Shown here piece after piece: positions 1 to 64,000 of a stretch of 64,000 nucleotides of DNA. Under the pieces are notes generated by a model. That model made no database searches. It saw only the letters and a program-made list of their open reading frames with translations, and was not told the origin of the DNA. This DNA is from Limnomonas spitsbergensis. Its lineage: Eukaryota > Chlorophyta > Chlorophyceae > Chlamydomonadales. The stretch covers positions 4,071,001 to 4,135,000 of the forward strand of contig JAYJMM010000009.1 of NCBI GenBank assembly GCA_037349105.1, given 5' to 3'. A program made the translations under genes and the position numbers. Every line of letters starts with the position of its first letter. The stretch's first letter is position 1.

Positions 1-75
1 GTATACCGTATATTATACCGAAATATACATGTATATACGCGTATAAGCGTATATACCGTATACGTATACGTATAT
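1..75. repeat. AT-rich alternating tract (TATAC/GTATA)
   Basis: A run of self-complementary TATACG/CGTATA words. Similar tracts lie at about 875-972 and 9600-9655. It can form hairpins or cruciforms. No gene is seen here. Confidence 0.6.
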
Positions 76-103
76 GGGGACCTGGAAAATCTTAAATAGC
101 CTT

Positions 104-442
104 GAAACCTAGGGCATTTCATGCCCTAACCTCCACCTATCACTTCAGCATTCTGAATTTACTCATGCCAGCCTCAATATTCAGCTCAAATACAACAACA
201 AATCAAGTATCAGTTTCGCGGCCTTGGGGCACAGACATATGCTGGACATGCGCAGTCTGATCAGCGTCAGAAACCTAGGGCATTTCATGCCATGACCTCC
301 ACCTATAACTTGATCAATTAAAAAATTAAGTTTACTCATGTCTGCCTCAAATTCAGCTGAAATACAACACAAAATCAAGTATCGGGTTCGCGGCCGTAGG
401 GCACAGACAGATGCCAGCCATGCGCAGTCTGATCAGCGTCAG
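104..442. repeat. Two-copy tandem duplication, about 167-172 bp
   Basis: Two adjacent diverged copies, about 104-270 and 270-442. Both begin with AAACCTAGGGCATTTCATGCC and end with GCGCAGTCTGATCAGCGTCAG (each shown to within a base). No coding signal was recognised. It could be an edge duplication of an exon lying outside the window, but this was not shown. Confidence 0.75.
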
Positions 443-512
443 CTCATCAAGCCCTCTACTCCTGCTGGGAAAGCTGTAGGCTACTGGCAGGCGGGCAGCT
501 AGCTGTCAGCAG

Positions 513-761
513 CTAAGCAACATAGGACAAGGCCAGCTCCTCATCCTGAATGGCTGCGCCCTGCCTGCTGTTCCCACGAATGAAAGCAGGTGCCTGAATT
601 ACTTTCAGCTTGTCCCACCACAGAGTTCTGCCCTTCTGTTTCATATCGATCAGTTTGACGAAGGCGTCGTGGGGCGTGAGGTCTTTGCAAGTCAGTATAG
701 TCTGTCGATACGCGGGGGTAAACTCGTTCCCATCACCATATAGCGCAGTCCAGTTGTTCAT
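513..761 (-). CDS. Small hypothetical ORF, 82 residues
   Basis: An ATG-initiated minus-strand frame with ordinary amino-acid composition, unlike the repeat-derived frames around it. It contains words such as TPHDAFVKLIDMKQKG and LWWDKL. I do not recognise a family. It could be an exon or a retroelement gag-like remnant. It does not look like the missing USP 3' exon, because no glycine-rich nucleotide-loop end (LGSVS type) is visible. Confidence 0.25.
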   Translation of the reverse strand: MNNWTALYGDGNEFTPAYRQTILTCKDLTPHDAFVKLIDMKQKGRTLWWDKLKVIQAPAFIRGNSRQGAAIQDEELALSYVA

Positions 762-1146
762 TAAAAACGAATGAAAATTAAATAATCGAGAACGCTGATG
801 CGGCGTGGATTAACGAGCAATTGTGCAGAGCAGAGCACTAGCGCAGGGTGCGCGCTTTTAAAATTTGACTTAATACGCCTGCCGTATATACGCATTTCGA
901 ACATATACGCGTATATGGGGGGTACAATATACACGTGTATACGGCGTATATACGTATATACGTATATTTCCATTTACGCCATAGGCCAGACCTACTTACC
1001 ACCCACCCTGCCCCGGACCAAACCCTGTAACCAGAAGCCCACCAGGCCCCGCCTAAACCATCAATCAGTAAAATACCCTCAATGAATGTACGGTGCTTCC
1101 CTTATCCACAAGGGTGTTCTTGATAGGTTACTACTCCTTGAGAACC

Positions 1147-1578
1147 TCACAGCTTCAACCAGTTACCCACGCACCGGTCCCTTGATGTGGTGTCCATCAC
1201 AACCGTGGCTGCGTGAAGCTCGCCGGATGTGTCAACACCCTTGGCCCAAAACTTACTGAACCCTTGCCTAAACCCTGTACCCTTCACACCCACCGGGTTC
1301 CCTGAACCCTGAAACATGAAGCCCACCAGACCCCTGCCTAAACCCTCAACCGGTGAACCACGCACCGGTCCTTTGACATGGGTGCCCATCACAACCATTA
1401 CTGCCAGGAACTTGTCTGATTTGTCAACACCCTTCGCCCAACACCTACGAGACCATCGCGTACACCCTACACCCTTACCACCCACCCCGCCCCGAACCAA
1501 ATCCTGTAACCAGAAGCCCACCAGGCCCCGCCTAAACACTCAATCAGTGAAATATGCCTGAACCCTCAACCAGTAAAC
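1147..1578 (-). repeat. Decayed downstream copies of USP exon 4 end
   Basis: At least two diverged copies, near 1160-1250 and 1350-1440, of the exon 4 end that encodes VVMGTHVKGPVRG, each followed by intron-like sequence. The copy at 1579-1684 is closest to the exon start and keeps the best USP reading frame. The decayed copies lie 3' of it in transcription order. Confidence 0.7.
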
Positions 1579-4500
1579 CACGCACCGGTCCTTTGACGTG
1601 GGTGCCCATCACAACCGCCGCTGCGTGGAGCTCCTCGGCCTTGTTGCAAATGATGTGTCCGATGCTGCTGGAGTCCGTCTCAGACTGCATGCGTCAGGCA
1701 AGCAACCATTGATGACACACTAGTTCTTCTTTACTGTAGAAATTGCTTTGCCTCCTCGAACGAGAAATAAATATAGTTGTTCGCTAAAGCGCGCGCCTCA
1801 CTGGACAACTTTTTTTGACGTCCCAAATGTGGCGTTTTCCAGATAAGTTGGGGTTTTCATAAGGCGCGACGGCGAAACAACATGAATTTCGTGCGGAGGC
1901 AAAGAGCGTCTACGGGAACATAATTAGAGCTCCTTGGCCTTGTTGCAAATGATATGTTCGATGCTGCTGGAGTCCGTCTCAGACTGCATGCAGCAGGCAA
2001 GCAACCATTAATGACACGCTAGTTCTTTTTCTAACATAATTAGAGCTCCTTGGCCTTGTTGCAAATGATATGTTCGATGCTGCTGGAGTCCGTCTTAGAC
2101 TGCATGCGGCGGGCAAGTTCGTCAGAAACCATTGAGGATGCAACACGCTGCACGCATACACCTTAATTATGTGCACCCTGGGCGTGTTGTTCTTGTGTGT
2201 CGAGCAGAGCGAGAGGAAATGATTCACTAACCCCTCTCCCCACCCCGCACACACACACACACAAACCTTAATTATGTGCACGATGGGCGTGCTGCTGCTG
2301 TGCGTTGGGAAGCGGGAGAGGAAGCGCTTCACTATGAACTCTTCGGCCTTGCGCACTGAAGCCTCGTACTTGTCGCGGTCAATGCCAGGGTTGAAGTCAA
2401 CAGCTGTGGAGAGCCAGGGGAGTGGAAGTACAGGGGAGGAACGTGATTGGGGAAAGGAGGAGCAGGACAGGGGAGCATGGTGAGTGGTGAGTGGGGGGCA
2501 AGGTATAGATGTGGGTCCCAAAGAATGCATCAGCAGCCTTACAAACCACTCCTTGTACTTGTCACGCTTAATGCCTGGGTTTAAATAACATCTGTTGGAA
2601 GCCAGGAGAGGGGAAGAGGAGCAGCGACACAGGGGTGGAGAGTCGGTAGGCAGAGGGGGAGAAGGGCTAGAGAGCGGGTAAGTGGGAAAGCAGGGCAGGG
2701 GAGGAGGTGAGAAAGGGAGCACAGGGGACAGGGGATTCAGGTGGGCCCCACGCTTTGTAGCTATGGCCTCCTGAAAAGTTCCTAGTTCCCAACGTGGCGA
2801 ATGCAGGTATTGAATCTAACATGAGCTGTCAGCCACTGTGCCTGGGCCTGTGTGTGAAGACTCCCCGGTTTTCAAGGCCCTGATCGGGCTTTCGGCCGCT
2901 GCAGGGCAGCCCATCCATTAAAGAGACGCAGCAGGAGAAAAAACACTGTTTTCAACGAGTCATTTGACATCTTCGTCCAGACACCACACGATATTACTTG
3001 CGCATGATGGGAGATATGCCCTACACACCTCTGGCCCTCTACCCAAACGGGTGTGGGGTTGCGCATGCCAGCCTGACAATGACGTGGATCGAATGTATCT
3101 GCCGATACCCCTCTTGCCATGAAAGAATAATACGCCCTCAGCGTAAATACTGGCATCCACCCGTTCAATGGAGCACTGGGTAGGCTGCCATGACCTCACC
3201 TGCCTTATAGGTGGTTGCGTATGCCAGCCTGGCAATTTCGTGGACCACATTAATCTGCCAGCGCCCCTCTTGCTACGCATACATTATACACGCCCTCGGC
3301 GTGTACTACGAAAACCACCCATACAAATGTGGCACTGGACAGGCTACCATGCCCTCACCTGCTACCGTGTAGGTGGTTGCGTATGCCAGCCTGGCGATGA
3401 CGTGGATCAAATGGATCTGCAGGAGCAACACGACAGTAGCATGCATTACTCTCTGCGTATCCCCTCACAGCCCCTGTCATACAGCCACCATTCAGCTACT
3501 TTGTTTTTGCACGAATATTTGACAAATTAAGCACATCACGGCCGGCTGTTTGGGGCTCTTTGCTGCAAGCCCTGCTGATTAGGGTTTAGGGTTTAGGTCA
3601 ATCAAAGTTGGTCCCCATTGGCCCACTGGTGGCCGCACTGCCGACGGTCCCCCAACAGTGATCTGGCAAGCATGGCAAACAAGAACAGCCATGCAACATC
3701 GATGCATGCGGGGCATGTGCTTATTATGAAAATCCATGCTGGTCACAAACAGCATTTTCGAAACAAAATGTACAAGGGAAGAGGTGCGGCTTCATCAGTC
3801 TGCCCCACATCAGCCTGCTGTGCAGCCACCAGTGTTTTTTTTAGTGGTTGCCAGACCACCTTTGATGGGCCGCGCTGCGGCCACCCCTGGGCTGATTGAC
3901 ACCAAACATGGACCGGTCTCCGGCCAAGAGGCCTTGGCAGTAGGGCTGGCCAGGCCAGGGGCTGGTGGCCATAGGCCACTGTGTAGCTGAAATGCAGCTG
4001 GTGCGGTAACCACTTAAAAAACACTGGCAGCCACTACCCCAGCATCAGGCACCTCGCTGCACAAGGCCCTGCCCGCCATAGGCCGGCTAGTAGCTCAACT
4101 GCAGCTGAAGCCACCTAACATAAACATTGGGCTTTTGAGTTGGAGGCCAGAAGGTAGACCCATAGGCCCCAAGCGGCTCTCTGCTTGTGAATCTGGAGAA
4201 AGAGCTGGGCAGCAGAGAGTGCGTTACCCCCCAACAAATACCTTCATCCTACAATACCAATATTTACACTCTATAATAGCCGTATCGGTCAGATGGCCTG
4301 TTTGGTATTATGTTTGACTGTGTTGCCACCATTGCCACAAGGGGCAGCGGGTGGCTGACCAGCAACATGACAAGGGGCTGGTGCAAACTAATATAATTTG
4401 CGCCCTTATCATCCAGGGGAAGGTCCTCATTCGGACCTTAAATTAGCCAGTTGGGACCTTAATTTAGCCAGTTGGGACCCCAATTTAGCCAGTAGGGACC

Positions 4501-5215
4501 TTAATTTAGACGGGTTGCGGGATCCGCCTCTACATCAAGCCCGGGGCTAATTGTCTAAAATAAACACGGGAACTCATACATGTGTCTGCATGTCACGTGC
4601 AGTCGAAGTGCAAGGACAAGGAATCACTACTCGTTTGTGCCATTGAGAAATATACATACCAGTATATATACTTTACTCATGCTTCCTCTAGTCCCAGCAT
4701 GGTCAGATCTCCAAACCACATCTCAAGTTTATCCAGGGTGCAAGAAATATTTCGACTCCACGCACGTGTCTGTAAATCCCAGCATGGTCAGATCTCCTAA
4801 CCTCGTTGCCGTCCTTGAAACAAATAAACATTGGACCCCGACCCATGCTACTGCTCGTCCCTGCATGATCACATCTCCTAACATGAACCCTCTATGAAGC
4901 AAAAATAAACATTGCCCCCCCCCTCCCTGTGTCTGCACAAACCTCCCATGCTTTCAGGACGACCCTGTGCATGGACACCATGACAGGGCGGGATGTGTTT
5001 TTCCCGTACATGGAAAATACATCGCGCCCAGTCCTTGACAAAGTGGCGATCACACATCGACTGGATACTGGATCCCATCCAAGCTTCTTGATTCCCGTGC
5101 ATGAGCCATCACGTACCTCATCCGTGTCCTTGAAAAAATTGGCAACCAGCCAATCGAATGAGCGCTGAGAGTCATCGGAATCGTCGACTGGGAACACGAT
5201 CACACGGTTCGCCAT
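1544..5215 (-). CDS. Universal stress protein (UspA fold), 3' end incomplete
   Basis: Minus-strand gene; start ATG at 5215. Proposed exons: 5117-5215 (33 codons, beginning MANRVIVFPVDDSDDS), 3359-3416 (IHLIHVIARLAYATTY), 2267-2403 (DFNPGIDRDKYEA... to HIIK) and about 1579-1684 (HIICNKAEELHAAAVVMGTH). The phases match at each junction (0, 1, 0). The family signatures are the N-terminal beta-strand with Asp-Asp-Ser, the paired His-Val strand, an amphipathic AEEFIVKRFL helix, and the CxKAxELxAxxVVMGTH segment before the ATP loop. The usual last exon (LGSVSxY...) was not found. Either exon 4 reads on to a TGA at 1544-1546, giving a short protein, or the last exon lies beyond a decayed region or off the window. 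USP proteins are small cytosolic, often nucleotide-binding, stress proteins. Introns 1-3 contain copies of the adjacent exon edges. Confidence 0.78.
1915..2130 (-). repeat. Two decayed copies of USP exon 4 acceptor and start
   Basis: Two near-identical copies, about 1925-2000 and 2042-2115, of the segment that starts exon 4 (minus-strand GACTCCAGCAGCATC then GCAACAAGGCC). Both run into an in-frame TAA right after the Glu-Leu codons, so they cannot replace the real exon. They lie upstream of exon 4, as expected for acceptor-side duplicates. Confidence 0.75.
2140..2225 (-). repeat. Decayed copy of USP exon 3 end plus donor
   Basis: The plus-strand sequence CTTAATTATGTGCACCCTGG is a diverged copy of the exon 3 end at 2267-2290 (minus-strand ATAATTAAG then GT). 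A second partial copy of the exon 3 start (acceptor side) lies at about 2530-2605, upstream of the exon. Confidence 0.65.
3000..3270 (-). repeat. Two further copies of USP exon 2
   Basis: Whole-exon copies at about 3018-3110 and 3185-3265 of the exon at 3359-3416, including the segment encoding RLAYATTY and, in the nearer copy, the same CAG/GTGAGG donor. The period is about 165 bp. The rightmost copy (3359-3416), nearest in transcription to exon 1, best keeps both splice sites and the USP frame. Confidence 0.7.
3830..4026. mobile_element. hAT-type MITE, 197 bp, copy 1
   Basis: The element starts CAGTGTTTTTTTTAGTGG and ends CCACTTAAAAAACACTG, which are terminal inverted repeats. It is flanked by the perfect 8-bp direct repeat GCAGCCAC at 3822-3829 and 4027-4034. 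An 8-bp target duplication and CAGTG ends are the hallmark of hAT elements. There is no coding capacity, so it is non-autonomous. A related copy lies at 12724-12925. It sits inside USP intron 1. Confidence 0.88.
4428..4520. repeat. Four-copy repeat of about 23 bp
   Basis: Tandem units of the form TAGCCAGTTGGGACCTTAAT, with small variations, inside USP intron 1. Confidence 0.7.
4640..5060 (-). repeat. Decayed copies of USP exon 1 end plus donor
   Basis: Several copies, clearest near 4790-4830 and 5015-5045, of the exon 1 end and first intron bases. For example, minus-strand TTCAAGGACGGCAACGAGGT matches TTCAAGGACACGGATGAGGT of the true exon end at 5117-5140. Spacing is irregular at about 90-110 bp. 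All are downstream of the functional donor. Confidence 0.65.
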
Positions 5216-5983
5216 CTCGACAGGAGCAGCGGCAAGAGAGGAAGCAGCAGCTGTTGAGGGAGCGCGTGGACGAGATGTCGGGCACGATCACACGTGTGGT
5301 GGCACGATCACACGTGTCTCGGACGTGCAGACAGGAGGTTCTTTAATTGAAGAATCTGGTCGAAGCAGAGAGTGGCCTTGTTGGTGCTGACTCTGGCTTT
5401 GTCAGCGTCTCGGGCAGTCAGGGTGTCCAGCAGATGGTCTGCTTATTTTGACGCTTCTGTTTCGCCTTCTTGATCAGATCGCAACGATTTGACAGGCACG
5501 AATAACAAGCGAATCTTGCAGCTCGACTGAGTGGCGCTGACCTTGTCAGCTGCGATGGCCGTCGAGATGGCACTGCTGTGCGTTGGCATTGTGTACGGCA
5601 GAAATGCACGAGATCAGGGATCGCGGGCACCACGCTGACGTGTCACGGACCCCGATCAGACCCACCAGCCAGGCCAAGGGTGAGCCAGGCTGGATGACGA
5701 GCGCACCTGGTCCTCAGCACCAATATTAAGGATACGCAAAATCTGACACACTATAAACATACGCCACAATATTCTACCTCCACGCCTTTCTTAGGGACTC
5801 GCATCAAGAGAGGAGCTGCAGAGCCTGGGCGCTTTGAAATCTGCACCCAATCTTATCAGAACCTTAGCCAGCAAGCAGTACGTCGTCGCTGCCAGGCCTG
5901 CTACACCAGAGGAAGTGCTACCTGAGATTTATTTCCAAGAATCAGCCCCCCCAGCTTACCTGCATTACAGCCCCACAGACCAC
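5216..5983. promoter_or_regulatory. Divergent intergenic region, USP and fibrillin
   Basis: This 768-bp gap separates the USP start codon (minus strand, 5215) from the fibrillin start codon (plus strand, 5984). It holds a direct repeat CACGATCACACGTGT near 5281-5318 with a CACGTG-like core, and a TATAAA at 5752-5757, which is 227 bp before the fibrillin ATG. No coding exon was recognised. Shared regulation is plausible but not shown. Confidence 0.4.
5752..5757 (+). promoter_or_regulatory. Candidate TATA box of the fibrillin gene
   Basis: TATAAA in an A/T-rich stretch upstream of the fibrillin start. Position and orientation are compatible. No transcription start evidence is available. Confidence 0.25.
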
Positions 5984-8900
5984 ATGGCTGCAGCTTCTGT
6001 CACCATGCGCTCCTATCCCAGGGCAGTGAAGCCTCCAGCAGCGGCGACGAGACCCCGATACACCCTCGCTGCCGCAGCCGCCCTTTCCATGCAGCACACA
6101 CCAGCTTCTGCATGGGCCCTGACAGGGCAGCGCATGGCACCATGCGAGGCATGGGCACTGCAGCCAGCCAGGCAGCAGCAAACGGGGCTGTCAAAGCACC
6201 TCCCTGCTGCCACAGCTGCATGCCCTGTCCGGACACCACACCATAGACACATAGGCCCCGCCATCTTGCACCGGTGGCAAACCGTAGTTGGAGCGGGAGC
6301 CGGGGGAGAGGGAGCCAGTTCATCAGCTGACAGGGAACGGGAAGCTCTTAAGGCTGAACTTCAAAAGACAATCAGCAGGTGGGACCGTTTAAAGTCACAC
6401 AACCAAGCTATTTTCGTTCAGGGGGTACCTGTGTTAACCTAAACCGGTATCCTCAGCCTCGACCCCGCTTCATACCGATTCCACCTCATACTCCTCGCTG
6501 TCCCCTCAAACCCTCAATCCCGGTCCCCTCTTCTGATGCTCACGGTCTTCCTGCAGCCCCTGAACAGGTTAACTGCGCACATGTTCCATCCAGTAGCAAT
6601 CAGCAGGCCCTGGCAGGGGGGGAGATGATGACCCGCTGGCCCCCGCTAACGCTCGCTCACTGTTGCCACCCGCTGACTCACTCCCCCACTAATTTCCCCC
6701 GCTACCCCCCACTTCCGCTGCTGAGGGTTGAGCGGCACATCTGTCCTTTTTAAGAGTGACAGAGGTGCCGTCTTGTTAGCAGGCGCTGGTAGGCCTCCCT
6801 CACATGCTCCCTGCTCCCCGCATCCCCCGCTCCCTGCTGCCCCGTTTATCAAGGCTGGACAACTCATCCGCCTCATTTGAGAGGAATCAGCATGTGCTGG
6901 CAGGCCTCCCTCACATGCTCCCTGCTCCCTGCTCCCGCATCCCCCGCTCCCTTTGCCCCGTTGATGAAGGCTGGACAACTCATCTGTCCTATCTAGGAGG
7001 AATCAGCATGTGCTGGCAGGCCTCCCTCACATGCTCCCTGCTCCCTGCTCCCGCATCCCCCGCTCCCTTTGCCCCGTTGATGAAGGCTGGACAACTCATC
7101 TGTCCTATCTAGGAGGAATCAGCATGTGCTAACAGGCCTCCCTCACATGCTCCCTGCTCCCTGCTCCCGCATCCCCCGCTCCCTTTGCCTCGTTGATGAA
7201 GGCTGGACAACTCATCTGTCCTATTTAGGAGGAATCAGCATGTGCTGGCAGGCCTCCCTCACATGCTCCCTGCTCCCTGCTCCCGCATCCCCCGCTCCCT
7301 TTGCCTTGTTGATGAAGGCTGGACATCTCATCTGTCCTATCTAGGAGGAATCAGTGGGTGCTAACAGGCCTCCCTCACATGCTCCCCGCTTCGGCATCCC
7401 CCGCCTCCTGCTGCCCTGCCCCTTGCCCTCCTTTGCCCTTATGACAAAAGGCTGGACAGCTCACGCGCCCCATCTAGGATTAATCAGCAGTTCCTGACAG
7501 GCTTCCATCAGACGTTCCCTGCTCCCCGCTCCACCATCCCCCGCCTCCTGCTGCCCTGCCCCTTGCCCCCCTTTGCCCTTATGACAAAAGGCTGGACAGC
7601 TCACGCGCCCCATCTAGGATTAATCAGCAGTTCCTGACAGGCTTCCATCAGACGTTCCCTGCTCCCCGCTCCACCATCCCCCGCCTCCTGCTGCCCTGCC
7701 CCTTGCCCCCCTTTGCCCTTATGACAAAAGGCTGGACAGCTCACGCGCCCCATCTAGGATTAATCAGCAGTTCCTGACAGGCTTCCATCAGACGTACCCT
7801 GCTCCCCGCTCCACCATCCCCCGCCTCCTGCTGCCCTGCCCCTTGCCCCCCTTTGCCCTTATGACAAAAGGCTGGACAGCTCACGCGCCCCATCTAGGAT
7901 TAATCAGCAGTTCCTGACAGGCTTCCATCAGACGTTCCCTGCTCCCCGCTCCACCATCCCCTGCCCCTGCAGCCCCGTCCTTTGCCCCCCTTTGCTTTAA
8001 TGGCAAAGGCTGGACAACTCGGGATAGGATACCCCATATAGGATTAATCAGCAGGTCCTGACAGGGGGAGAGCCTCTGACCCACTGCCCGAGTCCATGCT
8101 CCCCCGCCCCCCCCGCGGAACCGCTGATGAAGGCTGGACAGCTCATGCGAACCATCTAGAAGGGATCAGCAGGCACTGGCAGGCTTCCCTCAGATGTTCC
8201 CTGCTCCCCGCTCCACCATCCCCTGCCCCCTGCTGCGCTGCCCCTTGCCCCCCGTTACCCCACTGAAGAGGGCTGGACAACTCATTCATCTCATATAGGA
8301 GGGATCAGCAGGCGCTTGCAGGTGGAGAGCCTCTGACCCACTGGCCCAGTCCATGCTCCCCCGCTGCCCCATTCCCTTCCCCACCCACTTCCCGCTGCCC
8401 CTTAACACGTTGAACTACTTACCACTGCCATTAAAGAGTGATCAACAGGCACTGACAGGCCTCCTGATGCTGCCCCACTGCCTCACTGCCCCACTGCCCC
8501 ACCGCCCCACTCCCATGGCCTCCCACTCCTGATGCTGCCCCACTGCTCCTACTCCACTCCCTTGGTCTCCCACTCCTGATGCTGCCCCACTGCTCCTACT
8601 CCACTCCCTTGGTCTCCCACTCCTGATGCTGCCCCACTGCCCCACTCCCTTGGTCACCCCACCACTCCCCTCTGCCTCTTTAACAGGTTGAACAGCTCAC
8701 CAGTTCCATCAAAGAGCGATCTGCAGGTACTGACAGGCCTCGTTGCACAGCTGTCGTCCATGAGCCCTGTTAGGGATACATCCACGTCCCCTCTTATTGA
8801 CGGACGGTGCGCTTGGGGTTGGGGGGTTATCGGTCAAGAGGGGCAGCTATAAATAACGCAACACAGCTGTCATCCACACTATATGCAGCTGTCATCCACA

Positions 8901-11900
8901 CTATGTGCAGCTGTCATCCACACTATGTGCAGCTGTCATCCACACTATGTGCAGCTGTCATCCACACTATATGCAGCTGTCATTCACACTATGTGCAGCT
9001 GTCATCCACACTATGTGCAGCTGTTATCCACACTTTGTGCAGCTGTCATCCAATCAGGAGGTGTGTCTGTCACTAGGTTTTACACATGAAGAGGTGCAGC
9101 CGAGGTTAGGGTTTAGCGCAGCTGTAATCTGTGAGCCCTGTCAGAGGTACCTCATCGCCCCCACTGCTCAGCGGGAGGTGTGCCTGTCACTAGGGTTGAC
9201 ACATAAAGATGTGCGTCTGAGGTTAGGGTTTATCGCAGCTGCAATCTGTGAGCCCTGTTAGAGGTACCTCATCGCTCCCACTGCTCAGCAGGGGGGGGTC
9301 TGACACTAGGTTGTACACATGAAGACATGCGTCTGAGGTTAGGGTTTATTGCAGCTGTAATCCGTGAGCCCTGTTAGAGGCACTTCATCGCTCCCACTGC
9401 TCAGTGGGAGGTGTGCCTGGTTCAAGGGTTAAGGTGATGTGGCTGTGGTTTAGGGCTCAGGGTTTGGGAGGCGCAGTTCAAATGTCGTGCTGCCTCTTTG
9501 GGGGACAGGGAGGGGGCGCGGAGGGGGGAGTTGAGGTTTCAAGGTAAGGTTTACAACCCTCTCAGATTGTCAGGTGGTTTCTGCTGCAAACCGCTTGTTT
9601 ATGATTTGTATACGGTATATTGAGATTTGTATACGGTATACCATACACTTTGGACCCCCCTAAATGCTCATCACCCTCACCCCCCATAAAACCCTAAACC
9701 TCAAGTTAAATACTCAACCTCTATCCTCCCAGGGATGTAGGAGGCCTCTGATGTACACAGGGCAGGTGGGGGTACGCCCTTAGCCCTGAATCCCCCTCAA
9801 AACCCCAAACCCTCAATACCCTTAACCCTCAAAACCCTTAAAACCCTCGAAGCCCTTAACCCTCAAAACCTCAAACCTCACCCACATCAGGCAGGTCTTG
9901 CAGCACACCGCCAGTCCAGCTAAACATTTTAGGGGGGGGGGAACCCTCTCCCCTCCCCCCTCCCTCAGGTCAGTCCTCCTGTACAATGTTTCAGCTGGCC
10001 GTTTTGGGGTTGTAAGTATGATCCCGACCTCCCCCTTTCCTGTCCCTCATATGGGACCTGATGTCAGTTTGGCTTAATGTGTTAGGGTCAGAATACCCCT
10101 AATGCAAACCCTTTATCCTCCAAGGACCTAAAATGAAAGTATGAACCTCCGCCCCCTCAGAGGGGTCCTGCTGCACACCGCCCGTTAAAGCTACATGTCT
10201 TAGGATTAAAATCACTTTCAAGTAAAAATCCTACCCCCTCCCCCTCCCTCCCTGAGACCTCAATTGGATCCTGCTGTACACCGTCATGCTAGCTTAGTTT
10301 TAAAGTTTGAAGTACCACCACCTTTCCGCCTGGACCTCACATTTAAGTTCAGTACCCCCTCCTCCCCTCCCTCCTTTCCTCCCTCCTTTCCTACCCTCCC
10401 TCCTCCCCTCCCTCCTCTCCCCTCCCTCCTCCCCTCCCTCTTCTCCCCTCCCTCCTCCCCTCCCTCCTCTCCCCTCCCTCCTCCCCACCTCCTCCCCTCC
10501 CTCCTCCCCTCCCTCCTCCCCCCCTCCTCCCCTCCCTCCTCCCCTCCCTCCTCCCCACCCTTCTCCCCTTCCTCCTCCCCACCCTCCTCCCCTCCCTCCT
10601 CCCCTCCCTCCTCTCCAATGTCCTCCCCTCCATCCTCTCCACCCTCCTCCCCTCCCTCCTTCCTACCCTCCTCCCCTCCCTCCTCCCCTCCCTCCTCTCT
10701 ACCCTCCTCCCATCCCTCCTCTCCACCCTCCTCCCCTCCCTCCTCCCCACCCTCCTTCCCTCCCTCCCCCCCCCTCTCCTGTTTCATCAGATGGGTCCTG
10801 TTGTACACTGCCAGTGGGTTGGCGACGCCTGTAGCTGCGGACGGCGGCGGTGGCGGTGGTGGAGGAGGGCTGGCTTCTGCGCTGCCCTTCCTGCAAGCTA
10901 TCTCGGATGTGGCTTACCAGTTCTTTTACAAGTGGGTTTGTGGTTCAGGGTTTGGGTTTGAGGTAGTCGGATGTGGCTTATCAGTTCTTTTACAAGTGGG
11001 TTTATGGTTCAGGGTCTGGAATGCGGGTGTGGCATATGAGTTATTTTACAGGTGGGTCAAGAGGTCAGGGTTGGGGTTTTGGGGTAGTCGGATGTGGTGC
11101 GCCAGTTATTTTACAGATGGGTTAATAGTTGAGGGTTGAGGGTCTAGGGTAGTCGTATGTGGCATACGAGCCACTCACCGCTGCATAAGTATGTGGAAAT
11201 GTGGACAAGCCGGTCCAGACTTGTTTCCCCTTTCTGCCTCTTCTCAATGGCAGGGACCACCCTCCGCTCATCGCTGCATAGGTGTGTGACCATGTAGATA
11301 AACCGGTACGGAATCATTTCCCCTACTTTCCTTATGCCCATGGGAGGGACCTCAGACCTCCCGTTCCTCACTCCTGCATAGGTTTCAGAAAATGTGAACC
11401 GAACAGTACGGAATTATTTCCCCTTCTTGCCTCGTCCCACTGGGAGGGGCCACCCTCCCCTCGCTGCTGCATGGGTAAGTGATAATCTTCATAAACCGAA
11501 CAGTACGGAATTATTTCCCCTTCTTGCCTCGTCCCACTGGGAGGGGCCACCCTCCCCTCGCTGCTGCATGGGTAAGTGATAATCTTCATAAACCGAACAG
11601 TACGGAATTATTTCCCCTTCTTGCCTCGTCCCACTGGGAGGGGCCACCCTCCCCTCGCTGCTGCATGGGTAAGTGATAATCTTCATAAACCGAACAGTAC
11701 GGAATTATTTCCCCTTCTTGCCTCGTCCCACTGGGAGGGACCACCCTCCCCTCGCTGCTGCATGGGTAAGTGATAATCTTCATAAACCGAACAGTACGGA
11801 ATTATTTCCCCTTCTTGCCTCGTCCCACTGGGAGGGGCCACCCTCCCCTCGCTGCTGCATGGGTAAGTGATAATCTTCATAAACCGAACAGTACGGAATT

Positions 11901-14585
11901 ATTTCCCCTTCTTGCCTCGTCCCACTGGGAGGGACCACCCTCCCCTCGCTGCTGCATGGGTAAGTGATAATCTTCATAAACCGAACAGTACGGAATTATT
12001 TCCCCTTCTTGCCTCGTCCCACTGGGAGGGGCCACCCTCCCCTCGCTGCTGCATGGGTAAGTGATAATCTTCATAAACCGAACAGTACGGAATTATTTCC
12101 CCTTCTTGCCTCGTCCCACTGGGAGGGACCACCCTCCCCTCGCTGCTGCATGGGTAAGTGATAATCTTCATAAACCCAGCACGGAATAATCTCTCCTTCT
12201 GCCCTTATGCCACTGGGAGGGACCACCCTCCCCTCGCTGCTGCATGGGTAAGTGATAATCTTTATAAACCCAGCACGGAATAATCTCTCCTTCTGCCCTT
12301 ATGCCAATGGGAGGGACCACCCTCCCCTCGCTGCTGCATGGGTAAGTGATAATCTTTATAAACCCAGCACGGAATAATCTCTCCTTCTGCCCTTATGCCA
12401 ATGGGAGGGACCACCCTCCCCTCGCTGCTGCATGGGTGAGTTTAAATGTGCATGAACTGGTATGGAATCATTTCCCCTTCTAAACCCCATCTGGCCAACT
12501 TAATCAATAAGAAACAGAAACTCAACCACAAGGCCACATGAACAACTTTGCTGCATCTTTCTTTCGACGGTAACGGCATGGATGTGGCTTCTGCCCAGGA
12601 TGCGCTGTTCCCCTAACTCTCACACCCCCCACAGGGCGTACCTTTCTTTATTTGTTTCCTTCTTGCCTCATCCCAATGGGAGGGACCTCACGCCCCTGGC
12701 CTCTGCATAGGGTCTATGCGTGCCATGGTATTTTTTAGTGGGTAAGGGACCACCTTTGCTGGGCCGCCCTGCGGCCACCCCTGGGCCGATTCCCACCAAA
12801 CCTGGGCCGGCCTCCGGCCGGTGGCCCAAGCAGCAGGGCTGGTTGCACCAGGGGCTTGTGGCCGGGGGCAACAGTGTAGCTGAACTGCAGCTGATGGTGG
12901 TATACCACTCACTAAAAAAACACTGGATACGTGCGTTGCCTCACCCCTCCTATTTGCCTCCTCCCCTCGCCGTTTGTTAGGTATGTGCCCGTCCTTGCAG
13001 GCAGCGCTGTCGGGAAGAGCGGGGGTGCGTCCACAGGCGCAGTGACTCCCCGCGGGAACTTCCAGGTGAGATGTGAATGAAGATGGCGGGTGGCGACATG
13101 CTCTACCAGGCGCGGTTGGCTGACTTTGCTGAGTTGGTTCAACCAACTTGGTTGTGTTGGTTGTGTTGGCTGAGTCGGTTGAGTTGGTTGTGTTGGCTGA
13201 GTTGGTTGAGTTTCAAATGGGCTGTGTTGACAGAGTTGGCTGACTTGGTCGAGTTTCCAATGGGCTGTTACAAATGCCATCCAGAAACCTGGAATATATT
13301 GCACACTTGAGAAGAAGCAATGCTGAAACTGTCCCGCAGGAGTTCGATATGTCCAAAGGCTACGTGCTCAACCAGGCGCGATTCACTGCGTTCGGCCGCG
13401 AGTGCGAAGTGAACGTCGGGGGCACCGTCGAGGCGGTGGAGGCTTCTACTGGCAGGGATAGCGGCGGCGGCGGCAGCCGCCTTGGAATGTCTTCTCGCCC
13501 CGCGGCCCGGACGCGTGTGCGGGCCACTTTCACAGATGGAGAAATCGTCATTGGGGACGGGCTAGGACAGACCAGGTGGGTGGATGGGGGTACCTTTGGT
13601 TCTCACACATTTTCACACATTTTTACACTGACAGACCGTGTGGATTGTTTCGGGGTGCTTTTGTGTTCAAACATTTTTACACTACTGTCCTGCGGGCCAC
13701 CTTCACACATGTTCACACATGTTCCCCCCTAGCCAGAACAAAATAACGCTCACCACCTCCGTCCCCTCATCCCTAAGTTCCTGCTCCCCCGTCCCCTCGT
13801 CCCCTGTCCCTGGGTTCCTGCTCCCCCGTCCCCTCGTCCCCTGTCCCTAAGTTCCTGCTCCCCCGTCCCCTCGTCCCCTGTCCCTGGGTTCCTGCTCCCC
13901 CGTCCCCTCGTCCCCTGTCCCTGGGTTCCTGCTCCCCCGTCCCCTCGTCCCCTGTCCCTGGGTTCCTGCTCCCCCGTCCCCTCGTCCCCTGTCCCTGGGT
14001 TCCTGCTCCCCCGTCCCTCGTCCCCTGTCCCTGGGTTCCTGCTCCCCCGTCCCCCGTCCCCTGTCCCTGGGTTCCTGCTCCCCCGTCCCCCGTCCCCCGT
14101 CCCCTGTCCCTGGGTTCCTGCTCCCCCGTCCCCCGTCCCCTGTCCCAGGGTTCCTGCTTCCTCATCAGAATGGTATCCCCTTGCGACGACGGACGTCACC
14201 CCTCCTGCCTCACTTCACTGCCCCTCCTCACCCCCCTGACCAGAGCATCATCCTTACCTCCTCCCTCCCTTTTCCCTAGGACTGACCAGGTTGATGGAGG
14301 GGGGTAGTTCCCCCCACACTTGTTCATACGACTGACGCTGTCCCTCCCGCCTCACTCCTCCCTTGCTATTTGTCACCCCTCCTGACCAGAACTTAATCAG
14401 CCTCACCACCTACACCACCTCCTGCCCCTCATCCCCTGTCTTTCGGGTGCAGGTTGCCGATCCCTCTGGGCTGGTTGCGACCAGTTGGTTACGTGGAGAC
14501 CCCGTACCTCGATGACGAGCTGCGCATCAGCCAGGGGGACAAGGGCTCACTCTTTATTGCAGCCAGGGTGAAGGCGCCCAGCTAG
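5984..14585 (+). CDS. PAP/fibrillin family plastid lipid-associated protein
   Basis: Six exons: 5984-6378, 8687-8806, 10791-10931, 11219-11281, 13315-13575 and 14453-14585 (TAG at 14583). Together they make 1113 nt, or 370 residues, with every junction phase matching. The N-terminus MAAASVTMRSYPRAVKPP is Ala/Ser/Arg-rich and lacks acidic residues, as in a chloroplast transit peptide. The PAP domain follows in canonical order: EALKAELQKTIS, SPLIDGRWVLLYTAS across the exon 2/3 junction, TVPQEFDMSKGYVLN, and the C-terminal signature PIPLGWLRP...TPYLDDELRISQGDKGSLF. Fibrillins bind lipids in plastoglobules, thylakoids or eyespots. The in-frame frame is open upstream to 5834; ATG 5984 was chosen for the transit-like start. 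The acceptor of exon 5 (GAGAAG at 13309-13314) is weak but is required by phase and by the conserved Q-x-x-D motif. Introns are full of exon-edge duplicates. Confidence 0.87.
6590..8686 (+). repeat. Fibrillin intron 1: array of copies of exon 2 acceptor and start
   Basis: About 15 tandem copies of the segment spanning the end of intron 1 and the start of exon 2 (AACAGGTTGAACAGCTCACC ... ATCTGCAGGTACTGACAGG). The left block (6790-7370) has a period of about 117 bp. The middle block (7370-8000) has a period of 140 bp. Later units, to 8480, are irregular. A 50-bp sub-repeat occupies about 8470-8650. The only copy with both a clean AG and the PAP-compatible frame is the last one, at 8687. Confidence 0.75.
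8862..9052 (+). repeat. 22-bp tandem array, about 8-9 copies
   Basis: The unit is CAGCTGTCATCCACACTATG plus TG. It resembles the exon 2 segment CAGCTGTCGTCCATGAGCCC at 8751-8770 and lies downstream of that exon, so it looks like a secondary amplification of an exon-edge copy. Confidence 0.8.
9053..9440 (+). repeat. Three decayed copies of fibrillin exon 2 end
   Basis: Units of about 115 bp. Each contains CAGCTGTAATCTGTGAGCCC then CTGTTAGAGGTACCTCATCG, a diverged copy of the exon 2 end (CAGCTGTCGTCCATGAGCCC then TGTTAGGGATACATCC). They are downstream of the real donor at 8807. Confidence 0.75.
9546..10290 (+). repeat. Decayed copies of fibrillin exon 3 acceptor and start
   Basis: At least five copies of the exon 3 start (CATCAG then ATGGGTCCTGTTGTACAC). 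They sit near 9565 (GGTGGTTTCTGCTGCAAACC), 9893, 9970, 10160 (GGGGTCCTGCTGCACACCGC) and 10265 (TTGGATCCTGCTGTACACCG), each preceded by a CT-rich stretch ending in CAG or CA. All lie upstream of the functional exon at 10791. Confidence 0.75.
10350..10785 (+). repeat. Homopyrimidine CCTCCCTCCTCC tract, about 430 bp
   Basis: An almost pure C/T strand made of CCCTCCCTCCTCC-type units, immediately upstream of the exon 3 acceptor at 10790. It acts as an oversized polypyrimidine tract, and such mirror-repeat tracts can form triplex DNA. The long Pro/Ser and Glu/Arg frames on the two strands are by-products. Confidence 0.85.
10950..11165 (+). repeat. Four decayed copies of fibrillin exon 3 end plus donor
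   Basis: Copies at about 10968, 11028, 11092 and 11152 of GGATGTGGCTTACCAGTTC then TTTTACAAGTGGGTTT, the last bases of exon 3 and its donor. They decay progressively with distance from the exon end at 10931. Confidence 0.8.
11285..12470 (+). repeat. 97-bp tandem array derived from fibrillin exon 4
   Basis: About eight near-identical 97-bp units (11395-12170), followed by three shorter variant units to about 12440. Each has an AG acceptor (AACCGAACAG), a body matching exon 4 (TTTCCCCTTCTTGCC ... GGGAGGGACCACCCTCC) and a strong donor CATGGGTAAGTG. Only the first, most diverged copy at 11219-11281 fits the phases of exons 3 and 5. Neighbouring units differ mainly at GGGGCC versus GGGACC, which alternates and suggests a two-unit higher-order repeat. 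Confidence 0.85.
12724..12925. mobile_element. hAT-type MITE, 202 bp, copy 2
   Basis: Related over its length to the element at 3830-4026: TTTTTTAGTGG near the left end, CACTCACTAAAAAAACACTG at the right, and the shared internal words GCGGCCACCCCTGGGC and GCTGAACTGCAGCTG. The left terminus has decayed. The flanks TATGCGTG (12715-12722) and GATACGTG (12926-12933) look like a worn 8-bp target duplication. It lies next to a decayed exon 4 copy inside a fibrillin intron. Confidence 0.78.
13130..13262. repeat. GTTGG-rich short tandem repeat
   Basis: Imperfect 10-bp units of the TTGGTTGTG/TTGGCTGAG type, in the fibrillin intron just before exon 5. Confidence 0.8.
13745..14160. repeat. G/C-strand-biased minisatellite, 32-38 bp, about 11 copies
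   Basis: Units such as GTTCCTGCTCCCCCGTCCC then CTCGTCCCCTGTCCCTGG, within fibrillin intron 5 (13576-14452). The minus strand carries regularly spaced G-runs that could form G-quadruplexes. The Gly/Thr/Gln-rich minus-strand frames here are by-products. Confidence 0.85.
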
Positions 14586-14714
14586 TGAATCTCGGGCAGC
14601 TTTGACAGTCAGAGCAACACATTTTAGGCATGTGACATGTGCCCGTAAACCGGTACAGGCACTCAATATGCTGGCGAAACCGGAACAGGCAACACATAGG
14701 CGTATTTAAGGAGG

Positions 14715-15036
14715 CATCAGAGTGGCGACCCCCGATGATGAGCTGTACATCAATCAGGGGGTCATGGGCTCACTTTTCATAGCAGCCAGGGCGAAGGTTA
14801 TTCTATAATTCGGCCAAGGGGGCATCAGAGTGGTGACCCCCGATCATACGCTGCGCATCAGCCAAGGGGACAAAGTTTCCCTGTTCATAGCAACCAGGGC
14901 AAAGGCGGCCTGCTAGTATGCAGCAGTAAGCAGAAGAGTGAAGAGTGGAGACCCTCCGATGATGAGCTGCGTATCAGCCACGGGGAGAAGGGCTCACTTT
15001 TCATAGCAGCCAGGGCAAAGGTGCCCAGATCATAGC
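14715..15036 (+). pseudogene. Three decayed copies of the fibrillin last exon
   Basis: Copies at about 14722-14805, 14832-14917 and 14945-15035 of the final exon (GATGATGAGCTGCG, ATCAGCCA, GGGCTCAC, TTCATAGCAGCCAGGG). They carry substitutions and small indels. Two end in TAG or TAA at nearly the same place as the true stop. They lie 3' of the functional stop at 14583, so they would be 3' UTR or intergenic. Confidence 0.82.
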
Positions 15037-15074
15037 GGGGCCAGGATGGAGTTTATAATCCTGTATTTCTCAGG

Positions 15075-15455
15075 TTCCTTTCAAAAAACATCCCGGATGA
15101 TGGTGGGGCTATGTGTCAGTGTCAGACGGAAAGGAATAATGTGCACGTCTTCTCTTGAACAATTTAGGTTCCTTTATTTGCCAGTCAGTGCATGATGAAT
15201 AGGGAGCATCGTTTCACGACTTGGCTTACCGGTAACCCTCAATCTCCCTACACATTTTGTAGGATGTGCTCACTGGAATCCTTTGCAAGAACCCTACACG
15301 ATGGGGTTCATTCCTACGCCACATGCTTGTGGTTGTGTTTGCTTGTCCATGAGGGCCACCGTTTCTTGCTTGTTGTCATGTTTGGGGTGGGCTCGCACCC
15401 ATTGCAGGCAGGTGTCCTATGCAACACCTGTGATGCTCCAACGGACTGCAGCACC
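15075..15455 (+). repeat. Dispersed repeat, arm 1 of an inverted pair
   Basis: About 370 bp are related to the reverse complement of about 63170-63541. Shared words include GGGGCTATGTGTCAGTGT, CTTGAACAATTTA, CATTCCTACGCCACATGC and GGTGTCCTATGCAACAC. A shared frame (ESFARTLH...GVHSYATCLWL...LCNTCDAPT) stays open in both copies, with an in-frame length difference. The class is unknown; it may be a transposon fragment. The rest of 14586-16252 shows no gene. Confidence 0.75.
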
Positions 15456-16252
15456 TTAACAGTCCGGCCGATAATTCATCGCCAAATACCCAGGATGGAG
15501 CTTAAGAGCTTAATTGACCCAGAAAGCTGAGATTTCCTCGTCGCAAGCTTGGGATTTAGGCAGTTTCCATGCTAGGCCCCAACAACAAGCATTTATCACG
15601 GAAACATTGTTCGATGTGGCAAAAGGAAGGGCTGTGTATGTCGAAATATACATAAACTTGGATAGGCATGTAAGGTATTTATTTCCTATCATTGCTCATA
15701 CAGGTTGGATGGCACTTCCGCCATACATCCATTGTACTGCTCCGCTCGACTGTACAAATCCCTCAACACCTTCACTACCTGCTGAGAAGCGAGCATGTGG
15801 TACTGCTTGATGAGCATTGCTCTGACAGGGTGGACTCATCAGAAGACGATCCCTGTCAACTAGGGAAAGTACACAACACAAGTGGTCAAGAAATATATAT
15901 ATCCGTACATGTTGCTCCTTTGGTAAAGTCATGTTACAAAACTTCACTTCACAAGCACACACCAGGCACACCCTTGATATCTTACAATCGTACTAAGTAG
16001 CAAAGATTCGCTGTCCAATGATCCGATACATACCATACAATGTAAAAGGACAGGTAGGTATCACCAGCCACCCAGCCAGCCAGCCACCCCATGGTGTGAC
16101 ACCATTGGTGTCCATGACGGTTGCAACCACAAATAATGCAACAATGGGAGGGGGCGGCTAAGCAACTGTTGCATCGGCTCAGTTAGATGTTGCATCCACT
16201 GATCCATTGTTGTCACACATACTCAATGGCATTTAAAAACGTGCGAGGGCAT

Positions 16253-18466
16253 TCATTCGTGCCCGATCCCAAAGCCTCTGCCGCTTGGTTTGTCAGCAGA
16301 AAAAAGGCGCGGGGTCTCTGGCTCGCGACGACTGTCATTGTACCGCCCTTCGTCGGCACCGTGACCTTCGTTCCTGTTCTTGCTGAAGTTGTACTGATTG
16401 GGCTCTGGATCCAGAAGGCCGTACCGCTCCTCTTCAGGATTGTTGTGACGCCCATGTTCGGATTTGTCGGACCGCATCTCCTCATTTCCCTTATCGTATC
16501 GCTTCTGCCCCGAGTCTGTTCGTGCGTAACGGCCAGCAGTTACGGTGGCGGCATCTTGAGCGAGCCCCAAATCATCACCGCGGCCCCTGGCCCCACTTGA
16601 GACGGCCCGCACCTCCCACAACCGCTCCTGGTGCGCCTGAAGGCGTTTGGACGGCGAGTCCGCCGCCCGGAGCGGCATAAGGTCGTCCGGCAGCGTTCGA
16701 GTCCATTGAGCAATGGGCAGAGGAGTGCTGCCGCCGGCATGGGCAAAGGATGCGCCCGAACCCGGTAGTACAACGCCTCCGCCGGCCCGAGGTGCGCCAC
16801 CGCCAACCCAACTAGCTCCGTGGGCTGCGCGTGATCCTGCAGCGGGTGGCAGGCTGGGTGGGTCAAACTCATTGCGCTCCTCCAAGCCCTGATGCCACGG
16901 CTGCGCCAGATCAACCACACCCCTGGTGTACGGCTTGCTTTCCAGGAGAAGCTCCTTGGAAGCTGCCTGTTGTTGCTGTTGTGTGTACTGTTGAAGGATC
17001 TGCTTGCCCTCGAGGTATGGATCCTGAACGCTACTGACGACGGGTTTCAGCAGCTGCCCGGCAGCCGCTGTCGCACTGTGCCGCTGTGGATGTTGTTGCG
17101 TTGCTGGGCCGAGCAGAGCCTGTTGCTGCTGAGTTGGAATGGTACTGTCATACTGCTGTTGGCCAGTACGAGGCCCCGTACCACCTGCAAGATCCAGTAT
17201 CACAGATGCGTACTGCGGCGAGGGGATCTGAGGATATGCTGGGCCCTGTACCGCAGATCTCGGAGGTGTTGCAGGCAGCTGTACGAGGTTGTACTGGAAA
17301 GGTGGTGGGATGGTAGGGTACAGCTGTGCGTACATCTCTTGCCTTTGTGGGTCAGGCTGTTGCGACCGTTGCAACAGGTGTTGAGGATGATGTTGTCGAG
17401 GTTGAGGTTGCTGATGAAGGTGTTGCAGAGCCTCTTGCTGTTGTTGCTGTTGCATATATTGTTGCGGCATCATGTGCGTTGACTGCCCCTGGTTGTACTG
17501 CTGTACTGCTCCCGGCTGCCCGTACTGCTGCAGGTGCTGAGGTTCAGCCAGCTGAGTCGATCCCAGGTGCATGACCACAGTGGGGTCGATGTACTGCTGC
17601 TGAGCTGTCGTACTGCCATAATGCTGTTGGGAGAATGTGGGGATGGCGCCCGTCCCCCACGGCGCCAACGGCTGGTGGTAGCCTCCTTCAGGTGGTACAT
17701 ATCCGCGATTCTGTGGCAGCCACTCTGCTGCGCCGCGCATGTACTGGTGCGCCTGGTCCATGCACCGTGCCCCAGCCGCCGCCGCAGCAGCAGCTGCCTG
17801 AATCAAACTCTGTTGTTGGTCTTGCTGCGCTGGCGTGGGTTGCTGCCCGAGGAGGGGCATGCCTGCGGACCCGGACAGCTGCCCGGGCTTCCAAGGATGT
17901 TGTTGTTGCTGCGCGGGTGACAGCCGGAGGGCAGGGCCAGGCAGACCCAGAAGGCCTAACTGTTGCTGTTGTTGCAGCGGGGTAGGAGGGGGCAGGAAGC
18001 TACCCTGCGGCAGAATCGCAACCGCGGACTGCAATATGCGGCCGCTGCCTGCGCCCATGCCGTACAGTAGTGCCGCCTGCTGCTGCTGCAACTGCTGCAT
18101 CTGGAGCATCGGAGAGGCCCCGGGGGGAGTGTATGCCACGAGCCGGGGCGTGACGGCAGCATCAGAGAACAATACGGTATTACTGAGTTGCCCTCCCCCC
18201 CCCCTGCCGCCGGCAACCAGCTGCTGCTGCTGCTGATGTTGGGTTGCAAGCTCACGCGGCGCACCGATGGGCATCCCGTTGAGGGACAACAGCGGCTGGG
18301 GTGCTGCTGGCATCAAACTGCTGGCAGTGCTGCCACGGCCTCTGCCCGCTGCCCTCCCCAATTCTGTTCCCAGTACGAATCCCGGGCGGAAAGAAATCAG
18401 GCTGGAGGATGAGGATGAGGGTGCAGTGGTATGTTGCGGCGCTCGCATGGGCACCGCATGGAGGGT
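16253..18466 (-). CDS. Last exon of the EF-hand gene: Gln-rich C-terminal tail
   Basis: 737 codons plus TGA at 16253-16255. The acceptor is CCCTCAACAG before ACCCTCCATGCG. The first about 550 residues are Gln/Pro/Ala/Gly-rich with several poly-Gln runs. The end is charged and contains RYGLLDPEPNQ and the terminal GFGIGHE, both matching the [FY]G motif of exon 1. The likely state is a disordered interaction tail. A decayed copy of its acceptor and start lies upstream at about 18570-18710. Confidence 0.8.
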   Translation of the reverse strand, partial: TLHAVPMRAPQHTTAPSSSSSSLISFRPGFVLGTELGRAAGRGRGSTASSLMPAAPQPLLSLNGMPIGAPRELATQHQQQQQLVAGGRGGGGQLSNTVLFSDAAVTPRLVAYTPPGASPMLQMQQLQQQQAALLYGMGAGSGRILQSAVAILPQGSFLPPPTPLQQQQQLGLLGLPGPALRLSPAQQQQHPWKPGQLSGSAGMPLLGQQPTPAQQDQQQSLIQAAAAAAAAGARCMDQAHQYMRGAAEWLPQNRGYVPPEGGYHQPLAPWGTGAIPTFSQQHYGSTTAQQQYIDPTVVMHLGSTQLAEPQHLQQYGQPGAVQQYNQGQSTHMMPQQYMQQQQQQEALQHLHQQPQPRQHHPQHLLQRSQQPDPQRQEMYAQLYPTIPPPFQYNLVQLPATPPRSAVQGPAYPQIPSPQYASVILDLAGGTGPRTGQQQYDSTIPTQQQQALLGPATQQHPQRHSATAAAGQLLKPVVSSVQDPYLEGKQILQQYTQQQQQAASKELLLESKPYTRGVVDLAQPWHQGLEERNEFDPPSLPPAAGSRAAHGASWVGGGAPRAGGGVVLPGSGASFAHAGGSTPLPIAQWTRTLPDDLMPLRAADSPSKRLQAHQERLWEVRAVSSGARGRGDDLGLAQDAATVTAGRYARTDSGQKRYDKGNEEMRSDKSEHGRHNNPEEERYGLLDPEPNQYNFSKNRNEGHGADEGRYNDSRREPETPRLFSADKPSGRGFGIGHE

Positions 18467-21400
18467 CTGTTGAGGGGCAGTGAGGGTGGTAGGGTTCAAT
18501 AGGTGAAGGCTCTGTTGGGAGCACAGTGTTCAGGTTAATAAATACGTGTTGAAGTTGGGGATATCAAGGTCGCATGACCTCTATGCAGAAGATGATCAGA
18601 ATGCAGGATGAGGATGAGGAGGTGGTGGCTTGTTCTGGCGATGACATGGGCACCGCATGACGTGCCTGTTGAGCGACACTAGGGGATAGGGTTGAGCGGA
18701 TGAAGGCTCTGTTGGGGGGCACAGGGTTAGGGTGCAGGAATCAGGAATTGGGGTTCAAGTTGGGGCCTGTTGGGGATGGCAAGCTGGACAAGGAAACTTT
18801 TTGCGCTACAACCTGGTGCGCTACAACCTGGTACCCCACACACCCTTGCATTCCCCTACATGCTCCTGCACGCCCCTGCATTCCCATGCGATTTCCTACA
18901 TGCCCCAGATGGCCACATCCCTAATACCTGCAGCAGCTCATCTGGCGAGGTGGTCAGATCTCGGTCCAGCAGTGTTGTAGACACATATGCCACGGTCACA
19001 TCCAGCTCACGTTTGGACAGGCCCGGCAGCAGGTCAGAGAGGAGCTGAGCCACGGTGGATAGGTTCATGGACCTGAATGGGGGGGGGGGGTTAGTAAGTA
19101 ATTATTAACGTGCCCTGGGGAAGGGGTGAAGACGAGAAGAAGAGAGCTGAGCCACCCTAAACCATCACCAGTAGTCCGTCACCCCCTACACCCTAAACCA
19201 CCCATATCCCCGCACCACCTCAACCCTTAACCACCCCCAACCTCACCTCCCCACTATCCGTAAATATACACCACTCCTAAGCTCTCACCCCCCCAACATC
19301 CTTCAATCTAAACCACTCTGAAGCTCTCACCCTTACAAACTAAACCGATTCCAGCCTCTCATCCCTTATACCCTAAACAAACCCAACCCCCACGCCCCCC
19401 TCAACCCGAAACGACTCCCAACCTCTCACCCCTTCACTCTAAACCGATTCCAGCCTCTCACAAGTCTTCACCCCTAAAACCGTCAATGAGCCCTATCCCC
19501 ACACACCCTACACCTTAGACCACTCTCAACCTCTCACCCTCTTGGTGCTGTGGCTCTTGCTGAGATCCAGAAGCCGCGTCTGTTGGCGTTCAGGAGGCTG
19601 CTCGCAGAATTGAGTGATGCGACGACTGACTCCTCCCCACATGAGATGTGGGACCGATGGGGGCTGGAGGGGAGCATGGCCTGGGGAAGGAGCGAGTGGG
19701 GTCTATGGTCAAAGGGCTGGAGGGGAGCCTCAGGGGTTAGGGGGCTGCAGCCACTGGAGTCAGGCATGCATTTCCGCCATGGTAATGCCATTCAATTTCA
19801 ACATTGGGATAAGAAATTGCATTTGGGGCGGGGGGGAACCATCGCACCTCGTCACTGAGTTAAGCCTCGTGACCAATTTCCCGTTTGGTTTCATTCATTG
19901 GGTCATCCAATTAGATCAGATCAGATCCTGTTCAAATAAGATCCTGGATCTGATCAGATCCTAGTGAACCTACATCGCGTTTGTTGACATGTATGGGTGG
20001 GCCTCCCCATGAAAGTCAAGTGTAGCCAGCAGCATTATATCACATAAAATCCTACTTGTAGATCAGATCCCCATACCTCAGATCCTGGATCTGATTAGTG
20101 ATATTACCTTGTGTATGTCAGCGAGGGTGACGCGTCCGTCCCCGTCAATGTCCAGTGCGGCCAGCAAGAGTGCCGATTCAGACAGGCCCACGAGACCCGA
20201 CACTTCGGAGCACAGGGCCTGCAGGGTCTGCTGATCCAGGCCACGACCGTCACTGCACGGGGAGGGAGGCAGTTCACACATTTGGGGGGCAGCAGTTCAC
20301 ACATGTTTGGGTGAGGATGCAGCAGGCCCACCAGACCCAACACAGTGGCTGATGGTCCATGCCGCAGCCATGACTGAATGAGTGAGAGACGATTCACAAA
20401 TGCATGTGCTGAGGGATGGAAAGTTCACTGATATGTGGAGGGTGAAGCAGGGTGTGTGTGAAGGGGTCTGCTGGTCCAGGCTGCAGCTGAGAATGAGTGG
20501 AGGGGATGCATCTGGTGGGGGTAGGGGGGTATACTGGTCCAGGCTGCGGCTGTTGCTGCAAATGAGGGAGCTCATGGTGTGCAGGCGCTGGCCAGGTCAT
20601 CACAAACCGACCGACCTGTCTTTCAGCTTGAATGTGGTCGTGAGGCGGTACTCGTCAGCTGCCAGCGTCGCCAGCGCCCCGAAGATGCGGTGCACGTGGT
20701 CCGCCCCGCGCGCCGGCAGCAGCGTCAGCTCAGGTCGCTGCAACCGACCGGCCAGTTCCGGGTACGGCTGCGAGGCGGCAGGTGCTAGACCGCCGTCTCC
20801 AAAACCATTTTCCCGCAGCTGCTGCTGGGGCTGCATTGCCCCCACCTCCCGGCCAAGCCCATAACCGGTGGCTGTAGTGCCTGTACCGCTGCCCATGCTG
20901 CCATCTGGCACGTAGTACAGTAGGCCTGAGGCGTGGTCTAGCAGGTAGGCAGTAGAAGGGTCTGACGGGAGCTGAAAGGGGGACAGATGGATGATGTCCC
21001 GCTCGGAGTGAACATTACTTGTACCGCCCGGGCCTGCCAGTGGGGACGGCCGGAGCGGCTCAGGCCTGTCGGGCGTGAAGGAGGGCGGGGGCCATTTGAT
21101 GGGTCTGTGTGAAGGAGGGCGGAGGGCCTTTGTTGGGTCTGTGTGTGCATGATCAAGTGTAAGACTGACGGATCGAGCTCTTGAGTTGGAAACTCGCATA
21201 AGCCCGATAAGGCGGAAGAATTAATGTTTGGGCTCAGCTGTAATTCAGCTACTGTATCTGTGAATAGAGAAGAGAGGGATGTGAGATTCGTATTCTTGTG
21301 CTGCGTGCCGTCCATAGATATAGATATCATAGATCTCAATCCCCAAAGTCCTGTGTTGCCCACACATATATAGAACTCACAGATCTAAATCCGTAACACC

Positions 21401-24400
21401 TCCTGGTCCAGGTAAAGTTTCATCTTTACTCGCCTGAGCCCCATAATAGCTGCTGCATCGTCCGCACTTTCCAAGTATTCACCCATCATCATCACTTGCT
21501 GCGGTATCTTAAGCCCTTGGATCTGTACCGCATTTATGTAGATCCGGAACATAACCCTGGATCTAGATCCGCTTCACATTACTCGCCTGAGACCCATCAC
21601 GGCTGCTTCCGCGTCTGCACCGGGTAAGTAGCCGCTCATCGTCATCATTGCCGGCTGCTTCTCCATCCCCGCAGTACCCGCCACCTCAGCAGCCATCCCG
21701 TACTGCTCCTGTACTGCTCCGTACTGCTCCAGTCTCGACTGTTGCTGCTTGTTAATGGGGGAGTGGTTGTGGTCGTCGGGCCCGTGAGTCGGATCCGAAG
21801 CCTCGGCCTCGATTCCAAAACCAAAGTACGCCGCGGGTCTACTGCCACCTGTGGCAAGAATGGAAATGATCGGGTGAGTCTCCTTACACACCGTGCAGAC
21901 CTTGCAGACCTTGGAGACCTTGCAGACCTTACCGGCCTTGCATACCAATTGGGGATTCCTGGGCCCCAGTCCTGGACCCCTGGTGAGTATCCTTGCAGAC
22001 CATTTGGGGACCTGCGCCCCTGTTCAGGGTGAGTATCCTTGCAGACCATTTGGGGACCTGGGCCCCTGTTCAGGGTGAGTATCCTTGCAGACCATTTGGG
22101 GACCTGGGCCCCTGTTCAGGGTGAGTATCCTTGCAGACCATTTGGGGACCTGCGCCCCTGTTCAGGGTGAGTATCCTTGCAGACCATTTGGGGACCTGGG
22201 CCCCTGTTCAGGGTGAGTATCCTTGCAGACCATTTGGGGACCTGGGCCCCTGTTCAGGGTGAGTATCCTTGCAGACCATTTGGGGACCTGGGCCCCTGTT
22301 CAGGGTGAGTATCCTTGCAGACCATTTGGGAATCCTGGGAACCGGTCCCAGCTGGGCATTCTTGCAGACCTTCCATACCTTATAGACTTTGGAACCACAA
22401 CAGACCCTTCTGTGGAACCTGATCAGTGCACACCTGGTGACGCTATGACTTCTGTCTCCACACCGAAGCCTGACGGTTGCTGTACGCGATTACTGGTGTT
22501 GCTGTTCTTGTGGTTGCGGTAACTGTTGTTTTTGTTGCTGCTGTTGTTGCGGTTGTTGTGGTTGTTGCTGGTGTAGTTGGCATCACTACGTGGCAGGTTC
22601 CCCGCCTGCTGCTGCCTCAGGAGCGAAAGCGCTGCTGTTCCCGCGGAGGTGGGCCCAGGAGGTCTACCACGCACGGGGCTGCCATCCCGGTGCTCTGTAG
22701 GCAAGCTCGTGTCCATACTGCTGATCACCTGGTGTGTGTGGGGGGGGCATTGGGGAGTGTGAAATTAGTGTTTTTGTGTGGATCTGTGGTGAGCATGTGT
22801 CCATACTGCTGATCACCTGGTGTGGGGGGGGGGGCATTGGGAGTGTGAAATGAGCAATTTGTGTGGATTTGTGGTGAGCCGGTGTCCATACTGCTGATCA
22901 CCTGGTGAGAGGGGTCGTCAGGGAGTGTGACACAGGAGTGGGAAATCAGTGACATGTGTGGATAAATGTGAAACCTGAGTTCCATGGGTAGACTCGTGTC
23001 TATACTACTAGTCACCTGGTGGGTAGGTGTGGGGGGGAGGGGGCACTAAGGACCGTGGCATGGAAGTGAGAAATTTGTGGTATTACTGATATGTGGGCAG
23101 AAGTGTGGAGCGGTGTTGTGTGGGCAGACTTGTGTCCATGCTGCTGATCACTGGGGGTGTGGGGGGGGAGACGGTGCATCAGGGGGTGTTCCAGGGGAAT
23201 GTGCAAAAAGCGATATGTGAGATAGTGGATACAGTATATTTGATTTGCCTGCCCTCGGGTGTGACAACAATGTTTTCTTTCAATGCTGCCCTCAGAGCAA
23301 ACTTTAGACCAAAACTCTCAATTTCCGACTGGAAATTCGCGTCAAAAAGTGAGAATCGGTGATTTGATGGATCCCTCAGCCCCAAACAATGTTAATTGCG
23401 AGGGGAGGCAAAACAAATCTGTAGTACACAGATTCGTGAGTAGTTACTTTGATACCTTCGTACCTTAATAAGCTACAACCGGTTTGTATTAAACACTCCT
23501 ACGTGGTTTAGTTTAGGGTTCATCAGTTTATTTATTCTTGGTGGAGTGACAGGTGGGGAAAGGATTAAGGGTAAACCGGTTAAGGTGTTATCATCTTATG
23601 CCACCTCTCTCTCAGACTCTCACCGCAAGGAAGGCCGACCACTCCAGCCTCCCGCTCCAGCCCATGACAGACACTGTCGGGGAGGGGGAGGATGAGGGTG
23701 CGGAGGGGGAGGGGGCGCTCTGCTGGGCTAGGGCGTCCGCTCCGAAACCCGCCACAGAGGCGTCCTTGGCTCCAAAACCCGCTGCCTGGCACTGCAGGTA
23801 CACTGCAGCCGCTCCAATGTCGTCACCCGACACGTTCTGAGGGGCCACCTAGAGGGGACATGGAGGCACAGATAGTGCTGAATTTGATGGTTGGCACCAG
23901 GCCCTGGCAAAAGGGATGTGGTGTGACTTGAATAACTGAATCACTTTTTGCCATTTATGTGTTCTTCCTCTCAAGCTGCATATTAATTGTGCCGCTGCTA
24001 TATGGCTTTTTGTAGCTGCTTCAGCTGCCAAAGAAAATAAGGCAGGTTTGCAGTCACATCCCTCAAACCTCATTTATATCCCTGTCCCCCCCTATCCTCT
24101 CACCTGCAACATCTTGTGTCGCTGCTTGAGGGCATTTGCATCCCTGTCCAGTCCCCCCCTATCCTCTCACCTGCAACATCTTGTGTCGCTGCTTGAGGGC
24201 ATTTGCATCCCTGTCCAGTCCTCCCCTATCCTCTCACCTGCAACATCTTGTGTCGCTGCTTGAGGGCATTTGCATCCCTGTCCAGTCCTCCCCTATCCTC
24301 TCATCTGCAACATCTTGTGTCGCTGCTTGAGGGCATTTGCATCCCTGTCCAGTCCTCCCCTATCCTCTCACCTGCAACATCTTGTGTCGCTGCTTGAGGG

Positions 24401-27400
24401 CATTTGCATCCCTGTCCAGTCCTTCCCTGTCCTCTCATGTGCAACATCTTGTGTCGCTGCTTGAGGGCATTTGCATCCCTGTCCAGTCCCCCCCTATCCT
24501 CTCATCTGCAACATCTTGTGTCGCTGCTTGAGGGCATTTGCATCCCTGTCCAGTCCTCCCCTATCCTCTCATCTGCAACATCTTGTGTCGCTGCTTGAGG
24601 GCATTTGCATCCCTGTCCAGTCCTTCCCTGTCCTCTCATCTGCAACATCTTGTGTCGCTGCTTGAGGGCATTTGCATCCCTGTCCAGTCCCCCCCTATCC
24701 TCTCACCTGCAACATCTTGTGTCGCTGCTTGAGGGCATTTGCATCCCTGTCCAGTCCTCCCCTATCCTCTCACCTGCAACATCTTGTGTCGCTGCTTGAG
24801 GGCATTTGCATCCCTGTCCAGTCCTCCCCTGTCCTCTCACCTGCAACATCTTGTGTCGCTGCTTGAGGGCATTTGCATCCCTGTCCAGTCCTCCCCTATC
24901 CTCTCACCTGCAACATCTTGTGTCGCTGCTTGAGGGCATTTGCATCCCTGTCCAGTCCTCCCCTATCCTCTCATCTGCAACATCTTGTGTCGCTGCTTGA
25001 GGGCATTTGCATCCCTGTCCAGTCCTTCCCTGTCCTCTCATCTGCAACATCTTGTGTCGCTGCTTGAGGGCATTTGCATCCCTGTCCAGTCCCCCCCTAT
25101 CCTCTCATCTGCAACATCTTGTGTCGCTGCTTGAGGGCATTTGCATCCCTGTCCAGTCCTCCCCTATCCTCTCATCTGCAACATCTTGTGTCGCTGCTTG
25201 AGGGCATTTGCATCCCTGTCCAGTCCCCCCCTATCCTCTCATCTGCAACATCTTGTGTCGCTGCTTGAGGGCATTTGCATCCCTGTCCAGTCCTTCCCTA
25301 TCCTCTCACCTGCAACATCTTGTGTCGCTGCTTGAGGGCATTTGCATCCCTGTCCAGTCCTCCCCTGTCCTCTCACCTGCAACATCTTGTGTCGCTGCTT
25401 GAGGGCATTTGCATCCCTGTCCAGTCCTCCCCTATCCTCTCATCTGCAACATCTTGTGTCGCTGCTTGAGGGCATTTGCATCCCTGTCCAGTCCTCCCCT
25501 ATCCTCTCACCTGCAACATCTTGTGTCGCTGCTTGAGGGCATTTGCATCCCTGTCCAGTCCTTCCCTGTCCTCTCATCTGCAACATCTTGTGTCGCTGCT
25601 TGAGGGCATTTGCATCCCTGTCCAGTCCCCCCCTATCCTCTCATCTGCAACATCTTGTGTCGCTGCTTGAGGGCATTTGCATCCCTGTCCAGTCCTCCCC
25701 TATCCTCTCACCTGCAACATCTTGTGTCGCTGCTTGAGGGCATTTGCATCCCTGTCCAGTCCCCCCCTATCCTCTCATCTGCAACATCTTGTGTCGCTGC
25801 TTGAGGGCATTTGCATCCCTGTCCAGTCCCCCCCTATCCTCTCACCTGCAACATCTTGTGTCGCTGCTTGAGGGCATTTGCATCCCTGTCCAGTCCCCCC
25901 CTATCCTCTCATCTGCAACATCTTGTGTCGCTGCTTGAGGGCATTTGCATCCCTGTCCAGTCCTTCCCTATCCTCTCATCTGCAACATCTTGTGTCGCTG
26001 CTTGAGGGCATTTGCATCCCTGTCCAGTCCTTCCCTGTCCTCTCACCTGCAACATCTTGTGTCGCTGCTTGAGGGCATTTGCATCCCTGTCCAGTCCTCC
26101 CCTATCCTCTCACCTGCAACATCTTGTGTCGCTGCTTGAGGGCATTTGCATCCCTGTCCAGTCCCCCCCCTGTCCTCTCATCTGCAACATCTTGTGTCGC
26201 TGCTTGAGGGCATTTGCATCCCTGTCCAGTCCCCCCCTGTCCTCTCACCTGCAACATCTTGTGTCGCTGCTTGAGGGCATTTGCATCCCTGTCCAGTCCT
26301 CCCCTATCCTCTCACCTGCAACATCTTGTGTCGCTGCTTGAGGGCATTTGCATCCCTGTCCAGTCCCCCCCTATCCTCTCATCTGCAACATCTTGTGTCG
26401 CTGCTTGAGGGCGTTTGCATCCCTGTCCAGTCCCCCCCTATCCTCTCACCTGCAACATCTTGTGTCGCTGCTTGAGGGCATTTGCATCCCTGTCCAGTCC
26501 CCCCCTATCCTCTCATCTGCAACATCTTGTGTCGCTGCTTGAGGGCATTTGCATCCCTGTCCAGTCCTCCCCTATCCTCTCATCTGCAACATCTTGTGTC
26601 GCTGCTTGAGGGCATTTGCATCCCTGTCCAGTCCCCCCCTATCCTCTCACCTGCAACATCTTGTGTCGCTGCTTGAGGGCATTTGCATCCCTGTCCAGTC
26701 CTTCCCTGTCCTCTCATCTGCAACATCTTGTGTCGCTGCTTGAGGGCATTTGCGTCCCTGTCCAGTCCCCCCCTGTCCTCTCACCTGCAACATCTTGTGT
26801 CGCTGCTTGAGGGCATTTGCATCCCTGTCCAGTCCTCCCCTATCCTCTCATCTGCAACATCTTGTGTCGCTGCTTGAGGGCATTTGCATCCCTGTCCAGT
26901 CCTCCCCTATCCTCTCACCTGCAACATCTTGTGTCGCTGCTTGAGGGCATTTGCATCCCTGTCCAGTCCCCCCCTATCCTCTCATCTGCAACATCTTGTG
27001 TCGCTGCTTGAGGGCATTTGCATCCCTGTCCAATCCTCCCCTATCCTCTCATCTGCAACATCTTGTGTCGCTGCTTGAGGGCATTTGCATCCCTGTCCAG
27101 TCCCCCCCTGTCCTCTCACCTGCAACATCTTGTGTCGCTGCTTGATGGCATTTGCATCCCTGTCCAGTCCTCCCCTATCCTCTCACCTGCAACATCTTGT
27201 GTCGCTGCTTGAGGGCATTTGCATCCCTGTCCAGTCCCCCCCTATCCTCTCACCTGCAACATCTTGTGTCGCTGCTTGAGGGCATTTGCATCCCTGTCCA
27301 GTCCCCCCCTATCCTCTCACCTGCAACATCTTGTGTCGCTGCTTGAGGGCATTTGCATCCCTGTCCAGCCCCCCCCTATCCTCTCATCAGCAACATCTTG

Positions 27401-30400
27401 TGTCGCTGCTTGAGGGCATTTGCATCCCTGTCCAGTCCTTCCCTGTCCTCTCATCTGCAACATCTTGTGTCGCTGCTTGAGGGCATTTGCATCCCTGTCC
27501 AGTCCTCCCCTATCCTCTCACCTGCAACATCTTGTGTCGCTGCTTGAGGGCATTTGCATCCCTGTCCAGTCCTCCCCTATCCTCTCATCTGCAACATCTT
27601 GTGTCGCTGCTTGAGGGCATTTGCATCCCTGTCCAGTCCTTCCCTATCCTCTCACCTGCAACATCTTGTGTCGCTGCTTGAGGGCATTTGCATCCCTGTC
27701 CAGTCCTCCCCTATCCTCTCACCTGCAACATCTTGTGTCGCTGCTTGAGGGCATTTGCATCCCTGTCCAGTCCCCCCCTGTCCTCTCATCTGCAACATCT
27801 TGTGTCGCTGCTTGAGGGCATTTGCATCCCTGTCCAGTCCCCCCCTGTCCTCTCACCTGCAACATCTTGTGTCGCTGCTTGAGGGCATTTGCATCCCTGT
27901 CCAGTCCTCCCCTATCCTCTCACCTGCAACATCTTGTGTCGCTGCTTGAGGGCATTTGCATCCCTGTCCAGTCCTCCCCTGTCCTCTCACCTGCAACATC
28001 TTGTGTCGCTGCTTGAGGGCATTTGCATCCCTGTCCAGTCCCCCCCTATCCTCTCACCTGCAACATCTTGTGTCGCTGCTTGAGGGCATTTGCATCCCTG
28101 TCCAGTCCTCCCCTATCCTCTCACCTGCAACATCTTGTGTCGCTGCTTGAGGGCATTTGCATCCCTGTCCAGTCCTCCCCTATCCTCTCACCTGCAACAT
28201 CTTGTGTCGCTGCTTGAGGGCATTTGCATCCCTGTCCAGTCCCCCCCTATCCTCTCATCTGCAACATCTTGTGTCGCTGCTTGAGGGCATTTGCATCCCT
28301 GTCCAGTCCCCCCCTATCCTCTCATCTGCAACATCTTGTGTCGCTGCTTGAGGGCATTTGCATCCCTGTCCAGTCCTCCCCTATCCTCTCACCTGCAACA
28401 TCTTGTGTCGCTGCTTGAGGGCATTTGCATCCCTGTCCAGTCCCCCCCTATCCTCTCATCTGCAACATCTTGTGTCGCTGCTTGAGGGCATTTGCATCCC
28501 TGTCCAGTCCCCCCCTATCCTCTCACCTGCAACATCTTGTGTCGCTGCTTGAGGGCATTTGCATCCCTGTCCAGTCCTCCCCTATCCTCTCACCTGCAAC
28601 ATCTTGTGTCGCTGCTTGAGGGCATTTGCATCCCTGTCCAGTCCTCCCCTATCCTCTCATCTGCAACATCTTGTGTCGCTGCTTGAGGGCATTTGCATCC
28701 CTGTCCAGTCCTCCCCTATCCTCTCATCTGCAACATCTTGTGTCGCTGCTTGAGGGCATTTGCATCCCTGTCCAGTCCCCCCCTATCCTCTCATCTGCAA
28801 CATCTTGTGTCGCTGCTTGAGGGCATTTGCATCCCTGTCCAGTCCTCCCCTATCCTCTCATCTGCAACATCTTGTGTCGCTGCTTGAGGGCATTTGCATC
28901 CCTGTCCAGTCCTCCCCTATCCTCTCACCTGCAACATCTTGTGTCGCTGCTTGAGGGCATTTGCATCCCTGTCCAGTCCTTCCCTGTCCTCTCATCTGCA
29001 ACATCTTGTGTCGCTGCTTGAGGGCATTTGCATCCCTGTCCAGTCCCCCCCTATCCTCTCATCTGCAACATCTTGTGTCGCTGCTTGAGGGCATTTGCAT
29101 CCCTGTCCAGTCCTCCCCTATCCTCTCACCTGCAACATCTTGTGTCGCTGCTTGAGGGCATTTGCATCCCTGTCCAGTCCCCCCCTATCCTCTCATCTGC
29201 AACATCTTGTGTCGCTGCTTGAGGGCATTTGCATCCCTGTCCAGTCCCCCCCTATCCTCTCACCTGCAACATCTTGTGTCGCTGCTTGAGGGCATTTGCA
29301 TCCCTGTCCAGTCCCCCCCTATCCTCTCATCTGCAACATCTTGTGTCGCTGCTTGAGGGCATTTGCATCCCTGTCCAGTCCTTCCCTATCCTCTCATCTG
29401 CAACATCTTGTGTCGCTGCTTGAGGGCATTTGCATCCCTGTCCAGTCCTTCCCTGTCCTCTCACCTGCAACATCTTGTGTCGCTGCTTGAGGGCATTTGC
29501 ATCCCTGTCCAGTCCTCCCCTATCCTCTCACCTGCAACATCTTGTGTCGCTGCTTGAGGGCATTTGCATCCCTGTCCAGTCCCCCCCCTAGTCCTCTCAT
29601 CTGCAACATCTTGTGTCGCTGCTTGAGGGCATTTGCATCCCTGTCCAGTCCCCCCCTGTCCTCTCACCTGCAACATCTTGTGTCGCTGCTTGAGGGCATT
29701 TGCATCCCTGTCCAGTCCTCCCCTATCCTCTCACCTGCAACATCTTGTGTCGCTGCTTGAGGGCATTTGCATCCCTGTCCAGTCCCCCCCTATCCTCTCA
29801 TCTGCAACATCTTGTGTCGCTGCTTGAGGGCAGTTTGCATCCCTGTCCAGTCCCCCCCTATCCTCTCACCTGCAACATCTTGTGTCGCTGCTTGAGGGCA
29901 TTTGCATCCCTGTCCAGTCCCCCCCTATCCTCTCATCTGCAACATCTTGTGTCGCTGCTTGAGGGCATTTGCATCCCTGTCCAGTCCTCCCCTATCCTCT
30001 CATCTGCAACATCTTGTGTCGCTGCTTGAGGGCATTTGCATCCCTGTCCAGTCCCCCCCTATCCTCTCACCTGCAACATCTTGTGTCGCTGCTTGAGGGC
30101 ATTTGCATCCCTGTCCAGTCCTTCCCTGTCCTCTCATCTGCAACATCTTGTGTCGCTGCTTGAGGGCATTTGCGTCCCTGTCCAGTCCCCCCCTGTCCTC
30201 TCACCTGCAACATCTTGTGTCGCTGCTTGAGGGCATTTGCATCCCTGTCCAGTCCTCCCCTATCCTCTCATCTGCAACATCTTGTGTCGCTGCTTGAGGG
30301 CATTTGCATCCCTGTCCAGTCCTCCCCTATCCTCTCACCTGCAACATCTTGTGTCGCTGCTTGAGGGCATTTGCATCCCTGTCCAGTCCCCCCCTATCCT

Positions 30401-33400
30401 CTCATCTGCAACATCTTGTGTCGCTGCTTGAGGGCATTTGCATCCCTGTCCAATCCTCCCCTATCCTCTCATCTGCAACATCTTGTGTCGCTGCTTGAGG
30501 GCATTTGCATCCCTGTCCAGTCCCCCCCTGTCCTCTCACCTGCAACATCTTGTGTCGCTGCTTGAGGGCATTTGCATCCCTGTCCAGTCCTCCCCTATCC
30601 TCTCACCTGCAACATCTTGTGTCGCTGCTTGAGGGCATTTGCATCCCTGTCCAGTCCCCCCCTATCCTCTCACCTGCAACATCTTGTGTCGCTGCTTGAG
30701 GGCATTTGCATCCCTGTCCAGTCCCCCCCTATCCTCTCACCTGCAACATCTTGTGTCGCTGCTTGAGGGCATTTGCATCCCTGTCCAGCCCCCCCCTATC
30801 CTCTCATCTGCAACATCTTGTGTCGCTGCTTGAGGGCATTTGCATCCCTGTCCAGTCCTTCCCTGTCCTCTCATCTGCAACATCTTGTGTCGCTGCTTGA
30901 GGGCATTTGCATCCCTGTCCAGTCCTCCCCTATCCTCTCACCTGCAACATCTTGTGTCGCTGCTTGAGGGCATTTGCATCCCTGTCCAGTCCTCCCCTAT
31001 CCTCTCATCTGCAACATCTTGTGTCGCTGCTTGAGGGCATTTGCATCCCTGTCCAGTCCTTCCCTATCCTCTCACCTGCAACATCTTGTGTCGCTGCTTG
31101 AGGGCATTTGCATCCCTGTCCAGTCCTCCCCTATCCTCTCACCTGCAACATCTTGTGTCGCTGCTTGAGGGCATTTGCATCCCTGTCCAGTCCCCCCCTG
31201 TCCTCTCATCTGCAACATCTTGTGTCGCTGCTTGAGGGCATTTGCATCCCTGTCCAGTCCCCCCCTGTCCTCTCACCTGCAACATCTTGTGTCGCTGCTT
31301 GAGGGCATTTGCATCCCTGTCCAGTCCTCCCCTATCCTCTCACCTGCAACATCTTGTGTCGCTGCTTGAGGGCATTTGCATCCCTGTCCAGTCCTCCCCT
31401 GTCCTCTCACCTGCAACATCTTGTGTCGCTGCTTGAGGGCATTTGCATCCCTGTCCAGTCCCCCCTATCCTCTCACCTGCAACATCTTGTGTCGCTGCTT
31501 GAGGGCATTTGCATCCCTGTCCAGTCCTCCCCTATCCTCTCACCTGCAACATCTTGTGTCGCTGCTTGAGGGCATTTGCATCCCTGTCCAGTCCTCCCCT
31601 ATCCTCTCACCTGCAACATCTTGTGTCGCTGCTTGAGGGCATTTGCATCCCTGTCCAGTCCCCCCCTATCCTCTCATCTGCAACATCTTGTGTCGCTGCT
31701 TGAGGGCATTTGCATCCCTGTCCAGTCCCCCCCTATCCTCTCATCTGCAACATCTTGTGTCGCTGCTTGAGGGCATTTGCATCCCTGTCCAGTCCTCCCC
31801 TATCCTCTCACCTGCAACATCTTGTGTCGCTGCTTGAGGGCATTTGCATCCCTGTCCAGTCCCCCCCTATCCTCTCATCTGCAACATCTTGTGTCGCTGC
31901 TTGAGGGCATTTGCATCCCTGTCCAGTCCCCCCCTATCCTCTCACCTGCAACATCTTGTGTCGCTGCTTGAGGGCATTTGCATCCCTGTCCAGTCCTCCC
32001 CTATCCTCTCACCTGCAACATCTTGTGTCGCTGCTTGAGGGCATTTGCATCCCTGTCCAGTCCTCCCCTATCCTCTCATCTGCAACATCTTGTGTCGCTG
32101 CTTGAGGGCATTTGCATCCCTGTCCAGTCCCTCCCCTATCCTCTCACCTGCAACATCTTGTGTCGCTGCTTGAGGGCATTTGCATCCCTGTCCAGTCCTC
32201 CCCTATCCTCTCACCTGCAACATCTTGTGTCGCTGCTTGAGGGCATTTGCATCCCTGTCCAGTCCTCCCCTAGTCCTCTCATCCTGCAACATCTTGTGTC
32301 GCTGCTTGAGGGCATTTGCATCCCTGTCCAGTCCCTCCCCTATCCTCTCACCTGCAACATCTTGTGTCGCTGCTTGAGGGCATTTGCATCCCTGTCCAGT
32401 CCTCCCTGTCCTCTCATCTGCAACATCTTGTGTCGCTGCTTGAGGGCATTTGCATCCCTGTCCAGTCCCCCCCTATCCTCTCACTCTGCAACATCTTGTG
32501 TCGCTGCTTGAGGGCATTTGCATCCCTGTCCAGTCCTCCCCTATCCTCTCATCTGCAACATCTTGTGTCGCTGCTTGAGGGCATTTGCATCCCTGTCCAG
32601 TCCTCCCCTATCCTCTCATCTGCAACATCTTGTGTCGCTTGCTTGAGGGCATTTGCATCCCTGTCCAGTCCTCCCCTAGTCCTCTCACCTGCAACATCTT
32701 GTGTCGCTGCTTGAGGGCATTTGCATCCCTGTCCAGTCCCCCCCTATCCTCTCACCTGCAACATCTTGTGTCGCTGCTTGAGGGCATTTGCATCCCTGTC
32801 CCAGTCCTCCCCTATCCTCTCATCTGCAACAATCTTGTGTCGCTGCTTGAGGGCATTTGCATCCCTGTCCAGTCCTCCCCTGTCCTCTCACCTGCAACAT
32901 CTTGTGTCGCTGCTTGAGGGCATTTGCATCCCTGTCCAGTCCTCCCCTATCCTCTCACCTGCAACATCTTGTGTCGCTGCTTGAGGGCATTTGCATCCCT
33001 GTCCAGTCCTCCCCTATCCTCTCACTCTGCAACATCTTGTGTCGCTGCTTGAGGGCATTTGCATCCCTGTCCAGTCCCCCCCTATCCTCTCATCTGCAAC
33101 ATCTTGTGTCGCTGCTTGAGGGCATTTGCATCCCTGTCCAGTCCTCCCCCTATCCTCTCACCTGCAACATCTTGTGTCGCTGCTTGAGGGCATTTGCATC
33201 CCTGTCCAGTCCTCCCCTATCCTCTCACCTGCAACATCTTGTGTCGCTGCTTGAGGGCATTTGCATCCCTGTCCAGTCCCCCCCTATCCTCTCATCCTGC
33301 AACATCTTGTGTCGCTGCTTGAGGGCATTTGCATCCCTGTCCAGTCCTCCCCCTATCCTCTCACCTGCAACATCTTGTGTCGCTGCTTGAGGGCATTTGC

Positions 33401-36400
33401 ATCCCTGTCCAGTCCTCCCCTATCCTCTCACCTGCAACATCTTGTGTCGCTGCTTGAGGGCATTTGCATCCCTGTCCAGTCCTCCCCTATCCTCTCATCT
33501 GCAACATCTTGTGTCGCTGCTTGAGGGCATTTGCATCCCTGTCCAGTCCCCCCCTATCCTCTCACCTGCAACATCTTGTGTCGCTGCTTGAGGGCATTTG
33601 CATCCCTGTCCAGTCCTCCCTATCCTCTCATCTGCAACATCTTGTGTCGCTGCTTGAGGGCATTTGCATCCCTGTCCAGTCCTCCCCTATCCTCTCACCT
33701 GCAACATCTTGTGTCGCTGCTTGAGGGCATTTGCATCCCTGTCCAGTCCTCCCCTATCCTCTCATCTGCAACATCTTGTGTCGCTGCTTGAGGGCATTTG
33801 CATCCCTGTCCAGTCCTCCCCTATCCTCTCATCTGCAACATCTTGTGTCGCTGCTTGAGGGCATTTGCATCCCTGTCCAGTCCCCCCCTATCCTCTCATC
33901 TGCAACATCTTGTGTCGCTGCTTGAGGGCATTTGCATCCCTGTCCAGTCCTCCCCTATCCTCTCATCTGCAACATCTTGTGTCGCTGCTTGAGGGCATTT
34001 GCATCCCTGTCCAGTCCTCCCCTATCCTCTCACCTGCAACATCTTGTGTCGCTGCTTGAGGGCATTTGCATCCCTGTCCAGTCCTCCCCTATCCTCTCAC
34101 CTGCAACATCTTGTGTCGCTGCTTGAGGGCATTTGCATCCCTGTCCAGTCCCCCCCTGTCCTCTCACCTGCAACATCTTGTGTCGCTGCTTGAGGGCATT
34201 TGCATCCCTGTCCAGTCCTCCCCTATCCTCTCATCCTGCAACATCTTGTGTCGCTGCTTGAGGGCATTTGCATCCCTGTCCAGTCCTCCCCTATCCTCTC
34301 ACCTGCAACATCTTGTGTCGCTGCTTGAGGGCATTTGCATCCCTGTCCAGTCCTCCCCTATCCTCTCATCTGCAACATCTTGTGTCGCTGCTTGAGGGCA
34401 TTTGCATCCCTGTCCAGTCCCTCCCCTATCCTCTCATCTGCAACATCTTGTGTCGCTGCTTGAGGGCATTTGCATCCCTGTCCAGTCCCCCCCTATCCTC
34501 TCACCTGCAACATCTTGTGTCGCTGCTTGAGGGCATTTGCATCCCTGTCCAGTCCTCCCCTATCCTCTCACCTGCAACATCTTGTGTCGCTGCTTGAGGG
34601 CATTTGCATCCCTGTCCAGTCCCCCCCTATCCTCTCATCTGCAACATCTTGTGTCGCTGCTTGAGGGCATTTGCATCCCTGTCCAGTCCCCCCTTGAGGG
34701 CATTTGCATCCCTGTCCAGTCCTCCCCTATCCTCTCATCTGCAACATCTTGTGTCGCTGCTTGAGGGCATTTGCATCCCCTGTCCAGTCCTCCCCTATCC
34801 TCTCACCTGCAACATCTTGTGTCGCTGCTTGAGGGCATTTGCATCCCTGTCCAGTCCTCCCCTATCCTCTCATCCTGCAACATCTTGTGTCGCTGCTTTG
34901 AGGGCATTTGCATCCCTGTCCAGTCCTCCCCTATCCTCTCATCTGCAACATCTTGTGTCCGCTGCTTGAGGGCATTTGCATCCCTGTCCAGTCCCTCCCC
35001 TATCCTCTCATCCTGCAACATCTTGTGTCGCTGCTTGAGGGCATTTGCATCCCTGTCCAGTCCTCCCCTATCCTCTCACCTGCAACATCTTGTGTCGCTG
35101 CTTGAGGGCATTTGCATCCCTGTCCAGTCCTCCCCTGTCCTCTCACCTGCAACATCTTGTGTCGCTGCTTGAGGGCATTTGCATCCCTGTCCAGTCCTCC
35201 CCTATCCTCTCACCTGCAACATCTTGTGTCGCTGCTTGAGGGCATTTGCATCCCTGTCCAGTCCTCCCCTGTCCTCTCACCTGCAACATCTTGTGTCGCT
35301 GCTTGAGGGCATTTGCATCCCTGTCCAGTCCTCCCCTATCCTCTCACCTGCAACATCTTGTGTCGCTGCTTGAGGGCATTTGCATCCCTGTCCAGTCCTC
35401 CCCTATCCTCTCACCTGCAACATCTTGTGTCGCTGCTTGAGGGCATTTGCATCCCTGTCCAGTCCCCCCCTATCCTCTCATCTGCAACATCTTGTGTCGC
35501 TGCTTGAGGGCATTTGCATCCCTGTCCAGTCCCCCCCTATCCTCTCATCTGCAACATCTTGTGTCGCTGCTTGAGGGCATTTGTATCCATGTCCAGTCCT
35601 CCCCTATCCTCTCACCTGCAACATCTTGTGTCGCTGCTTGAGGGCATTTGCATCCCTGTCCAGTCCCCCCCTATCCTCTCATCTGCAACATCTTGTGTCG
35701 CTGCTTGAGGGCATTTGCATCCCTGTCCAGTCCCCCCCTATCCTCTCACCTGCAACATCTTGTGTCGCTGCTTGAGGGCATTTGCATCCCTGTCCAGTCC
35801 TCCCCTATCCTCTCACCTGCAACATCTTGTGTCGCTGCTTGAGGGCATTTGCATCCCTGTCCAGTCCTCCCCTATCCTCTCATCTGCAACATCTTGTGTC
35901 GCTGCTTGAGGGCATTTGCATCCCTGTCCAGTCCCCCCCTATCCTCTCATCTGCAACATGTTGTGTCGCTGCTTGAGGGCATTTGCATCCCTGTCCAGTC
36001 CTCCCCTATCCTCTCACCTGCAACATCTTGTGTCGCTGCTTGAGGGCATTTGCATCCCTGTCCAGTCCTTCCCTATCCTCTCACCTGCAACATCTTGTGT
36101 CGCTGCTTGAGGGCATTTGCATCCCTGTCCAGTCCTCCCCTATCCTCTCATCTGCAACATCTTGTCTCGCTGCTTGAGGGCATTTGCATCCCTGTCCAGT
36201 CCCCCCCTATCCTCTCATCTGCAACATCTTGTGTCGCTGCTTGAGGGCATTTGCATCCCTGTCCAGTCCTCCCCTATCCTCTCACCTGCAACATCTTGTG
36301 TCGCTGCTTGAGGGCATTTGCATCCCTGTCCAGTCCTCCCCTGTCCTCTCATCTGCAACATCTTGTGTCGCTGCTTGAGGGCATTTGCATCCCTGTCAAG

Positions 36401-39400
36401 TCCTCCCCTGTCCTCTCACCTGCAACATCTTGTGTCGCTGCTTGAGGGCATTTGCATCCCTGTCCAGTCCTCCCCTATCCTCTCATCTGCAACATCTTGT
36501 GTCGCTGCTTGAGGGCATTTGCATCCATGTCCAGTCCTCCCCTATCCTCTCACCTGCAACATCTTGTGTCGCTGCTTGAGGGCATTTGCATCCCTGTCCA
36601 GTCCTCCCCTATCCTCTCATCTGCAACATCTTGTGTCGCTGCTTGAGGAGCATTTGCATCCCTGTCCAGTCCCTTCCCTATCCTCTCACCTGCAACATCT
36701 TGTGTCGCTGCTTGAGGGCATTTGCATCCCTGTCCAGTCCTCCCCTATCCTCTCACCTGCAACATCTTGTGTCGCTGCTTGAGGGCATTTGCATCCCTGT
36801 CCAGTCCCCCCCTGTCCTCTCATCTGCAACATCTTGTGTCGCTGCTTGAGGGCATTTGCATCCCTGTCCAGTCCCCCCCTGTCCTCTCACCTGCAACATC
36901 TTGTGTCGCTGCTTGAGGGCATTTGCATCCCTGTCCAGTCCTCCCCTATCCTCTCACCTGCAACATCTTGTGTCGCTGCTTGAGGGCATTTGCATCCCTG
37001 TCCAGTCCTCCCCTGTCCTCTCATCCTGCAACATCTTGTGTCGCTGCTTGAGGGCATTTGCATCCCTGTCCAGTCCCCCCCTATCCTCTCATCTGCAAAC
37101 ATCTTGTGTCGCTGCTTGAGGGCATTTGCATCCCTGTCCAGTCCTCCCCTATCCTCTCACCTGCAACATCTTGTGTCGCTGCTTGAGGGCATTTGCATCC
37201 CTGTCCAGTCCTCCCCTATCCTCTCATCTGCAACATCTTGTGTCGCTGCTTGAGGGCATTTGCATCCCTGTCCAGTCCCCCCCTATCCTCTCATCTGCAA
37301 CATCTTGTGTCGCTGCTTGAGGGCATTTGCATCCCTGTCCAGTCCTCCCCTATCCTCTCACCTGCAACATCTTGTGTCGCTGCTTGAGGGCATTTGCATC
37401 CCTGTCCAGTCCTCCCCTGTCCTCTCACCTGCAACATCTTGTGTCGCTGCTTGAGGGCATTTGCATCCCTGTCCAGTCCTCCCCTATCCTCTCACTCTGC
37501 AACATCTTGTGTCGCTGCTTGAGGGCATTTGCATCCCTGTCCAGTCCTCCCCTGTCCTCTCACCTGCAACATCTTGTGTCGCTGCTTGAGGGCATTTGCA
37601 TCCCTGTCCAGTCCTCCCCTATCCTCTCACCTGCAACATCTTGTGTCGCTGCTTGAGGGCATTTGCATCCCTGTCCAGTCCTCCCTATCCTCTCACCTGC
37701 AACATCTTGTGTCGCTGCTTGAGGGCATTTGCATCCCTGTCCAGTCCCCCCCTATCCTCTCACCTGCAACATCTTGTGTCGCTGCTTGAGGGCATTTGCA
37801 TCCCTGTCCAGTCCTCCCCTATCCTCTCACCTGCAACATCTTGTGTCGCTGCTTGAGGGCATTTGCATCCCTGTCCAGTCCTCCCCTATCCTCTCACCCG
37901 CAACATCTTGTGTCGCTGCTTGAGGGCATTTGCATCCCTGTCCAGTCCTCCCCTATCCTCTCATCTGCAACATCTTGTGTCGCTGCTTGAGGGCATTTGC
38001 ATCCCTGTCCAGTCCTTCCCTATCCTCTCACCTGCAACATCTTGTGTCGCTGCTTGAGGGCATTTGCATCCCTGTCCAGTCCTCCCTCTTCCTCTCATCT
38101 GCAACATCTTGTGTCGCTGCTTGAGGGCATTTGCATCCCTGTCCAGTCCTTCCCTATCCTCTCACCTGCAACATCTTGTGTCGCTGCTTGAGGGCATTTG
38201 CATCCCTGTCCAGGTCCTCCCCTATCCTCTCACCTGCAACATCTTGTGTCGCTGCTTGAGGGCATTTGCATCCCTGTCCAGTCCCCCCCTATCCTCTCAT
38301 CTGCAACATCTTGTGTCGCTGCTTGAGGGCATTTGCATCCCTGTCCAGTCCCCCCCTATCCTCTCACCTGCAACATCTTGTGTCGCTGCATGAGGGCATT
38401 TGCATCCCTGTCCAGTCCTCCCCTATCCTCTCACCTGCAACATCTTGTGTCGCTGCTTGAGGGCATTTGCATCCCTGTCCAGTCCTCCCCTATCCTCTCA
38501 CCTGCAACATCTTGTGTCGCTGCTTGAGGGCATTTGCATCCCTGTCCAGTCCTCCCCTATCCTCTCACCTGCAACATCTTGTGTCGCTGCTTGAGGGCAT
38601 TTGCATCCCTGTCCAGTCCTCCCCTATCCTCTCACCTGCAACATCTTGTGTCGCTGCTTGAGGGCATTTGCATCCCTGTCCAGTCCTTCCCTATCCTCTC
38701 ATCTGCAACATCTTGTGTCGCTGCTTGAGGGCATTTGCATCCCTGTCCAGTCCTCCCCTATCCTCTCACCTGCAACATCTTGTGTCGCTGCTTGAGGGCA
38801 TTTGCATCCCTGTCCAGTCCTCCCCTATCCTCTCACCTGCAACATCTTGTGTCGCTGCTTGAGGGCATTTGCATCCCTGTCCAGTCCTCCCCTGTCCTCT
38901 CACCTGCAACATCTTGTGTCGCTGCTTGAGGGCATTTGCATCCCTGTCCAGTCCCCCCCTATCCTCTCACCTGCAACATCTTGTGTCGCTGCTTGAGGGC
39001 ATTTGCATCCCTGTCCAGTCCTCCCCTATCCTCTCACCTGCAACATCTTGTGTCGCTGCTTGAGGGCATTTGCATCCCTGTCCAGTCCTCCCCTATCCTC
39101 TCACCTGCAACATCTTGTGTCGCTGCTTGAGGGCATTTGCATCCCTGTCCAGTCCTCCCCTATCCTCTCACCTGCAACATCTTGTGTCGCTGCTTGAGGG
39201 CATTTGCATCCCTGTCCAGTCCTTCCCTGTCCTCTCACCTGCAACATCTTGTGTCGCTGCTTGAGGGCATTTGCATCCCTGTCCAGTCCTCCCCTATCCT
39301 CTCACCTGCAACATCTTGTGTCGCTGCTTGAGGGCATTTGCATCCCTGTCCAGTCCTTCCCTATCCTCTCACCTGCAACATCTTGTGTCGCTGCTTGAGG

Positions 39401-42400
39401 GCATTTGCATCCCTGTCCAGTCCTCCCCTATCCTCTCATCTGCAACATCTTGTGTCGCTGCTTGAGGGCATTTGCATCCCTGTCCAGTCCCTCCCTATCC
39501 TCTCACCTGCAACATCTTGTGTCGCTGCTTGAGGGCTTGCAGCTGTTGGAGCGAATGCAGGTGGGTGACATGGCACAGAAACCTGTGCGGTACACATTCA
39601 TGCTGAGCGGGACACACTGTGAAGTACATGTTCAATGAGGCGGTACACAATGAAAACAAGTTCATATCTGATGGCGGGCTGCATGGCACTGGAACCTGTT
39701 CAGTATACATTAATGCCAGGCATTGCATAAACTAAAGAAAACATTGAGAACTGGAAGTGACACTCAAGCATGTCAAAACGAGGCTGGGCACTGTGAAGTG
39801 CGCGTCAATGTTACGCTGTACACTCTGTGCGTTGCATGCCATTGACAGGCGGTACATAAAGGGAAGTACATACGTTGATACCAGGCGGTACAGCACTTGT
39901 ACTACATGTTCATACCAGGCGATACACTGAAAACATGTAAATAGCTGACGATACACACTGAAATATATGGCAACACTAGGCTGTACATGCTGTGTAGTAT
40001 CATTTGGGCAGAACACACTAGGCACATCCTGGCATTATGCTGTACACATTGTGCAGTACATGTTGATGACATGCTGTAGTGCTGTACACACTGTGCAGTA
40101 CATGTCACCATCAAGCGGTACCATGCAGATTTTATATGTGATGATGCCAGGCAGGACAGGTTGGGTTTTATTGGGTTGCATTGTACCGCATAGATTCACA
40201 GCAGGCAGACAGGCTGTACATATTTGAGGAAAACAGCATGAGTGTCATCTCAGCTGAGGGCCACACTCCTGGTAGTTCATAACTTGCATTGGTTGTAATG
40301 AGATGGAAAATATGAAATTGTCGCACACCTATTGAAATGTGATGCAAAAGCTAACGACCGCTGTCAGAGATACCGGTGTCATTGCTGCTGGCTACCCACA
40401 AACAGCCATGAGGTACGGATAATTACTGTACTTGGGTACATCATCGGTGATGCAACCTTCATCTGTGCCTCTTTTCTTGAGAACAAGTGTGACATGCTTG
40501 GTCATATACCTCAGAGTGCAGCATAACATGCGTGCATATGTCTGACCTACTTGGACAGCTCAGTTAGTGTCAGCGAGCCTCGCTGCATTGAATCGTACTC
40601 GAGGTACAGGCGGTACATGAGTACCTCATCGTCCAGTACAGTTCCAGCCAGCCGGGTCAGCAGCTTGAATGCCCGTGCGTGCACCTGCAGTACAATTCCG
40701 ATTAAACTTTGTAGGACAGCAGTACCCAGCAGCTGCAGTACACAACGGTCCGCATTGAGGAGCATGTAAATATATCTGGCGCTTGTTAAGCGTCCATCAC
40801 AGCCCTCATGCGCACTACATCCTTATAAACCCTACGCACTTAAACATCCCACCGCAACCTCTGCTTGGGTGGCTCAGGTTTGGACTCAAACCCCGAACCT
40901 ACACGCTGGCCGCCGCACACCTTCTCTGAAGCCTAGGATTTATACCCTAATCCCTGAACCTTTCCTGGCTCTCTGAAGTCCAAAAACTAGGTAGCTTAAT
41001 CTGCCTTGTTATCTGGGATTGAAACTGTCAACCCCAAATCATGACCTTCATATACAAGCCCTAAACTGTAACTCTTTTGAATCAGGAAGCAAGCCACAAA
41101 CTGTACCATGTTGCCTAGGATTGCTACCCTAACCTTAAACCCTAGGATGCAAGACCTTAACCCTAAACCCTAGGATGCAAGACCTAAACCCTAAACCCTA
41201 GGATGCAAGACCTAAACCCTAAACCCTAGGATGCAAGACCTAAACCCTAAATCCTAACTTGTTAGTATTGGATGTAAGCCATGAACCCTCAACCCTACCT
41301 TGTTGGCCGGAGTTTGCAGGATGCTGAGTGTGGTACCCGCCTCCTCGAACGCGTCCATGATGTCATCAGCACTCACCTGGGGAGTTACGGCAACAAAGTG
41401 GGTTACGTCAAAAGGGGTTACAGCAACTGAGGTTACAATCTAACATCAAAAAGGGGAACAGAGATTAAGACCTGCTCAGCCTCCTTAAAACACATTCATG
41501 ATGCCCTCAGCACTCCCCTGGGGGGTGACAACGAAAGGGGTTACGCCAACAAGGGCTATGGCAGGTTACCATCAAAATGGGTTAGGTCGAATGGGGATAC
41601 GGCAACTGAGGTAACAGGTTCCCATCAAAAGGGCTTACAGAAGGTCTATATCCCATCCCAATTAGGCTCGGCCTCCTCAAACGTGTCTATGAATACATCC
41701 GTGCCAACCTGGGAGGTTCATGCATTGCGCACAAATGTCAGATTAGGATTCCTGAGTTCCATCAAGAGAACGCGTGCAGGAATGCGGAGAAAAGGTAGCT
41801 CATTACTCTTTACTCAAATGACAAACACATTTTTGGTTGGGTCTGGGTGGGTCTGGGTCTGGGTGAAAGGTTACCGGCCGTCCCCATTCAGAACAGCAGT
41901 GTCCGCATGATGGTGCACTGTTCATGCTTAGGGTTTAGGGGATAGCTAGGAACAAATTTTAAGACGTGCACCCTGCCTCAGCCATCCCCACGAAAACAAC
42001 AAAAAAAGTCATCAAAAACTAGATTGTGCCAGAGTGGCCAGTGCCACCTGCTTTAACCCTGGAACAAACTTCCGGAAATGTGAATTGAAATAATAAACGG
42101 ATCCGTGCTCACCCTCCCATGTCCATCTAAATTATAAATGGTTCCAGAGTGGCGAGTGCATCCCGACTTCACCTTAACAAATTAGAAATACCATTATTAC
42201 TCATCAACTAATGATCCCACTCCTTGCTCACCCTCCCATCTCCATCTAGATCGAACAGGACGGAGAAGTAGAGCATGTCCGCCGGGGTGCAGGCAGGCGC
42301 CAGCAGGAGCAGCAGCTGGCCCAGGCCGGAAAAATTCATCTCACCCTGAAAGGTGTGAACATACGTGAGATCAGGTTGAAATAAGTGTGAAGGGGATAGA

Positions 42401-45400
42401 TGCCAGCAGTGGCAGCGGTAGGCCCGTCTGGGCCAGAAAAGAACAGGCCTGGGTCTGAAAAAATGAAAGAATCCTTCACCCCTCGAAAGATATGAGCACA
42501 CCACGGGAGATCAGATTAAATAAATTGCTTTTTAATACCCGAGGGAAGGCAAATCAAATCTACGGAAGGGGAATGGCAGGGGTTCACGGGACATTATTGT
42601 AACTGTTTTTTAATTTGCCCCTCATAGTGGGCGACAGAAGGGGGCAGCCTCTGATGCCAGTATGCCATTGTCATCCTTTACCCGTGCAGCCACCTGTTTA
42701 ATCATTCAAACGGCAGATGTGGACAAATGCATTGACCCTGGGTTACCTGGGTGAAAAATAGTGATACAATGACAGCCAGGGTCATACCTTATCAGTGCCC
42801 CCCCTCCCACCCATTTCCCTATTTCCCCCTCTCCTGCTCCACTCACCCCTCCACTCACCCCTCCCAATGGTTGACAAAAGGGTCCTGCCATGGTTGCCAG
42901 AGTCATCCTCTGACTCCGCAGCCGCGCGTCCAATCGTTCAAATAGGAGGTTGGCGGCCGGGGTCTCCACGCGCTGCACATGGCGGTCCGGGCGCAGGCGA
43001 CCAAACAGCCTCAAATCGCTGGTCGAGAGCAGCCTGAAAATGATTCAAAAGGGTTCAGGGTTCAGGCTCTGTACAAAGTGCACGTGGCGGTCCGGCGCAG
43101 GCGTCCAAACAGGCATAATTCGCTGGATTGGAGCAGCCTGAATAGGGTTTAAAATGTCCAGAATTTGGGGCCTTAGGTCTCCACGCGCTGAACGTGGCAG
43201 GCCGGGCCCGTTTGACCAAATAAACTCAGATCGCTGGTCTGGAGCATCCTGGAAAAGTTTAAAAAGGTTATCAGGGTTTAGGGTTTATAGTCCTGGTTAT
43301 CCAGCCGCTACACATGGACATAACATCAAACCGTTGGTCGAGAGCAGTTTCAGGCGGCCTGAGCAGGGTTCAAAGGTCGCAGGGTCTTGTGTCCTGGTGT
43401 GAACACCTGCAGCATGCAGCAGTCAAGATGTGAGTGGCAAAATCGCCTCAGGTTGCTGGTTTGAGGCAGCCTTTAATAGGGTTCATAGGGTCCAGGGCTC
43501 AGGGCTTTCTGGTGTGAACACCTATTGGCGTCTCCCCCTTAGTGTCCGTCGCCCCTTAGTGTTGGTACGTTTTTCCTGTTAAGGGTTAAAATATCGCCTG
43601 TCCAGGTTTGCAGTGGCCTTGCTCCCTCAGGAAAAGCTCAGCCCGCCCCCGCCTCCACTGCGCCCACATACGTTTTCCTTTTAGGGGTTAAGAGGTTGAT
43701 ATGATCACATGTCCATGACTGCAATTGCCTTGCTCCCTCAGGAGGAGTCATCCCCACCCCACTCCACCCCAGCCTCCTGTGCGGTGAGCTGAGGTTAATC
43801 AATGTAATAGGTATGATCCATTGAGCACCCGTCCATTACTGTTAATGTTTGATTACGCAGAGATCTCATCACCTGTCCAGATCTGCAGTGGCCTTGCTCC
43901 CTCGGGAGGCATTCCCCCGTCTGATTGGGTTGCCCCACACAGCTGCGCCTCCGCCGCCTCCCCCTCCTCCCTTTTGCTTTGACGTAGGCAGGAAGACCAG
44001 GTTGGACAGCGGGTCGAGAATGAATTGATGTCCGATGTAGATGAGGGGCTCCAGACTGATTTCCTGAAGCCGCATGATCTGAAAGTGGGATTCAGATTTC
44101 ACATATTAGGGCAGCAGGGAGACCAGCATGAACTGATGACCAAGATAAATAAGGGGCTTGAGACTGAATTCCTGAAGCCGCATGATCTGAAGGGGGGACT
44201 CAGACCTCAGATTTTAGGGCTGCAAAGGGGAAGAAAGACCACGCTGGAGAGCAGGTCCAGCATGAACTGATGACCAAGATAGAGAAGGGGCTTGAGACTG
44301 ATTTACTGAAGCCGCATGATCTGGACGAAACCGGGGGGCAGAGGGTTAATGTGTTGGATGAAGGGCTGCAAAGGGGCAGGAATATTAATGAGGGCCAGTC
44401 GAGGATGAACTGCTGGTACTAATGGAGGACAGGGGGATCTTGGTGCACTCAGCCCTGCTGGTTTAGCCTCCTGCATCAGGCCGGTTGAACTTTTTTATCC
44501 CCATCAGCCGCGGGGTGTGTTCAACGGATCACACACATGAAAGAGGGATGGTTCCCGGATAAACTAATGGCACTGGTACTGATGGCACTGATGGAGGACA
44601 GGATGTCTTGGTGCACTGGGCCCTGCTGGTTGAGCCAGTGTTGGCTGCACACCTCTTACCCACCTCTTCAGGTGACACCCACCTCTTGCTGAGTTCTCGT
44701 CGCACCATGTCTACCCTGATGCTGACTAGGATTTTGTAAGGTCAAGTATTGTGATTTTAAGATGTGTGGTGAAAGCTGATGAGGATGGCTCAGGGTTCGC
44801 ATGCCTCCCACTCAGAATGCGCACCGTGTCCACCCCGATGCTGCCGGCCTCCGGCATCATGGCTGCTGTGCCTGCACCTCGTCCCGTCCCTGAAGTGGCC
44901 TGCACAGGGGGCGTGCCACAAGTGCAATCCAGCTACAATTCAGCTACAGCTAAATCACCATTCATCTACCATTTAGGTACTCCTTGTCAAGGTGAGGAGC
45001 CACGCCATCACCAGTGATTGAGTGTTCTTTGTACTGTGATTCAGCTATAATTCAGCTACAATTCAGCTACAACTGAATCATCATCCATCTACCATTCAGG
45101 TACCCCTCGTCAGGGTGAGGAGCCCCGCCATCACCAGGGATTGAGTGTTCCTTGTAGTGTGCTTCAGCTACAGTTCAGCTATAATTTAGCTATTTATATG
45201 CAGCATCACATGTCACGAGTCCCTTGTACGATTAAATCTCGGCTATGCCAGGCCTGACCTTACCAGCCAGGGCAAATGAGCCTCACCTTGAAGTGGGCCA
45301 GGGCAAACGGGTCGTTCGGGTCCCCCGTGCGAACCTGAGTGTGGACAATTCACAATGTCAACCTTACTGTACTTCTGTGAGTGTCACGACAGTACACGAT

Positions 45401-48400
45401 GATATAAATAGTGGACTCTGCGGCATGCCCTGCAGCTTGGTTACCAGCCACAATGGTCTTGCTTAGGCCCCCATCAACCCAGTGAAAACCGCCTGGCGTG
45501 CCATCAGTTAATGGGCAACATCCTTTCAGCAAGGCGCATCTCATGTGAGCCCCAAACTGCCACCAAATATATCTTGAGCCTCATGACATAAATCTCAAGT
45601 CCTCACCAGGTTTACCCTAAATCCTCACCTGCTTCATCCTTAACCCTGACCAGCCGAACCCCATGCTCTTGCCAGCTTAACCCATAAACCTCGACAACAC
45701 GAAACTTGCCAGCTTAACCCTGAACCTCAACAGCATAAACCTCACCATATAAACCCTAACATGCTTATCCCTGAACCCACACCGGCGAAACCCTCACACA
45801 GACATCCCTAAACCTTTACCAGTAATACCCTGAGAGAAACTGAAAAGGGCAGCACTCATTGACTTAATCCTACCCCTCAACTGCACAATCCCTTTTGGCT
45901 TAGACCTAAAAGTATACATTACAAACCTCACCGGAAAATCCCTTCACTTCACATGCCCATCCCTAAACCCTCACCTGATTAAAAGTCACATACCCATCCC
46001 TAAACCCCCACCGGCTTTAAAGTCACAGGCCCATCCCTAAACCCTCACCAACTCAAAAGTCTCATGCCCATCCCTTAACCATCACCAAATATAACCTAAC
46101 AGGTCCATCCCTAAACCCTGACTAGGTTAACCTCAAATAAACTGAACAGCATAAACCTCAAAAACTCATCCTAAACCTCAAAATACCCACCCTCACGAGC
46201 TCAACCCCACCCCCTAACAGCAAAAAGCCTCACCGGTGATCCATCGATCTCTAGACCATCTGTGAGGTATGTCAGGTCCAGCCGCTCACGCTCCGAAACC
46301 TCTGGCCGCCACTCCAGCTCCGCCGAGGCGGTCGAGGCGCCAAATGGGGCTGCGGCAACCAGGGGCTCCTGGGCCTGCCGAGCGCGCACTGCCGCAATCT
46401 CTGACTGCTTTGCCTGGGAGGAATGCAGGACGGGCGGAGGGGAGGGGTGGGTGAAGGCATAGCGGCACGATATGGTAAAGGTTAATCTGGATGGGACAAT
46501 TAAGGTTGCTCGATACGGGGCATGATATGGCACAGGGTAAGCTATATTGTACTGCCAAGGCTGCTCAACACAGCACGGTACGGCACAGGCTACCCTGGAT
46601 TGTACTGCCAAGGGTCGCCATTGAGCAGTGAGCAGGAATAAGTGGGACCAGGGTAAGAGGAATCAATAGTGGGGGCTATCCGGTCTGAGCGGGGATAGCA
46701 GAGGCGTACAGCCCAAAAGTGTAACATACTGTACTGTAGCCTGTACCTCAGCCTGTGTCTGGAACTCAATCCATACCGCATAATGTACTGCATTATGTAC
46801 ATGCATTGTACTGCATATTGTACCACATAATGTACCTGCACCGCACTGCACAGATCCAGCTTTGGGATGCACACATTGTGGCCACGGTTGGTGCCGTGCA
46901 CCTTACGCTGCATTAGGGTACCGCATTATGTACCGCATCCCGTACCTGCAATGCGGTACGCAGCTCCTGCATTGAGATCCATCCATTATGGTCGCTGTCT
47001 GCACGTGCCTTGAGTTGCATGAGGCAGCGCTCCAGCCGCCGGTCACTCAGATCAGGGCGAACGTACTGCAGGAGATAGGCAGGTGGGAGGCAGTACAGGC
47101 AGGAGTGCTTCTCAGGTGTGAGAGTGCAAGTACCGCTTTGGCACACTGACAGCAGCAACAACTGTCACACTGGCAACAGCTACAACTGCCCAAAATTGAG
47201 CATGTGTATGAGGTCAGAGGTGTGAAGCGTCCACTGAGAATGAATTTCCAGATGTTATGCTGTACACAATGCTTTGTAACAAACGCACGAATAAAAGCTA
47301 CAAAGAAAGGCACACTTTAGCAAACGTACAGAGGGCGCTTGCAACAGGAACAAGAGAAACAGCAACAACCGTCACACCTTGAGCATGCACATGAGGTGGA
47401 AAAGGAATCCCTGGAGACTACATGTTCAGGCCCAACTACACATAATGCTCTTGCAACAAAAACAGCAACAACAACAGCAACACTCGTCACACCTTGAGCA
47501 TGCACATGAGGTGGAAAAGGAATCCCTGGAGACTACATGTTCAGGCCCAACTACACATAATGCTCTTGCAACAAAAACAGCAACAACAACAGCAACACTC
47601 GTCACACCTTGAGCATGCGCGTAAGGTCAGATGTGGAGAGGGAACCGTCACCGTTGCTGTCGAACCGCTTAGCCAGCGTCTCCAGCGGTACACGACAACG
47701 CATCAGATGCTCTGCCAAAAGAAGCAGGGCATCAGCAGGGCCCGATGGCTGGGAGGGAGTGCCGGTGCCGGCTCCAACACCGCTGCTGGTTGCGCGGGCG
47801 GCTGCAGCGGCGGCAGCCGCATGCCGGTTGAAGGTTCGGATGATGTCCTCGAAAGGGAGCTGAATGCAGGTACAAAACATCGGTTTACATACAGGTGGAT
47901 GGTTGAGTATTGGTTGTATATTATGCACACACATGTGCAGTATGGCAGGGGGGTTCAGTGTGCCTGTATGTACACCATCTGCACATCGCTCGCTGCAACA
48001 ATGGGTATGAATACAAGTATGAACTAAGTACACCAGTGCGTACATCTGTACCGCACACCTGTCGTACGCAGCTGGGTTCAGCGCGCCCCGTATGTACGTC
48101 ATCTGCACGTAGCTGACAGTGACTATAGGACTGAATGAAATTAATAACTATGGGCACCAGTGTGTAATTGTGTACATCTGTAATACACACCTGCAGTACG
48201 GTGGCCGGGTTCAGCGCTCCTTAGATGTACACCATCTGCACCTCGCTGACTGCAACAGCGGGTATGTATGCAAGTATGAACTGCATACACCAGTGTGTAC
48301 ATCTGTACTACACACCTGCAGTACGGCGGCCGGGTTCAATGCACCTCGGATGTACACCATCTGCGCCTCGCTGACTGCCGGCCACACCGTCCGTACCAGC

Positions 48401-51400
48401 TTACGGAGATCCGGCGCGTCCAGGCAGGAATTCCCGTTGATGTCGGAGCGGCGAAGAAGCTCCCTTAGGGAGACCTTGTGAAGGGTTCAGGTTAAGGGTT
48501 TAGGGTTTAGGGTGTAGGGTTGAGGAGGCACTGTCACGATTGTCTATTTCCTGTTCGTACTTGGGCTTCAGGGCTGAGGGTTTTGGGTTCACAGGTACGC
48601 TTCAGGTCCAGTGTTTAGGGTCAAAGGTTCAGAGACTTAACGGGTTCAGTCCGAAAACAGCTCCTGGGCTACGGATTCAAACTTCCATAGTGCTGGAGCC
48701 AGGATGGGGCAATGCAATCAGGAATCTACAATCAGGAATCTGGGCGTATCAGAGGGTCAGATATGAACAGCAGGCAGAGGACAGACAAAGCCATTTCTCC
48801 AACAAAAACAGAGGGAATCAGAAGAAATATGCCACAGGTTATTCACCCTTCAAAAACAGGATTCACACTTCACACAATCAGCCACACATTTGTCAGAACC
48901 TTGTAGCCATCTCACACCACAGGCACAAGCCGGTGCTGACCTTGTGGGAGTGCATGTGGGCCTGCAGGGTCACGAAGAAGTGTGACACTGCCGACCTTGG
49001 GTTGGAGACAGAGGTGCCAGACGCGCCGCTGCCGCCACCCGCAGCGGCGGGGGCCATCGCCGGGCGACGTCCGGGCGTTGCCCCGCCGCCTGTAGTACCT
49101 CCGGGCTGCAGGCCACGGCGGTCGCCGCCACGGGCTGCGGCAGCGGCGGCTGCCGGGCCGTGTCCCTTCCTAGCTGCTTCAGTGTAGGTATGATCGGCCA
49201 TGTCCAGCGCCTTGGAGATCTCCTTCAGGGAGCGGCGGTTGTCTGAGGCATGGATGTAAACATGAGACAGAATGTACCTGAGGGGAGGGGGGCAGGCGGA
49301 GATTCAGGAGGGCGGTATTCTGGACAGTTAGGCGGAGGCGGGAGAAGTGGGGCAGCAAATGTCTTGAACGTGATTCAAATGGCTGTTCTGACTGTGCACG
49401 TCCCTTCTCGCTGGCTAGTTGCTGCTCCAGTGAGGCAGTACAAACATCATAAAAATGTGCCTTGCCTCCTCCATCGACCTGCTTCCTGCTCCTCCGCTCT
49501 AATGCTCCCAAGCCCCTTTCCCCTACCCTCCTCCCCGCAACCTCACCTGAACTCCCATGAGGCAAGATCTGGATTGATGATCCTCAGAAATGCGATGCAC
49601 ATCCACTGCACTTCCCTTCCTGCCCCCCTGACCCCGGAACATGTCCCCCCGCTGACATCCCCCCTCTTTTCAACTCACCCCTCCCAGCAGTTGACAAATG
49701 GGGCCTGCCATGACCCCCCCCCTGCACACACACCACCACCCGGCAACCTCACCTGACTCTTAACCTCCCTATAAGTAAGACCTGGGCCGAGGAACTTCAA
49801 GGTCGTGACCCACGCCCCTTAACTTCCTTTCCTGCCCATCTCACCTGACCCCCCCCCCCCCTCATCTGACCGCCCCATTTCCTCTCTCCTCTCAACCACC
49901 TCCCCTGCCACCTCACCTGACCACCCCACCCACCCACCCACCCTCACCTGACCTCCCCATTCTCCCACTCCTCTCAATCCCCCCCTGCCATCTCACCTGA
50001 CCTCCCTAGAAGTTAGACCTGGGTCGAGGATCCTCAAGAACGTGACCCATTGAGCCGGCTCCAGCCAACCTGAGGATTGAATATCGAGACTGGAGAAGAT
50101 GGCCTGTGCATGAGGCTGAAGGGAGAGGAGTGGAGGGGGGAGGGGGGCATGAAGCTGAAGGGAGAGGAGTGGAGGGGGGGGGAGGGGCATGAGAGTGAAG
50201 GGGGAGGAGTGGAGGGGGGGGGGGCATGCGAGTGAAGGGAGGGGAGTGTGGGGAGTGTGGGGGGGGCATGAGACTGAAGTGAGAGGAGTGGAGGGGGGGG
50301 GGGGCATGAGACTGAAGGGGGGGGAGTGGAGGGGGTGGGGGGGGGGGCATGATAATGAAGGAGAGGGAAGATAAACCTCGGTATGAAATTTTGAGGGGCA
50401 ATAGGACAGGGTTTAGGTTACCGGGTTAGGATTTTAGGGCAGAGATGCAGAGACCACTGGTCTATGGTTTAGATTTCAGGCTTAGAGTTCAAGGCTTAGG
50501 GTTTAGGGTGTTGGGTGTTGGTTGTAGTTACGAATACTCAAATCTACATGAGGTTATAATACCTCCCAAGCGAGCCCGCCGTCCTGACCTTGTCCAAGAG
50601 TATTATGCTTGCTACCCGTTGCAGACTGTGTGCCAGGGCGCTGCCAGAACCCACCTACTAGTTGCAGGCTTTGTGCCAGGGCGCTGCCAGAACCCACCTA
50701 CTAGTTGCAGGCTTTGTGCCAGGGCGCTGCCAGAACCCACCTACTAGTTGCATGCTTTGTGCCAGGGCGCTGCCAGAACCCACCTACTGGTTGCACTCTT
50801 TGTGCCAGGGCGCTGCCAGAACCCACCTACTAGTTGCAGGCTTTGTGCCATGGCGATTCCAGAACCCACCTACTAATTGCAGACTGTGTGCCAGGGCGCT
50901 GCCAGAACCCACCTACTAGTTGCAGGCTTTGTGCCAGGGCGCTGCCAGAACCCACCTACTAGTTGCAGGCTTTGTGCCAGGGCGCTGCCAGAACCCACCT
51001 ACTAGTTGCATGCTTTGTGCCAGGGCGCTGCCAGAACCCACCTACTGGTTGCACTCTTTGTGCCAGGGCGCTGCCAGAACCCACCTACTAGTTGCAGGCT
51101 TTGTGCCATGGCGCTGCCAGAACCCACCTACTAGTTGCAGGCTTTGTGCCAGGGCGCTGCCAGAACCCACCTACTAGTTGCATGCTTTGTGCCAGGGCGC
51201 TGCCAGAACCCACCTACTGGTTGCACTCTTTGTGCCAGGGCGCTGCCAGAACCCACCTACTAGTTGCAGGCTTTGTGCCATGGCGATTCCAGAACCCACC
51301 TACTAATTGCAGACTGTGTGCCAGGGCGCTGCCAGAACCCACCTACTAGTTGCAGGCTTTGTGCCAGGGCGCTGCCAGAACCCACCTACTAGTTGCAGGC

Positions 51401-54400
51401 TTTGTGCCAGGGCGCTGCCAGAACCCACCTACTAGTTGCATGCTTTGTGCCAGGGCGCTGCCAGAACCCACCTACTGGTTGCACTCTTTGTGCCAGGGCG
51501 CTGCCAGAACCCACCTACTAGTTGCAGGCTTTGTGCCATGGCGATTCCAGAACCCACCTACTAATTGCAGACTGTGTGCCAGGGCGCTGCCAGAACCCAC
51601 CTACTAGTTGCAGGCTTTGTGCCAGGGCGCTGCCAGAACCCACCTACTGGTTGCAGGCTTTGTGCCAGGGCGCTGCCAGAACCCACCTACTGGTTGCATG
51701 CTTTGTGCCAGGGCGCTGCCAGAACCCACCTACTAGTTGCAGGCTTTGTGCCAGGGCGCTGCCAGAACCCACCTACTGGTTGCACTCTTTGTGCCAGGGC
51801 GCTGCCAGAACCCACCTACTAGTTGCAGGCTTTGTGCCAGGGCGCTGCCAGAACCCACCTACTAGTTGCAGGCTTTGTGCCAGGGCGCTGCCAGAACCCA
51901 CCTACTAGTTGCATGCTTTGTGCCAGGGCGCTGCCAGAACCCACCTACTGGTTGCACTCTTTGTGCCAGGGCGCTGCCAGAACCCACCTACTAGTTGCAG
52001 GCTTTGTGCCATGGCGATTCCAGAACCCACCTACTAATTGCAGACTGTGTGCCAGGGCGCTGCCAGAACCCACCTACTAGTTGCAGGCTTTGTGCCAGGG
52101 CGCTGCCAGAACCCACCTACTAGTTGCAGGCTTTGTGCCAGGGCGCTGCCAGAACCCACCTACTAGTTGCATGCTTTGTGCCAGGGCGCTGCCAGAACCC
52201 ACCTACTGGTTGCACTCTTTGTGCCAGGGCGCTGCCAGAACCCACCTACTAGTTGCAGGCTTTGTGCCATGGCGATTCCAGAACCCACCTACTAATTGCA
52301 GACTGTGTGCCAGGGCGCTGCCAGAACCCACCTACTAGTTGCAGGCTTTGTGCCAGGGCGCTGCCAGAACCCACCTACTGGTTGCAGGCTTTGTGCCAGG
52401 GCGCTGCCAGAACCCACCTACTGGTTGCATGCTTTGTGCCAGGGCGCTGCCAGAACCCACCTACTAGTTGCAGGCTTTGTGCCAGGGCGCTGCCAGAACC
52501 CACCTACTGGTTGCACTCTTTGTGCCAGGGCGCTGCCAGAACCCACCTACTAGTTGCAGACTGTGTGCCAGGGCGCTGCCAGAACCCACCTACTAGTTGC
52601 AGGCTTTGTGCCAGGGCGCTGCCAGAACCCACCTACTGGTTGCATTCTTTGTGCCAGGGCGCTGAAAGAACCCACCTACTAGTTGCAGGCTTTGTGCCAG
52701 GGCGCTGCCAGAACCCACCTACTAGTTTCAGGCTTTGTGCCAGGGCGCTGCCAGAACCCACCTACTAGTTGCAGACTGTGTGCCAGGGCGCTGCCAGAAC
52801 CCACCTACTAGTTGCAGGCTTTGTGCCAGGGCGCTGCCAGAACCCACCTACTAGTTGCAGGCTTTGTGCCGGGGTGCTGCCAGAACCCACTTTCACCTCC
52901 ACTCTGTTCCTTCCAACAGGATGATGGACCATACATCCTACAGTGAGGCGTAAGAGCCCTCCCGACCGTGTTTGGGTGAAACATCCCGTCCTCATGCTGC
53001 AGACTGTAGGCCAGGGCGCTGCCAGGGTGCTGCCTTCACCTCAAATTTTGGAATCTGATAGGGTTCTAAACCCTGAACCATCCATGATATGTTAAGGCAA
53101 TATAGCCATCGTGACCAAGTTTGGGTGTCACAACTTCCCGCTGCAAGCTGCAGGTTGTGTGCCAAGGCGCTATCAGGGCATGCCTGCACTTAACATTCTA
53201 GCCTCCAAAATATTTATAAACCCTTACATTCTAGCCTCCGAAACCTTTATAAACCCTCGATATTACATTTAGGCGACAGTGCCCTCCCCACCTCATTATG
53301 GTGCAGTGTACCTGCCACCCGTTGCAGGCTGGTGGGGCAAGGGGCTTGCTCAGGACCCCGTCATCTGAAGGTTCATAAACCCTATATCATGAACGCATTA
53401 GTTCAACTCGTCCATCATGCCCTCCCTACCTAGTTATCATGCAGCATCCTTGCCACCCGTTGCAGGCTGGGGGGGGAGGAATGCTCCCGGGGCCTGCCTC
53501 CACAACAGGTTCCCATAACCTAATGGTCTACAAACCCTATAACCTGCACCCTGAAGCTGAAATGTACATAATTCCTAACTTATTCTGTAATGGTGCAGTG
53601 CCCCTGCCAGCCGTTGCAGGCTGGGTGTCAGGACGCTGCCGAGGCCTGCCTCCACATCAGTTCCAGTCTCCAGATTGCTTATTAACCCTTAACCCTGCAC
53701 CCATGAGCAGAGATCGTGCATAGTACCCTCCCTACCTTGTTGTGGTGCAGAGTACCCGCCACCCGCTGTAGGATGGGTGCCAGGACGCTGCCGGGGCCTG
53801 CCTCCACTTCCGCCACTGCCTCGTAGCACTCCTCTCCGGCATACTCCACATCCTCAAGATACACGCGGCCGTCATTATCGAAATCCATCAGGGCCTGGAG
53901 GGGGGAGGCAGCAGGATTACAATTATCAGGGGGTGATCAATGTAAAGAGGTGGATGTGGCTGTTTTCGTTCAAGTCATCATCAGGGCCTGAAGAGGGGAG
54001 ACAGCAGGATTGAAATTATGTGGTGATAAATGAAAATAGGTTGATACGTCTGTTTCTCTCAAGTCATCATCAGGGCCTGGCATACAGCGTGGCAAATCCA
54101 CCAAAATAATTATATGATTGAATTTTAGCGCAGGTTCCGGAAAATGAAAAAGAGGTTGCTCCGCCTGTCGTCATCCAGTTTCATCATCAGGGTCTGACTT
54201 ACAGCCTCACATATAGTCCGGGCGGGGAGATGACGTGTCCAGGAAAAAAATAACGATATTATATTGCACTGGTAGGCAAAATATAGAAGGCCCTTCGATG
54301 TAAATACTATTTTAATTGACTTCCTATTATTATTATAATAGATAATTAACTCTTGCAAGATCTGGGCATGGCCTGTGACATCAGGCTTGACGAGCAGTGC

Positions 54401-57400
54401 ACTTATGTACCGCTCATGGTAAAATACTATGTACCGCCTATCGTGAGGTACATTGCCCCTGTTGCTGCTAGGCTGGGCATAGCTTGTGCCATTATGCCAG
54501 GCATTAAAGCATTCTCCAGTATATACTGCCTACAGTGAAGTACGCCGTACTGCCTAAAATGAAGTACTGCACCTCTGTTGCTGCCAGCCTAAACATAGCA
54601 TATTTCATCCAGCCACAGAATACATCATACTCGGGGGTGTACTGCCTGTCATGACGTACTTGCACTGCCTGCCATGAAATACTGTGTACTGCCTCCCATA
54701 CAGCACTGTATACTGCCTACCATGAAGTACTGCGCCTCTGTTGCTGCCAGGCTGGGCATGGCCTCCGCCATCAGGCCCGACAGCTCGCCCTCCACCTCCA
54801 GCGCGCCGTCCAAGTCAGCATCGAGCACAGCAAACAAGTCCTCCAGGGCCAAACCCTTCCGCTACAGGCACAAGATGACAAGGGTTTAGACTTCCGCGTT
54901 TTGGGTTCCGGTCTACCATACACAGGTCCCCTGGGCCAGACCCTTACGCTGTGGGTAGGGGGTGCAGGATCAACTTTTGTGATACGTTAAATCAGGGGTT
55001 TCAACCCTAAACAGAGCCGCTAGCATGCCATCCAGGTCAGCGTCCAGCATGGCAGACAAATCCTTCAGTGTCAAACCCTTGCACTACAGGCATGATACAG
55101 GCAGGGTTTAGTCTTAAGGGTTTCGGGTTCTGTGTCACGACAGGCAGGTCCTACAGCGCAGAACCCTAGCGGTACAGGCACAATATGGGAAGGGTTTACT
55201 CCTCCGGGTTTCAGAAGCAAGCCCTTGCGCTGGCGTGCAGAGGTTTTGGGTACGATACAGGATTTCACTCAACACATTGAACCCTAAAGGTGGTTGTAGG
55301 TAGGCAGGTCCTCCAGCACCAGGCCTTCACGCTGAGAGTGGGGGTATGCTGATATAGGGGGATAAGAACTTGAAGGGTTGGTGTATAACGGGATGGGAGC
55401 AGATTCAAATAGGCTGTGAAAGGTATAATAGAGCCGGCAGGGTGCAGGGTGCAGGGGATGCGGGGCACTGGGTTTGCCTGATGGTATGAAGCCAACCTCT
55501 GAGGTATGAACGTCCTCACTTACAGGTATGAAACCAATCCCTGAGGTATGAACATCCTCACCTGAAGGTATGAAGCAAGGGCTCCATGCAGGTCCCTCTC
55601 AGTGGCCGGCGTCAGGAACACGGCACGTCCCTGTAGGTGTGAACAATGTTGTGTGGCAGTGTGAACATGTGTGACAAAATGAGTATATCCCTGTACACAT
55701 GCGCATTGTGTGAATCCCCTGGAAACACTTCATAACCTGCTCCGGAGCCGCTCCCCTCCTTTGCCCTTTTTCCCACTCCTTCAAATCGTATCTCTCGCCT
55801 GAACCTTCCCCCTCAATTTCTCCGGAGGTGCACCACCCTCCCCATCAATTTTCCACACACCTGCTATTTGTGTGAAACTGTGAACTCACCTGTACTCAGC
55901 TCCCAACCAGGTCTGATCCCTTCCCTCCCTCCCTTTACCCCACACCTTCAATTTGTATTTTTCGCCTAGACCCGCTTACCACCTACTCTGGAGGTTGCAA
56001 CCAACCGCTTCAAGCCCCCTCTATAAGTGTGACCTCACAAGAAACCACTTTCCAACTTGCTCCATGCCCCCCCCACCCTTTTCCCACATCATCTATTTGA
56101 GTGACACCACCTGAGCCCACTTCCCAGCATGCTTTGGAGCCTACGTCCTCTCACTTTTCCCCACTCCTGTTATTTGTGTGACCTCACATGCAAACAACCC
56201 CCAAAGTACTCCGGAGCCGCTCCACACACACCTCACTTTTTCCCACACCTGATATTCGTGTGACCTCAACTGGATGCACTTATCAACTTCCCCCTGAGCC
56301 GTTCACCCCCCCCCCCCCCCATGCCCTCACCCTTTTCCCCACATCTGTGAATTGTGTGGACTCACCTGGACCCACTTCCCAACCTGCTCCGGAGCTGCTC
56401 CACCTCGGACCTCCTTGTACAACAGCTTGCTAACCGAATCCAACAGAAACGGCCTGCCATCCATCTGGACCTCCTGAGGCAAAAAGGGAGGAAGAGAAGC
56501 AGGTGTCACTGTATTATTATTAGGGGTGGGGGATACAAAGCTGTATTATTATCATGCATCTACTGTACGTGTGCTAAGTCCACTTAAGGTTTCTTGCAGT
56601 GAACTTATGAAGCTAAATGAACTCAACACTGAAATAAATGTTCACGTGCTTGCCTTCGCTCACGATCACTAGTAAGGCAGTTCAGGGGTGAGGGGGGGGA
56701 GGGGTCTGCCTAGCTTCCCACTAGCTTCCAGTATAGTTTATGGCTAGCTTGCTGCTAGCTTCATGCATAGCTTTCTACCACATCACCTAGCTTCCTCCCA
56801 GCTACCTATACAGCTTCCCCGGTTGCCGCAAGCTTTAACAACAGCTCCTGTAACTGCACGTACCTTCCTGCAAAGATCCCTGCCACATCACCTAGCTTCC
56901 CGCTGACCTCATGAACACCTGTCGCCACGGCACATAGCCCCCTAGCTCCTTGCGCAGCATCCTGCTAGTCAATGAACAACTTGCGCCACAGCACATAGCT
57001 CCCTAGCTCCTTGTGCAGCATCCCGCTAGTCTATGAACAACTTGCGCCACAGCACATAGCTCCCTAGCTCCTTGCGCAGCATCCCGCTAGTCTATGAACA
57101 ACTTGCGCCACAGCACATAGCTCCCTGCTCGCTTCTTGTACAGGTTCCCAGGTCCCTGCTACCTGTCTGCACAGCTTCCTGCCACAGCACCTAGCTTCCT
57201 GCGACTGCACGTAACATCCCGCAGTCTTCATGTACAGCTTATGCCTTGTCTATGTATAGCTTCTGCCACAGCACCTAGCTTCATGCTAGGTTCATGCACA
57301 ACATCCCGTTACAGCACCTAGCTCCCCTCTAGCTTCCTGTATAGGTTCCCCCTGGCTTCATGTATAGCTTCCGTTACATAAACCTAGCTTCCCACTAGCT

Positions 57401-58947
57401 TCCTGTACAGCTTCCTGCGACCGTTATGTACAGCTTTTACCCAGTTCCTCACCGGGACAGCACCTAGCATCCCGCCATCACACCTTGCTTCCCCCTCCGT
57501 GACTGACCTGCAATGCGAGGGGGCCCGGCCCGCTCCTGCCGCCTGAAGCCCCGCCACGGCCAGCATCCCAATTATCATGCTCTCCGCCGCCGCCACCGCT
57601 CTCCGCACGGAGCGCCTGCTGCTGCTGCTGCGCCCTGCCTGTGGTGCCCGACGGCCCGTCGCCGCCGCGCCCCTGCCCCTGGAGAGCCCCCGACCCTGGT
57701 CGCAGGCGGAGGTTCTCCAACAGCCCCGCCGCCGAAACGCCCGGCTGCCCCTTGGGCCTTCCTCCGCCCTGCGCCCCTGTTTGCCCTGGAGAGCCCTCCT
57801 CTTCATCAAAGAGACCAAACTTCTCCCGCCCCTTATCACCAGGCGGCCTGCTGGCAACCTTACTGCCACTTCCTCCTGCCCCTTCGTCCGCCAAGAGGCC
57901 ATACTCCTCCTTCCGGCCTTTGGAGGCGCCGCCGCTGCCGCTTCGGCCCGCTCCCCTGCCGTCAGCCTCATCAAACAGACCAAACTTCTCCTCTGCAGGC
58001 TTGCGATACCCGGACGCCTCGGTCGCAGGTGCGGGCGAGGCCTGCGCGGGGCGGTGCTGCGGCCCTCCCCCCCCTCTTCCTCCCCCTCCCCCTCGACCTT
58101 CCTCCAATAAGAGACCAAACTGCTCCCCGCGGCCCGCAGGACCGCCGGATCCACCAGGATTTGCAGAAGAGCTAGAGCGGACATCAACCGGCAAGCCTGG
58201 TCTTCCCCCGCCAACACTGCCTCCTCCTCCTCCACTCCCGCCTCCCCCGTCCTTGAGGCCACTGACACGGTCTGCGGGCGAGCTACCTCTCCCATTACCG
58301 CCGCCACTGCCACCAACGACACCACCCGCTGCAACATCAGATAGAAGCCCAAAGCCGCCGTCGTCCTCCGGTTTGCTCCTCGCACTCGATCTGCCACCGC
58401 TGCCTCCTCCGCCCCCACCGCCGCCATCGCCGCCGCTGCCACGAGCTCCGGCCGCAGCAGGGGCAGCGACCACATTGAAGCTGAACTTGTCCTCGCCTTG
58501 ACCGCCGTCTCCTCCTGCACTCGGCTCCGACCGGCCCGTGCCCAGCCCGCTCGCCCCTGGCCGGCCTGGCTGCTGCCCGAGGGCGCGCATCGGAGATTCC
58601 ACCCGCTGACCGTCCATCACATCGTCCAGCAAACCGAACCCGCCCAAAGCCTTACTTGGAGACTCAAAGCCTTTGTCAGGCGCAGGCTTGAGCGCACCAC
58701 TACCACCGGAACCAGGCAGCAGCTTGACAGCAACACCACTACTGCCATCGCCGCCGCCGCTGCTGGCAGCGGCGTCGCTGAACAGCCCGAATCCGCCGCC
58801 GCCACCACCCCCGCCACCGCCATCGTCTCGCTTCACAGGTACCGGCTCTTCCAAAGCCAAGTCGTCGACGCCGCCCTTCTTGGGAGGTTTGCCGCGGCTG
58901 ACGGGGGGCGGTGAGTCTCCGTCCTCTTCATCTAGGCCAAACCCCAT
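16253..58947 (-). CDS. Giant multi-EF-hand protein with repeated [FY]G motifs, 28 exons
   Basis: Proposed exons in transcription order: 57508-58947, 56366-56473, 55562-55630, 54721-54861, 53736-53894, 49997-50103, 48941-49277, 48316-48474, 47608-47859, 46946-47065, 46234-46413, 45287-45334, 44825-44899 (tentative), 43873-44078, 42859-43033, 42232-42345, 41299-41376, 40551-40684, 39507-39582, 23624-23848, 22434-22728, 21583-21848, 21400-21498, 20616-20971, 20108-20252, 19538-19663 (tentative), 18928-19044 (acceptor uncertain), 16253-18466. All have GT-AG ends and matching phases; the total is 7821 nt, 2606 residues plus stop. Nine EF-hand-like loops start near residues 553, 590, 646, 798, 907, 947, 1224, 1287 and 1774. 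The best (DSDHNGWISMQE, DIDGDGRVTLAD, DLDGDGRVSADD) keep the calcium ligands; those at 553, 646, 798 and 1287 are degenerate. N- and C-terminal regions are low complexity. No membrane segment was seen. Calcium-responsive scaffold is a guess; no named family was recognised. Confidence 0.8.
20253..20580 (-). repeat. Decayed copies of exon 25 acceptor and start
   Basis: Copies near 20343-20375, 20465-20490 and 20530-20565 of the exon 25 start (plus strand CTGCTGATCCAGGCCACGAC, functional at about 20228-20247). All lie upstream of that exon in the minus-strand gene. Confidence 0.7.
21982..22345 (-). repeat. 46-bp tandem array, about 7-8 copies, in intron 21
   Basis: The plus-strand unit is GTGAGTATCCTTGCAGACCA followed by TTTGGGGACCTGGGCCCCTGT and TCAGG. 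The unit resembles the intron end just before exon 22 (plus strand GGGTGAGTCTCCTTACACAC at 21872-21891), so it is an acceptor-side amplification upstream of exon 22. Confidence 0.75.
22785..23165 (-). repeat. Four decayed copies of exon 21 acceptor and start
   Basis: Plus-strand CGTGTCCATACTGCTGATCACC marks the exon 21 start at 22707-22728 (encoding VISSMDTSLPTE). Copies recur near 22798, 22883, 22993 and 23130 with spacing of about 85-140 bp. The copy nearest the exon body is the one in frame. Confidence 0.8.
24075..39536. repeat. 67-bp satellite, about 230 copies, inside intron 19
   Basis: A continuous 15.5-kb array. On the minus strand each unit holds 30 nt identical to the end of exon 19 (encoding ALKQRHKMLQ), then a donor, then about 37 nt of intron start. 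The rightmost unit joins seamlessly to the functional exon at 39507-39582. A C/T variant at the donor base decides whether the unit keeps CAG/GTGAG or has CAG/ATGAG; both types are interspersed throughout. Other variant sites are CCCCCC/TCCCC/TTCCC and CTATCC/CTGTCC. The unit length is not a multiple of three, so the serial 64-residue plus-strand frames are artefacts. Confidence 0.95.
41140..41265. repeat. Telomere-like 27-bp minisatellite
   Basis: Four units of CCTAAACCCTAGGATGCAAG plus ACCTAAA, containing CCCTAAA heptamers, in intron 17. It is interstitial, flanked by coding exons on both sides, so it is not a chromosome end. Confidence 0.75.
42346..43480 (-). repeat. Decayed duplicates flanking exon 15 on both sides
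   Basis: Upstream of exon 15 (42859-43033) lie at least four copies of its acceptor and start, near 43083-43140, 43195-43250, 43300-43355 and 43430-43475. Each shows a form of CGCTGGTCGAGAGCAGCCTG. Downstream, a copy of the exon end lies at about 42640-42720 (GACAGAAGGGGGCAGCC ... CAATCATTCAAACGGCAG-like). This is the clearest single exon with both kinds of edge copy. Confidence 0.75.
43580..43780 (-). repeat. Decayed copies of exon 14 end plus donor
   Basis: Copies near 43595-43640 and 43705-43755 of plus-strand CACCTGTCCAGATCTGCAGT and GGCCTTGCTCCCTC, which is the exon 14 end at 43873-43905. Acceptor-side copies of exon 14 lie on its other side near 44155-44190 and 44280-44325 (CTGAAGCCGCATGATCTG). 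Confidence 0.75.
45560..46200 (-). repeat. Degenerate CCCTAAACCCTCACC repeats of intron 11
   Basis: About ten to fifteen loosely spaced units such as CCCATCCCTAAACCCTCACC. On the minus strand each reads GGTGAGGGTTTAGGGATGGG and so carries a donor-like GGTGAG, like the true exon 11 donor at 46233. Origin from the exon edge is likely but less certain here. Confidence 0.6.
46946..48474 (-). CDS. Exons 8-10: EF-hand loop triplet
   Basis: Three successive exons (48316-48474, 47608-47859, 46946-47065) each carry one EF-hand. These are SDINGNSCLDAPD (weak), FDSNGDGSLSTSD (good, Asp at position 12) and DSDHNGWISMQE (canonical, Glu at position 12). Exon 9 also has an Ala run and a Thr/Ser/Gly/Pro linker before ADALLLLAEHLMRC. 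All junctions are phase 0. The introns hold duplicates of the exon 8 end (48060-48110 and 48190-48250) and of the exon 9 end (47370-47605). Confidence 0.82.
47370..47607 (-). repeat. 115-bp duplication of exon 9 end plus donor
   Basis: Two near-perfect 115-bp units plus a partial one. Each contains CACACCTTGAGCATGC, the exon 9 end and donor, plus a CAACAACAACAGCAACA run. Only the rightmost, at 47608, continues into the coding exon. Confidence 0.82.
50110..50370 (-). repeat. Copies of exon 6 acceptor region
   Basis: Six to seven units of about 40-55 bp, each with GGCATGAGACTGAAGGGAG or a close variant. They copy the intron end next to exon 6 (plus strand GCCTGTGCATGAGGCTGAAGG at 50102-50122). 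Confidence 0.75.
50617..52885. repeat. 43-bp satellite, about 52 copies, inside intron 5
   Basis: The plus-strand unit is TAGTTGCAGGCTTTGTGCCA followed by GGGCGCTGCCAGAACCCACCTAC. Diagnostic variants (GCATGC, GCACTC, GCAGACTG, CCATGGCGATTCC) recur in a fixed order. A block of six units (258 bp) is repeated, so there is a higher-order structure. The unit matches the end region of exon 5 (minus strand GGCAGCGTCCTGGCACCCAT). The plus-strand 85-171 residue frames are by-products. Confidence 0.93.
52890..53730 (-). repeat. Decayed ~150-bp copies of exon 5 end
   Basis: Stepwise copies of the exon 5 end and donor near 53600-53665, 53450-53510, 53310-53365, 53140-53180 and 52995-53035. All show GTTGCAGGCTG... 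and a form of GGACGCTGCC, between the functional exon (53736-53894) and the 43-bp array. They record the stages between one exon edge and a satellite. Confidence 0.8.
53955..54660 (-). repeat. Intron 4: copies of exon 5 start and exon 4 end
   Basis: Near exon 5 lie three acceptor-side copies (TCATCATCAGGGCCTG at about 53970-53990, 54065-54082 and 54180-54197). Near exon 4 lie three copies of that exon's end (GTTGCTGCCAGGCTGGGCAT type) at about 54355, 54460 and 54575. One intron thus carries both classes of duplicate, each next to its own source exon. Confidence 0.78.
55725..56335 (-). repeat. Decayed copies of exon 2 end plus donor
   Basis: Five to six copies, about 90-110 bp apart, of plus-strand CACCTGGACCCACTTCCCAA then CCTGCTCCGGAGC, the exon 2 end at 56366-56400. 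Examples are near 55735, 55905, 56045, 56115, 56200 and 56270. Confidence 0.75.
56925..57125. repeat. 62-bp tandem repeat in intron 1
   Basis: Three to four units containing CAGCACATAGCTCCCTAGCTC and CGCTAGTCTATGAACAAC. The wider stretch 56700-57480 is made of looser CTAGCTTCC repeats of about 60 bp, resembling the first bases of intron 1 (GATGCTAGGTGCTGTCC on the minus strand). Confidence 0.75.
57508..58947 (-). CDS. Exon 1 of the EF-hand gene: Gly-rich, eight [FY]GL motifs
   Basis: 480 codons in one open frame starting MGFGLDEEDGD, with an in-frame TGA about 45 bases upstream, which supports this start. The body is Gly/Ser/Pro-rich and predicted disordered. Eight short motifs recur at roughly 25-95 residue spacing: GFGLDEED, GFGLFSDA, GFGLLDDV, GFGLLSDV, QFGLLLEE, KFGLFDEA, EYGLLADE and KFGLFDEE. 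They have an aromatic-Gly-Leu-hydrophobic core followed by acidic residues, in otherwise unconserved linker, which suggests a short linear binding motif. The exon ends TTGCAG before GTCAGT at 57507. Long frames on the other strand and the shifted frame (57384-58520) are shadows of its GC bias. Confidence 0.82.
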
Positions 58948-59059
58948 GCTGCTGCTGGTACGACTTCTGCTGCTGCTAGCGCTACTGCTTCAGACAGCTG
59001 TTGCTGCTTCTGTTGCTAAATCAAACAGCTAAAAGCGTTGCTTGGGACCACCGTGTCTA

Positions 59060-59101
59060 TGTCGTCTTTGTCCCGTTGATGCACAGCCTGCACCTGCAGA
59101 G
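59060..59101 (-). other. Possible 5' UTR exon boundary of the EF-hand gene
   Basis: Minus-strand CCCCCTTGACCTCTGCAG followed by GTGCAGGC is a good acceptor-like context about 150 bp upstream of the start codon. It suggests a 5' UTR intron. The matching donor was not identified. Confidence 0.3.
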
Positions 59102-59119
59102 GTCAAGGGGGAAGAAATA

Positions 59120-59740
59120 AGATGATGCTCGCACAGAGGGCCATGCCTGGAGGCCCGCATGGGGAAATGCATGGGTCGGTGCATGGGCTGGTGCATGCAG
59201 GTCTGCATGGCGTGATGCAGGGGTTGGTGCACAGAAATCTGCATGGGATGCATCCATGCAACGGCACAGGAGGCATGCATATTCTTGTTAGCATGCAAGG
59301 GCATGATAGGTGCATGCATGCTAGCGCAGCACAGGGTGCATGCATGCTGGTTCTTGATAGGATGCATGCATGCAAACATGCTAGGGCATGATATTCGCAT
59401 GCATGCTAGTGCGGCACAGGGGGCATGCATGCAACTGCATAATATGATACATGCATGCAAGCATGCTAGGGCATAATAGTTGCATGCATGTTAGTGCGCC
59501 ACAGTAGACATGCATGCAAGTGTATGAAAGGATGCATGCATGGTCAACACCTCGTCCTGGCATGATTTCACTTATGCCCAATTGCCCACCCGCTCGTAAT
59601 TTGCCTACTTGTCCACACCAACATACAACGCGTGCATGCAAGGGCATCACAGGAGGTTAGAAAGCATGCATGGCAAATTCCCCGCCTCGCATTCCGCAAA
59701 ACACATGCATGCAAGTTTGGGACACATGGAATGCTTGCAT
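59120..59740. promoter_or_regulatory. GCATGC-palindrome cluster upstream of the EF-hand gene
   Basis: Some thirty GCATGC or ATGCATGC words, many in units of about 33-38 bp of the form CTAG(G/T)GC-x-ATGCATGC, 170-800 bp upstream of the start codon at 58947. The palindrome is the RY/B3-type word of land plants, but function in this organism is unknown. It could simply be a decayed minisatellite. A further large palindrome, GTTGCATGCTGCATGCATGT..., is at 60345-60375. Confidence 0.5.
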
Positions 59741-60539
59741 GGTCAACGTCCAATTCCTCTTGCCAACCCAGTTGGATGCCTACAGGCTGCCGCATACAAA
59801 CTGTCTCATCTGGGTAGCGTTATTTTCATTCGATTTCCTGGCCCAATAATGAGAGAACTAGCCCCTGCGGCCTTACCCGCTGCAGCTCTGGTTGAGCCAG
59901 CGGGTGGCGGTTTATGGATTGACCGGGCCGCGTGTTCGGGTCTCACGTGCGTCCCAGGCTCGACATGCCTGTCTGATGTTGAAATCAAAATCTCTGCTTC
60001 GATAATCTTTCAGATACCGTGCCTCCGAACTGCACGTCGACGCTCGCCGCGATGTGTAACCGGTGCTTGCAACACCAAACAAAGAGACCAACCCGGGTAA
60101 GACCTGAAATTGCTACGTCGGGGGGGTTAAAACATTTTCGTCTACAGCGACGCTGGCAAGGAGTCTGAATGAATGAGGCGCAAAGAGAGAGGAAGTAGCA
60201 GAAATATGGGAACTGCCGTACAGACAGAAAACACTAAAACAGCCCTCTGATTTGCATCACAGTGTTCTCTGTTCAATCATGATTGGACCGTATACAATTA
60301 GATTGACCATTCATAAAGCTTGTTCGTAAACGGTTCGGAAATGGTGTTGCATGCTGCATGCATGTGCAGCATGCAACTTCACATACTAGTGAATTTCCCA
60401 TTGATCCTTCAGAATACATGTGTGACTTGTCTCTCCCATGTAGCGATGGTGGTGGCATGCATGGACCAACAGCCCCTGCATCTTTTATTTTGCTTTTGCT
60501 GTGACTTAACAAGTGTGAGGCAGGCCGCCCAACCCTAGA

Positions 60540-60784
60540 AAACCTGAGACGCTAACACAAAAAAACAGCCCGGGTGCGAGGGGGGGCAAAAAAACTGGAT
60601 ACACCCCATCCTCGAAAGTTGTAGAGCTTAACGAGAGCTTTCCATATCTGGACTTGAAATTGTTTTTGGCCCAGGGGGCTGGGAGATATGGAGGGGCAAA
60701 GGGGGGGGAGGGGGGTTTTGGAAATTTTAGTATCTTTTATTTTAAACATCAGATTGAGACGGTAGCTACACCGTTGCATTTCTA
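60540..60784. other. Possible end of a DNA transposon
   Basis: A G-rich, A-rich non-coding segment (GGTGCGAGGGGGGGCAAAAAAACTGG ... in part) directly before the BED-finger ORF. It has the look of a transposon subterminal region, but no inverted partner was found. The stretch 59740-60540 shows no convincing gene. Confidence 0.25.
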
Positions 60785-61125
60785 ATGTCATTTGCTACAG
60801 ATATAAAAATGTCTGCGCAGTACACCAGACCCCCCTTGGCATGCAATTTAAGCAAGGGGGGGTGTCATGGCTCTGGAACCACATGCACTTTTGTGCGTAC
60901 ACCCATTATAGACTCACACGGTGTAGCTGCATTGGTAGTTGCTGTCAATTGTGTAATGACAACCTGCTGTGAGCATTGTTTGAAGGTCTTAAAATTCACA
61001 GATAACCCAGTGGCCCTAAGGAATCACCAACACGGGAAAGAGTGCAAGAGACTAGCTGAGAGGTTGACCAAGGAGAACTCGACGAAGCGACAGCGCACAA
61101 TCACATCATTATACGGTACTCCTCT
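60785..61125 (+). pseudogene. BED-type zinc-finger ORF, transposon-derived remnant
   Basis: The frame starts MSFATDIKMSAQYTRPP and contains a BED-like finger, CCEHCLKVLKF...NHQHGKECKRL (C-x2-C ... H-x5-C), then TKRQRTITSLYG, the layout typical of the N-terminus of hAT-like transposases. It then enters a CTG/GCT repeat (61125-61197) whose Leu frame soon stops. A +1 frame gives poly-Ala and continues open to about 61440. A frameshift, a missed intron or decay explains this; no DDE or dimerisation domain follows. Confidence 0.5.
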
Positions 61126-61158
61126 TTTACTCCTGCTACTCCTTCAGCTCTTGCTCCG

Positions 61159-61189
<31 letters not shown>

Positions 61190-61573
61190 TCGAGCCTGTA
61201 GCTGCCGCCGAGCCTCTCGCTCTTGCAGCAGCTGATGGTCTCGTTGTTCAAGCTTCACCCGAGAGGCGAGAGCCCACAGCAGCAGCTCCTATCTCCGGAT
61301 GTAGCGACCCAAGCAGCCCCCTATGTTGTGGTGTTGCGAGAGCTTTGCAGCTGCCTTGGCTACGCACCTCCGGTCGGCCAGCCCTTCGTCGCAAATTGGC
61401 CTTTTGCAGCTCACAGGCCCTAGCATCAGGCCTTGCCTTTTAAGTTCGAGGAGTCTGGCCTGCGGTCTGTGGACTGTACCGGTGTTGCTCCAGTCGCTGG
61501 CGGGCCTTGCCAGCCTTGCTCCAGTCTCCAGTTTAACATGGATCTGACAGCGATGTGCTTGAGATGCACCTAA

Positions 61574-62287
61574 CCTGGAGCAGAGGCCATCGTCGACTGC
61601 AAGCTACTGAGGACAAGATCAACCCCATCAGCTGGCGGGGGAATATGCTGGTCACCAAGGCCATGGACATACATCCCTGCCCTGTTCATGAAGGGGCAGG
61701 AGGAGGCTAAGCTTGCTATCGCTGCGAGCGGCTTCCTGAGTGGCAGCAGCCCTGACCTGGACTTCAGCGAGCTCGCTGGTCCCAGCTGCTCCTTACGCCG
61801 GCCGCATGGCCTCTGGGTCGGCGTTACAGCCCTACAAGGCGAGGACGAGGAGCTTGTGGAGGAGCAGGTAGAGGAGGAGATGGAGGTGGAGGAGGGGACA
61901 GCAAATGCGGACGGGTTGGCAACAGCTGAGACAGCGCGCTTGATTCCCGATGGTGATGAGATTGTGATGCAGCTGCAGGCCACAGTTGACGCAGCGCAAT
62001 CAAGCTATCAACCATGCGGTTGCACGCGGGGGTGCACATCTTGTTGCGCCAATGTGGGGCAGCCTGTAGCTTGGAGCCAACTAAGTGGTGCTGAGGCATG
62101 CGGCTTCTGTGGCATTGTGTTTGAGGACAAGACATCGTTCCTGTGCAAAACGGACTTTGGCAAAGGCTCTACCAGTAGCCCGCTAGCAGTCCCCCTTAAG
62201 TACAAGATGTCATATGCGGCTGCTGAGAGAGGTTCTGCCACCAATCCTTGCACCAATGATACACAGTGGCTTGCGCCATCTGCATGA
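61574..62287 (+). CDS. Cys-rich ORF of unknown function, probably transposon-linked
   Basis: Open from after a TAA at 61571 to TGA at 62285, with a first ATG at 61688. Visible segments are EAIVDCKLLRTR, TYIPALFMKGQEEAKLA, an acidic stretch (EELVEEQVEEEMEVEEG), then two Cys clusters, CGCTRGCTSCC and CGFCG, which suggest zinc binding. An internal exon or a 3' exon of the BED-finger gene is possible. I do not recognise the family. Confidence 0.45.
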   Translation, partial: PGAEAIVDCKLLRTRSTPSAGGGICWSPRPWTYIPALFMKGQEEAKLAIAASGFLSGSSPDLDFSELAGPSCSLRRPHGLWVGVTALQGEDEELVEEQVEEEMEVEEGTANADGLATAETARLIPDGDEIVMQLQATVDAAQSSYQPCGCTRGCTSCCANVGQPVAWSQLSGAEACGFCGIVFEDKTSFLCKTDFGKGSTSSPLAVPLKYKMSYAAAERGSATNPCTNDTQWLAPSA

Positions 62288-63169
62288 GCATCGCGGGTAC
62301 CATCTGCCCTTGTTTGTGGAGCTATCACTTCCTGGATCACATGGAGTCAGCCCACGGAACTGCTGTTGCACTTACACTTTTGTGTATTCTCTGGATGCCA
62401 GAGAAGTGTGTATTTCACACTTTTGCCTCCTTCTTAGTGGCTGCTGAAGTTTATGCAGCCACTTTTTATTTCTTACTTGAACTCCTGAATACGCTCTTTA
62501 GCTTTCCGAGAACACTCTTGAGTCCAGCATTTCTGCCCACTGTAATTTGAGCCAGCACATACTGCACTGCTCCCCCTAATCGAGATAGCATACCGGTATC
62601 ACAACTCGATTATTGCAACCTGTCAACCGAGTTCAGCACTTCTAACTGCTCGCCCATACACGTTACATCTTCTCTGAGGGCGACATTGATCGACTCAATT
62701 AAGTGCACTGAGCACCGGTCACCGGATATTTCGGCCCTTATCAGGCATTCTTCAGCCGTACAGCTGGTTTACCACCACCAAATCCATCAGCCACTTCCAC
62801 TTCATGTCCAGGAAGTTCTGAGGCTACAACTAAGTCGGCTCCCTGATAGTTTATGAAGGTCACCTCCCCATCTGAAGATCGCCACCAGCAACTTCTCACC
62901 AGAGATCATCGTACCATGTCGTCCATAGTACCACATCTCCCAACTACTGCTTCAATCACCTTCGGAAGGGTCGATCCATAAAGCACTCTTGTCAACAGTA
63001 TTGAATAGTCAGGTGAGTAGCCCAGGGGGTACTTGTCTTTATTTATCGACTGATTCCAAGGTTTACATCTGCGAATTCGAGTCTCAACAGCAAAGATCCA
63101 GAATCAGTCGTATTTCTGAAGTCATAGCACCTAAACGCAGTCATTACTCGGTGCAACGCTTTTCCCCGA
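62288..63169. other. No gene seen
   Basis: Short frames only, none with family signals or splice-consistent neighbours. Base composition is lower in GC than the exons elsewhere in the window. Confidence 0.5.
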
Positions 63170-63541
63170 CATGCAGCCCGTTGGAGCATCACATGTGTTG
63201 CATAGGACACCTGCCTGCCATGGGTGCGAGCCCACCTTCAACATGACAGCACGCAAGAAACAGTACCCCCCATAGGCAAGCAAACATAACCACAACCACA
63301 AGCATGTGGCGTAGGAATGAACCCCATAGTGCAGGGTTCTTGCAAAGGATTCTAGTTGAGCACATCCTAGAAAATTTGGAAGGAGTCTTAGAGGTATGCT
63401 AAGTTGTGAAACGATTCTCATCATGCACAGTCAATCAAATAAAGGAGAATAAATTGTTCAAGAAAGTATGTGTACATTCCTCCTTTCCGTTATACACTGA
63501 CACATAGCCCCTTCATCATCATGGATGTCCTTTGGAAGGAA
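63170..63541 (-). repeat. Dispersed repeat, arm 2 of an inverted pair
   Basis: The reverse complement is related to 15075-15455, with roughly four of five bases matching by eye. It includes the conserved frame fragment HSYATCLWLWLCL and LCNTCDAPTG. The insertion of two codons relative to arm 1 keeps the frame. The remaining 63542-64000 shows no convincing gene. Confidence 0.75.
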
Positions 63542-64000
63542 CTTGAGAAATACAGGTTAAACTCCATGCTGTGTTTAACTCCATGCAAAGAACGTGTAGA
63601 ATGGGTGTTTGATTCATCATGTGAAACCGACCCAAACCACATAAATAATTTATCGGTGTTTGTTTCTGTGCGCTTCATAACAGATTTGTCTGGCATTCAA
63701 CTACGTAAGCCTACTGGGATAAAACCTTGAAAGGTCCGAATACAGGTGGCCTACACTACAACTAATAGACAATAATCCAATCAACAACCATCCGTACGGC
63801 CAATGCACCCACACCAAAGATTTGCGCATTGAGGCGTGAAAGTAGCCTTTTGGATGTTTGAGACTCGATGTACATCTGAATTCCAACATGCTTTGCACAA
63901 CCACGTTGCTCCAATACAAAAGCTCACCACCCATACAAGAAAGGGTCATATAGGTCCTGCCTTTTTGAAGGTCCTCCATGCACATACATGCCACAATATG

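Follow-up and report, generated by a model that had tools for sequence, protein, structure and literature searches.

Decaying tandem copies of exon edges in a green alga, a probable product of general local duplication

Introduction

Intronic minisatellites and VNTRs are a known class of repeat. Among green algae, Chlamydomonas reinhardtii and Volvox carteri have tandem repeats in their introns, with a higher density close to the exon boundaries (PMC3887541). Tandem duplication is also a described route of intron gain, as in the AGGT model of Rogers, with cases from potato RdRp (PMC4974935) and from Drosophila (PMC2891723). In the open literature searched, we found no paper on introns that carry copies of their own junctions, as judged by titles and the beginnings of abstracts. 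Here, we describe such copies in a window of 64,000 nucleotides from Limnomonas spitsbergensis (contig JAYJMM010000009.1, positions 4,071,001 to 4,135,000). Frequent local tandem duplication of a general kind, together with selection for one intact coding copy, very probably explains them.

Results

In the USP, EF-hand and PAP/fibrillin genes, decaying copies of the acceptor and exon start precede exons on the 5' side, and those of the exon end and donor follow on the 3' side (Table 1). Ab initio gene finding detected too few of the true junctions to be used, and the window edges are those of selected exons. With an edge called positive when no more than 0.7% of background draws matched or exceeded its score, a copy beyond chance was found on the predicted side at 12 of 19 splice edges (USP, 6/8; EF-hand, 4/8; PAP/fibrillin, 2/3), whereas the preliminary description had counted more than 20 junctions. 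On the opposite side of the same edges, positives numbered 0/8 in EF-hand, 0/3 in fibrillin and 2/6 in USP, the latter two being a duplication of the entire 58-nt exon 2 and one weak score of 16. The polarity of the copies is real. A bias of donors over acceptors was considered across the window, HSP70 and kinesin genes (18 donor and 9 acceptor positives) and is not claimed, because p is about 0.12 by hand calculation.

Table 1. Exons, edge copies and repeats in the window
Feature	Position	Strand	Basis
USP exon 1, coding from ATG	5117..5215	-	spliced alignment and protein alignment
Decayed copy of USP exon-1 end and donor	about 4785-4840	-	edge score
USP exon 2	3359..3416	-	spliced alignment
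Decayed copies of whole 58-nt USP exon 2	about 3192-3258 and 3034-3102	-	
USP exon 3	2267..2403	-	spliced alignment
Copy of USP exon-3 acceptor and start	about 2551-2700	-	
Copy of USP exon-3 end and donor	about 2155-2220	-	
USP exon 4, functional copy, fits homologues	1586..1684	-	spliced and protein alignment
Two copies of USP exon-4 acceptor and exon start	1927-2030 and 2043-2117	-	
Copies of USP exon-4 end and donor	1346-1424 and 1153-1226 (within 1153..1424)	-	
Dispersed 184-bp element, MITE-like, inverted ends, TA flanks	1732..1915	.	
PAP/fibrillin internal exon	13340..13574	+	model from open frame and splice consensus
PAP/fibrillin terminal exon including stop codon	14453..14585	+	PF04755
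Three decayed copies of fibrillin coding end, past stop codon	14708..15028	+	score 40, 0/500 draws
EF-hand exon X1	53736..53894	-	donor edge copied downstream: score 34, p 0.003
EF-hand exon X2	47608..47859	-	downstream donor copy: score 17, p 0.003; acceptor p 0.04
EF-hand exon X3	46946..47065	-	downstream donor copy: score 19, p 0.003
EF-hand exon X4	20108..20252	-	downstream donor copy, weakest: score 16, p 0.007; acceptor p 0.04
Decaying end and donor copies of exon ending at 48316	48000..48315	-	exon chosen for its copies
67-bp x about 230 array	24084..39536	-	unit: putative exon end and GTGAG donor

The joined exons 1 to 4 of the USP gene encode 131 amino acids, with 84% identity over 100% of the length to a Chlamydomonas eustigma protein. 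Homologous proteins support the exon joins, so the copy in agreement with the protein sequence is the one adjacent to the exon body; for USP, this bears out the earlier claim about the in-frame copy. Both exon-4 acceptor copies share about 92% identity with exon 4 and have changes in common, and two further copies of the exon-4 end and donor lie beyond the window edge in the same 2.6-kb intron. The exon-1 donor edge scored 15, where the background peaked at 14, and the start-codon edge is weak (p = 0.024). Copies with a partner that overlaps an exon by 12 nt or more make up 18.5% of USP intron sequence, and local direct repeats of any kind make up 35%, which is less than the description of introns "built from" edge copies implied.

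In the PAP/fibrillin gene (PF04755 match of 29.2 bits over 14484-14558), both edges of the internal exon are copied in its own introns (acceptor score 19 and donor score 17, each 0/500 draws). The gene lies on the + strand, and its strongest copies are those 3' of the stop codon. The EF-hand sample comprises eight edges of four exons located solely by the EF-hand motif, and all four positives are donors. Copies are also present at the donors after 48316 and after 39507, which were chosen for having them and stand outside the 19-edge count.

The exon at the edge of the 67-bp array is putative (36 nt, 39507-39542), predicted from the splice consensus and without a homologue. The donor GT is gone in 88 of 217 array units. 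At kinesin locus L037, the edge unit of an 82-bp array contains a stretch of the neighbouring exon together with its splice site.

Beyond the window, the polarity recurs at low frequency. Copies were found at 7/60 kinesin edges on the predicted side and 0/60 on the opposite side, these being profile edges, some of which are domain ends rather than junctions. For HSP70, the counts were 8/142 and 1/129, and in four of the six genes examined no intron bases lie in local repeats. The statement that nearly every exon is flanked by copies is therefore not general, and both the generality and the strength of the edge-copy claim were overstated. Thirteen of 88 modelled introns were excluded for doubtful models (one each in L046 and L047, two each in L050 and L049, seven in L051); L049 and L051 are divergent HSP70s whose retained junctions are less sure. 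In two pairs of HSP70 paralogues, all 22 reliably modelled intron positions are shared, with no case of an intron absent at the matching position. Exon length is equal in 20/21 comparisons, and intron length differs up to 4.5-fold. Many of these introns are unequal without a detectable repeat; insertions of another kind, or ancient copies that have decayed, therefore contribute as well.

Splice junctions overall show no excess of copies over other noncoding points. In introns of at least 300 bp, interior 60-mers were copied within their own intron in 121/401 cases, compared with 13/78 for exon edges. Edge copies were found in 1/72 edges for introns below 300 bp, 5/42 for 300-600 bp and 8/36 above 600 bp. 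Both stop-codon edges tested have copies past the stop (2/2), and 0/11 exon centres were copied. Of 164 kb analysed, 45% lies in local direct repeats (partners within 3 kb), a figure that counts the 15-kb array and other arrays, and 1.8% lies in inverted repeats. Young two-copy duplications outside arrays were few among those listed. At 22 kinesin loci (30 minus 8 overlapping), direct repeats cover 23% of flanks and 2.9% of matched exon, and inverted repeats cover 1.5% of flanks.

Discussion

One explanation very probably accounts for the edge copies: frequent, general local tandem duplication combined with selection for one intact coding copy. Duplications of tens to hundreds of base pairs would arise at a high rate across noncoding DNA and would sometimes amplify into minisatellites. 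A duplication ending inside a coding exon would be tolerated only if an unbroken coding copy continued to be used; its noncoding-side counterpart would become part of the intron or 3' flank and then decay. Tandem geometry and purifying selection would together produce the polarity, the position and the intact exon-side copy, with no need for recognition of junctions. We infer the mutational step, neutrality and the exclusive use of the exon-proximal site. Counting against this explanation are the weak USP start-codon edge, the surplus of copies at USP junctions, the unequal HSP70 introns that lack a repeat and the retention of splice dinucleotides described below.

Alternatively, the copies may retain a role in splicing, with duplicate donors and acceptors serving as alternative or recursive sites under selection. 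The splice GT or AG is intact in 52/66 intron copies (52/61 among those spanning it), compared with 67.7% of 464 other GT or AG dinucleotides in the same alignments (P = 0.0015; edge-level sign-flip p = 0.00025). However, P rises to 0.033 when unspanned copies are counted as lost, and a cutoff of E <= 1e-4 gives 0.010 or 0.088; the copies in this sample are non-independent, aligners favour intact motifs, and seven kinesin junctions and one EF-hand junction entered for having copies. Retention is, provisionally, somewhat above the expectation for neutral decay. The loss of donor GT from many units of the 67-bp array also counts against a splicing role, which we regard as unlikely. A similarly low probability attaches to the stronger proposal that the spliceosome uses the copies, such that introns would grow by gaining working duplicate sites, more than 100 in one intron. 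Selection against decoy splice sites was also considered and is unsupported by the GT/AG retention.

The preliminary description proposed a ratchet; on this reading, splice junctions are the preferred place for duplications to occur or become fixed, and introns grow chiefly in this way. Its core logic holds: one working copy stays and the other passes to noncoding DNA, and paralogue exons are nearly all equal in length. Its junction specificity does not. The 12 positive window edges would be expected of such a ratchet, and USP alone reverses the pooled trend (6/8 edges against 43/93 interior segments), in a small sample; but intron interiors overall are duplicated at least as often as edges, stop-codon edges are likewise copied, and exon-reaching copies form a minor share of USP intron sequence. 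Preferential duplication at junctions, already weakened by these counts, is improbable.

Supply of the repeats by mobile elements or introners is more doubtful still. A dispersed 184-bp element does lie within the duplicated stretch of USP intron 3. Most of the 20 copies inspected have ends CCGTAGAC...GTCTACGG and are flanked by TA, but the ends are not GT..AG, which rules the element out as an introner. The remainder of the 1.27-kb query from USP introns 3-4 matched its own locus alone among 40 of 235 candidates scored (a lower bound), and the edge copies contain sequence of the adjacent exon. Chance, low complexity or assembly artefact is the least probable source: some matches made by eye fail the background test, such as the previously reported acceptor copy of EF-hand X1 at 53894, but the scores are background-controlled, the opposite sides are nearly empty, and identities of about 65-94% with unequal decay are not a product of assembly error.

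If the reading of general duplication with selection for an intact coding copy holds, this genome is a natural experiment in how introns grow and in which of several almost identical adjacent sites the spliceosome selects. Its junction copies have decayed to differing degrees, and one array repeats a putative exon end and donor about 230 times. Gene predictors should be warned that exon-like pieces in such introns are decayed edge copies. Edge polarity by itself is no evidence of a special mechanism.

The 67-bp x 230 array and the 82-bp array at the kinesin locus are of the same kind as intronic minisatellites and VNTRs; they differ in that their outermost unit carries some of the neighbouring exon together with its splice site. 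As in the C. reinhardtii and V. carteri survey, repeats in a green alga peak in introns and towards intron ends. The part of that survey available to us counts repeats by position (PMC3887541), whereas in this alga we describe units carrying exon edge and splice site, their decay, and stop-codon edges. The AGGT model likewise involves tandem duplication of coding sequence with splice signals, the protein remaining unchanged (PMC4974935, PMC2891723). There, a new intron arises within an exon; in this alga, existing introns gain copies and their positions are kept, as in the two HSP70 pairs.

Gene models and edge test

In the 260-Mb, 124-contig assembly, USP was modelled with protein P0001 and eight HSP70 loci with P0030 by a purpose-written spliced protein-to-DNA aligner, so that the models are independent of the repeats; EF-hand exons were picked by the EF-hand motif alone. 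The USP product (131 aa tested) is 84% identical to a Chlamydomonas eustigma protein, and homologues back the joins among USP exons 1, 2, 3 and 4. For one of the HSP70 products, identity to HSP70B of C. reinhardtii is 89%. Both matches mark the organism as a chlamydomonadalean-like green alga. For each edge, the outermost 60 nt of exon was aligned both with the intron or flank next to it and, as background, with 200-500 equal-length segments from other genes; edges in the window are called positive when at most 0.7% of background draws reached their score. The kinesin sample comprised 30 exon loci on 17 contigs.

Exon edges are copied with polarity across the genome

The preliminary description stated that nearly every exon of the USP, fibrillin and EF-hand genes is flanked by copies of its own splice junctions, acceptor plus exon start lying 5' and exon end plus donor lying 3'. 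Across the genome such copies do exist and show this polarity, yet they are far from universal. Kinesin edges had a copy in 7 of 60 cases on the predicted side and 0 of 60 on the opposite side, and HSP70 edges in 8/142 and 1/129 (totals of 14/150 and 3/135 minus the USP share of 6/8 and 2/6). Within the window, six of eight USP splice edges, both edges of the internal fibrillin exon and all four EF-hand donors were positive; none of the four EF-hand acceptors, none of the eight EF-hand edges tried on opposite sides and not the acceptor of the terminal fibrillin exon (gene on the plus strand) was positive in this test. A tblastn map, in which some single protein matches are weak and are backed by DNA matches, placed copies of the USP exon-4 start exclusively 5' of that exon and copies of its end exclusively 3', scattered along the 2.6-kb intron 4. 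At the same cut-off, exon centres had copies in 0 of 11 exons (nearest miss, p = 0.01). Self-alignment of the kinesin loci revealed an array of 82-bp units whose final unit runs across the acceptor and takes in some 43 nt of exon (L037), and 135-bp units beginning inside the exon end (L043).

Copying is not specific to splice junctions

The evidence speaks against a process specific to splice junctions, as had been proposed. Among introns of at least 300 bp, 121 of 401 interior 60-mers had a copy elsewhere in their own intron, compared to 13 of 78 exon edges (78/308 and 7/70 without USP; USP alone is reversed, 43/93 and 6/8). Because selection maintains the exonic member of a junction pair, such pairs should remain visible longer, which would give the lower overall junction figure more weight. 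Coding ends, which have no splice site, are also copied, both in the fibrillin gene and past the USP stop codon (score 29, 0/500 draws); the edge at the USP start codon gives a weak signal (p = 0.024). Of 164 kb, 45% lies in local direct repeats, a share that includes the 15-kb array, compared to 1.8% in inverted repeats, and in 22 kinesin loci direct repeats make up 23% of flanks versus 2.9% of matched exon. We propose that unusually intense local tandem duplication would be exposed at coding edges through selection.

Splice dinucleotides in the copies

GT/AG is intact in 52 of 66 intron copies from 29 edges, or 52 of the 61 that span the site, against a retention of 67.7% for the remaining GT/AG of those alignments (n = 464; P = 0.0015, or 0.033 with unspanned copies scored as lost). 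At E <= 1e-4 the count is 43/55 (P = 0.010 or 0.088), and an edge-level sign-flip test gave 0.00025 and 0.0003. With kinesin edges left out, per-base identity is 94% for the dinucleotides and 81% for codon positions 1 and 2; since the exon copy is under constraint at the latter positions too, constraint on one partner is insufficient as an explanation. The excess is suggestive, since copies are non-independent, some edges entered because they were copied, the positions of kinesin junctions were set by eye and alignment programs tend to prefer intact motifs. What the intron copies do show is no purge of decoy splice sites.

Intron growth

In two HSP70 paralogue pairs, all 22 reliably modelled intron positions are common (one doubtful pair omitted) and exon lengths are equal in 20 of 21, while the introns vary in length by as much as 4.5-fold (677 versus 150 nt). 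Edge copies occurred in 1/72 cases in introns below 300 bp and 13/78 above. Both the length trend and the paralogue comparison fit growth by duplication, but four of six HSP70 genes had no detectable repeat. Other insertions add to growth, such as the 184-bp element in USP intron 3. At least 39 further copies of this element (84-95% identity; 40 of 235 candidates scored) lie on many contigs, and among 20 copies that were read, the majority carry inverted termini CCGTAGAC...GTCTACGG and TA flanks, so that a Tc1/mariner-type MITE is likely.

Exon DNA is about 82-88% identical within the HSP70 pairs L044/L047 (contigs C21/C124) and L045/L048 (C119/C36), and their introns are mostly unalignable. 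Such pairs, with their members on different contigs, may stem from hybridisation or from an old duplication of the genome.

Repeats of the window

The 36-nt exon at the 67-bp array is putative, suggested by splice consensus and without a homologue. Donor GT is kept in 129 of 217 registrable units; the donor's first G is off consensus in 41% of registered units, and the 30 exon-like positions in 0.4% of bases. Units of the 97-, 46- and 43-bp arrays hold donor-like GTAAGT, GTGAGT or GTGGGT. The glutamine-rich frame has no Pfam match.

Features of the window and their coordinates
Feature	Position	Strand	Remarks
USP exons 1-4		minus	99, 58, 137, 99 nt; spliced alignment to P0001
USP exon 5	beyond window		placed by tblastn
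MITE-like element, 184 bp	1732-1915		within duplicated part of USP intron 3
Interstitial repeat	9794-9877		CCCTCAAAACCC-like units, resembling plant-type telomere
Tandem array, 97-bp unit	11397-12441		
Decayed copies of fibrillin coding end	14708-15028	plus	3' of stop codon; score 40, 0/500 draws
Glutamine-rich open frame	16253-18529	minus	758 codons
Copied upstream edge of that frame	18595-18727		76% identity
Tandem array, 46-bp unit	21982-22339		
Tandem array, 67-bp unit	24084-39536	minus	about 230 units; end of putative exon plus donor
Interstitial repeat	41131-41256		AACCCTAAACCCTA-like units, resembling plant-type telomere
Tandem array, 43-bp unit	50618-52890		

Relation to known systems

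Our literature search found no paper on introns built of junction copies, which does not prove that none exists. Tandem duplication is an established source of new introns (PMC4974935, PMC2891723), and PMC3887541 reports that tandem repeats in C. reinhardtii and V. carteri are densest in introns, towards intron ends. Local tandem duplication is a known process, and the pattern here is probably an unusually intense form of it that selection exposes where coding sequence ends.
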